From: Baylisascaris procyonis
Taxonomy: Eukaryota > Nematoda > Chromadorea > Rhabditida > Ascarididae
DNA: 64,000 nt
Reading direction: 5' to 3'
Assembly (NCBI GenBank): GCA_037389465.1
Contig: JAZARR010000201.1
Coordinates: 1,860,001 to 1,924,000, forward strand
Position numbers and translations under genes: made by a program. The notes beneath the pieces were generated by a model. It saw only the letters and a list, made by a program, of their open reading frames with translations. It searched no databases and was not told where the DNA came from. The stretch's first letter is position 1, and every line of letters starts with the position of its first letter. This document shows, piece after piece, positions 1-64,000 of the stretch.

Positions 1-3000
1 GGTTAGGCTTATGCGTTTATGGTTTACTTTTTTAGACAGAACTTCAGAAGCTCTATCGAACGATCTATAGATCATCAGATTTCGAATGGGAACTTGAAAA
101 CCGGTACGATCGACCCGAATTTCTTAAATCTCGATTTTTGCAGTATCGGGGGTCCTCGTTCTCGGCTCCTATCACATATGTTGCTCAATGGTCTTTTGTT
201 TTGTCATCAGCTCGCCGAGCCTTCTCGAACGGTATGTAGGCTTCTCCGCGTGGGCTAACAGGAGCCGAGAAAAAAGATCCCAAAAAGTGCAATTTTTCGA
301 TCGTGAGGGGGTACCACATGGAAAATTTGGAAAAATATTTTTTCCCTCCGATTTCGATGATTTTCTAATCAAACGATAGAGCTTGATGGAGTGATTATGG
401 ATATGCTCTTCGTTTGCTGACTGATGTGAAAAGTAGGAATATATAGGTCCAGGAATCTTGCACTTTTATATAATTTTCCTCTAATTGATATTTCTGAACT
501 TTTTTCTAAGCAGTGGTTAGGCTTATGCGTTTATGGTTTACTTTTTTAGACAGAACTTCAGAAGCTCTATCGAACGATCTATGGATCATCAGATTTCGAA
601 TGGGAACTTGAAAACCGGTACGATCGACCCGAATTTCTTAAATCTCGATTTTTGCAGTATCGGGGGTCCTCGTTCTCGGCTCCTATCGCATATGTTGCTC
701 AATGGTCTTTTGTTTTGTCATCAGCTCGCCGAGCCTTCTCGAATGGTATGTAGGCTTCTCCGCGTGGGCTAACAGGAGCCGAGAAAAAAGATCCCAAAAA
801 GTGCAATTTTTCGATCGTAAGGGGTTACCACATGGAAAATTTGGAAAAATATTTTTTCCCTCCGATTCCGATGATTTTCTAATCAAAAGATAGAGCTTCA
901 TGAAGTGATTATGGATATGGGCGTCGTTTGCTGATTGATGTGAAAAGTAGGAATATATAGGTCCAGGAATCTTGCATTTTTGTATAATTTTCCTCTAATT
1001 GATATTTCTGAACTTTTTTCTAAGCAGTGGTTAGGCTTATGCGTTTATGGCTTACTTTTTTAGACAGAACTTCAGAAGCTCTATCGAACGATATATAGAT
1101 CATCAGATTTCGAATGGGAACTTGAAAACCGGTACGATCGACCCGAATTTCTTAAATCTCGATTTTTGCAGTATCGGGGGTCCTCGTTCTCGGCTCCTAT
1201 CACATATGTTGCTCAATGGTCTTTTGTTTTGTCATCAGCTCGCCGAGCCTTCTCGAACGGTATGTAGGCTTCTCCGCGTGGGCTAACAGGAGCCGAGAAA
1301 AAAGATCCCAAAAAGTGCAATTTTTCGATCGTAAGGGGGTACCACATGGAAAAAAAGGAAAAATATTTTTTCCCTCCGATTCCGATGATTTCCTAATCAA
1401 AAGATAGAGCTTGATGGAGTGATTATGGATATGCTCTTCGTTTGCTGATTGATGTGAAAAGTAGGAATATATAGGTCCAGGAATCTCGCCTTTTTATATA
1501 ATTTTCCTCTAATTGATATTTCTGAACATTTTTCTAAGCAGTGGTTAGGCTTATGCGTTTATGGTTTACTTTTTTAGACAGAACTTCAGAAGCTCTATCG
1601 AACGATATATAGATCATCAGATTTCGAATGGGAACTTGGAAACCGGTACGATCGACCCGAATTTCTTAAATCTCGATTTTTGCAGTATCGGGGGTCCTCG
1701 TTCTCGGCTCCTATCGCATATGTTGCTCAATGGTCTTTTGTTTTGTCATCAGCTCGCCGAGTCTTCTCGAACGGTATGTAGGCTTCTCCGCGTGGGCTAA
1801 CAGGAGCCGAGAAAAAAGATCCCAAAAAGTGCAATTTTTCGATCGTAAGGGGGTACCACATGGAAAATTTGGAAAAATATTTTTTCCCTCCGATTCCGAT
1901 GATTTTCTAATCAAAAGATAGAGCTTGATGGAGTGATTATGGATATGCTCTTCGTTTGCTGATTGATGTGAAAAGTAGGAATATATAGGTCCAGGAATCT
2001 TGCATTTTTATATAATTTTCCTCTAATAAATATTTCTGAACTTTTTGTAAGCAGTGGTTAGGCTTATGCGTTTATGGTTTACTTTTTTAGACAGAACTTC
2101 AGAAGCTCTATCGAACGATATATAGATCATCAGATTTCGAGTGGGAACTTGAAAACCGGTACGGTCGACCCGAATTTCTTAAATCTCGATTTTTGCAGTA
2201 TCGGGGGTCCTCGTTCTCGGCTCCTATCGCATATGTTGCTCAATGGTCTTTTGTTTTGTCATCAGCTCGCCGAGTCTTCTCGAACGGCATGTAGGCTTCT
2301 CCGCGTGGGCTAACAGGAGCGGAGAAAAAAGATCCGAAAAAGTGCAATTTTTCGATCGTAAGGGGGTACCACATGGAAAATTTGGAAAAATATTTTTCCC
2401 TCCGATTCCGATGATTTTCTAATCAAAAGATAGAGCTTGATGGAGTGATTATGGATATGCTCTTCGTTTGCTGATTGATGTGAACAGTAGGAATATATAG
2501 GTCCAGGAATCTTGCATTTTTATATAATTTTCCTCTAATAAATATTTCTGAACTTTTTGTAAGCAGTGGTTAGGCTTATGCGTTTATGGTTTACTTTTTT
2601 AGACAGAACTTCAGAAGCTCTATCGAACGACATATAGATCATCAGATTTCGAGTGGGAACTTGAAAACCGGTACGGTCGACCCGAATTTCTTAAATCTCG
2701 ATTTTTGCAGTATCGGGGGTCCTCGTTCTCGGCTCCTATCACATATGTTGCTCAATGGTCTTTTGTTTTGTCATCAGCTCGCCGAGCCTTCTCGAACGGC
2801 ATGTAGGCTTCTCCGCGTGGGCTAACAGGAGCCGAGAAAAAAAGATCCCAAATAGTGCAATTTTTAGATCGTAAGGGGGTACCACATGGAAAATTTGGAA
2901 AAATATTTTTTCCTCCGATTCCGATGATTTTCTAATCAAACGATAGAGCTTGATGGAGTGATTATGGATATGCTCTTCGTTTGCTGACTGATGTGAAAAG

Positions 3001-6000
3001 TAGGAATATATAGGTCCAGGAATCTTGCACTTTTATATAATTTTCCTCTAATTGATATTTCTGAACTTTTTTCTAAGCAGTGGTTAGGCTTATGCGTTTA
3101 TGGTTTACTTTTTTAGACAGAACTTCAGAAGCTCTATCGAACGATCTATGGATCATCAGATTTCGAATGGGAACTTGAAAACCGGTACGATCGACCCGAA
3201 TTTCTTAAATCTCGATTTTTGCAGTATCGGGGGTCCTCGTTCTCGGCTCCTATCGCATATGTTGCTCAATGGTCTTTTGTTTTGTCATCAGCTCGCCGAG
3301 CCTTCTCGAATGGTATGTAGGCTTCTCCGCGTGGGCTAACAGGAGCCGAGAAAAAAGATCCCAAAAAGTGCAATTTTTCGATCGTAAGGGGTTACCACAT
3401 GGAAAATTTGGAAAAATATTTTTTCCCTCCGATTCCGATGATTTTCTAATCAAAAGATAGAGCTTCATGAAGTGATTATGGATATGGGCGTCGTTTGCTG
3501 ATTGATGTGAAAAGTAGGAATATATAGGTCCAGGAATCTTGCATTTTTGTATAATTTTCCTCTAATTGATATTTCTGAACTTTTTTCTAAGCAGTGGTTA
3601 GGCTTATGCGTTTATGGCTTACTTTTTTAGACAGAACTTCAGAAGCTCTATCGAACGATATATAGATCATCAGATTTCGAATGGGAACTTGAAAACCGGT
3701 ACGATCGACCCGAATTTCTTAAATCTCGATTTTTGCAGTATCGGGGGTCCTCGTTCTCGGCTCCTATCACATATGTTGCTCAATGGTCTTTTGTTTTGTC
3801 ATCAGCTCGCCGAGCCTTCTCGAACGGTATGTAGGCTTCTCCGCGTGGGCTAACAGGAGCCGAGAAAAAAGATCCCAAAAAGTGCAATTTTTCGATCGTG
3901 AGGGGGTACCACATGGAAAAAAAGGAAAAATATTTTTTCCCTCCGATTCCGATGATTTCCTAATCAAAAGATAGAGCTTGATGGAGTGATTATGGATATG
4001 CTCTTCGTTTGCTGATTGATGTGAAAAGTAGGAATATATAGGTCCAGGAATCTCGCCTTTTTATATAATTTTCCTCTAATTGATATTTCTGAACATTTTT
4101 CTAAGCAGTGGTTAGGCTTATGCGTTTATGGTTTACTTTTTTAGACAGAACTTCAGAAGCTCTATCGAACGATATATAGATCATCAGATTTCGAATGGGA
4201 ACTTGGAAACCGGTACGATCGACCCGAATTTCTTAAATCTCGATTTTTGCAGTATCGGGGATCCTCGTTCTCGGCTCCTATCGCATATGTTGCTCAATGG
4301 TCTTTTGTTTTGTCATCAGCTCGCCGAGTCTTCTCGAACGGTATGTAGGCTTCTCCGCGTGGGCTAACAGGAGCCGAGAAAAAAGATCCCAAAAAGTGCA
4401 ATTTTTCGATCGTAAGGGGGTACCACATGGAAAATTTGGAAAAATATTTTTTCCCTCCGATTCCGATGATTTTCTAATCAAAAGATAGAGCTTGATGGAG
4501 TGATTATGGATATGCTCTTCGTTTGCTGATTGATGTGAAAAGTAGGAATATATAGGTCCAGGAATCTTGCATTTTTATATAATTTTCCTCTAATAAATAT
4601 TTCTGAACTTTTTGTAAGCAGTGGTTAGGCTTATGCGTTTATGGTTTACTTTTTTAGACAGAACTTCAGAAGCTCTATCGAACGATATATAGATCATCAG
4701 ATTTCGAGTGGGAACTTGAAAACCGGTACGGTCGACCCGAATTTCTTAAATCTCGATTTTTGCAGTATCGGGGGTCCTCGTTCTCGGCTCCTATCGCATA
4801 TGTTGCTCAATGGTCTTTTGTTTTGTCATCAGCTCGCCGAGTCTTCTCGAACGGCATGTAGGCTTCTCCGCGTGGGCTAACAGGAGCGGAGAAAAAAGAT
4901 CCGAAAAAGTGCAATTTTTCGATCGTAAGGGGGTACCACATGGAAAATTTGGAAAAATATTTTTTCCCTCCGATTCCGATGATTTTCTAATCAAAAGATA
5001 GAGCTTGATGGAGTGATTATGGATATGCTCTTCGTTTGCTGATTGATGTGAACAGTAGGAATATATAGGTCCAGGAATCTTGCATTTTTATATAATTTTC
5101 CTCTAATAAATATTTCTGAACTTTTTGTAAGCAGTGGTTAGGCTTATGCGTTTATGGTTTACTTTTTTAGACAGAACTTCAGAAGCTCTATCGAACGACA
5201 TATAGATCATCAGATTTCGAGTGGGAACTTGAAAACCGGTACGGTCGACCCGAATTTCTTAAATCTCGATTTTTGCAGTATCGGGGGTCCTCGTTCTCGG
5301 CTCCTATCACATATGTTGCTCAATGGTCTTTTGTTTTGTCATCAGCTCGCCGAGCCTTCTCGAACGGCATGTAGGCTTCTCCGCGTGGGCTAACAGGAGC
5401 CGAGAAAAAAAGATCCCAAATAGTGCAATTTTTAGATCGTAAGGGGGTACCACATGGAAAATTTGGAAAAATATTTTTTCCTCCGATTCCGATGATTTTC
5501 TAATCAAACGATAGAGCTTGATGGAGTGATTATGGATATGCTCTTCGTTTGGTGATTGATGTGAAAAGTAGGAATATATAGGTACAGGAATCTTGCATTT
5601 TTATATAATTTTCCTCTAATAAATATTTCTGAACCTTTTTCTAAGTAATGGTTAGGCTTATGCGTCTATTGTTTGCTTTTTTAGACAGAACTTTAGAAGC
5701 TCTATCGAACGATATATAGTTCATCAGATTTCGAATGGGAACTTGAAAACCGGTACGATCTACCCGAATTTCTTAAATCTCGATTTTTGCAGTATCGGGG
5801 GTCCTCGTTCTCTCCTGCTGTCACATATGTTGCTCAATGGTCTTTTGTTTTGTCATCAGCTCGCCGAGCCTTTTCGAACGGTATGTAGGCTTCTCCGCGT
5901 GGGCTAACAGGAGCCGAGAAAAAAGATCCCAAAAAGTGCAATTTTTCGATCGTAAGGGGGTACCACATGGAAAATTTGGAAAAATATTTTTTCCCTCCGA

Positions 6001-6055
6001 TTCCGATGATTTTCTTATCAAACGATAGAGCTTGATGAACTGATTAGGGATATGT
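1..6055 (+). repeat. Satellite array A: about 12 head-to-tail 514-bp monomers
   Basis: The same sequence recurs with equivalent points at 19, 533, 1,047, 1,561, 2,074, 2,586, 3,100, 3,614, 4,128, 4,641, 5,154 and about 5,668, giving steps of 512-514 bp. The array is already in progress at base 1, so its left end lies outside the window. Each monomer carries a KpnI site (GGTACC) and the phrase GGTTAGGCTTATGCG. Short overlapping frames of 63-79 codons are open in most copies, but they are repeat by-products. The last monomer (from about 5,668) is diverged and shares several bases with array B, such as CTTATCAAACGATAG. The monomers are about 90% similar by eye to those of array B and run in the opposite orientation. 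Confidence 0.97.
533..5666 (+). repeat. Five-monomer higher-order repeat, two copies of 2,567 bp
   Basis: The block 533-3,099 is repeated almost exactly as 3,100-5,666. Monomer-specific variants recur in the same order: a GATCTATGG variant with a TTCATGAAG tail (533 and 3,100), ATGGCTTAC (1,047 and 3,614), AACTTGGAAAC (1,561 and 4,128), and GTCTTCTCG with AGCGGAG (2,074 and 4,641). The fifth has AGATCCCAAATAG (2,586 and 5,154). Only scattered differences separate the copies, for example one T deleted near 2,395 relative to about 4,960. This is a recent duplication of a five-monomer block. Confidence 0.9.
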
Positions 6056-6175
6056 ATATTTGGGTCATAGAGCTTCTGAAGTTAGGTCGAAAGAAGTAAA
6101 CTGGTAATCGATGGGCGAAACGATTGCCGAGAAAAAAATCGTAAATATCAATTACAGTAAAATTGTATAAAAATG
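6010..6175 (+). repeat. Turnaround module ending array A
   Basis: The sequence follows the + monomer up to about 6,050, then switches to monomer sequence in the opposite orientation (AGCTTCTGAAG at about 6,068, then TCGTAAATATCAATTACAG). It therefore forms an inverted junction. The same junction, reverse-complemented and roughly 90% similar by eye, begins array B at 12,637-12,800. The match stops abruptly at 6,175, where the counterpart would continue into the arm of the second element. Confidence 0.85.
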
Positions 6176-6245
6176 TATGAGTGAATGTATGAGTGATACA
6201 ATGTAAAATGTATGAGTGATGCTATGTATGAGTGAATGATGCCAT
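6173..6245. repeat. Short tandem repeat based on ATGTATGAGTGA
   Basis: About four imperfect copies of ATGTATGAGTGA lie directly at the point where array A is cut off. The first copy overlaps the last ATG of the turnaround module, so it may have grown from that broken end. Confidence 0.7.
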
Positions 6246-9200
6246 CAGAGAAATCAATTTGCCTAGGGACGGAAGTTTAGTTGGAAAGCGTCTGACTATG
6301 TTTAATCATGCAAAATGAAGCGACCTCAATTGTTCAATCGGCACGTCAGCATTCACACTTTAGAGACTAAACAAAACTGTTTGAGCTCTGCAAAATTACC
6401 AGCCCATTTTGTGGAACTTGTTTGCATATTTCCAGACGCATAGAGTATAAACGGAAATTCAAATTTTGAGCCGTTTTGTTGAATGCATCCTTTGAAGTGC
6501 ATCGTTTGAGGATGTTCCAACCACTGAACAATAAAGACTGCCCAAAATGTAATAACTGCATAGTGGTGTAGTTTGGAAAACAGATTATCACTGAAAAAAA
6601 TATAGTCATATTTGGACAATTAAAATCCCTCTCCTGTTGTAATGACTTTTCCTACCTCCTTAAGAATTTCTGCGAAATGGCGCAGTGATGGACATCATAG
6701 GTAAGTCTTAAATGTATTGGAGGTATCGAAGAGAATAAAAATTTTATTACTGAATATTACTTGAAATAAATCAATCAAAATTTTCCTTTCATGAACTCAA
6801 AAAAAATTCTAAATGAAACACTCAAAGTGCATGAAAAAGCAGAAAAATGAATAAAATTGCTAATGCAACCAAACCTTAAAGAAGCTAAATTAACGGTATT
6901 CACATTTGACACCATCTAATAAAATCCGTTGCAATTGCGTGCATTACAACCCGAAATATAAATGACGGCTAACATCGAATTCGATACAATTTTATATATA
7001 AACGTATGAATATAAATTGAAAGAAATACTATTTACCTCAAAGCCGAATATTTCTTTATGTAATCAATCGTTATGGTCTTCTAAGAACTTAACGAATTCA
7101 TTGCAATATATTTTTGTTAAACGATTTAGAATTTGATCTTGTTCTTTGCTTTTTACTAAGTCCAGTTCTCATATCAGCCAAAGAATGTCTCTAGCATTTA
7201 TTAAATAGATCGCTCGAGCCAAAGAATGTCATTAAATGAACACAATAAATAAGACCAATATTAGATACTATTATAAATGTAGCATATAAATTACCTGACA
7301 ATTATTTACAAATTTGATCGATGATGAATGGATGCCGCATCGTCACTGATCATCCCCAAGTCAACGAAGGATTTGAATTTCGATTCGGCGGTAAAAAAAA
7401 CTTACTAACGATTGTTTTCTATAAGTGAAATTTATTGACAATGATATGGATTAATTTTTCATTAAATGCAATAAAGAAAGAGAACTTCAACAGATATTTG
7501 CTTCACGCTTATATTTCATTTATTTATTTATGTTCGTTATAAAGTGGCTCGCTTATTGTTTTGGCGTTAAATTTTTCACACCGTCGATGAACATTCCCGA
7601 AAGTAGCAACGACGATAAGGATTTGAATAGTGAAGGTATTAAATTCGAAAGTTCAGAGAACGAAGAGCAATAGGAAAAGACTGCAAAATGGGAAGTTGAT
7701 GTGCGCAACAGCGTTCCAACGCTCGCGTAAAATAAATCAGTTTTATGGCGGTTAATTCGAGTTGTTTTTTGAGTGAAAACATTTACAAGCAGTTTACTTC
7801 GATGTTGACATATCTGTTGTTGGCATAGACATATCTGTTGTTGAAATGTGCTTAAAACTGTTGTAAGAAAACAGCGTGATGTATTGTCATGTGAGTAAAT
7901 GAAAGATCAAAGATTGGTATGGTGCTTCCTTCTTGAACCTCCATCGTCTTACAAATGTTGCGGATTACCATGTGATCACAAAGTTGTCGCTTCAAAAAAT
8001 TGTAGAAATATAAAATCACATTATCATGCCGCACCCCACAATGTGAGACACTTCTGCCGACTATGTGAATTGATCCTTCGTTACCGCAGAATGTTGCGAA
8101 TACCAAATAAGGCAAATGGGATCTTCAAGCGAAAAAACCTTCAAGCGCTTAAACATGCCGCTAGACAAGAATAGGCCCAGAAATCGAGGTATAAAAAGGC
8201 TCCATCGAAGAAAAAATTTCACCACCTAAAAAATGGTAATCGATTCAACGGCACCTCAAAAAAAAAACCCACTGATAATTTGTGCGAATGAAATGTCTCA
8301 CCTGCCTAGTTCAGCCTCACTCAGCAGTTTAAATTGTACTTTCTTGTACTGAAACATATATCATTCTAAAAATTAACGAACGAAAATTGAAGTTTCTCAA
8401 AAACTCTTCATCCCGCCAGATGGAAGTGATTTTTTTCTTCAAACGAACAATGAATGACTAGCGCAAAGCATTCGCACTGGTTCTTTAAGTATTAAGGCCT
8501 AATTGATTTTTACGCGGCGGACTTTTGCGCCGCGCGATACATGCAGTGAGGATCATACAGTATCGGATATCCTCAGTGAATTGCCGTTATAACAGCGTGA
8601 AAAGGGCAAAATGAAACTGAGAGAAAAGGAAGTCGTTTTTTCATTCGTCAATTAGTTTCCAACAAAAAATAGTGTGAGTCCATAAGCTCATTTTCAAATG
8701 CTGATATGATGGCTATGAAACCGTTTTTTGCAAAGAATCAGTTGCAGATGGGACCCTTTTTCGCAATCCGACAAATGAGCTTGAGCCCTTGCTCTCGGAC
8801 AAATCTGCTTGTTCCTCTTTCCTCTCTCTATCCTACATCCTCGTCCCTCCGCCCCGCCTCCGCTCACCTCGCCTGATCACACACGAATGGTCGTAAAGCA
8901 AGAAATTTCCTCTACCTTCATTATCTTGTAACATCGGTGGTGGGCAATAGTTGACCATTTCAAAACCACCTGTCCCCTCTCCTAACCGTGCTACAGTCAG
9001 TTTACCTTCTCAAAGCAACAATCTGTATTTGTTCTGCCATACCACCTTCTATCTTCACGCTTCCCCACAGCAGATGACATTAATCAACAGTTTTACTGCC
9101 GATCTTTGCTCATCTTCTTCGTCCGATTATGATGCAGCCGCAAGTTTTTCGAATAGCTCCAACGAAACAAATCCGAACGATCACCAGTGCGTTGTATAGT

Positions 9201-11205
9201 CTGAGTGAATTCGCCTTATTACGGAAAACTGTGACGGCAACTGCAAATGTGCTATAATCTCGTCCGAAATACAACGGCCTCGATGAGTTGAAGGGTGCGA
9301 ACAGCTTGAGGGTATTAATGAGTGGAAACTGGTCTTATCGTTGCAATTTTTTATTTGAAATATATTTGCAAAACATAGTAACATAGATGGAAACTGCAGT
9401 ACAAATGAAAAGTTCATCAAACATAACGTCAAAGTATTCAGCAAACTTGAAAACCCTTAGGAATTGTTCTCTACAGGGCCAAATTTTGTTACTCCCAATT
9501 GATAAGATGTAAGTGCGAGGATGTGCTTTAGTCCTCCTGATCATAAGGAGATTGAATCTTGATAAAAATCTTGTACCTGTTCCATTTTTCTTGAGAAAAC
9601 CTGCCAAACTCTTGGGAAGCTTGATCGCATAGCCTCGGAAATAATAAAATTCCTTCTTGGAATATAGGTTTTTGTCGGGTTGTGGAAAATAATTCGAAAT
9701 TCTCGCCATAGATCACAATCATGAATCACAGAAATTTAAACTGATACAAACAAAGAACTTCGTGAAGGAAAAATAGAGAACTAGGAAATCCAGGGGAGCA
9801 AAAAAGTTCCACTTTTTCACTTTAAAAAAAGATAAACGGAACCGCTCTCTATAGGAAGCGGGATAAGGTGACAATATCGGTTGAAGAAAGAAACCAACAG
9901 CTGATCAGTGAGTCACAAAATTCCCCCATGATTTCTTTCAATGCATCAAACGTGGGTGATGAGAATGCATTTTAAACTGTTGTTTCGCACAGCTAAAGGT
10001 TTTCAACGCAGAAAACTTGAGAGAGAAATGGCTAAGGAATGCAGGATGATAATAGATGAGAAGCCGTTGAGAAGCCGACACGACTGCTCCGATGGACCGC
10101 TCGAAAGATCTATCCAGAAATCGTAACATGGGGCGTCAGGACTACCGCTGAGAAGCTGGCATTTCCGCCAAATGACTTCCCCTCTGCGGTTGAAGGATGA
10201 ACTCTGCCCGAAAAATCATCAACTCAGAGGTCAGAAGCAACTTTTGATGAGGAGGCATCGCCGGGAATATGGTGTCGGCAGAGACGACTTCTCTTCTGGA
10301 AATGGAAGAATGGAATGTTCGAGAGTGAAATGCAAAAAGTACGTATAGGCACAGGATGCAAGAAAGCGTACTAGCGACGTTAAGTCGTCCTACATGCAAA
10401 ATTTTGTCAAAAATTTTTTAGCTGTGCTTAAGATAGACCTGAAGTACTTATGCGTTGTATCTCCACCCGAAAAATCACCTATTGCTTTCTCTTCTGACAT
10501 CACCAAATTCCTGAAATTTCCATTAATATCGCGTCAATAAATTAAATACAACGAATAAACGTAGCCAGAGCACGCATGAGAAAAAAAAGAAAACCCTTCA
10601 CAACGAAACGTAACCCTTCATAATTTTTCCAACATAATTTTGTGTTGACTGCTTTTTTCAACACTCTTCAATAGTACAGAAAATAGCGACGAAAATAGAA
10701 ACGTAGAAAACTGCATTAAAGCTGTACGATATATAAGCACACTATAGTGGGAAGAAATAAAAATGTTTTGGAACTTTTCTTCTATGTATCCATTGCAACA
10801 AAACAACTGCTAATGACTATATACTACAAATGCAAAACCGAAATAAATGACGAGTAAATTTTGGTAATTTTCTTCGTTTCACATAAAAATTCAAACAAAT
10901 CGAAAGGTGTTCGTGATGTTACTTCAACGCCGAGAAAACGCCGACAGTTAAGATGAACATAACGGAAAAACCAATGGCGTTATGTGGTGGACATATTCAT
11001 ACATCTGGTATGCGGTGATTTAATCACGCAAAAATTGGTGGCCGCTATCTAGACGAAATCGCATAAATGAAGCTGCTGCTATACCGCACGCGATCCGTGG
11101 GGAAATTACGGCACTTCTTTCTATAAAGGACCACAGTTGAACGCAAAAATACGGATCACTTATTATTTCGTCATTTTTTGATATTTTTGTTAGATTTTTA
11201 TATGA
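6246..11205. other. Non-repetitive spacer between the two satellite elements; no confident gene
   Basis: About 5 kb of AT-rich DNA. Open frames here are short and unrecognised. An 82-codon Ser/Asn-rich frame lies at 8,951-9,199 (+), after a pyrimidine-rich stretch at 8,800-8,880. A Cys/His-containing 91-codon frame lies at 7,899-8,174 (+). A 124-codon frame at 9,335-9,709 (-) overlaps two other open minus frames. A 28-codon acidic frame starts at 7,588 (+). Any could be a fragment of an exon or old transposon, but no family motif or convincing splice pair was found. Nothing else is distinguishable here. Confidence 0.6.
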
Positions 11206-12607
11206 CCTCTTGGCAATTTTCGTCTTATGGTAGAAGTGGAGGAAGTAGGCGGAAATTTGATGATCCGGAAGAGATATCCGTTCGAGAACCGGAAAATTGA
11301 TTTCTGGCCATACCTCCCTTCCAGTTGGACTAATTTGGGAGGAGTTTTTTCGTTATCCATGGTTTACCACCACCTACTGCATACCCAGAGAAAGGTCTCG
11401 CAGAGATGAAAAAAATTGGCAAATTGCCAACTTCATTTTTATAACTTTTCTCATCATCACGCAGTTTTCTCATCCGCTACAAGTTTTTATCTCTTTTCAA
11501 CCCTATGATGTAACTTTTATGTAACTTATGTAATTATGTAACCTTGGTTTTGCTCCGATCCAGGATTTCCAGGATACTTGGGAAAGTTTTTATTTTTTGC
11601 CATAATTTTTTACCGGACAACCAGGGAGACGCGCACTTAGCGTCATTCGACGCCGCAGGCGATTTCCTTTCCAAAGGTCTATAACATGCTTAGGCTATCT
11701 CTATGGAAATATTGGAAAACCCATCTGGTGACGGGAGAGTACACTAAAGTGAGGGAGTCAGAGAAATGACACTACTCCTTATATAACTCCGGTATTTCTT
11801 TATAGATTTCGATGAAGCTTTCTTTATTCAATTCAGTATTTAATTCTCTTTCGAACCGTATATACACTTGACGTGTTACTTGTGAGGGTTCGTGAGAAAA
11901 AAAATTAAAATTAAAATTATAGTGTAATTAAAGGGAGAATGAAGTTTTTCCATAGCAACAACTGCATATAGAGCCAAAGCAGGGGGCCGAGGAACGCGGC
12001 AGCCCCAACACGGGGGAGTTCGGGGGAAGTCGGAGCCTCCTGATCTCAATATAAGTTATGAAATAAAAAAATATATAGTTGAAAGATTCGTATTGTCACT
12101 TCTTCCTGCGATCAACATAGCTTCCTTTGATTCTTCTTCCTGCATTCTTTTATTTTCATTCGTCTTTCACATTCTTCTTTAATGGCGTCTATTTCTTAGA
12201 TTCATTTTCAGAAGATTTGTTCAGTTAAAAAATTAAATTTTGTGAATTTTCTATAGAAATGTAGTGTTTTGAGATTTCGGATCTTGTTTCTCGGCAATCG
12301 TTTCGCCTATCAAGTTGCGGTTTGCTTTTTTCGGCACAACATTAGAAGCTCTACCAAACCACATATGGACCGCTACATTGCGGAACTCAAGCTGAAAGCC
12401 GAACCGACCGGCCAAAATTTTCGAAATCTCGGTTTTTCATATCTTGGGGGTCCTCGTTCTCGGCTGCTATCACATGTAGTGCTGAATGGTCTTTTGTTTC
12501 GTCATTAGCTCTCCGAGCCTCCTCGAACGGTACGTAGGCTACCGCCCGTGGGCAAACAGGAGCCGAGAAAAAGGATCCCAAAAACCGCAATTTTTCTATC
12601 GTAAAGG
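11206..12607 (+). repeat. Left inverted arm
   Basis: This is the reverse complement of 40,605-42,009 with few differences. I saw single-base changes near 11,213, 11,330, 11,352 and 11,400, a two-base indel near 12,262 (GTAGTG against GTACAGTG), and a poly-A run of 8 against 9 near 11,900. The outer 1.06 kb is unique to the arms. It includes a GC-rich patch near 11,990-12,040 containing CACGGGGGAGTT. The inner part from about 12,270 is monomer-like. No coding function was recognised; a 60-codon frame at 11,227-11,409 is also open in the other arm. Confidence 0.92.
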
Positions 12608-12640
12608 TCGATCGATCGCAGGTCCAGGAATCTTGCATTT
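12270..12640 (+). repeat. Diverged satellite monomer inside the left arm
   Basis: The stretch from TCTCGGCAATCGTTTCGCC through GGTCCAGGAATCTTGCA follows the order of motifs in the 514-bp monomer: AGAAGCTCTA, TCGAAATCTCGGTTTTT, CTCGTTCTCGGCTGCTATCA, TGGTCTTTTGTTTCGTCAT, then GGGCAAACAGGAGCCGAG. It lacks the GGTTAGGCTTATGCG phrase and a stretch around the KpnI site, and is far more diverged than the array monomers are from each other. The same diverged copy is in the right arm at about 40,763-40,945. Confidence 0.8.
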
Positions 12641-12800
12641 TTATTCAATGTTACTGTAACTGATATTTACGATTTTTTTCTCGGCAATCGTTTCGCCCAT
12701 CGAGTACCGCTTTACTTCTTTCGACCTAGCTTCAGAAGCTCTGTGAGCCAAATATAGATATCCCTAATCACTTCATCAAGCTCTATCGTTTGATAAGAAA
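12637..12800 (-). repeat. Turnaround module at the left edge of array B
   Basis: Up to the AGCTTCAGAAGCTCTGTG near 12,730-12,747 the monomer sequence runs in + orientation. From TATCCCTAATCACTTCATCA at about 12,759 it runs in - orientation. The whole module is the reverse complement, with about 10% difference by eye, of 6,010-6,175. Confidence 0.85.
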
Positions 12801-15800
12801 ATCATCAAAATCGGAGGGAAAAAATATTTTTCGAAATTTTCCACGTGGTACCCCCTTACGATCGAAAAATTGCGGTTTTTGGGATCCTTTTTCTCGGCTC
12901 CTGTTTGCCCACGGGCGGTAGCCTACATACCGTTCGAGGAGGCTCGGAGAGCTAATGACGAAACAAAAGACCATTCAGCACTACATGTGATAGCAGCCGA
13001 GAACGAGGACCCCCGATATTGCAAAAATCGAGATTTAAGAAATTCGGGTCGATCGTATCGGTTTTAAAGTTCCCTCCCGAAATCTGATGATCTATACATC
13101 GTTCGATAGAGCTTCTGAAGTTCTGTCGAAAAAAGCAAACCCTAGACGCATAAGCCTAACCATTCTTTAGAAAAAAGTTCAGAAATATCAATTACAGGAA
13201 AATTATATAAAAAAGCAAGATTCCTGGACCTATAATTTCCTTCCTTTCACATCAACCAGCAAACGACGCGCATATCCATAACCACTTCATGAAGCTCTAT
13301 CGTTTGATAAGAAAATCATCAAAATCGGAGGGAAAAAATATTTTTCGAAATTTTCCACGTGGTACCCCCTTACGATCGAAAAATTGCGGTTTTTGGGATC
13401 CTTTTTCTCGGCTCCTGTTTGCCCACGGGCGGTAGCCTACATACCGTTCGAGGAGGCTCGGAGAGCTAATGACGAAACAAAAGACCATTCAGCACTACAT
13501 GTGATAGCAGCCGAGAACGAGGACCCCCGATATTGCAAAAATCGAGATTTAAGAAATTCGGGTCGATCGTATCGGTTTTAAAGTTCCCTCCCGAAATCTG
13601 ATGATCTATACATCGTTCGATAGAGCTTCTGAAGTTCTGTCGAAAAAAGCAAACCCTAGACGCATAAGCCTAACCATTCTTTAGAAAAAAGTTCAGAAAT
13701 ATCAATTACAGGAAAATTATATAAAAAAGCAAGATTCCTGGACCTATAATTTCCTTCCTTTCACATCAACCAGCAAACGACGCGCATATCCATAACCACT
13801 TCATCAAGCTCTATCGTTTGATAAGAAAATCATCAAAATCGGAGGGAAAAAATATTTTTCGAAATTTTCCATGTGGTACCCCCTTACGATCGAAAAATTG
13901 CGGTTTTTGGGATCCTTTTTCTCCGCTCCTGTTTGCCCACGGGCGGTAGCCTACATACCGTTCGAGGAGGCTCGGAGAGCTAATGACGAAACAAAAGACC
14001 ATTCAGCACTACATGTGATAGCAGCCGAGAACGAGGACCCCCGATATTGCAAAAATCGAGATTTAAGAAATTCGGGTCGATCGTATCGGTTTTAAAGTTC
14101 CCTCCCGAAATCTGATGATCTATACATCGTTCGATAGAGCTTCTGAAGTTCTGTCGAAAAAAGCAAACCCTAGACGCATAAGCCTAACCATTGCTTAGAA
14201 AAAAGTTCAGAAATATCAATTACAGGAAAATTATATAAAAAAGCAAGATTCCTGGACCTATAATTTCCTTCCTTTCACATCAACCAGCAAACGACGCGCA
14301 TATCCATAACCACTTCATGAAGCTCTATCGTTTGATAAGAAAATCATCAAAATCGGAGGGAAAAAATATTTTTCGAAATTTTCCATGTGGTACCCCCTCA
14401 CGATCGAAAAATTGCGGTTTTTGGGATCCTTTTTCTCGGCTCCTGTTTGCCCACGGGCGGTAGCCTACATACCGTTCGAGGAGGCTCGGAGAGCTAATGA
14501 CGAAACAAAAGACCATTCAGCACTACATGTGATAGCAGCCGAGAACGAGGACCCCCGATATTGCAAAAATCGAGATTTAAGAAATTCGGGTCGATCGTAT
14601 CGGTTTTAAAGTTCCCTCCCGAAATCTGATGATCTATACATCGTTCGATAGAGCTTCTGAAGTTCTGTCGAAAAAAGCAAACCCTAGACGCATAAGCCTA
14701 ACCATTGCTTAGCAAAAAGTTCAGAAATATCAATTACAGGAAAATTATATAAAAAAGCAAGATTCCTGGACCTATAATTTCCTTCCTTTCACATCAACCA
14801 GCAAACGACGCGCATATCCATAACCACTTCATGAAGCTCTATCGTTTGATAAGAAAATCATCAAAATCGGAGGGAAAAAATATTTTTCGAAATTTTCCAC
14901 GTGGTACCCCCTTACGATCGAAAAATTGCGGTTTTTGGGATCCTTTTTCTCGGCTCCTGTTTGCCCACGGGCGGTAACCTACATACCGTTCGAGGAGGCT
15001 CGGAGAGCTAATGACGAAACAAAAGACCATTCAGCACTACATGTGATAGCAGCCGAGAACGAGGACCCCCGATATTGCAAAAATCGAGATTTAAGAAATT
15101 CGGGTCGATCGTATCGGTTTTAAAGTTCCCTCCCGAAATCTGATGATCTATACATCGTTCGATAGAGCTTCTGAAGTTCTGTCGAAAAAAGCAAACCCTA
15201 GACGCATAAGCCTAACCATTGCTTAGAAAAAAGTTCAGAAATATCAATTACAGGAAAATTATATAAAAAAGCAAGATTCCTGGACCTATAATTTCCTTCC
15301 TTTCACATCAACCAGCAAACGACGCGCATATCCATAACCACTTCATGAAGCTCTATCGTTTGATAAGAAAATCATCAAAATCGGAGGGAAAAATATTTTT
15401 CGAAATTTTCCACGTGGTACCCCCTTACGATCGAAAAATTGCGGTTTTTGGGATCCTTTTTCTCCGCTCCTGTTTGCCCACGGGCGGTAGCCTACATACC
15501 GTTCGAGGAGGCTCGGAGAGCTAATGACGAAACAAAAGACCATTCAGCACTACATGTGATAGCAGCCGAGAACGAGGACCCCCGATATTGCAAAAATCGA
15601 GATTTAAGAAATTCGGGTCGATCGTATCGGTTTTAAAGTTCCCTCCCGAAATCTGATGATCTATACATCGTTCGATAGAGCTTCTGAAGTTCTGTCGAAA
15701 AAAGCAAACCCTAGACGCATAAGCCTAACCATTGCTTAGAAAAAAGTTCAGAAATATCAATTACAGGAAAATTATATAAAAAAGCAAGATTCCTGGACCT

Positions 15801-18800
15801 ATAATTTCCTTCCTTTCACATCAACCAGCAAACGACGCGCATATCCATAACCACTTCATCAAGCTCTATCGTTTGATAAGAAAATCATCAAAATCGGAGG
15901 GAAAAAATATTTTTCGAAATTTTCCACGTGGTACCCCCTTACGATCGAAAAATTGCGGTTTTTGGGATCCTTTTTCTCGGCTCCTGTTTGCCCACGGGCG
16001 GTAGCCTACATACCGTTCGAGGAGGCTCGGAGAGCTAATGACGAAACAAAAGACCATTCAGCACTACATGTGATAGCAGCCGAGAACGAGGACCCCCGAT
16101 ATTGCAAAAATCGAGATTTAAGAAATTCGGGTCGATCGTATCGGTTTTAAAGTTCCCTCCCGAAATCTGATGATCTATACATCGTTCGATAGAGCTTCTG
16201 AAGTTCTGTCGAAAAAAGCAAACCCTAGACGCATAAGCCTAACCATTCTTTAGAAAAAAGTTCAGAAATATCAATTACAGGAAAATTATATAAAAAAGCA
16301 AGATTCCTGGACCTATAATTTCCTTCCTTTCACATCAACCAGCAAACGACGCGCATATCCATAACCACTTCATCAAGCTCTATCGTTTGATAAGAAAATC
16401 ATCAAAATCGGAGGGAAAAAATATTTTTCGAAATTTTCCATGTGGTACCCCCTTACGATCGAAAAATTGCGGTTTTTGGGATCCTTTTTCTCGGCTCCTG
16501 TTTGCCCACGGGCGGTAACCTACATACCGTTCGAGGAGGCTCGGAGAGCTAATGACGAAACAAAAGACCATTCAGCACTACATGTGATAGCAGCCGAGAA
16601 CGAGGACCCCCGATATTGCAAAAATCGAGATTTAAGAAATTCGGGTCGATCGTATCGGTTTTAAAGTTCCCTCCCGAAATCTGATGATCTATACATCGTT
16701 CGATAGAGCTTCTGAAGTTCTGTCGAAAAAAGCAAACCCTAGACGCATAAGCCTAACCATTGCTTAGAAAAAAGTTCAGAAATATCAATTACAGGAAAAT
16801 TATATAAAAAAGCAAGATTCCTGGACCTATAATTTCCTTCCTTTCACATCAACCAGCAAACGACGCGCATATCCATAACCACTTCATCAAGCTCTATCGT
16901 TTGATAAGAAAATCATCAAAATCGGAGGGAAAAAATATTTTTCGAAATTTTCCATGTGGTACCCCCTTACGATCGAAAAATTGCGGTTTTTGGGATCCTT
17001 TTTCTCGGCTCCTGTTTGCCCACGGGCGGTAGCCTACATACCGTTCGAGTAGGCTCGGAGAGCTAATGACGAAACAAAAGACCATTCAGCACTACATGTG
17101 ATAGCAGCCGAGAACGAGGACCCCCGATATTGCAAAAATCGAGATTTAAGAAATTCGGGTCGATCGTATCAGTTTTAAAGTTCCCTCCCGAAATCTGATG
17201 ATCTATACATCGTTCGATAGAGCTTCTGAAGTTCTGTCGAATAAAGCAAACCCTAGACGCATAAGCCTAACCATTGCTTAGAAAAAAGTTCAGAAATATC
17301 AATTACAGGAAAATTATATAAAAAAGCAAGATTCCTGGACCTATAATTTCCTTCCTTTCACATCAACCAGCAAACGACGCGCATATCCATAACCACTTCA
17401 TGAAGCTCTATCGTTTGATAAGAAAATCATCAAAATCGGAGGGAAAAAATATTTTTCGAAATTTTCCACGTGGTACCCCCTTACGATCGAAAAATTGCGG
17501 TTTTTGGGATCCTTTTTCTCGGCTCCTGTTTGCCCACGGGCGGTAGCCTACATACCGTTCGAGGAGGCTCGGAGAGCTAATGACGAAACAAAAGACCATT
17601 CAGCACTACATGTGATAGCAGCCGAGAACGAGGACCCCCGATATTGCAAAAATCGAGATTTAAGAAATTCGGGTCGATCGTATCGGTTTTAAAGTTCCCT
17701 CCCGAAATCTGATGATCTATACATCGTTCGATAGAGCTTCTGAAGTTCTGTCGAAAAAAGCAAACCCTAGACGCATAAGCCTAACCATTCTTTAGAAAAA
17801 AGTTCAGAAATATCAATTACAGGAAAATTATATAAAAAAGCAAGATTCCTGGACCTATAATTTCCTTCCTTTCACATCAACCAGCAAACGACGCGCATAT
17901 CCATAACCACTTCATGAAGCTCTATCGTTTGATAAGAAAATCATCAAAATCGGAGGGAAAAAATATTTTTCGAAATTTTCCATGTGGTACCCCCTTACGA
18001 TCGAAAAATTGCGGTTTTTGGGATCCTTTTTCTCGGCTCCTGTTTGCCCACGGGCGGTAGCCTACATACCGTTCGAGGAGGCTCGGAGAGCTAATGACGA
18101 AACAAAAGACCATTCAGCACTACATGTGATAGCAGCCGAGAACGAGGACCCCCGATATTGCAAAAATCGAGATTTAAGAAATTCGGGTCGATCGTATCGG
18201 TTTTAAAGTTCCCTCCCGAAATCTGATGATCTATACATCGTTCGATAGAGCTTCTGAAGTTCTGTCGAAAAAAGCAAACCCTAGACGCATAAGCCTAACC
18301 ATTCTTTAGAAAAAAGTTCAGAAATATCAATTACAGGAAAATTATATAAAAAAGCAAGATTCCTGGACCTATAATTTCCTTCCTTTCACATCAACCAGCA
18401 AACGACGCGCATATCCATAACCACTTCATCAAGCTCTATCGTTTGATAAGAAAATCATCAAAATCGGAGGGAAAAAATATTTTTCGAAATTTTCCATGTG
18501 GTACCCCCTTACGATCGAAAAATTGCGGTTTTTGGGATCCTTTTTCTCGGCTCCTGTTTGCCCACGGGCGGTAGCCTACATACCGTTCGAGGAGGCTCGG
18601 AGAGCTAATGACGAAACAAAAGACCATTCAGCACTACATGTGATAGCAGCCGAGAACGAGGACCCCCGATATTGCAAAAATCGAGATTTAAGAAATTCGG
18701 GTCGATCGTATCGGTTTTAAAGTTCCCTCCCGAAATCTGATGATCTATACATCGTTCGATAGAGCTTCTGAAGTTCTGTCGAAAAAAGCAAACCCTAGAC

Positions 18801-21800
18801 GCATAAGCCTAACCATTGCTTAGAAAAAAGTTCAGAAATATCAATTACAGGAAAATTATATAAAAAAGCAAGATTCCTGGACCTATAATTTCCTTCCTTT
18901 CACATCAACCAGCAAACGACGCGCATATCCATAACCACTTCATGAAGCTCTATCGTTTGATAAGAAAATCATCAAAATCGGAGGGAAAAAATATTTTTCG
19001 AAATTTTCCATGTGGTACCCCCTTACGATCGAAAAATTGCGGTTTTTGGGATCCTTTTTCTCGGCTCCTGTTTGCCCACGGGCGGTAGCCTACATACCGT
19101 TCGAGGAGGCTCGGAGAGCTAATGACGAAACAAAAGACCATTCAGCACTACATGTGATAGCAGCCGAGAACGAGGACCCCCGATATTGCAAAAATCGAGA
19201 TTTAAGAAATTCGGGTCGATCGTATCGGTTTTAAAGTTCCCTCCCGAAATCTGATGATCTATACATCGTTCGATAGAGCTTCTGAAGTTCTGTCGAAAAA
19301 AGCAAACCCTAGACGCATAAGCCTAACCATTGCTTAGAAAAAAGTTCAGAAATATCAATTACAGGAAAATTATATAAAAAAGCAAGATTCCTGGACCTAT
19401 AATTTCCTTCCTTTCACATCAACCAGCAAACGACGCGCATATCCATAACCACTTCATGAAGCTCTATCGTTTGATAAGAAAATCATCAAAATCGGAGGGA
19501 AAAAATATTTTCGAAATTTTCCACGTGGTACCCCCTTACGATCGAAAAATTGCGGTTTTTGGGATCCTTTTTCTCGGCTCCTGTTTGCCCACGGGCGGTA
19601 GCCTACATACCGTTCGAGGAGGCTCGGAGAGCTAATGACGAAACAAAAGACCATTCAGCACTACATGTGATAGCAGCCGAGAACGAGGACCCCCGATATT
19701 GCAAAAATCGAGATTTAAGAAATTCGGGTCGATCGTATCGGTTTTAAAGTTCCCTCCCGAAATCTGATGATCTATACATCGTTCGATAGAGCTTCTGAAG
19801 TTCTGTCGAAAAAAGCAAACCCTAGACGCATAAGCCTAACCATTGCTTAGAAAAAAGTTCAGAAATATCAATTACAGGAAAATTATATAAAAAAGCAAGA
19901 TTCCTGGACCTATAATTTCCTTCCTTTCACATCAACCAGCAAACGACGCGCATATCCATAACCACTTCATGAAGCTCTATCGTTTGATAAGAAAATCATC
20001 AAAATCGGAGGGAAAAAATATTTTTCGAAATTTTCCATGTGGTACCCCCTTACGATCGAAAAATTGCGGTTTTTGGGATCCTTTTTCTCGGCTCCTGTTT
20101 GCCCACGGGCGGTAGCCTACATACCGTTCGAGGAGGCTCGGAGAGCTAATGACGAAACAAAAGACCATTCAGCACTACATGTGATAGCAGCCGAGAACGA
20201 GGACCCCCGATATTGCAAAAATCGAGATTTAAGAAATTCGGGTCGATCGTATCGGTTTTAAAGTTCCCTCCCGAAATCTGATGATCTATACATCGTTCGA
20301 TAGAGCTTCTGAAGTTCTGTCGAAAAAAGCAAACCCTAGACGCATAAGCCTAACCATTGCTTAGAAAAAAGTTCAGAAATATCAATTACAGGAAAATTAT
20401 ATAAAAAAGCAAGATTCCTGGACCTATAATTTCCTTCCTTTCACATCAACCAGCAAACGACGCGCATATCCATAACCACTTCATCAAGCTCTATCGTTTG
20501 ATAAGAAAATCATCAAAATCGGAGGGAAAAAATATTTCGAAATTTTCCACGTGGTACCCCCTTACGATCGAAAAATTGCGGTTTTTGGGATCCTTTTTCT
20601 CGGCTCCTGTTTGCCCACGGGCGGTAGCCTACATACCGTTCGAGGAGGCTCGGAGAGCTAATGACGAAACAAAAGACCATTCAGCACTACATGTGATAGC
20701 AGCCGAGAACGAGGACCCCCGATATTGCAAAAATCGAGATTTAAGAAATTCGGGTCGATCGTATCGGTTTTAAAGTTCCCTCCCGAAATCTGATGATCTA
20801 TACATCGTTCGATAGAGCTTCTGAAGTTCTGTCGAAAAAAGCAAACCCTAGACGCATAAGCCTAACCATTCTTAGAAAAAAGTTCAGAAATATCAATTAC
20901 AGGAAAATTATATAAAAAAGCAAGATTCCTGGACCTATAATTTCCTTCCTTTCACATCAACCAGCAAACGACGCGCATATCCATAACCACTTCATCAAGC
21001 TCTATCGTTTGATAAGAAAATCATCAAAATCGGAGGGAAAAAATATTTTTCGAAATTTTCCATGTGGTACCCCCTTACGATCGAAAAATTGCGGTTTTTG
21101 GGATCCTTTTTCTCGGCTCCTGTTTGCCCACGGGCGGTAGCCTACATACCGTTCGAGGAGGCTCGGAGAGCTAATGACGAAACAAAAGACCATTCAGCAC
21201 TACATGTGATAGCAGCCGAGAACGAGGACCCCCGATATTGCAAAAATCGAGATTTAAGAAATTCGGGTCGATCGTATCGGTTTTAAAGTTCCCTCCCGAA
21301 ATCTGATGATCTATACATCGTTCGATAGAGCTTCTGAAGTTCTGTCGAAAAAAGCAAACCCTAGACGCATAAGCCTAACCATTGCTTAGAAAAAAGTTCA
21401 GAAATATCAATTACAGGAAAATTATATAAAAAAGCAAGATTCCTGGACCTATAATTTCCTTCCTTTCACATCAACCAGCAAACGACGCGCATATCCATAA
21501 CCACTTCATCAAGCTCTATCGTTTGATAAGAAAATCATCAAAATCGGAGGGAAAAAATATTTTTCGAAATTTTCCATGTGGTACCCCCTTACGATCGAAA
21601 AATTGCGGTTTTTGGGATCCTTTTTCTCGGCTCCTGTTTGCCCACGGGCGGTAGCCTACATACCGTTCGAGGAGGCTCGGAGAGCTAATGACGAAACAAA
21701 AGACCATTCAGCACTACATGTGATAGCAGCCGAGAACGAGGACCCCCGATATTGCAAAAATCGAGATTTAAGAAATTCGGGTCGATCGTATCGGTTTTAA

Positions 21801-24800
21801 AGTTCCCTCCCGAAATCTGATGATCTATACATCGTTCGATAGAGCTTCTGAAGTTCTGTCGAATAAAGCAAACCCTAGACGCATAAGCCTAACCATTGCT
21901 TAGAAAAAAGTTCAGAAATATCAATTACAGGAAAATTATATAAAAAAGCAAGATTCCTGGACCTATAATTTCCTTCCTTTCACATCAACCAGCAAACGAC
22001 GCGCATATCCATAACCACTTCATGAAGCTCTATCGTTTGATAAGAAAATCATCAAAATCGGAGGGAAAAAATATTTTTCGAAATTTTCCACGTGGTACCC
22101 CCTTACGATCGAAAAATTGCGGTTTTTGGGATCCTTTTTCTCGGCTCCTGTTTGCCCACGGGCGGTAGCCTACATACAGTTCGAGGAGGCTCGGAGAGCT
22201 AATGACGAAACAAAAGACCATTCAGCACTACATGTGATAGCAGCCGAGAACGAGGACCCCCGATATTGCAAAAATCGAGATTTAAGAAATTCGGGTCGAT
22301 CGTATCGGTTTTAAAGTTCCCTCCCGAAATCTGATGATCTATACATCGTTCGATAGAGCTTCTGAAGTTCTGTCGAAAAAAGCAAACCCTAGACGCATAA
22401 GCCTAACCATTGCTTAGAAAAAAGTTCAGAAATATCAATTACAGGAAAATTATATAAAAAAGCAAGATTCCTGGACCTATAATTTCCTTCCTTTCACATC
22501 AACCAGCAAACGACGCGCATATCCATAACCACTTCATGAAGCTCTATCGTTTGATAAGAAAATCATCAAAATCGGAGGGAAAAAATATTTTTCGAAATTT
22601 TCCATGTGGTACCCCCTTACGATCGAAAAATTGCGGTTTTTGGGATCCTTTTTCTCGGCTCCTGTTTGCCCACGGGCGGTAGCCTACATACCGTTCGAGG
22701 AGGCTCGGAGAGCTAATGACGAAACAAAAGACCATTCAGCACTACATGTGATAGCAGCCGAGAACGAGGACCCCCGATATTGCAAAAATCGAGATTTAAG
22801 AAATTCGGGTCGATCGTATCGGTTTTAAAGTTCCCTCCCGAAATCTGATGATCTATACATCGTTCGATAGAGCTTCTGAAGTTCTGTCGAAAAAAGCAAA
22901 CCCTAGACGCATAAGCCTAACCATTGCTTAGAAAAAAGTTCAGAAATATCAATTACAGGAAAATTATATAAAAAAGCAAGATTCCTGGACCTATAATTTC
23001 CTTCCTTTCACATCAACCAGCAAACGACGCGCATATCCATAACCACTTCATCAAGCTCTATCGTTTGATAAGAAAATCATCAAAATCGGAGGGAAAAAAT
23101 ATTTTTCGAAATTTTCCATGTGGTACCCCCTCACGATCGAAAAATTGCGGTTTTTGGGATCCTTTTTCTCGGCTCCTGTTTGCCCACGGGCGGTAGCCTA
23201 CATACCGTTCGAGGAGGCTCGGAGAGCTAATGACGAAACAAAAGACCATTCAGCACTACATGTGATAGCAGCCGAGAACGAGGACCCCCGATATTGCAAA
23301 AATCGAGATTTAAGAAATTCGGGTCGATCGTATCGGTTTTAAAGTTCCCTCCCGAAATCTGATGATCTATACATCGTTCGATAGAGCTTCTGAAGTTCTG
23401 TCGAAAAAAGCAAACCCTAGACGCATAAGCCTAACCATTGCTTAGAAAAAAGTTCAGAAATATCAATTACAGGAAAATTATATAAAAAAGCAAGATTCCT
23501 GGACCTATAATTTCCTTCCTTTCACATCAACCAGCAAACGACGCGCATATCCATAACCACTTCATGAAGCTCTATCGTTTGATAAGAAAATCATCAAAAT
23601 CGGAGGGAAAAAATATTTTTCGAAATTTTCCACGTGGTACCCCCTTACGATCGAAAAATTGCGGTTTTTGGGATCCTTTTTCTCGGCTCCTGTTTGCCCA
23701 CGGGCGGTAGCCTACATACCGTTCGAGGAGGCTCGGAGAGCTAATGACGAAACAAAAGACCATTCAGCACTACATGTGATAGCAGCCGAGAACGAGGACC
23801 CCCGATATTGCAAAAATCGAGATTTAAGAAATTCGGGTCGATCGTATCGGTTTTAAAGTTCCCTCCCGAAATCTGATGATCTATACATCGTTCGATAGAG
23901 CTTCTGAAGTTCTGTCGAAAAAAGCAAACCCTAGACGCATAAGCCTAACCATTGCTTAGAAAAAAGTTCAGAAATATCAATTACAGGAAAATTATATAAA
24001 AAAGCAAGATTCCTGGACCTATAATTTCCTTCCTTTCACATCAACCAGCAAACGACGCGCATATCCATAACCACTTCATCAAGCTCTATCGTTTGATAAG
24101 AAAATCATCAAAATCGGAGGGAAAAAATATTTTTCGAAATTTTCCACGTGGTACCCCCTTACGATCGAAAAATTGCGGTTTTTGGGATCCTTTTTCTCGG
24201 CTCCTGTTTGCCCACGGGCGGTAGCCTACATACCGTTCGAGGAGGCTCGGAGAGCTAATGACGAAACAAAAGACCATTCAGCACTACATGTGATAGCAGC
24301 CGAGAACGAGGACCCCCGATATTGCAAAAATCGAGATTTAAGAAATTCGGGTCGATCGTATCGGTTTTAAAGTTCCCTCCCGAAATCTGATGATCTATAC
24401 ATCGTTCGATAGAGCTTCTGAAGTTCTGTCGAAAAAAGCAAACCCTAGACGCATAAGCCTAACCATTCTTAGAAAAAAGTTCAGAAATATCAATTACAGG
24501 AAAATTATATAAAAAAGCAAGATTCCTGGACCTATAATTTCCTTCCTTTCACATCAACCAGCAAACGACGCGCATATCCATAACCACTTCATCAAGCTCT
24601 ATCGTTTGATAAGAAAATCATCAAAATCGGAGGGAAAAAATATTTTTCGAAATTTTCCATGTGGTACCCCCTTACGATCGAAAAATTGCGGTTTTTGGGA
24701 TCCTTTTTCTCGGCTCCTGTTTGCCCACGGGCGGTAACCTACATACCGTTCGAGGAGGCTCGGAGAGCTAATGACGAAACAAAAGACCATTCAGCACTAC

Positions 24801-27800
24801 ATGTGATAGCAGCCGAGAACGAGGACCCCCGATATTGCAAAAATCGAGATTTAAGAAATTCGGGTCGATCGTATCGGTTTTAAAGTTCCCTCCCGAAATC
24901 TGATGATCTATACATCGTTCGATAGAGCTTCTGAAGTTCTGTCGAAAAAAGCAAACCCTAGACGCATAAGCCTAACCATTGCTTAGAAAAAAGTTCAGAA
25001 ATATCAATTACAGGAAAATTATATAAAAAAGCAAGATTCCTGGACCTATAATTTCCTTCCTTTCACATCAACCAGCAAACGACGCGCATATCCATAACCA
25101 CTTCATCAAGCTCTATCGTTTGATAAGAAAATCATCAAAATCGGAGGGAAAAAATATTTTTCGAAATTTTCCATGTGGTACCCCCTCACGATCGAAAAAT
25201 TGCGGTTTTTGGGATCCTTTTTCTCGGCTCCTGTTTGCCCACGGGCGGTAGCCTACATACCGTTCGAGTAGGCTCGGAGAGCTAATGACGAAACAAAAGA
25301 CCATTCAGCACTACATGTGATAGCAGCCGAGAACGAGGACCCCCGATATTGCAAAAATCGAGATTTAAGAAATTCGGGTCGATCGTATCAGTTTTAAAGT
25401 TCCCTCCCGAAATCTGATGATCTATACATCGTTCGATAGAGCTTCTGAAGTTCTGTCGAAAAAAGCAAACCCTAGACGCATAAGCCTAACCATTGCTTAG
25501 AAAAAAGTTCAGAAATATCAATTACAGGAAAATTATATAAAAAAGCAAGATTCCTGGACCTATAATTTCCTTCCTTTCACATCAACCAGCAAACGACGCG
25601 CATATCCATAACCACTTCATGAAGCTCTATCGTTTGATAAGAAAATCATCAAAATCGGAGGGAAAAAATATTTTTCGAAATTTTCCACGTGGTACCCCCT
25701 TACGATCGAAAAATTGCGGTTTTTGGGATCCTTTTTCTCGGCTCCTGTTTGCCCACGGGCGGTAGCCTACATACAGTTCGAGGAGGCTCGGAGAGCTAAT
25801 GACGAAACAAAAGACCATTCAGCACTACATGTGATAGCAGCCGAGAACGAGGACCCCCGATATTGCAAAAATCGAGATTTAAGAAATTCGGGTCGATCGT
25901 ATCGGTTTTAAAGTTCCCTCCCGAAATCTGATGATCTATACATCGTTCGATAGAGCTTCTGAAGTTCTGTCGAAAAAAGCAAACCCTAGACGCATAAGCC
26001 TAACCATTGTTTAGAAAAAAGTTCAGAAATATCAATTACAGGAAAATTATATAAAAAAGCAAGATTCCTGGACCTATAATTTCCTTCCTTTCACATCAAC
26101 CAGCAAACGACGCGCATATCCATAACCACTTCATGAAGCTCTATCGTTTGATAAGAAAATCATCAAAATCGGAGGGAAAAAATATTTTTCGAAATTTTCC
26201 ATGTGGTACCCCCTTACGATCGAAAAATTGCGGTTTTTGGGATCCTTTTTCTCGGCTCCTGTTTGCCCACGGGCGGTAGCCTACATACCGTTCGAGGAGG
26301 CTCGGAGAGCTAATGACGAAACAAAAGACCATTCAGCACTACATGTGATAGCAGCCGAGAACGAGGACCCCCGATATTGCAAAAATCGAGATTTAAGAAA
26401 TTCGGGTCGATCGTATCGGTTTTAAAGTTCCCTCCCGAAATCTGATGATCTATACATCGTTCGATAGAGCTTCTGAAGTTCTGTCGAAAAAAGTAAACCC
26501 TAGACGCATAAGCCTAACCATTGCTTAGAAAAAAGTTCAGAAATATCAATTACAGGAAAATTATATAAAAAAGCAAGATTCCTGGACCTATAATTTCCTT
26601 CCTTTCACATCAACCAGCAAACGACGCGCATATCCATAACCACTTCATCAAGCTCTATCGTTTGATAAGAAAATCATCAAAATCGGAGGGAAAAAATATT
26701 TTTCGAAATTTTCCATGTGGTACCCCCTCACGATCGAAAAATTGCGGTTTTTGGGATCCTTTTTCTCGGCTCCTGTTTGCCCACGGGCGGTAGCCTACAT
26801 ACCGTTCGAGGAGGCTCGGAGAGCTAATGACGAAACAAAAGACCATTCAGCACTACATGTGATAGCAGCCGAGAACGAGGACCCCCGATATTGCAAAAAT
26901 CGAGATTTAAGAAATTCGGGTCGATCGTATCGGTTTTAAAGTTCCCTCCCGAAATCTGATGATCTATACATCGTTCGATAGAGCTTCTGAAGTTCTGTCG
27001 AAAAAAGCAAACCCTAGACGCATAAGCCTAACCATTGCTTAGAAAAAAGTTCAGAAATATCAATTACAGGAAAATTATATAAAAAAGCAAGATTCCTGGA
27101 CCTATAATTTCCTTCCTTTCACATCAACCAGCAAACGACGCGCATATCCATAACCACTTCATGAAGCTCTATCGTTTGATAAGAAAATCATCAAAATCGG
27201 AGGGAAAAAAATATTTTTCGAAATTTTCCATGTGGTACCCCCTCACGATCGAAAAATTGCGGTTTTTGGGATCCTTTTTCTCGGCTCCTGTTTGCCCACG
27301 GGCGGTAGCCTACATACCGTTCGAGGAGGCTCGGAGAGCTAATGACGAAACAAAAGACCATTCAGCACTACATGTGATAGCAGCCGAGAACGAGGACCCC
27401 CGATATTGCAAAAATCGAGATTTAAGAAATTCGGGTCGATCGTATCGGTTTTAAAGTTCCCTCCCGAAATCTGATGATCTATACATCGTTCGATAGAGCT
27501 TCTGAAGTTCTGTCGAAAAAAGCAAACCCTAGACGCATAAGCCTAACCATTGCTTAGAAAAAAGTTCAGAAATATCAATTACAGGAAAATTATATAAAAA
27601 AGCAAGATTCCTGGACCTATAATTTCCTTCCTTTCACATCAACCAGCAAACGACGCGCATATCCATAACCACTTCATGAAGCTCTATCGTTTGATAAGAA
27701 AATCATCAAAATCGGAGGGAAAAAATATTTTTCGAAATTTTCCACGTGGTACCCCCTTACGATCGAAAAATTGCGGTTTTTGGGATCCTTTTTCTCGGCT

Positions 27801-30800
27801 CCTGTTTGCCCACGGGCGGTAGCCTACATACCGTTCGAGGAGGCTCGGAGAGCTAATGACGAAACAAAAGACCATTCAGCACTACATGTGATAGCAGCCG
27901 AGAACGAGGACCCCCGATATTGCAAAAATCGAGATTTAAGAAATTCGGGTCGATCGTATCGGTTTTAAAGTTCCCTCCCGAAATCTGATGATCTATACAT
28001 CGTTCGATAGAGCTTCTGAAGTTCTGTCGAAAAAAGCAAACCCTAGACGCATAAGCCTAACCATTGCTTAGAAAAAAGTTCAGAAATATCAATTACAGGA
28101 AAATTATATAAAAAAGCAAGATTCCTGGACCTATAATTTCCTTCCTTTCACATCAACCAGCAAACGACGCGCATATCCATAACCACTTCATGAAGCTCTA
28201 TCGTTTGATAAGAAAATCATCAAAATCGGAGGGAAAAAATATTTTTCGAAATTTTCCACGTGGTACCCCCTTACGATCGAAAAATTGCGGTTTTTGGGAT
28301 CCTTTTTCTCGGCTCCTGTTTGCCCACGGGCGGTAACCTACATACCGTTCGAGGAGGCTCGGAGAGCTAATGACGAAACAAAAGACCATTCAGCACTACA
28401 TGTGATAGCAGCCGAGAACGAGGACCCCCGATATTGCAAAAATCGAGATTTAAGAAATTCGGGTCGATCGTATCGGTTTTAAAGTTCCCTCCCGAAATCT
28501 GATGATCTATACATCGTTCGATAGAGCTTCTGAAGTTCTGTCGAAAAAAGCAAACCCTAGACGCATAAGCCTAACCATTGCTTAGAAAAAAGTTCAGAAA
28601 TATCAATTACAGGAAAATTATATAAAAAAGCAAGATTCCTGGACCTATAATTTCCTTCCTTTCACATCAACCAGCAAACGACGCGCATATCCATAACCAC
28701 TTCATGAAGCTCTATCGTTTGATAAGAAAATCATCAAAATCGGAGGGAAAAAATATTTTTCGAAATTTTCCACGTGGTACCCCCTTACGATCGAAAAATT
28801 GCGGTTTTTGGGATCCTTTTTCTCGGCTCCTGTTTGCCCACGGGCGGTAGCCTACATACCGTTCGAGGAGGCTCGGAGAGCTAATGACGAAACAAAAGAC
28901 CATTCAGCACTACATGTGATAGCAGCCGAGAACGAGGACCCCCGATATTGCAAAAATCGAGATTTAAGAAATTCGGGTCGATCGTATCGGTTTTAAAGTT
29001 CCCTCCCGAAATCTGATGATCTATACATCGTTCGATAGAGCTTCTGAAGTTCTGTCGAAAAAAGCAAACCCTAGACGCATAAGCCTAACCATTGCTTAGA
29101 AAAAAGTTCAGAAATATCAATTACAGGAAAATTATATAAAAAAGCAAGATTCCTGGACCTATAATTTCCTTCCTTTCACATCAACCAGCAAACGACGCGC
29201 ATATCCATAACCACTTCATCAAGCTCTATCGTTTGATAAGAAAATCATCAAAATCGGAGGGAAAAAATATTTTTCGAAATTTTCCACGTGGTACCCCCTT
29301 ACGATCGAAAAATTGCGGTTTTTGGGATCCTTTTTCTCGGCTCCTGTTTGCCCACGGGCGGTAGCCTACATACCGTTCGAGGAGGCTCGGAGAGCTAATG
29401 ACGAAACAAAAGACCATTCAGCACTACATGTGATAGCAGCCGAGAACGAGGACCCCCGATATTGCAAAAATCGAGATTTAAGAAATTCGGGTCGATCGTA
29501 TCGGTTTTAAAGTTCCCTCCCGAAATCTGATGATCTATACATCGTTCGATAGAGCTTCTGAAGTTCTGTCGAAAAAAGCAAACCCTAGACGCATAAGCCT
29601 AACCATTCTTTAGAAAAAAGTTCAGAAATATCAATTACAGGAAAATTATATAAAAAAGCAAGATTCCTGGACCTATAATTTCCTTCCTTTCACATCAACC
29701 AGCAAACGACGCGCATATCCATAACCACTTCATCAAGCTCTATCGTTTGATAAGAAAATCATCAAAATCGGAGGGAAAAAATATTTTTCGAAATTTTCCA
29801 TGTGGTACCCCCTTACGATCGAAAAATTGCGGTTTTTGGGATCCTTTTTCTCGGCTCCTGTTTGCCCACGGGCGGTAGCCTACATACCGTTCGAGGAGGC
29901 TCGGAGAGCTAATGACGAAACAAAAGACCATTCAGCACTACATGTGATAGCAGCCGAGAACGAGGACCCCCGATATTGCAAAAATCGAGATTTAAGAAAT
30001 TCGGGTCGATCGTATCGGTTTTAAAGTTCCCTCCCGAAATCTGATGATCTATACATCGTTCGATAGAGCTTCTGAAGTTCTGTCGAAAAAAGCAAACCCT
30101 AGACGCATAAGCCTAACCATTGCTTAGAAAAAAGTTCAGAAATATCAATTACAGGAAAATTATATAAAAAAGCAAGATTCCTGGACCTATAATTTCCTTC
30201 CTTTCACATCAACCAGCAAACGACGCGCATATCCATAACCACTTCATCAAGCTCTATCGTTTGATAAGAAAATCATCAAAATCGGAGGGAAAAAATATTT
30301 TTCGAAATTTTCCATGTGGTACCCCCTCACGATCGAAAAATTGCGGTTTTTGGGATCCTTTTTCTCGGCTCCTGTTTGCCCACGGGCGGTAGCCTACATA
30401 CCGTTCGAGGAGGCTCGGAGAGCTAATGACGAAACAAAAGACCATTCAGCACTACATGTGATAGCAGCCGAGAACGAGGACCCCCGATATTGCAAAAATC
30501 GAGATTTAAGAAATTCGGGTCGATCGTATCGGTTTTAAAGTTCCCTCCCGAAATCTGATGATCTATACATCGTTCGATAGAGCTTCTGAAGTTCTGTCGA
30601 AAAAAGCAAACCCTAGACGCATAAGCCTAACCATTGCTTAGAAAAAAGTTCAGAAATATCAATTACAGGAAAATTATATAAAAAAGCAAGATTCCTGGAC
30701 CTATAATTTCCTTCCTTTCACATCAACCAGCAAACGACGCGCATATCCATAACCACTTCATGAAGCTCTATCGTTTGATAAGAAAATCATCAAAATCGGA

Positions 30801-33800
30801 GGGAAAAAATATTTTTCGAAATTTTCCACGTGGTACCCCCTTACGATCGAAAAATTGCGGTTTTTGGGATCCTTTTTCTCGGCTCCTGTTTGCCCACGGG
30901 CGGTAGCCTACATACCGTTCGAGGAGGCTCGGAGAGCTAATGACGAAACAAAAGACCATTCAGCACTACATGTGATAGCAGCCGAGAACGAGGACCCCCG
31001 ATATTGCAAAAATCGAGATTTAAGAAATTCGGGTCGATCGTATCGGTTTTAAAGTTCCCTCCCGAAATCTGATGATCTATACATCGTTCGATAGAGCTTC
31101 TGAAGTTCTGTCGAAAAAAGCAAACCCTAGACGCATAAGCCTAACCATTGTTTAGAAAAAAGTTCAGAAATATCAATTACAGGAAAATTACATAAAAAAG
31201 CAAGATTCCTGGACCTATAATTTCCTTCCTTTCACATCAACCAGCAAACGACGCGCATATCCATAACCACTTCATGAAGCTCTATCGTTTGATAAGAAAA
31301 TCATCAAAATCGGAGGGAAAAAAATATTTTTCGAAATTTTCCATGTGGTACCCCCTTACGATCGAAAAATTGCGGTTTTTGGGATCCTTTTTCTCGGCTC
31401 CTGTTTGCCCACGGGCGGTAGCCTACATACCGTTCGAGGAGGCTCGGAGAGCTAATGACGAAACAAAAGACCATTCAGCACTACATGTGATAGCAGCCGA
31501 GAACGAGGACCCCCGATATTGCAAAAATCGAGATTTAAGAAATTCGGGTCGATCGTATCGGTTTTAAAGTTCCCTCCCGAAATCTGATGATCTATACATC
31601 GTTCGATAGAGCTTCTGAAGTTCTGTCGAAAAAAGCAAACCCTAGACGCATAAGCCTAACCATTGCTTAGAAAAAAGTTCAGAAATATCAATTACAGGAA
31701 AATTATATAAAAAAGCAAGATTCCTGGACCTATAATTTCCTTCCTTTCACATCAACCAGCAAACGACGCGCATATCCATAACCACTTCATCAAGCTCTAT
31801 CGTTTGATAAGAAAATCATCAAAATCGGAGGGAAAAAATATTTTTCGAAATTTTCCATGTGGTACCCCCTCACGATCGAAAAATTGCGGTTTTTGGGATC
31901 CTTTTTCTCGGCTCCTGTTTGCCCACGGGCGGTAGCCTACATACCGTTCGAGGAGGCTCGGAGAGCTAATGACGAAACAAAAGACCATTCAGCACTACAT
32001 GTGATAGCAGCCGAGAACGAGGACCCCCGATATTGCAAAAATCGAGATTTAAGAAATTCGGGTCGATCGTATCGGTTTTAAAGTTCCCTCCCGAAATCTG
32101 ATGATCTATACATCGTTCGATAGAGCTTCTGAAGTTCTGTCGAAAAAAGCAAACCCTAGACGCATAAGCCTAACCATTGCTTAGAAAAAAGTTCAGAAAT
32201 ATCAATTACAGGAAAATTATATAAAAAAGCAAGATTCCTGGACCTATAATTTCCTTCCTTTCACATCAACCAGCAAACGACGCGCATATCCATAACCACT
32301 TCATCAAGCTCTATCGTTTGATAAGAAAATCATCAAAATCGGAGGGAAAAAATATTTTTCGAAATTTTCCATGTGGTACCCCCTCACGATCGAAAAATTG
32401 CGGTTTTTGGGATCCTTTTTCTCGGCTCCTGTTTGCCCACGGGCGGTAGCCTACATACCGTTCGAGGAGGCTCGGAGAGCTAATGACGAAACAAAAGACC
32501 ATTCAGCACTACATGTGATAGCAGCCGAGAACGAGGACCCCCGATATTGCAAAAATCGAGATTTAAGAAATTCGGGTCGATCGTATCGGTTTTAAAGTTC
32601 CCTCCCGAAATCTGATGATCTATACATCGTTCGATAGAGCTTCTGAAGTTCTGTCGAAAAAAGCAAACCCTAGACGCATAAGCCTAACCATTGCTTAGAA
32701 AAAAGTTCAGAAATATCAATTACAGGAAAATTATATAAAAAAGCAAGATTCCTGGACCTATAATTTCCTTCCTTTCACATCAACCAGCAAACGACGCGCA
32801 TATCCATAACCACTTCATCAAGCTCTATCGTTTGATAAGAAAATCATCAAAATCGGAGGGAAAAAATATTTTTCGAAATTTTCCATGTGGTACCCCCTCA
32901 CGATCGAAAAATTGCGGTTTTTGGGATCCTTTTTCTCGGCTCCTGTTTGCCCACGGGCGGTAGCCTACATACCGTTCGAGGAGGCTCGGAGAGCTAATGA
33001 CGAAACAAAAGACCATTCAGCACTACATGTGATAGCAGCCGAGAACGAGGACCCCCGATATTGCAAAAATCGAGATTTAAGAAATTCGGGTCGATCGTAT
33101 CGGTTTTAAAGTTCCCTCCCGAAATCTGATGATCTATACATCGTTCGATAGAGCTTCTGAAGTTCTGTCGAAAAAAGCAAACCCTAGACGCATAAGCCTA
33201 ACCATTGCTTAGAAAAAAGTTCAGAAATATCAATTACAGGAAAATTATATAAAAAAGCAAGATTCCTGGACCTATAATTTCCTTCCTTTCACATCAACCA
33301 GCAAACGACGCGCATATCCATAACCACTTCATGAAGCTCTATCGTTTGATAAGAAAATCATCAAAATCGGAGGGAAAAAATATTTTTCGAAATTTTCCAT
33401 GTGGTACCCCCTTACGATCGAAAAATTGCGGTTTTTGGGATCCTTTTTCTCGGCTCCTGTTTGCCCACGGGCGGTAGCCTACATACCGTTCGAGGAGGCT
33501 CGGAGAGCTAATGACGAAACAAAAGACCATTCAGCACTACATGTGATAGCAGCCGAGAACGAGGACCCCCGATATTGCAAAAATCGAGATTTAAGAAATT
33601 CGGGTCGATCGTATCGGTTTTAAAGTTCCCTCCCGAAATCTGATGATCTATACATCGTTCGATAGAGCTTCTGAAGTTCTGTCGAAAAAAGCAAACCCTA
33701 GACGCATAAGCCTAACCATTGTTTAGAAAAAAGTTCAGAAATATCAATTACAGGAAAATTATATAAAAAAGCAAGATTCCTGGACCTATAATTTCCTTCC

Positions 33801-36800
33801 TTTCACATCAACCAGCAAACGACGCGCATATCCATAACCACTTCATCAAGCTCTATCGTTTGATAAGAAAATCATCAAAATCGGAGGGAAAAAATATTTT
33901 TCGAAATTTTCCATGTGGTACCCCCTCACGATCGAAAAATTGCGGTTTTTGGGATCCTTTTTCTCGGCTCCTGTTTGCCCACGGGCGGTAGCCTACATAC
34001 CGTTCGAGGAGGCTCGGAGAGCTAATGACGAAACAAAAGACCATTCAGCACTACATGTGATAGCAGCCGAGAACGAGGACCCCCGATATTGCAAAAATCG
34101 AGATTTAAGAAATTCGGGTCGATCGTATCGGTTTTAAAGTTCCCTCCCGAAATCTGATGATCTATACATCGTTCGATAGAGCTTCTGAAGTTCTGTCGAA
34201 AAAAGTAAACCCTAGACGCATAAGCCTAACCATTGCTTAGAAAAAAGTTCAGAAATATCAATTACAGGAAAATTATATAAAAAAGCAAGATTCCTGGACC
34301 TATAATTTCCTTCCTTTCACATCAACCAGCAAACGACGCGCATATCCATAACCACTTCATGAAGCTCTATCGTTTGATAAGAAAATCATCAAAATCGGAG
34401 GGAAAAAATATTTTTCGAAATTTTCCATGTGGTACCCCCTTACGATCGAAAAATTGCGGTTTTTGGGATCCTTTTTCTCGGCTCCTGTTTGCCCACGGGC
34501 GGTAGCCTACATACCGTTCGAGGAGGCTCGGAGAGCTAATGACGAAACAAAAGACCATTCAGCACTACATGTGATAGCAGCCGAGAACGAGGACCCCCGA
34601 TATTGCAAAAATCGAGATTTAAGAAATTCGGGTCGATCGTATCGGTTTTAAAGTTCCCTCCCGAAATCTGATGATCTATACATCGTTCGATAGAGCTTCT
34701 GAAGTTCTGTCGAAAAAAGCAAACCCTAGACGCATAAGCCTAACCATTGCTTAGAAAAAAGTTCAGAAATATCAATTACAGGAAAATTATATAAAAAAGC
34801 AAGATTCCTGGACCTATAATTTCCTTCCTTTCACATCAACCAGCAAACGACGCGCATATCCATAACCACTTCATCAAGCTCTATCGTTTGATAAGAAAAT
34901 CATCAAAATCGGAGGGAAAAAATATTTTTCGAAATTTTCCATGTGGTACCCCCTCACGATCGAAAAATTGCGGTTTTTGGGATCCTTTTTCTCGGCTCCT
35001 GTTTGCCCACGGGCGGTAGCCTACATACCGTTCGAGGAGGCTCGGAGAGCTAATGACGAAACAAAAGACCATTCAGCACTACATGTGATAGCAGCCGAGA
35101 ACGAGGACCCCCGATATTGCAAAAATCGAGATTTAAGAAATTCGGGTCGATCGTATCGGTTTTAAAGTTCCCTCCCGAAATCTGATGATCTATACATCGT
35201 TCGATAGAGCTTCTGAAGTTCTGTCGAAAAAAGTAAACCCTAGACGCATAAGCCTAACCATTGCTTAGAAAAAAGTTCAGAAATATCAATTACAGGAAAA
35301 TTATATAAAAAAGCAAGATTCCTGGACCTATAATTTCCTTCCTTTCACATCAACCAGCAAACGACGCGCATATCCATAACCACTTCATGAAGCTCTATCG
35401 TTTGATAAGAAAATCATCAAAATCGGAGGGAAAAAATATTTTTCGAAATTTTCCATGTGGTACCCCCTTACGATCGAAAAATTGCGGTTTTTGGGATCCT
35501 TTTTCTCGGCTCCTGTTTGCCCACGGGCGGTAGCCTACATACCGTTCGAGGAGGCTCGGAGAGCTAATGACGAAACAAAAGACCATTCAGCACTACATGT
35601 GATAGCAGCCGAGAACGAGGACCCCCGATATTGCAAAAATCGAGATTTAAGAAATTCGGGTCGATCGTATCGGTTTTAAAGTTCCCTCCCGAAATCTGAT
35701 GATCTATACATCGTTCGATAGAGCTTCTGAAGTTCTGTCGAAAAAAGTAAACCCTAGACGCATAAGCCTAACCATTGCTTAGAAAAAAGTTCAGAAATAT
35801 CAATTACAGGAAAATTATATAAAAAAGCAAGATTCCTGGACCTATAATTTCCTTCCTTTCACATCAACCAGCAAACGACGCGCATATCCATAACCACTTC
35901 ATCAAGCTCTATCGTTTGATAAGAAAATCATCAAAATCGGAGGGAAAAAATATTTTTCGAAATTTTCCATGTGGTACCCCCTCACGATCGAAAAATTGCG
36001 GTTTTTGGGATCCTTTTTCTCGGCTCCTGTTTGCCCACGGGCGGTAGCCTACATACCGTTCGAGGAGGCTCGGAGAGCTAATGACGAAACAAAAGACCAT
36101 TCAGCACTACATGTGATAGCAGCCGAGAACGAGGACCCCCGATATTGCAAAAATCGAGATTTAAGAAATTCGGGTCGATCGTATCGGTTTTAAAGTTCCC
36201 TCCCGAAATCTGATGATCTATACATCGTTCGATAGAGCTTCTGAAGTTCTGTCGAAAAAAGCAAACCCTAGACGCATAAGCCTAACCATTGCTTAGAAAA
36301 AAGTTCAGAAATATCAATTACAGGAGAATTATATAAAAAAGCAAGATTCCTGGACCTATAATTTCCTTCCTTTCACATCAACCAGCAAACGACGCGCATA
36401 TCCATAACCACTTCATGAAGCTCTATCGTTTGATAAGAAAATCATCAAAATCGGAGGGAAAAAATATTTTTCGAAATTTTCCATGTGGTACCGCCTTACG
36501 ATCGAAAAATTGCGGTTTTTGGGATCCTTTTTCTCGGCTCCTGTTTGCCCACGGGCGGTAGCCTACATACCGTTCGAGGAGGCTCGGAGAGCTAATGACG
36601 AAACAAAAGACCATTCAGCACTACATGTGACAGCAGCCGAGAACGAGGACCCCCGATATTGCAAAAATCGAGATTTAAGAAATTCGGGTCGATCGTATCG
36701 GTTTTAAAGTTCCCTCCCGAAATCTGATGATCTATACATCGTTCGATAGAGCTTCTGAAGTTCTGTCGAAAAAAGTAAACCCTAGACGCATAAGCCTAAC

Positions 36801-39800
36801 CATTGCTTAGAAAAAAGTTCAGAAATATCAATTACAGGAAAATTATATAAAAAAGCAAGATTCCTGGACCTATAATTTCCTTCCTTTCACATCAACCAGC
36901 AAACGACGCGCATATCCATAACCACTTCATGAAGCTCTATCGTTTGATAAGAAAATCATCAAAATCGGAGGGAAAAAATATTTTTCGAAATTTTCCATGT
37001 GGTACCCCCTTACGATCGAAAAATTGCGGTTTTTGGGATCCTTTTTCTCGGCTCCTGTTTGCCCACGGGCGGTAGCCTACATACCGTTCGAGGAGGCTCG
37101 GAGAGCTAATGACGAAACAAAAGACCATTCAGCACTACATGTGATAGCAGCCGAGAACGAGGACCCCCGATATTGCAAAAATCGAGATTTAAGAAATTCG
37201 GGTCGATCGTATCGGTTTTAAAGTTCCCTCCCGAAATCTGATGATCTATACATCGTTCGATAGAGCTTCTGAAGTTCTGTCGAAAAAAGCAAACCCTAGA
37301 CGCATAAGCCTAACCATTGCTTAGAAAAAAGTTCAGAAATATCAATTACAGGAAAATTATATAAAAAAGCAAGATTCCTGGACCTATAATTTCCTTCCTT
37401 TCACATCAACCAGCAAACGACGCGCATATCCATAACCACTTCATCAAGCTCTATCGTTTGATAAGAAAATCATCAAAATCGGAGGGAAAAAATATTTTTC
37501 GAAATTTTCCATGTGGTACCCCCTCACGATCGAAAAATTGCGGTTTTTGGGATCCTTTTTCTCGGCTCCTGTTTGCCCACGGGCGGTAGCCTACATACCG
37601 TTCGAGGAGGCTCGGAGAGCTAATGACGAAACAAAAGACCATTCAGCACTACATGTGATAGCAGCCGAGAACGAGGACCCCCGATATTGCAAAAATCGAG
37701 ATTTAAGAAATTCGGGTCGATCGTATCGGTTTTAAAGTTCCCTCCCGAAATCTGATGATCTATACATCGTTCGATAGAGCTTCTGAAGTTCTGTCGAAAA
37801 AAGCAAACCCTAGACGCATAAGCCTAACCATTGCTTAGAAAAAAGTTCAGAAATATCAATTACAGGAAAATTATATAAAAAAGCAAGATTCCTGGACCTA
37901 TAATTTCCTTCCTTTCACATCAACCAGCAAACGACGCGCATATCCATAACCACTTCATGAAGCTCTATCGTTTGATAAGAAAATCATCAAAATCGGAGGG
38001 AAAAAATATTTTTCGAAATTTTCCATGTGGTACCCCCTTACGATCGAAAAATTGCGGTTTTTGGGATCCTTTTTCTCGGCTCCTGTTTGCCCACGGGCGG
38101 TAGCCTACATACCGTTCGAGGAGGCTCGGAGAGCTAATGACGAAACAAAAGACCATTCAGCACTACATGTGACAGCAGCCGAGAACGAGGACCCCCGATA
38201 TTGCAAAAATCGAGATTTAAGAAATTCGGGTCGATCGTATCGGTTTTAAAGTTCCCTCCCGAAATCTGATGATCTATACATCGTTCGATAGAGCTTCTGA
38301 AGTTCTGTCGAAAAAAGTAAACCCTAGACGCATAAGCCTAACCATTGCTTAGAAAAAAGTTCAGAAATATCAATTACAGGAAAATTATATAAAAAAGCAA
38401 GATTCCTGGACCTATAATTTCCTTCCTTTCACATCAACCAGCAAACGACGCGCATATCCATAACCACTTCATGAAGCTCTATCGTTTGATAAGAAAATCA
38501 TCAAAATCGGAGGGAAAAAATATTTTTCGAAATTTTCCATGTGGTACCCCCTTACGATCGAAAAATTGCGGTTTTTGGGATCCTTTTTCTCGGCTCCTGT
38601 TTGCCCACGGGCGGTAGCCTACATACCGTTCGAGGAGGCTCGGAGAGCTATTGACGAAACAAAAGACCATTCAGCACTACATGTGATAGCAGCCGAGAAC
38701 GAGGACCCCCGATATTGCAAAAATCGAGATTTAAGAAATTCGGGTCGATCGTATCGGTTTTAAAGTTCCCTCCCGAAATCTGATGATCTATACATCGTTC
38801 GATAGAGCTTCTGAAGTTCTGTCGAAAAAAGCAAACCCTAGACGCATAAGCCTAACCATTGCTTAGAAAAAAGTTCAGAAATATCAATTACAGGAAAATT
38901 ATATAAAAAAGCAAGATTCCTGGACCTATAATTTCCTTCCTTTCACATCAACCAGCAAACGACGCGCATATCCATAACCACTTCATCAAGCTCTATCGTT
39001 TGATAAGAAAATCATCAAAATCGGAGGGAAAAAATATTTTTCGAAATTTTCCATGTGGTACCCCCTCACGATCGAAAAATTGCGGTTTTTGGGATCCTTT
39101 TTCTCGGCTCCTGTTTGCCCACGGGCGGTAGCCTACATACCGTTCGAGGAGGCTCGGAGAGCTAATGACGAAACAAAAGACCATTCAGCACTACATGTGA
39201 TAGCAGCCGAGAACGAGGACCCCCGATATTGCAAAAATCGAGATTTAAGAAATTCGGGTCGATCGTATCGGTTTTAAAGTTCCCTCCCGAAATCTGATGA
39301 TCTATACATCGTTCGATAGAGCTTCTGAAGTTCTGTCGAAAAAAGTAAACCCTAGACGCATAAGCCTAACCATTGCTTAGAAAAAAGTTCAGAAATATCA
39401 ATTACAGGAAAATTATATAAAAAAGCAAGATTCCTGGACCTATAATTTCCTTCCTTTCACATCAACCAGCAAACGACGCGCATATCCATAACCACTTCAT
39501 GAAGCTCTATCGTTTGATAAGAAAATCATCAAAATCGGAGGGAAAAAATATTTTTCGAAATTTTCCATGTGGTACCCCCTTACGATCGAAAAATTGCGGT
39601 TTTTGGGATCCTTTTTCTCGGCTCCTGTTTGCCCACGGGCGGTAGCCTACATACCGTTCGAGGAGGCTCGGAGAGCTAATGACGAAACAAAAGACCATTC
39701 AGCACTACATGTGATAGCAGCCGAGAACGAGGACCCCCGATATTGCAAAAATCGAGATTTAAGAAATTCGGGTCGATCGTATCGGTTTTAAAGTTCCCTC

Positions 39801-40762
39801 CCGAAATCTGATGATCTATACATCGTTCGATAGAGCTTCTGAAGTTCTGTCGAAAAAAGCAAACCCTAGACGCATAAGCCTAACCATTGCTTAGAAAAAA
39901 GTTCAGAAATATCAATTACAGGAAAATTATATAAAAAAGCAAGATTCCTGGACCTATAATTTCCTTCCTTTCACATCAACCAGCAAACGACGCGCATATC
40001 CATAACCACTTCATCAAGCTCTATCGTTTGATAAGAAAATCATCAAAATCGGAGGGAAAAAATATTTTTCGAAATTTTCCATGTGGTACCCCCTCACGAT
40101 CGAAAAATTGCGGTTTTTGGGATCCTTTTTCTCGGCTCCTGTTTGCCCACGGGCGGTAGCCTACATACCGTTCGAGGAGGCTCGGAGAGCTAATGACGAA
40201 ACAAAAGACCATTCAGCACTACATGTGATAGCAGCCGAGAACGAGGACCCCCGATATTGCAAAAATCGAGATTTAAGAAATTCGGGTCGATCGTATCGGT
40301 TTTAAAGTTCCCTCCCGAAATCTGATGATCTATACATCGTTCGATAGAGCTTCTGAAGTTCTGTCGAAAAAAGTAAACCCTAGACGCATAAGCCTAACCA
40401 TTGCTTAGAAAAAAGTTCAGAAATATCAATTACAGGAAAATTATATAAAAAAGCAAGATTCCTGGACCTATAATTTCCTTCCTTTCACATCAACCAGCAA
40501 ACGACGCGCATATCCATAACCACTTCATGAAGCTCTATCGTTTGATAAGAAAATCATCAAAATCGGAGGGAAAAAATATTTTTCGAAATTTTCCATGTGG
40601 TACCCCCTTACGATCGAAAAATTGCGGTTTTTGGGATCCTTTTTCTCGGCTCCTGTTTGCCCACGGGCGGTAGCCTACATACAGTTCGAGGAGGCTCGGA
40701 GAGCTAATGACGAAACAAAAGACCATTCAGCACTACATGTGATAGCAGCCGAGAACGAGGAC
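12750..40762 (-). repeat. Satellite array B: about 54-55 head-to-tail 514-bp monomers
   Basis: Equivalent points recur every 514 bp from 12,783 to 40,535, with occasional 511-516 bp steps caused by small indels in A-runs (for example AAAAATATTTCG near 20,528). Copies differ at a handful of recurrent sites: CATCAAG/CATGAAG, CCACGTGG/CCATGTGG, CCCCTTACG/CCCCTCACG, GGTAGCC/GGTAACC, CCGTTCG/CAGTTCG and AAAGCAAAC/AAAGTAAAC. Every monomer has a KpnI site; most also have BamHI (GGATCC), which is absent from most array A monomers. A 63-codon minus frame is open in nearly all copies, but most common variants in it change the amino acid (Lys/Glu, His/Arg), so there is no sign of protein-level constraint. 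Confidence 0.97.
33339..40534 (-). repeat. Alternating two-monomer higher-order repeat (about 1,028 bp)
   Basis: In this stretch monomers with CTTCATGAAG plus CCCCTTACG largely alternate with monomers carrying CTTCATCAAG plus CCCCTCACG. From 33,339 the pattern is strict for seven monomers, is disturbed around 36,423-36,937 and 37,965-38,479, and then resumes to the right arm. The disturbance coincides with a private variant TGACAGCAG shared by monomers at 36,423 and 37,965, three units apart. Confidence 0.75.
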
Positions 40763-42009
40763 CACCAAGATATGAAAAACCGAGATTTCGAAAATTTTGG
40801 CCGGTCGGTTCGGCTTTCAGCTTGAGTTCCGCAATGTAGCGGTCCATATGTGGTTTGGTAGAGCTTCTAATGTTGTGCCGAAAAAAGCAAACCGCAACTT
40901 GATAGGCGAAACGATTGCCGAGAAACAAGATCCGAAATCTCAAAACACTGTACATTTCTATAGAAAATTCACAAAATTTAATTTTTTAACTGAACAAATC
41001 TTCGGAAAATGAATCTAAGAAATAGACGCCATTAAAGAAGAATGCGAAAGACGAATGAAAATAAAAGAATGCAGGAAGAAGAATCAAAGGAAGCTATGTT
41101 GATCGCAGGAAGAAGTGACAATACGAATCTTTTAACTATATATTTTTTTATTTCATAACTTATATTGAGATCAGGAGGCTCCGACTTCCCCCGAACTCCC
41201 CCGTGTTGGGGCTGCCGCGTTCCTCGGCCCCCTGCTTTGGCTCTATATGCAGTTGTTGCTATGGAAAAACTTCATTCTCCCTTTAATTACACTATAATTT
41301 TAATTTTAATTTTTTTTTCTCACGAACCCTCACAAGTAACACGTCAAGTGTATATACGGTTCGAAAGAGAATTAAATACTGAATTGAATAAAGAAAGCTT
41401 CATCGAAATCTATAAAGAAATACCGGAGTTATATAAGGAGTAGTGTCATTTCTCTGACTCCCTCACTTTAGTGTACTCTCCCGTCACCAGATGGGTTTTC
41501 CAATATTTCCATAGAGATAGCCTAAGCATGTTATAGACCTTTGGAAAGGAAATCGCCTGCGGCGTCGAATGACGCTAAGTGCGCGTCTCCCTGGTTGTCC
41601 GGTAAAAAATTATGGCAAAAAATAAAAACTTTCCCAAGTATCCTGGAAATCCTGGATCGGAGCAAAACCAAGGTTACATAATTACATAAGTTACATAAAA
41701 GTTACATCATAGGGTTGAAAAGAGATAAAAACTTGTAGCGGATGAGAAAACTGCGTGATGATGAGAAAAGTTATAAAAATGAAGTTGGCAATTTGCCAAT
41801 TTTTTTCATCGCTGTGAGACCTTTCTCTGGGTATGCAGTAGGTGGTGGTAAACCATGGATAATGAAAAAACTCCTCCCAACTTAGTCCAACTGGAAGGGA
41901 GGTATGGCCAGAAATCAATTTTCCGGTTCTCGAACGGATATCTCTTCCGGATCATCAAATTTCCGCCTACTTCCTCCACTTCTACCATAAGACGGAAATT
42001 CCCAAGAGG
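40605..42009 (-). repeat. Right inverted arm
   Basis: Read on the minus strand this repeats the left arm from its outer end inward, then passes directly into array B without changing direction. The near-identity of two 1.4-kb arms separated by 28 kb implies recent origin or recent conversion. The frame equivalent to the left-arm ORF is 41,806-42,045 (-) and extends 19 codons further out. A plus-strand frame at 41,165-41,443 is open here, but the counterpart in the left arm is shifted by the poly-T length change, which argues against coding. Confidence 0.92.
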
Positions 42010-45000
42010 ATGCAGCATGCTGTGACCATCGGCGCCATGTCCCAAAAGGGCGCCAGTTGAAAGTGGCCTGGCTTGACTTTCAAAAGCATTTAAGCCTTTA
42101 CCTCATAAGCGTTCTACGAAAGCATTGATGCACACTCGGTGTTCAGTTCATCTCGCACGAAGAAATCGTTTCAGGGATGCCCTCAGCCAAGTTACACCTA
42201 ATTTTCAGATATTACCAGAAACGCCGGCGAATCATTCAAACATACCCGAAAAGTCCTCGCTTCATATAGTCATGTACTCCCCTCAACTGCTAACAATAAA
42301 CTGCTAACACAAACCTATGTTCTTCCGATTGAATCGAACAAACTCATTTAAGTGCACGAGAGTACCTATATTTCACATTCAACTCATCCAAATGTTTCGG
42401 ATTGTTCATGGTTTATGCCGGATGACAAAATATATTAGTCATAGCAAAACAACGCTCCCACTTTCATTAAGCGTTTGATTCGACAGAAAGTTACACTGCA
42501 AGTAGTATGCTCAGCATTATTACCATACATTTATTCAAAAACTGTCAGAAACTCAAAGTGAGTTAACAGAGTAAACGAATAGAAACTTGAACAGCTAGGG
42601 AAACGTCTATTTCAGGTCACTAATGAAAAAAACCACCCCTCAAGCCTTCGAAGCATAGTCAAGTAACTCACGAAAAATAGATGCATAAATTCGTCACATA
42701 TGAGCGAAATGGCTCTTCAAACCGAAATCATTCGTTAGCAACACACAACGACCGGTAGATTGAACAAAGCAGTCTGCCTTTTTAGAAAGAAACAAATATC
42801 TCCCACATGAATAACGAAGCATAAAAAAGGACCGATGAAAGTCGCCATCTAAACAATATGTTCAGAAGCTAAACAACAAAAGATATCTCATGCTTCTCAA
42901 AGAGCTCTCCCCATTCTTCTCCTCCCTAACTCCCTCAATCGAACATCTACGACAGTTATTCAAACAAAATAGCTGCATTTTAGCGATGAAAGATTCGACG
43001 AAAGGAATTGTGCGGTTCACATCCACTAAGCACCACAATCGTGATATGCAATTCCACTATATGCAACAGCGAGTATATACTGAGATGTACTAACTCTCAA
43101 CGTTCGAATAAAATGTTTCCCGCAAAAATTACATATTGATTTATGACAGAAGCAAACGCAAAAAAAAACGACAGCGTAACAAAAAACAATTTGAATAGCA
43201 TTATGTGGCATAATATCAAAGCAATAGCGACTTTCTTTTTCTTCAGATGAATTGATGTAAATATTTACCACCATAAGGTGAACATAATTCATGAATGAAC
43301 TAAAACAATTCACAGTCGGTTGTTTTGTTTCGTCGATATTCTAATTCTGGAGTAGAGAGATTTCCGCCACTTATAAGATTTCACTCTACAACTGAAAAAC
43401 GCAAATCAAATAAACCTTAAAGAAGAAAATTATTCATATGCCGAGCACTGACTGATAAAGATCATGAAAGATGGCAAAAGTTCACACAAAAATTAACGCA
43501 TTAAAAAAATGCTCCATCACTAATAGTTTGGCTTCATGAGCATTACTACAAGAAAAATAAGACTATTATTAATGCCAGCAACTTCGATGGAATCTATTGT
43601 TCCCTCGTCATTACCGTTCAATTTGGATCCATAAAGGGTATCACTCTCACATAGTAATAAACAATGACATAGATTCAGAGACAATAAAAAAGTTATGATA
43701 GAATAATTCAGATTCAGAGATAATAAAAAAATTTATGATAGACTAAACCACATCAGAACGCATGAAAATAACGACAGAACGCTAAAAGCAAAGAAAATAA
43801 AATAAAAGCCTTTGAAAATTGGTGACGTCTGCATCTTTTCTTAGCATAGTGCACCTACGAACAACGGTGAATTTTTCAATAGATACCGTTCATCAAAAAG
43901 CTTCAAATCTCATTAATTACCGATAGTTTATACGATCAACAACTAATAATTCATTTGCTTACAATTATTACACCTTATATTACCACTACTTAGTAACTTT
44001 TACATATTAAAGTATTCCTTTGCAACTACGCTAATATTCAGTATTATTCAGTATCACTTTACATCGAGAATCACTTCGCATCTCGACAGAGATACAGTAG
44101 TGAAGAAAACACGGTAATGGAGGAAGAAACGCAAAGATAAGAAATAGTTTTTGAGAGACCCCAACATTGAAATGACTTTTGCAAGCTTTTCTTATCACTC
44201 CATGTGTAAGTATGCGAAAATTGCTGATTCGATAGGCTTTCCTATCGAAAAATGATGCAGATCTAGGAAGCAGATAGGAAAATATGGAAGCAAATCCACC
44301 AATCGCATAGAATAAATCGATAAACAAAGACAGCAAACATGCAACTTTGGCACAGCAACGGACTTATTTATTGCTAGAGTAACTCCTAACATCAAAAAAC
44401 ATTTTAATAAAGTTGATGTAGACAGATTTTTGTGGAATGACATGGGAAAGACTCGGCATTTTCCATCAGTGGGGTACAAGTCTAAAATGTCCTTGCTTGT
44501 GCCTTTTCATATCAACTGTGCATGAAAGACAAACAAAAAAAAGTCAGCAAAGTCGTGCACATGATAGGACTGTGCACGAAAATATGAATAACATCACAGT
44601 ATGATGGGAGCAAGTGTCACGCTGCACAATTTATAAGCGTCGCTGTTTAACCAGCTTCCTGATAGGTAGGCAAGTAAACCGAAAAAAACACGAACCACCT
44701 TTTCCTTTTCCCCTCGTTCTCATGTAAACATGAGAACAAGTATATATACCGAAAAGGAAGCATCAGAGTTCCATGAACTGGACCCTTCACTTCCATCTGA
44801 AGCGCGGTGGATAATGCATCCGAAAACTTCAAATACGATAGAAAACCACCTCTACGACCGAAAAACCTGCAGCACTTCGAAACCTCCATGCTAACAAAAG
44901 CACACTAAAATCCTGTAATCTCGAAGCAAAAATTCGGAAGTACAATTCATTAGACAATGGGAACAACAAACACTCTCGAGCGAGACTAGAAAAAACGATG

Positions 45001-45352
45001 TTGGCCACTCCATCAATAAAAAATACGAACAGATTTCACTGCTTTCATCAATGGCATCATGGCGCACAGATCTCGTCAATCCCTTTTTAATATATTCAAT
45101 TATAAGACGTCAGCATTCACTTCAAGACCTGCGCTGAATTTCTAGCACACTACTCGAAACAAAGCTGACCACTTCTCTTATCCTCCATCCCACCCGACGC
45201 CTCATTTCCGCCCCCCGTGATGCCTTTGACTACCATGAAGCAAAGAACAGTGAATCACAAATAACCTTTTCACATATTGAACAGATTCCATAGTTCCAAT
45301 CCGTGCAGAAACAGGTTTTTATAAGCTGAACGCGACTTCTGAACGTTCATCG
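42010..45352. other. Low-copy DNA between the right arm and the Cdh1 gene; no confident gene
   Basis: AT-rich sequence. Immediately outside the arm is GGCGCCATGTCCCAAAAG followed by GGCGCC, a 6-bp direct palindromic repeat. A 39-bp tandem duplication lies at 43,671-43,748. Minus-strand frames at 44,031-44,336, 44,195-44,479 and 44,647-44,889 are open but overlap each other and show no family motif. The last 300 bases are probably the 3' untranslated part of the Cdh1 transcript; an ATTAAA variant poly(A) signal on the minus strand at 45,086-45,091 is about 265 bp after the stop. Confidence 0.5.
43671..43748. repeat. 39-bp tandem duplication
   Basis: Two imperfect adjacent copies, each starting AGATTCAGAGA and containing AATAAAAAA and TTATGATAGA. 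No function is suggested. Confidence 0.75.
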
Positions 45353-45487
45353 TTATCGTATGCTCGAAAGAAGGTTAAGTTTCGATCGAGCAGTCCTTTG
45401 TTGTCCCGATTTGCTGAACACGTGCCAAAATCGAAGAGTTTCGTCTCCAGCACCCGTCACAATTGATTCTCCATCGGGTGACATTGC
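45353..45487 (-). CDS. fzr-1: Cdh1 exon 9, terminal exon with IR tail (residues 480-523)
   Basis: Acceptor TTCTAG|GCAATG. It encodes [20 protein letters not shown] and ends LLSSIR followed by TAA at 45,355-45,353. The final Ile-Arg pair is the conserved APC/C-binding tail. Too short to stand out as an ORF, it was found by continuing the frame across intron 8. Confidence 0.95.
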   Translation of the reverse strand, partial: AMSPDGESIVTGAGDETLRFWHVFSKSGQQRTARSKLNLLSSIR

Positions 45488-48400
45488 CTAGAAAATGTCC
45501 ACTTGAAATGGCTTCAAAAAAAGCAATTAAACCGAACTCAGGTGGTCTCAAATGAATGAATCTGGTAAAGCATTTACTGAAAAAAATTCCTGGAATGTAA
45601 ATATTTCAAATATACCCCCAAATACAAGAGCGAAAAACTTTCACGCTCAGGAAAGTTTCGTTTCAAAACCTTCGACCATCCTGACGACCACAATACACGC
45701 TTGGACCAAGTTTTTACCCGTTAACATTGATAACAAAAATGCGCCTTATTAGATCATTTCTAAAAATAATTTTCACATAGCCATTAACGAACAAAACAAG
45801 GTTTTCATGCATGCATATCCCTGTCTTAAACAAACCTATAAGTATTTCCCTCTTTGGAACCGCAAACATCCTAAGTGACCTCTTTATCACCTCCAACATA
45901 TATCCCTCAAACAAATTCATCCACACAACATTGCTTTTACAGCTACAAACTGACTACCAAAACTGACTGCTCATAAATAAAGCATTGCCAAAGAAACTAC
46001 CATTTCAAGTCACTTCAAGCTAACGATGGGTTAAATAACAACAAGTACGGAATTCTGGACCGTCCTGGGAGGTAGCAACTATATCTGAAAATTTTACCAA
46101 ATAAAGAACTCTGTATTGATGACCCGTAAGTTTGGTGACCGGCTGCAACGATGGATACTTCCAGATGATGACTTGATTATACGAGTACCCGTGGGTTGAA
46201 ACAAGCTCTGAACTATGCTTTGACCATGCCACATTGCAAACCTGCAATCACAGTAAATATCGTCGACGATTGGACGGCACGAAATACTCTACAGATAACA
46301 AAATCACAAATTTGACTCTTGAAATCTATTCACCTACTATATAAAAGAAATTGGAACATCTTATAGATATTTTTCGGCCAATAATATCAAATTAAATAGC
46401 AGAAGAAAATTGGTGGCCAAAAAGTTTATATCTAGGATATATTTGCAACAAAAGCCGTTACTGCAAATAGCAAGCTATCAGTACTTATAAAAAAGATTAC
46501 TATGAATTAAATATACCACTGGCATTGCTAATTGAGCTGTGTGGATTATAACCAACGAAGCAAATTAAGCCGAAAATCAAGAACAGCAAAGGTCGCAAGA
46601 TCATGGCCTACAGCTTCTTGGCACAAATAGAAGCAGTCCCATTCAATTAGCGGCAACCCATGCATATGTACCCATCCGTTCATAATAAACGCAACCTCAG
46701 AAAAATCCATATTTTAATTAAGGTGAGATTACATATTCAGCGAACCGCCAACTGATGATCCCTTATGGCAACTACCACAGAAGTAAAATAAATGCAAACA
46801 CTATGCATACCGCCTTAAAATCTTAAACCTTTTCTGCTTTCCCCCGGGCAACCGAACTAGTACATGCGCAAATCCTACCAAACTCTACCCTTTTTTGCCC
46901 AAAATCTTAATTTCAAAACAAATATGCCCTGCTCTATCATCAACTATCGCAAGCATACATTTCAATAAAAAAGGCTTCAAATGAGATGTAGAGAAAGAAC
47001 TAACGCATCCTAAAATTCACCTATGACATAAAAAGAGAGGGTCGATCCATCCAAAACTCATCTACCATATATAAAGGAAGGTTAATCATCCCTAAATTCA
47101 GCTATTTCAATCAACCCATACGCGCAAATGCCGCCAACAGTAAAACCCCCGTCTCATTGTTCAGCCCTCAGAAAGAATAACTGGGGCATAAAACAGCAAT
47201 TCCAACCTGACTTCCAGTGTCAATGCACTGCAGCGGTTGCCCAGTCAGAGTGTTCCAAAAACGAAGACAACGATCCGCAGTACCGCCGCCGGAAACGAGA
47301 AGGCCGTGATGATGAGGAGACCAAGCGAGTGCCTTCACTGCCGCATTATGCTCCGTGTAAACCTATAGATGTGATATTTGGAACCAAGTATAACCCATCA
47401 AACAATCATCAATGTGCTCCCACCTTGTAACCTATATCACCCCCGAATCAACATTTTAATCCCGTATGGTCACGACACTGAAGTGGCCGATCCATTCCCA
47501 AAACTATTTGTCTCAACTCACCTCACTCCCCCTCTGCCCTCAATGTCTTGATCGGAATGTGTGATATGGGTACTGATCTGCACGTTCCCAACATCAAACT
47601 AAACAACTCTCTTAATTCACACTTCCATGCGATAAAATCATGTAAGCGCACACTTTTATTACCTAATCTTTTATACCGGTAATTTTAGCAGCTTTCTTTC
47701 TTCGACAGTTACTATAGAAGCAATGCGACATCTATGTCTGTTCCTTCCGATTCCATTTCAAACGACTCGCCTCTTGGCGTGTCTACGACCAACGAAACTA
47801 ACAGACACATCACAGCGAATATAAGCCTACCTGAAATGGGTCGTTCTTCCTCAAGCTCCACACCAGTAGTTGATTATCGTTGCCACCAGATGCCAGATAC
47901 TGCCTGTCCGGTGACCATCTCAGGCCACACACCTGTGCGCAAACGCTGTTTATTCAGCGAATATATAAACACGTACACAATTTTTGAAAATATCAGTTCC
48001 TGCTGCAAACGCTCTATGGGATTCAGTGGCAAACAATTGCGCCCTAACATGAGAGAGTCGCTTCCCAAAAACTGCGAACTGTTTGCGGTTGTATCTCAGC
48101 ATGATAAAGCACAACAGCATGAACCAAAAAAAATCTCTTGATAAAGACAAGGATCTTTTAACTCTCCAACCTATGACCTCCGAAAACCTTCGCCCCTCCG
48201 CTAAGAGTGTTTAGAACGCAAAAACAGTTCGCATTGGCTCCAGAGCCAAAAAATCCATGTGATATGATGAATGAATCATCCCATCACATTGTGAGTCAGT
48301 CAACCGATCTGTAATAATAAGCGCAATAACGCATCCGTATTCAGCAACACCAGTGCAGAAACAAAATCGGTGCACGTGAAACTTTAACGACGTTTCAGTG

Positions 48401-51400
48401 GATGAAAACTGTTTGGAATTTAATGGGTCAACTTGAAAGCAAACGAAATTAAACGTAGTATGTTCTAGTTTTTTACCGACAGCTTTGGCAGACGAATATT
48501 AAATTACGACCTGCAGTCCTCCACTCCGCGCACTAGATTATTATACAGTGGTTTTCGACCAAGATCGGCAAACTCTTCGTCAAAACTCGTCAATCAACAA
48601 TTCCACCACATCACATTTATTCTTATAAGCAAACATTAATCAATGATTCAAATAAGCATAGAGAGGAGGAAAGGGGAACATGCTTTACTGGTTTGCAATG
48701 CTCCAAGCATCGTCTTAAAATTCCATCACCTCGACAACGGAAACTAATTCTATAACTTTCATGATCGAGTCATCAACTTTTTACTCTCTCCCCCCCCCCT
48801 TCACGAAGGTAGATGATTCATTTACGACATCCTCCAAATCTGATACCTACAGAACCTTTTTGCACATATTACCCGACCATATCTATCTACACCAAAAACT
48901 TTTGCATCATTACTTAGTCGCAGCCGAGGGAATCTGACTCCGACAGCACATATTTGTTCCAAGATGATACATTCCAATCTTTCTAACGGAATGGTTGATG
49001 AAATGAAACAACACTCACCTCTTGTCTATGCGCATTGAGTCTCCGTTCAGGACACTGAGCCGGTTGCCTAATATCTCTCTGGATGATGAAACGATCTCTC
49101 GATCCGGAACAAATTAGCTCGGCGTTCCACGCCAGACATCCTATTCTTGACGCATGTCCCGATAGCTCGTGGAGTTTCTTCTGTGCATGCACGTCCCAGA
49201 TTTGTGTGATGCCTTTGTTCGTGCCCACCGCCAGAAGATCACCTTTATCAGCCCATTGCACTGATGTCACAGTGTCGTTTTCCGACCCCAGATCACAAAG
49301 CTTCACCACCTGCAGTGCTCATTTCAATGCTTATACATTTTTCACCGGGTCACGATCAACCCCTATGACAAGCTTCCAGTTAGCTAGCAATATGAACTTG
49401 TTTTAAACTAAAAAATATTTGATGCAATCAAATCCTTGCCAATTATCATTGAATCAACCAGGGAACAAGGATGATCTATGCATACAGAGCAAACGGAACA
49501 AGCCACGGAATCAACCTTCCTTCGGTTTTTGCTATAGATGATAGTGCTCTCAGATGAAAAAATACAATTTCGTTAGGTTAGGATTTTCGACTGCTTCTCT
49601 GCTGCAACTTTCATTAGTAAATTTCCCCTACAATACGATAAATGGTCACCATAACATCGATCTCATTTCCTTCCCTGCTCCTACCACACATTTACATATG
49701 GACGCAGCACAACATTGAAATTTAGGGCATCAAAAACAGGAGACAGCTGCATTTTAAAAGATGACCTTGAAAAGGAACACTATATTAAACATAAACTGCG
49801 CAATTTCTATGGAAATGGATGTCAATAAGAACCTATAAAAGCAAGTGGTCCTACCTGGCTGTTGAATGCGCTCCAGAGGTAAACACACGTGTTGAGCCCA
49901 ACTGAGAGCATGTTCTGAGACGACCAATCCACCAAATTCAGGTAGAAATCGTCCTGGAGGTCAGGTGCGTCGAGAACTTTATACGGATTCTTCGGTACCT
50001 TCCTCTGCGGCTTTCTGGGCGACTTGAGAAGGCGTTGACTGTCATCGCTAAGCGGTCCTCCAAACAAGCATCGGTTGGCATTGCTCGTCGATGGATCTCC
50101 GTATTTGGTTGGCGTCTTCTGTCCAAATTTGAAAAGCCCTACACTCGAACACTCCCGCATTCGTCCTACATCTGGGCCATCGAATTCTGACTGCAAGAAT
50201 CAAAGCTACACCCTCTTTCTGTCAAACGGTGCATTCTCGAATAGCAATCTTCAATGACACATCTATCTGCACATGTATGTTCCGCGTGGCAATTTTTTAA
50301 CAGAATGATGATAAGGGACAACCCTGGAAGCAGATGAGGGGAGGGGAGAGAAGGGCGGAATGATAGTGCGAAACGATCACATCATAGACCTTAAAGAAGC
50401 CGGGATGGAATCCCTGACCTACTCACAGCATCACAAACGCAGCTAGACGGCAAATAAAACTCCAAGCAGTAATGCGTTGTTTTTCCAATAATTTTCACGA
50501 GGCTAAAAATTCAATGAGATGAGAATGCCACTAATTGTCGAATCGAGGATTCACGACCACCATAATTTCCAGAAATTTTCAGGACAGAGATCCAGAAAAT
50601 ATGAGGTTCTCGCAGCAAAGAAGAAAACATTTCTACTGAATGTAAGGACAGGGGTTGACTGAAAGGGAATTAAGTTGGCCAGAAGACAATTTCTCGATTA
50701 AAAGGTTTTGTTTAGATAACGTGCTGTTAATAATGGACGTTAAAAGGTAAGCCGGGGTATCGAAACAATGATAAATTTTATGGCCAAAGCACTTCATACG
50801 ACTACGTCGCGAACGCCAGAAACATTTCTGAATCACGTTCTACAAAATGGTGCATAAAGCTGCCGTTTATTCTCAACAATTTTCGTGACAACAACAATTT
50901 AATTCTTATCCACTGCACAGACTCAGTCAAATACCTACCCTGACATCGTCAATATTGTCCTTGAGAAGCTCGTTGCGCAGAAGTGCTCTGTGGGCTACTG
51001 AATCGATCCTCGAGTCATCACTAGTTGTTGCCGCAGCTCCAGTTGGCGCAGACGGCGTATTGCCGCTGCTCGTGCTGTTTGGTGATGGACGACCTGATCC
51101 TGGGGAAGGACGTTTAAACTGATTCGGAGCATCGGGAGACGACGTGGCGATGGATGCGAACCTCAAGTTTGATTTTATGTTAAGGCCTGGACAATTCAAC
51201 TATAAGAATTGATCGGCCAAGCTAACCTCTGGCCAAAGACCTTAACCGAGTGTTCCTGCCTACTATTTCAAAGTTGACATCAGCATTAAGAGCGGATCTG
51301 CTCAGGCCTTGCGATTTAAACCTTCCTTTATTATGATTACCATTGCGAATTTCAATGTGGTCTAAATAAATCGCTACGATAAAAAACGATTCATCCAAGC

Positions 51401-52955
51401 CATTATCAAACTCGATGCAACAAGTTATATTTCGATGACGTACCATTTATTACCCTCATGGACCAGTACACCTTATATCACCTTATAAACGAATTGTTAT
51501 AGATAAAAACGTGAATCGACGGTTCATATATAATTACGCAATGTGCATCACAGTGCCACCAACTATATAAGTCGTTGACAGTTCATAGCTTCTCGGTATA
51601 ATCACTACCGCCTGCTAAATTATTTTATGATTGGGACCAGAAGATGAACACCGCATATTAGACGACATAACCAGGAATAATGGGCATCACAGTAACCCTG
51701 ACTAAGCAAGAATGAGAAAAGAACGTTAATATATCGAACTGAAACAAGAAGCGAGAAATAAAACACCATCTTCTTTTATGCCGAACCTCTCTTCGGTTGG
51801 CGTTCAATTCCAGGAACCCATAACAATCATCCGAATCATCCATGACTACGCCTTGTGCCTTAGTTTACCCCCAACTTCGAACATGAACTACCTGCAAAGT
51901 TACAACTTACCTTATATAGCTCAGAAAACGATATGAATTAACATAAAGTTACCTCGTTGCCCATTCGGTATTACTTTGTGGCCGTAACGGAATATATCGA
52001 TCACCACCATCTTGACGATATTTGGTCGGCGTTATCTGTGGTGATGCAATTCCCTGCAATATTCAATCGCTGCTTCAAGTCCACAACAGAATTTGTGACA
52101 AGGTTAGTAGTATAATGCATATTCAGTTAGAGAGAAATAAATTAATAGAAAGGAATACCTCCTACATATTTTCTGCAATGCTCTGCTTGTGAATAATGAC
52201 CCATTTTAATATGGCTGCTACCAATACAAGATGGTATTCATCTTAGTGACCCAAGCAATATATCAAAGGCCTCTTCTAAATTCTATGGGTGCAGGGGATG
52301 GAGCAGACCCGGGGGGGGGGGGAAAGGGAGACATGTGGATGGGGATGAAGAAAAAAGATGAAGCGATTAAGCAACGACGGAAAAGGAAATTCGAAGGAAT
52401 TACAAATGTGGTCTTTGTTTCAGGGAATTTTAATACATTGGACGGAAATTACAGGAAAAAAAAACGTTGCATACAGTTCTTGAAATAAATTAGCACCGCA
52501 ATTAGCATTCAAGGATTGCACCCAAAGACTGCTTAAAAACGTGGGAACCACAACAATACGAACTTAAGGGGAAAGAAATTTGGACTTAGAAGGTGAGGAG
52601 TGGAAAGCCTGAAAATATAAAAAATAGGATTTGAAGGAAAAGACCGGAGATATAAGACCTCATCAAGGCCACGCCTGATCTAAACCATTTTCTACCACAT
52701 TATTCGGATGCAAATAACAAAAAGCAAGTACTTATTTTGACTATCAAAACTTACCAGTCTTTATAAAGAGTGCGCAATATTCACAAAGATACGTAAATAT
52801 CTCCGACGATTTCATCGGAAGAAAGTTTTCATTGCGGTTATATTTGAGATCATACGGTAAATTTAATATACCTGAGCAAGAAGTAACTTCTGAGGGGAAG
52901 TGCTGGAGTTGTGTTGACCCAAAAACCGTCGTTCGTAATCTGACAATGGAATCAT
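45353..52955 (-). CDS. fzr-1: Fizzy-related/Cdh1 APC/C activator, nine exons, 523 aa
   Basis: Cdh1 recruits D-box and KEN-box substrates to the anaphase-promoting complex in late mitosis and G1. Coding exons, 5' to 3': 52,955-52,872; 52,053-51,953; 51,161-50,939; 50,190-49,855; 49,309-49,019; 47,932-47,831; 47,362-47,207; 46,241-46,098; 45,487-45,353. All introns are GT-AG (468-1,086 bp), phases agree throughout, and the total is 1,572 bp. Features: DYERR near residue 6; C-box DRYIPLR at 46-52; [10 protein letters not shown] near 121; SPRKP then [20 protein letters not shown] before the WD40 propeller (about 205-515); C-terminal SSIR. C-box and Ile-Arg tail are the APC/C contacts. The [17 protein letters not shown] block and the [10 protein letters not shown] motif indicate Cdh1 rather than Cdc20. 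Several SP/TP sites in residues 30-170 fit CDK inhibition. Length is slightly above the usual ~490. Weakest points are the exon 3 acceptor (CTTGAG) and the N-terminal exons. Confidence 0.95.
46098..46241 (-). CDS. fzr-1: Cdh1 exon 8, WD40 blade (residues 432-479)
   Basis: Acceptor TTGCAG|GTTTGC, donor TTG|GTAAAA. It encodes [20 protein letters not shown] and [12 protein letters not shown]. Phase 0 at both ends. Confidence 0.96.
47207..47362 (-). CDS. fzr-1: Cdh1 exon 7, WD40 blade (residues 380-431)
   Basis: Acceptor CTATAG|GTTTAC, donor CAG|GTTGGA. It encodes [16 protein letters not shown], then [18 protein letters not shown] and CIDTGSQ, all near-invariant in Cdh1/Cdc20 proteins. Confidence 0.95.
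47831..47932 (-). CDS. fzr-1: Cdh1 exon 6, WD40 blade (residues 346-379)
   Basis: Acceptor GCACAG|GTGTGT, donor CAG|GTAGGC. It encodes [20 protein letters not shown] and [13 protein letters not shown], the canonical WD40 blade of this family. It continues without phase change from exon 5. Confidence 0.95.
49019..49309 (-). CDS. fzr-1: Cdh1 exon 5, WD40 blades (residues 249-345)
   Basis: Acceptor CTGCAG|GTGGTG, donor GAG|GTGAGT. It encodes [19 protein letters not shown] through LNAHRQE, including two WD-type repeats ([20 protein letters not shown]). Confidence 0.97.
49855..50190 (-). CDS. fzr-1: Cdh1 exon 4 (residues 137-248)
   Basis: Acceptor TTGCAG|TCAGAA, donor CAG|GTAGGA. It contains [20 protein letters not shown], then the [14 protein letters not shown] block and the first WD40 strand set ending LWSAFNSQ. 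Confidence 0.97.
50939..51161 (-). CDS. fzr-1: Cdh1 exon 3 (residues 62-136)
   Basis: A Ser/Pro-rich, low-complexity linker ([12 protein letters not shown]) followed by [10 protein letters not shown], a block conserved in Cdh1 proteins. The acceptor ACTTGAG|G is weak but gives the one base needed for phase. Donor AGG|GTAGGT. Confidence 0.85.
51953..52053 (-). CDS. fzr-1: Cdh1 exon 2, C-box exon (residues 29-62)
   Basis: Acceptor TTGCAG|GGAATT, donor ACGAG|GTAACT. The exon encodes [22 protein letters not shown] is the C-box that docks on the APC/C. It is 101 bp and ends with two bases of an Arg codon that exon 3 completes. Confidence 0.88.
52311..52322. repeat. 12-base G run
   Basis: Twelve consecutive G on the + strand inside intron 1 of the Cdh1 gene (C on the transcribed message strand). 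Similar C runs occur at 48,790-48,799 (10 bases, intron 5) and 55,032-55,042 (11 bases, intergenic). Confidence 0.95.
52872..52955 (-). CDS. fzr-1: Cdh1 exon 1 (residues 1-28)
   Basis: The ATG at 52,955 opens [19 protein letters not shown] is the conserved N-terminal Cdh1 signature. The donor CAG|GTATAT ends the exon in phase 0. A TTTTCAG lies 13 nt upstream of the ATG and makes this the first coding exon. Confidence 0.8.
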
Positions 52956-52968
52956 TGAGACACTCCCA

Positions 52969-52975
52969 CTGAAAA
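52969..52975 (-). promoter_or_regulatory. Probable spliced-leader trans-splice acceptor of the Cdh1 gene
   Basis: On the minus strand TTTTCAG is followed by TGGGAGTGTCTCA and the ATG, leaving a 13-nt leader. Nematode messages commonly receive a 22-nt spliced leader at such a site. An upstream non-coding or in-frame exon joined by ordinary cis-splicing is the alternative. Confidence 0.55.
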
Positions 52976-55482
52976 TTTCCTCCGTAAGCACATATGGCAT
53001 ATGCATATAATCGACGCCAAAATTATTAAAGCACAGTACGCATAACCATAAACCTCACGATACAACAACTAACGTAGTACAGAGCACCCAATCGCTAACT
53101 GCTGCCACTACCTCTATAGTACCTCTGCTTCTAATCCAACAGGCCATCGGAAGTCAGATATTGCTGCACAATATCGGATAATATTTCATGTGAGGCTGGT
53201 CATAGATAACTGGGGCTTTTTAATGAGGTGCAGCTTAAAACCCGCCGAGTGTTTGCTGGCCACTCAGATGGATAAAGTCAATCGTCTCAGTGCTTGTGTG
53301 AAGAGATACACAAAGTTTTGTCTTAAAAATTCGCGTTAGCAGTGCTGCAACTTCAGGTATCTCGGTTGAAAGCCCTCAGGGTGAGGTCTGGGCAAGAATT
53401 GACCTCGATCTTCACTGGAATCGACATCACATTCAATAACGTTCGCAGTTCGTTTAGCAAATCACAATAAACAAAGTGGACAACATTATTTAATCAAATG
53501 AAACCTCCATATCCGGACAACTATCAATGTTTAACACTTCGATGTCATTAAACGTGTTAGGATACCGATTATTTGAACAATGGATTCCGGAGAAAGTGAA
53601 GTGCGCCAGGAAGCTGGCACGATGTGCTTCTTATAATTGTGCCCATCGCATCAACATCGAGAAAAAAAGACGAAGAAAAACATGCATTACGGATAGCACG
53701 TTTCCCTTCCCTGCATCTCAATTTATGATTGGTTCAAGTAAAAAAAAAATACCACAGCGCTTTACTTCAGCTTTCACTTCGTGCATGCAAATATTCTTCC
53801 ATGATATAAACTGACTATTCAGATCTTTCGAGTCTTAACTGAATTTTAACTTAATCCTGGTCGTGATCGCTAACGGATCTATGATTAGATTTTACCCAGA
53901 CTTCATTATATTATGAAATATATTATCATATTTCGCAATAATTTCTGCGATCAAGAAAAACGAAATAAGGATTTTGATTAAACGTTGCCTAGAGCGATAA
54001 AAGTTTTGATTTGCAGCCATGGTATTCAAGGCAAAAATAAAATCCCCATGATCGCATGAATTCCCATATAAAAGCTCAAGAAATCCAAAATACCTTCACA
54101 TCGACTTTTATGTTTCAGAACATTCAACATATACGACTGGATCTGAAACATCCTGAACGGATAATATCTGGTCAGGATGTTTCAGTTGAGGCTGTCTTCT
54201 TGATCAATTTTTAAAACTGGTGATACTTTTGTGACGTTTCTTCTATGGAAATTAGTTATCTCCCTATAATTCAAAACATTAAAACATATACTTATCAATG
54301 AACTCTTCATAATATAACTAGTAAATAATGATGCTTCTCATAAACTCATTCAGAAATAAATTTAAAAGTTTAAAAAATAGCTCTAAAGATATCACATCAA
54401 AAAGCAATGTAATCCTTAAAGATAGAAAAAAGAAATGAGTGAAACACTACCTCACGCTGCTGTGAGAAGGAACCTAAAAGATTCACGCAAATTAAGAAGA
54501 CACTAACAAAATCCTTGAGTTTATAATCGGGAGCAAAAACTCGAAATTTCACAACATCCCTTTCCTAAAAAATTTGAGGAGAGAAGGGATAGAAAGATGA
54601 AATGGGGGTACAAAATAGTCCCACAAACGCAGCAACACAACGTTTAGCGAACAACTGTCTTTGTAATGCTTTACGTCAATGCTCAAAGAATTTTATAAAC
54701 AAATTGTAACACATAGGTCAGAGAAGATTGTGAAACAACAAAACAAGTAGTTGTGAGATACTATACAAGAAACATTATTTCTTCATGCTTTGAAACTACC
54801 CGTCGAAATAGTGGAGGGAAGTATTCAGTTAAGGGTGAAATTGGTCTCCAAAGTGGTAAAGAGTTGTTGCCGTAGAGCAGGGCCCAAGCTACTGCACCGC
54901 CGATCATCTTATGTGCTATGGCGTCGACAATGAGCCTCAGAGATCTCGACCTTACATCCGATGAGGGAACGGTAGTGAGGAACGAGCAGGAAAATACAGA
55001 TTAATATTCTCGAATTTCAGGTCATGCAACTCCCCCCCCCCCAACAAGTTAGCCTAAAATCGCTTAAATGCAACAACGAATTTTCAATGCGTAACAAATT
55101 GCCAGCAGTATTAAAGCGTAATTAATTAAAGGAAATTAACAAAACGATTTACTCTCTAGTTGAAATTTTGGAGTCCAAAATGGGAGACAAGCCAGAGGAT
55201 TAGAAGAAATTCTACTTGTCATTGTTTTTTGCACTAACTGTTTTTTTCGTAATATCAAATTTTTTTAGAAACATGATAGAAGAAAAATATTTTTTATCTT
55301 ATATTCCCATGAGAGAAGACACTATAATTTGGCACCTATCCATAAACGTGGCATTCAACTGAATAATCACAATTAAAATGATATAAAACAGGTAAGATTC
55401 CACTAGTATAAACTATTCAATTAATCAACCATCCTGCCTATTGATAAACGATATAGAATGCACATAGGTGAGCAAGTGAGTG
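52976..55482. other. Intergenic DNA upstream of the Cdh1 gene; no confident gene
   Basis: AT-rich and unannotated. A 95-codon plus frame (53,527-53,814) has no family motif. A stop-free minus stretch of about 70 codons lies at about 54,775-54,990, is more GC-rich than its surroundings and encodes AHKMIGGAVAWALLYG without a clear start or splice pair. It may be part of an exon or dispersed repeat. No core promoter element stands out. Confidence 0.5.
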
Positions 55483-55758
55483 GTGATCTTGGCCAATTAA
55501 TACCTACAATCTTGGCCAACCGATACCTGTGACCTTGGCCAATTAATACCTGTGGTCTTGGCCAGTTAAAATCTGTGACCTTGGCCAACTAACACCTGTG
55601 ACCTTGGCCAATTAATACCTGTGACCTTGGCCAGCTAATACCTGTGATCTTGGCCGGTTAATATCTGTGACCCTGGCCAATTAATAACTGTGATCTTGGT
55701 CAATTAATACCTGTGATCTTGGTCAATTAATACCTGTGATCTTGGCCAGTCAAGACCC
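55483..55758. repeat. Minisatellite, 12 copies of 23 bp
   Basis: The unit TGTGATCTTGGCCAATTAAT plus ACC recurs with exact 23-bp spacing: CTTGG (or CCTGG) begins at 55,488, 511, 534, 557, 580, 603, 626, 649, 672, 695, 718 and 741. Copies vary mainly in the AATTAATACC half, and the CTTGGCC core is kept in most. The spacing shows no indels across 12 units. Confidence 0.97.
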
Positions 55759-55919
55759 AAGATCGCTAACGGTGTGTCTGAACAAAATTTGAAGCCAATA
55801 AGTAATTGCAGGCACCTTTATTGCACTAGCAACCATCTTCAGGTAATGCGATCTACCTGTGAATAATTAAAGACCTGAAGTAGTGGAATCTTTTGTTCAG
55901 GAAGCACATTCCTCGAGAG

Positions 55920-56253
55920 CTAACCAGTCACAATGTGTACATCACCCCTTGTTAAAGCACCCTCGAAAATAACATTAAAATTCGCACTAAGCCTATGTAC
56001 TTCAGGCTTCCGATGTTTTAAAGCACCTCCGAAATGCTCGACAAGTGAAACACCTCTGCATACGTTCCGCAACACCTGCCCCTTATCGATTATAAAACTT
56101 GTGACATTCAAAAACCACCCGACAATATCCACAAAACATTCATCCTCAATACTTGGCATCAAATTTTTACAAAAACTACAAAAAAAGCTCTTAACGCAAT
56201 TTCACTTTCAAATAAAAAACAAAATTCAGGTCACATTTTTTGCAAAGATCTGA
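55920..56253. other. Stretch open on both strands, unassigned
   Basis: An 80-codon minus frame (55,920-56,162) and a 106-codon plus frame (55,933-56,253) overlap. Neither continues the adjacent reverse-transcriptase remnant recognisably and neither shows a known motif. The DNA is less AT-rich than its surroundings, which suggests former coding sequence of unknown kind. Confidence 0.3.
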
Positions 56254-56261
56254 ATCTATCA

Positions 56262-56973
56262 TCTGTTTAGCCAATCAGCAAATCTGTCTCTATCTGCGTG
56301 CAAAACTTTGTTATCGACAGCTAGGTTTTCAACTGTTGAGAGAAGTTTTTCAGCTGTCAATAATAAAAAAAAAAAGTTTGCATATGCTTGGCAATTTATT
56401 CAAATAGACTCGAAACAATAGTGACCCGAGAGTGTCACTCAGTAAAAGACAGCTGGACATCACATCGTTAATCGAAACTTTGCTGTCGATTTTCACTTTA
56501 AAATTCCGAGCATTTATGAAGCAGTAAATACATATCAATAACACCCAAACGATATCAATAAATCTCTAGCTTATAGATAATATTTTCACAGCTAATCATG
56601 ATAAATGCTTTAGCGCAATCTATATAACCGAATGACTAAGCAAAGAACCTTATATAGTCAAATCATGAACGTTACTAGTAGGCAGATGACTGGCGATAGA
56701 ATTCTTAACAATGGTTTTAAGAAGCTTGCAAACTCACTAAATTACTGGTTCGACTCAAGAAAAAAACTGATGAAACTAACCCTCAATCACTGCTTGAATA
56801 GACCGAACAAACCTGTTAACCTCACAAAACGCACCAACACTGAGAAATTTTTAGCAGCCTCGAATCTATCAAACAATTCCACGTCATCACTGCATATATC
56901 ATACTTCAAAAATAATGCAAAATATTTCAAGTATTATAAATATTATAAAATAAACGTTCAGGAATTCCATCTG
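56262..56973 (-). pseudogene. Decayed non-LTR reverse transcriptase (CR1/Jockey-like), fragment 1
   Basis: Reading the minus strand in several frames gives, in the family's order: ADGIPE (56,973-56,957), CKLLKTIVKNSIASHL (56,730-56,683), DCAKAFI with ENIIYKLE (56,620-56,570), KVKIDSKVSI with LGSLLFRVYLNKLPSIC (about 56,510-56,383), and LHADRDRFADWLNR (56,305-56,262). These correspond to DGIP, [35 protein letters not shown] and the downstream D-L-FA-W motif of the RT domain. Stops and frameshifts separate the blocks, and the catalytic FADD is not seen, so it is dead. The plus-strand 157-codon frame at 56,632-57,105 is antisense to it and not a gene. Confidence 0.7.
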
Positions 56974-57670
56974 CTCAACAGCAAATCTTTCATTAAAATA
57001 CGGGAAACGGAAAGCAAGAGAGAGGAGACGACAACAAACGTTGCACACATCGAGTGCGAGCTACATCTCAACAATGACTCTGTGCGTGTGCGTGCTAGCG
57101 AATAGGCGCAAGTGTGGTATCGATCGAAATACACGCGTCCGGTTGTTTGCCCTTCCCATCCCACTCCAAGCCAATCTGCTCTCTCTCTATCTACCTCTCT
57201 CTTTTATTGCCTCTTCTATTGGCAATTTTAAACGCAATGAAATCGTCTACGATTCATTTTATTGAATATTACAGCTATATATCCATAAAAAATGATGAGA
57301 ATGACGTCAACTCGTATTAACGTAGTAATTTGTAAATGAAATAAGAGCAGCAAAAGGTTTGATGATGGTGATAGAGTCTTAACGTCCAAGGCAATAGAGA
57401 AGCCTATCTCAAATTATTCGCATGGCTGTTCACTTTAGTTAAACACATGTAGAGCAATAGCGAGGGCTCGATCCATTGAGTTCATATCATTTGCTCCTTA
57501 CTGCAACGAGTGCAATTTCATTCACAAATTATTGAGGTCATTGTGGATTCCACGTTAGAAAATAGTATTTTTTTTTTTAATATGAGTTGATCCAGCTGTC
57601 AATGATTTCCTTATCGCTCATACTGCAAATTGCATTGCATTCTGCGTGCCGTGCAGTACAGTTGCATAGA

Positions 57671-57848
57671 AAATTATCGAAAAGCTTTCGGTTGCTTGTT
57701 TACTGTCGCCCCATTTTGGAATACTGTAGTCGGGTCTGATCCCTGGTCCCCGTCCGTGAAAAAGGATATCGAGATAATTGAGAGAATTCAACGGCGTTTC
57801 ACTAAGGAAGCCTTTCGAAAAGCTTTCTATGGACCCGTTCCAACCTAA
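57671..57848 (+). pseudogene. Decayed non-LTR reverse transcriptase, C-terminal fragment 2
   Basis: One plus frame reads KSFRLLVYCRPILEYCS at 57,680-57,730. After a frame change near 57,735-57,742 another reads WSPSVKKDIEIIERIQRRFT and continues to a stop at 57,848. The pair matches the Y-RP-LEY-S-VW-P and IE-VQRRFTK region near the end of the RT region in CR1/Jockey-type elements. It is in the opposite orientation to the fragment at 56,262-56,973, so it is either an inverted piece of the same copy or a separate insertion. Confidence 0.72.
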
Positions 57849-58730
57849 TTATGATTTTTTTATTTTTCAATTCGTAATAATTTAATGCCGGAAGTATTGC
57901 TCAAAAAATATACGAAATGCCATCGACCTTAATACGCCCATATTTCCGACAGTGAATTATTACCGCAACGATCATCGCGAAATTCACTTGTATCGCTGCG
58001 AGGAACCGGTACTACATCTTCATCAGCAATTGGGCGTTTATATAGGGTGTTGAACCCCGACTACCAATGGAGGTGTCTTATCAATCAGCGTTGGATGCTT
58101 GAAGGAGCACCGAAATCGAACTCGGATCCGATGAACCACAATTTCACCTATTCGTGAATATGCAAACAAGTCGATGATTGTTGCAGCAATTAAATTTTTG
58201 AGCCCCGCGGCTTATTAGTAATTCTCAGTGACTGTAGGCAATCTATAGAGAAAGCAATTTCCAGAACTCCGCAGACATGAATTTCAAGATACACTCAAAC
58301 GAACTTCATAGCCCACAAGTGAGGTGTTCTGCAAGCAGATCGTTGATCAGATAAGAGGACGTCCGACTAGCATTTCGTTCTATAAGCGATCAACAATTAG
58401 CACTTAAAGCAACGAATCTATCACCTCGCCTCTTCGTCGAGGAATTATTATAAAAATCTGACAATAGGCTAACAATAAACTCTTCTATTTAGCATCACTA
58501 AAAAACACATATGAAAAAGAAGATTTAAGTGGTCAATGTTGAGTGTAGATGGCTGATCTCAACTTCGTTTTATTGAGCATCTGTCAATATTCCAGCGTTT
58601 TTTTTTTACTCTCATTTTGGGCCTTTTGTCATTACCGATGAATACTATCGAACATTGGCTTTTCTCCCACCTCAAATATTTACCTTGTTGCATGATCTCA
58701 GGTGTATTACCATTAAATGAGGATCATGTT

Positions 58731-58802
58731 CATGACCTCAGATAACATGGCTTTCATGACCTCAAGTAACGTGGATTTCATGACCTCAGGTAACATGGAT
58801 AT
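58731..58802. repeat. Three tandem copies of a 24-bp unit
   Basis: CATGACCTCA begins at 58,731, 58,755 and 58,779, each followed by a variant of GGTAACATGGATTT. A more diverged copy, CATGATCTCAGGTGTATTA, lies at 58,691. Confidence 0.9.
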
Positions 58803-59407
58803 TAAAAATCCTGAATTAGGAGCAAATAATTTTTCCATAACCTGTTTAATTAGTGATTTATTAAGGTGGAGAAAAAATTAAAGATTTAGCATTTAATACG
58901 ATGATTCATTTGAGTGCTATAATCGAAGTGAAAATAAGATATATTTATTCAGCTCAAACAATACATAAAAATATATCGTCAATAATATAGGAAATTTGAG
59001 ACGATTAAGTGACAGAGAGAGGAAGATCATAACTATGTGGGATACAATTGTTGGGGGTTTTTTGGATGTTCTATAGTTGAACTCGACATTCTTCAACGCA
59101 GAAGGGGATAATTTTTTGGGAATTAGGCAGATATTTGCTAGATTTTTACAGTAATCACTATAAATTTTAAAGTAAAACTTCAACGACTAATATGCGGCAT
59201 TTAACATTTGCGGTCTTATCTAATACATATAAAAGTCGTATGAACTAAAAAAACGTTCACGAAATTCGCAACACCGATGAGAGAGTCAAGTAGCAGAGTG
59301 TAATATAAGAAATCAAGGACATCAATCGACGGTGCTCTATCGTTGTAAAACGTGAAAGTGTGATGATACGATTGAATTCGTTGTCAGTGTTATGCTGTTA
59401 ACAAAGC

Positions 59408-59411
59408 TTCG

Positions 59412-59457
<46 letters not shown>

Positions 59458-59461
59458 CGAA
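59408..59461. repeat. 54-bp perfect palindrome with (TA)n core
   Basis: TTCGTTA, then an uninterrupted TA run of about 40 bases, then TAACGAA. The sequence is fully self-complementary from 59,408 to 59,461, and the symmetry stops one base beyond on each side. Confidence 0.97.
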
Positions 59462-60653
59462 TGCGGTCGTTGAGTAGACGGAAGCAAAACAGAGGAGTAT
59501 GTTTATAAACGATGAGAAAAAACATCTCGACAGGAAGTTATAAAACGAGAAATAATGACTGAAGGAGAGAGAGGAAAGATAATGGAATGCAGAAAATTAG
59601 ATTCATAAAAGAATAGAAGAATATCGGTAAATGATAGATGCAAACTTTGCAAAAAGAGTATCATTATTTGATGAGTTCATATTAGTAGACAAACAGAAAG
59701 ATGAAGAAGTACACCAAAAACACTATAGAAAGCAGTTCAACGAATAAATGAAAAGATAAAATAAAAAAGGAGTGCGTAGAAAAGGAACAGAAAAAAAGAC
59801 TCATGTAGGTAATACGAGAATGGATGCCACATTTATATTGGACACACACAAGAAACGATCACTATAATATACGATGAAAAACATAATTTCAAGCAATTTA
59901 AATAACAGTACAGGTAAGAGTTGATTATGCGGGACAACAACACTTCGATATCACATTCTCAGGCATCTAGAGAAGCGTCATATATTTATGTGAGTAATCC
60001 TTTAAATATTCGTGGTCCCAATCGGTTCAATAGGCGGCAACTGCAAAAGGCGCTTGCCAAGTTCACCATCGTCGAATGGGTCAATTTTTTGACGGAAGTC
60101 GTCATCCAATAGTCTTTCACAACGACCTAAGAGGACGACGATTCAGAATGATTTAATTTTTGTATCGAAGTTGATAAATGATTCATCCATATAACTTGAA
60201 GAATTTATTTAAATTACGAAACTGCAGGTAAAGCAACAGGTGGCTGATCATCGAATGTAATATTATTGAGCACCATAAACATTTGCTAGTTGCTATGCTC
60301 TAAGTGGAACGCTTATAAATGGCTCAATATAAAGAACAACGATAAAGGCGGATGTGGACAACGATATGGGCTTATCGAACGTTCCCTATGCCTCGAATTC
60401 TTTCAAGGATTTCACGAATACGGATTTTTCAACAGGAGCTTTACCTTCATATATTTTCATAAAATTAGTCATCTTCAAAGTTTTATAGATCTTTTATTAG
60501 CAATTTGTACTATTATCAATTACTCTTAAAGTTCAACACATCTTTTATTACCATCCCGCACCACCTCGAATATTTCTTATCACCATTTTCCACTATTTTA
60601 AGATGGTTTTAATTTTTAAGATTGTTCATACACCTGTCACCACCATCCGGCAT

Positions 60654-60716
60654 CATTGGTCATTTTTAAAGCACCATTGGTCATTTTCAAAGCCCCATTG
60701 GTCATTTTCAAAATTT
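60654..60716. repeat. Three tandem copies of a 21-bp unit
   Basis: CATTGGTCATTTTCAAAGCC units begin at 60,654, 60,675 and 60,696. Only a few substitutions distinguish them. Confidence 0.9.
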
Positions 60717-61206
60717 CATATATCTTTTCTCAGCAATAAGCTGTGTCCTACCATTCACATATTCTATCACTATTTACTATAATGTGGTATAATTTTAAAA
60801 ATTTATACGGCGTTTACTTAATAAAAACATTTGCATTAACCTATAATAACATAAATATCGAGAAATGATAGAAATAATCTAGGCGTCGAGTAACGAAATA
60901 AAATAAAAAAACGAAAGAAAACAAATGCGTTCAGCATCATGTGCATCAGCTATATCACGTTGCGCAATGCCCTTAATAGCTGTGATGAAGTTGAAATTGA
61001 AGTCTTTATACCGACCCACAACGCAGCCACACCACATTTGACTGTCGAATATCAATGAAGAGGAGAGAAGAAAGTAGAAAGCAACATAGATGAAGATTGC
61101 CTCAAGTTGTCATACCTAATAAGGCATAAAATGCATGGCAAATTGCGAACAAGATCACTGAAATGTGGGAAATATGCAATGCGTGCAAGACATTGGTTTC
61201 AAGAAA

Positions 61207-61254
61207 TCCCTCGACGGGTAGGGGAACTAATCCCTCGACGCGTTGGGGAATTAT
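61207..61254. repeat. 24-bp tandem duplication
   Basis: TCCCTCGACGGGTAGGGGAA with four more bases is followed directly by TCCCTCGACGCGTTGGGGAA with four more. It lies in a plus frame at 61,107-61,310, where it duplicates eight codons (IPRRVGEL), but the frame itself is unrecognised. Confidence 0.85.
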
Positions 61255-62379
61255 GTCAGCTCTGGGTCACCTCGCGAGAATACCCAAGGGGAAATAACGA
61301 TGAACTCTGAGCACTCGTGCAGAATTGTATGAGGCAATTTGATGTAGTATTGTATTTTATCATTTGAAGTTTGCTTCAGAGATTTTTGCATTGATGATGA
61401 CTTCAGTTCTTCTAATTTTTGATCTGTCTATAGGAATGCTTAGCTTCCGGTTGAATTCTTTCAATTGCATGAAATTAATCTGCGTATACTATACAATATT
61501 TTAGCCAAATAAAGGCAAATATTTTGGACGTGCCTGTACATCTTTAAGTCACTAATTTATAAAAAATATGTATATGCAAAAATGAATGGTGTTCACCTAG
61601 AAAATCACTTTCTAGACGATAAAAGTATCAAGTGGTAGGTCATTTCAGACGTGAAACCTTTTCCATTTTGTGTTGTAAGAAATGCTCTAGGTTATACTCT
61701 ACTTTGGTTTAATGCACAAAAAGACGATGGAATTAGACCTACCGCATTGATTGAACTCAATAAAACAAAATCGACCAGCTTCAATCTAATTACGATCTGC
61801 GCTGGATTGAGCTGGATACTTTCTGAGCTCAGTATCCACAATACTCAGCAACGGCGTTCGTCTATGATTGCTAGATCATACTTAATAACATTTAAATTGT
61901 TTAAAGCACTTATATTTCACTTTATTGCCTCTTTTTTTGAACCCTTTTTATTCGTTTATGAGTCTATCACGTTTTCAGATCTCCTTTATTTGAAAAAAAA
62001 TAAAGAATTCCTAAAATAAAAAAAAATAAAGAATTCCTGTTTTTTCAAATCTTTTATCCCTTTATTTTTTCATTTACAATATTTTTTTCTCCTCGTTGAA
62101 TCCCAACGAATATTCTTAAGAGCGATCACTTAGCACTTCGAAGACAACGATCGATCGATATGCACAACGGCGTGAGAGTGTTTCTATCAGTTGATATATA
62201 TTCAACAACTGGAAATATTTCAATATTTTCTACAAAATTCTCTCACGATTTTTCAAAAAATTTTCAATCTTAAAAGAATTTTTTATGAAAGATTTTAAGC
62301 AAAGATATTATTTCAAATATCGATAAAAGCTTTATATCGTCTCAACAAATATTCATCAATCAGTTACATCTCGTTGCGA

Positions 62380-63679
62380 ATGTGTTTGACGATTGCACTA
62401 GATCTCCTCTTTGTAGTGGTAAACGTTCTTTCATTTTATTTAAAAAAAAAAACTATATTTTATAATATGCAAATTTTTATTCTTTTTTTCACTTCATAAT
62501 TTGCATAAATTTTTAGAGGCTATCATATGTACTATGAGAAATGTTCTCTAGAAAAAAATAGAAATGAAGACATAATTAGATAAGACCCATCGAGAAGATT
62601 AGTTCAAGAATTAGTTCGCACCTCGTTGAAAGATTAAATTCCCTTATGTCGAAAATGTATTTTAAACATCCGAATACAACTTGTCATCTACTTTAATGAA
62701 TAAAAATAATCTCAACGAATTTCCCTTTCAATCATAGAAACGTCAGCACGTCTCGATTTTATCATGAGTCATTCCTTAGATAAAATGCGCATATATACGG
62801 AACTAAATTTTCTCCGCATACAATTGTCAATCAAAAGTTTACAAGCCAAATTTTTGGGCAAGTAATTATTCGAATAGCAATTGCCCACTTCCTTCAAAGT
62901 ACCCGCAATTACAAATTGGTAAATTAAAAAATAAGGAAAAATTTGTTAGAAATACGCAATTCCTCTCGAAATATGACCTCGTTCTTCAAGAAAAAAAGCG
63001 CTACTTATTTATTTTCCTCTGGTGCATTTAACCGCTTTCCTGCGCAATCGAACGGTTAAATTACCTAAATATGTATAATAATCACATTTATGGGCAATTA
63101 ATTTCATTATTTCATTGTTTTCCATAATGATGATCAATATTGCACATATTTCAAATTGCATATATGCAATTATTTGAAGCTTAATATTTTCAAAACCTGA
63201 TGTTTACATAATATTTACTTGATTGGAATTTTCTAGCAATATCGGGGAATTATTTAGATCATCTCATTTGTAATTAACACTGTAAAAACTAGAGACAACC
63301 AATAAATCTATCGATAAAATTGTTATTACTTTTAATTCAAGTTGAAACATTTAAATATGAATCCTCTACAGGCTTTGGTGGTTCAATCTCAGCCACATCC
63401 AGGTCGATGTCCAGAATTGAATGAGCCACCGCCAGAAAGGGATAACGATTGCAATTGGGTGGTTGTTGCTGATTTTAGAGGATGCCGTACCTATGTCAAA
63501 GAATGTGGGCAACCAAACGAGTATGCATTAGATTATGTTATTGTACTCAATGCTTCATTATCTCTTCCGCTTATATTTTATTTTATGAAAAGGAGTTCTG
63601 CAATTGCAAACCATTGCAACTTCTTTACAACATTTATTGCAAGGATCATCACTGTTGCAAATCGATGGATTATGTTTAG
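62380..63679 (+). CDS. Probable small secreted cysteine-rich protein, three exons, 96 aa
   Basis: Proposed exons 62,380-62,418, 63,372-63,536 and 63,593-63,679, all phase 0. Splice sites: GTG|GTAAAC; CTCTACAG|GCT; TAT|GTTATT; GAAAAG|GAG. Exon 1 plus the start of exon 2 gives a hydrophobic signal peptide (MCLTIALDLLFVVALVVQ), followed by PHPGRCP. The mature part has nine cysteines, at residues 26, 40, 51, 58, 71, 73, 84, 89 and 90, ending CNC, YCKDHHCC, then KSMDYV and TAG. HPGRCP and C-x-D-x-x-CC recall WAP/four-disulfide inhibitors, but the usual C-terminal cysteines are missing, so no family is assigned. The second intron is only 56 bp; without it exon 2 runs on to 63,692 in a frame with few cysteines. 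A CAG at 62,361-62,363, 16 nt before the ATG, could be a trans-splice site. AATAAA lies at 63,958-63,963. Confidence 0.5.
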
Positions 63680-63957
63680 TAAATCGGATTGAGATTCAAC
63701 TTTGTGCAGATTTCGATGAATCTTAGCAGTTTTTAACTTCAAACGTTAATTGCCTCTCTTTCAGCAGAGTTTTTATTATCTTTTTTTTTTTGAATTCGAC
63801 TCTTTGACTTTTTTTGGCGGAGACTGTTACATTTGAGGGGGGAGGGGAACTACGAACAAGTCCTAAGTTTTAACAACTATATAAGATTGATTATCTGTAA
63901 TTTATCAGTGAGAAGACTTGAAAAGTTTAACTTAAAGTACTTTGCGTTAATGGGGTA

Positions 63958-63963
63958 AATAAA
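63958..63963 (+). terminator. Possible poly(A) signal of the cysteine-rich gene
   Basis: AATAAA about 280 bp after the TAG at 63,677-63,679. In AT-rich DNA the hexamer is common, so support is only positional. Bases 63,680-63,957 hold nothing else recognisable apart from poly-T and poly-G patches near 63,780-63,845. Confidence 0.3.
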
Positions 63964-64000
63964 TATAAAAGAGTACGTTCGCAGGATTCAAAAGAATTAT

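Follow-up and report, generated by a model that had tools for sequence, protein, structure and literature searches.

What could place 28 kb of one tandem repeat between two inverted arms, and why would only one of the arms have grown? The question is raised by the window, the 64,000-nucleotide stretch of Baylisascaris procyonis DNA analysed here (C199:1860001-1924000), which was compared with an assembly of 272.8 Mb in 293 contigs. An earlier note on this DNA had described a foldback-like element whose inner monomer was amplified on one side only, and the layout behind that description holds at base level. The two arms (11206-12607 and 42009-40605) are inverted copies with few differences: 98.79% identity over 1405 columns, a global alignment showing 14 mismatches and 2 gaps. 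As the note had it, the left arm carries a single monomer, which is incomplete (12260-12607, a gap, then 12620-12757) and meets the array head-on; the flip in orientation, which had been put at about 12,750, lies at 12757/12758 (Table 1). The array prolongs the right arm in one orientation, its last unit being of array type at 40430-40763 and passing into an arm-proximal transition at 40764-40943, and it lacks coding capacity, the longest stop-to-stop frame being 123 aa. As to the class of the arms, the locus probably consists of two opposed, truncated Helitron-like copies, the internal repeat having grown on the side that had tandem units.

Table 1. Arms, arrays and junctions in the window (A denotes the 5' part of the Helitron-like element).
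Positions	Strand	Feature
1..6055	+	Second array of the 514-bp monomer (30 kb, opposite orientation), right end
6056..6175	-	Counterpart of the 12757/12758 head-on junction and, after it, ∼120 bp of monomer in the opposite direction, cut off at 6175
6176..11142	none	Inter-array spacer
11143..12260	+	Left A arm (from the 5' part of a Helitron-like element), outer end truncated
11206..12607	+	Tract 98.8% identical to the right arm, probable gene-conversion tract
12608..12757	+	Older monomer remnant up to the head-on junction 12757/12758; 79.5% to the right-array consensus
12758..40763	-	Right tandem array of 514-bp monomers, made up of an incomplete unit at the junction, 53 full units and the array-type portion of the unit next to the arm
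40764..40943	-	Transition sequence on the A side of the unit next to the arm; 73.4% identical to the array consensus
40944..42009	-	Right A arm, cut short at 42009

The arms are members of a dispersed family. A genome search with the arm segment 11206-12260 gave at least 48 matches from the best 40 of 469 candidates, and full-length relatives are about 71-78% identical to it; all arm numbers given here are minima, since the arm searches scored the best 40 of 284-469 candidates each. The relatives share one layout, with A (1.45 kb) followed by a variable number (n) of 514-bp monomers (M) and a tail, T (0.78 kb; 777 bp), and full copies read 5'-TC - A - Mn - T - CTRR-3'. At 12 joins T adjoins the outer end of A head-to-tail, in forms that include CTAG/TC, CTAA/TC, CTGA/TC and CTGG/TC. 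These ends are of Helitron type. The Helitron 3' end CTRR is found in 13 of the 16 copies with the usual T end, the exceptions being CTAC once and CTAT twice; five further copies, which continue with a different end, were set apart from these 16. The 5' side of the joins, scored as agreeing with the Helitron start, has TC in 7 of 12 cases, CC in 3 and other letters in 2, and a short repeat makes the precise 5' end of single copies hard to fix. All five 3' ends that were folded give a weak predicted hairpin stem (-4.5 to -6.6 kcal/mol, without shuffle control) that overlaps CTRR; the usual place of the Helitron hairpin is ∼11 bp upstream of CTRR. The base after CTAG, read as a check for insertion between A and T, is T in L027 and L040, and A in L042. 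The deviating T ends, the five joins that lack TC, the weakness and position of the stem, and the A after one CTAG all speak against a Helitron.

Two relatives on C132 carry a PIF1 helicase, and Rep accompanies the PIF1-type helicase, the gene content characteristic of Helitrons: one copy has PF14214 (Helitron_like_N) and PF05970 by Pfam, the other PF05970 and Rep similarity at 52%. In both, M, T1 and spacer precede the gene in that order (71% and 75% identity), so that the Rep/helicase gene looks integral to the element. A stretch on C130, 97.3% identical to one of the two over 6763 alignment columns, was excluded as an independent copy. The reading frames (C132:294204-297715 and 300925-305813) are antisense to the TC-to-CTRR direction, which counts against the Helitron assignment, since in most Helitrons the gene is not antisense to it. 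The Helentron account of PMC4067079 includes one element with a minus-orientation Rep/helicase.

Two other classes of element were considered for the family and rejected. A CACTA transposon came into question through CACTAATT near the end of the arm, but the joins between T and A place the end further out. An LTR retrotransposon was suggested by pairs of arms in the same direction ∼8-11 kb apart, and by a DUF7083 gag open reading frame beside the T end on C132. It was ruled out by a gag-pol piece that stops within integrase and is joined to monomer, with no LTR boundary or primer site seen, and by a ∼5.18-kb unit that proved to be a tandem duplication inside the array.

The relatives show some further features of their own. 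At C132:274396-285705 (L031, L032 and L023) a Gypsy-type gag-pol fragment, itself truncated, sits within the monomer array; together with monomers it makes up the ∼5.18-kb unit, which is duplicated in tandem. At L015:420-5036 monomers stand ∼1.05 kb apart, alternating with another short tandem repeat. The T tail, for instance at L016:6386-6800, has a conserved tRNA-like stretch that we take, by eye, to resemble RNA polymerase III A and B boxes.

The relatives reach ∼390 bp further out than the window arms, and both of these are therefore truncated. The outer ∼390-435 bp of the family is missing from each, left-arm sequence being recognisable leftward to about 11143-11159, and the two truncation points lie within ∼50-65 bp of each other. 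The family tail T has no match anywhere in the window; the window copy has no element ends of its own, be it TC, T or CTRR, and no target-site duplication was seen by eye beside the truncated arm ends. The window copy is a derivative, not a mobile copy.

The right array has a period of 514 bp and a mean pairwise identity of 99.0%, the arm-adjacent unit included. It has the long, homogeneous, head-to-tail order of a satellite over its 53 units, as does the left array over 57 units at 97.6%. A source other than the arm monomer, suggested by a whole-monomer identity of 88%, was dropped, the difference being limited to the A-proximal ∼180 bp. The monomer next to A also deviates from its neighbours in L011, L016, L018 and L021 (0.90-0.94, where the units that follow are 0.98-1.00 alike); L022 is diverged in all its monomers. 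One result counts against the reading preferred here: with the arm-adjacent unit included, the right units do not group as a single clade.

The left array extends over C199:1836106-1860000 and positions 1-6055 of the window (loci L029, L010 and L009). Its units form one clade and are 90.4% identical to those of the right array. An arm was looked for in the 2.1 kb past its far end and not found, and the spacer that separates it from the left arm has no match to the loci compared. Within the window part of this array autocorrelation peaks at 2567 bp, which hints at a higher-order repeat of five monomers. What ties the two arrays together is the junction. The same head-on join closes the left array (5600-6175 versus 13211-12636, 90.6% identity) and is followed by a counterpart of the same inner remnant (6056-6175 versus 12608-12757, 92.5%).

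As the left array carries the same head-on junction, the junction predates the near-identity of the arms. Inner remnant and junction are 7-10% diverged from their left-array counterparts, about as much as the two arrays are from each other. The near-identity of the arms itself looks secondary from the way it is distributed: it stops at 12607, inside the monomer. Positions 12441-12607 are 98.1% identical to the right-array consensus, as against the far lower value for 12608-12757 (Table 1), and thus the young tract ends at 12607 and the junction is older. Outside the tract the left arm keeps 11143-11205, 88% identical to the relative L016, and so it was already an A arm beforehand. The mosaic break at 12607 suggests a recent gene conversion of 1.4 kb from the right arm to the left. 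The main alternative is an inverted copy made by template switch, which would leave a similar picture.

Two opposed Helitron-like copies would lead to the present locus as follows. An opposed pair with parts of T still present exists at C132:291120-299905, and loss of the middle from such a pair would give the design seen in the window. The T ends, the coding part if there was any, and the outermost A would have been lost, leaving A-M head-on to M-A. The side with at least two tandem monomers may then have reached 28 kb through unequal exchange or rolling-circle amplification, while the side with one incomplete monomer would have had no tandem partner and could not grow. The head-on unit has an inverted counterpart 5 kb further left, which would have grown separately to 30 kb. 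Later, gene conversion or a similar exchange would have transferred the ∼1.4-kb tract of the right arm to the left arm. Expansion occurs in single-ended copies also, as at C110:3142165-3150576, which consists of A, ∼13 monomers and a truncated T. The rule suggested here is that growth of an array requires two or more monomers in tandem beforehand, and such a rule would explain the one-sidedness without a special mechanism.

A bolder version of this history can be offered tentatively. One palindromic Helitron remnant may have been duplicated in inverted orientation, both copies growing independently, and each on one side only, to arrays of nearly equal size (57 and 53 full units). The head-on join might itself favour the birth of a satellite, for example through stalled replication forks, the one-monomer side remaining fixed for want of a tandem partner.

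The order of events could also be reversed, with the satellite array coming first and an A arm pasted inverted at one end of it later, by inverted duplication or template switch. The abrupt end of the 98.8% tract inside a monomer speaks for such an event, and the truncation of both arms at nearly the same point fits it too. It is nevertheless unlikely, as the left arm retains family sequence beyond the tract (the L016-like 11143-11205) and the head-on junction is old and common to the left array.

A true foldback transposon of the FB, Galileo or Tetris kind, with long inverted arms of which one expanded, is a more doubtful proposition again. The combination of long inverted arms and inner tandem repeats is found in the window and in a small symmetric copy at C170:5121466-5127297, whose arms are 96% alike and hold 1.1 and ∼4.6 monomers; another inward-facing pair lies at C276:176045-180793. 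The family as a whole does not support this reading. Of at least 71 arm places listed (fragments included, from merged arm lists in which C228 and C229 count separately though near-identical), 40 stand more than 10 kb from any other listed arm, and the neighbour pairs within that distance are 13 direct, 5 outward and 4 inward, so that arms are mostly single rather than paired inward as terminal repeats. The window pair (28.7 kb apart) and a pair on C151 (∼53 kb apart) fall outside these counts; the latter is a possible 55-kb inverted element whose two arms share a deletion, although its interior pieces give no continuity. Further, the second end of the relatives is different (T, ending in CTRR), the joins are of Helitron type, and both window arms are truncated at their outer ends. 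The head-on junction of the C170 copy is unlike that of the window (phases 51/278 versus 94/442), so that such joins arose on more than one occasion. From the interpretation that led from transposon arm to satellite, then, the mobile family, the inner tandem monomers and the one-sided expansion survive, the last supported by the array-like sequence that the left arm holds at 12441-12607; the foldback class does not.

Misassembly of the inverted layout or of the array length is the least credible explanation: repeats of 99% identity over 28 kb are hard to assemble and the contig ends of C228 and C229 carry nearly identical copies, but the same head-on junction recurs in the left array at 90.6% with other flanks, and the mosaic boundary is unlike what a simple misjoin leaves. 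The two contig ends (C229:1-10000, L019, and C228:6053000-6062999, L020) are 99.6-100% identical, perhaps through assembly overlap or haplotype duplication, and so some stretches are represented twice in the assembly.

Satellites seeded by Helitron and Helentron elements from a central tandem array have precedents (PMC7492417; reviewed in PMC12628747), and the latter account includes single-ended and stand-alone satellite arrays among non-autonomous elements. As described in PMC7492417 and PMC4067079, Cg_HINE of oyster and DINE-1/HINE likewise have conserved flanks around a tandem array of variable length. The present family differs from them in its monomer (514 bp versus 138-168 bp) and in its TC/CTRR ends, where theirs are of Helentron type; the longest oyster array given for the Cg_HINE set has 29.3 monomers (PMC7492417), as against about 53-57 here. 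Truncated tandem Helitrons produced by rolling-circle amplification, with many 5' ends per 3' end, are attributed to Xiong et al. 2016 in PMC12628747. Amplification on the 5' side and head-to-tail joins are common to both cases, whereas here it is an internal 514-bp repeat that was amplified, and the two copies are opposed.

Among foldback elements, Tetris of Drosophila virilis provides the nearest likeness in the account of PMC4079207: its arm repeats became a satellite (TIR-220, with up to 66 copies). Tetris has true terminal inverted repeats, unlike the two different ends and mostly single arms found here. Tm1, a Mutator/foldback element of root-knot nematodes, is by the title of PMC3169594 a nematode foldback type, while the ends here are Helitron-like. 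A title-level literature search found no title about the A-Mn-T family.

The locus illustrates a route from mobile DNA to satellite DNA whose outline is already known from other animals. Steps from Helitron to satellite can be followed within one genome: single-monomer copies, copies of 2 to ∼13 monomers that retain their flanks, and arrays of 28-30 kb without transposon ends. PMC13370393 describes an enrichment of Helitrons and satellites in the DNA that some Caenorhabditis eliminate, and in PMC8837657 the somatic genome of Ascaris is described as losing a 120-bp satellite, which makes the fate of the 28-kb array in the soma worth asking about.

Around the arrays, the search for tRNA genes and Rfam families in the window found none. 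To the right of the arms a Fizzy-related gene lies on the minus strand at ∼46.0-51.2 kb; with its exons spliced by eye, it is 98% identical to Ascaris suum F1KWM8, a value that places this genome very near Ascaris. Beyond it, a 23-bp minisatellite of 11.6 copies occupies window positions 55483-55748.
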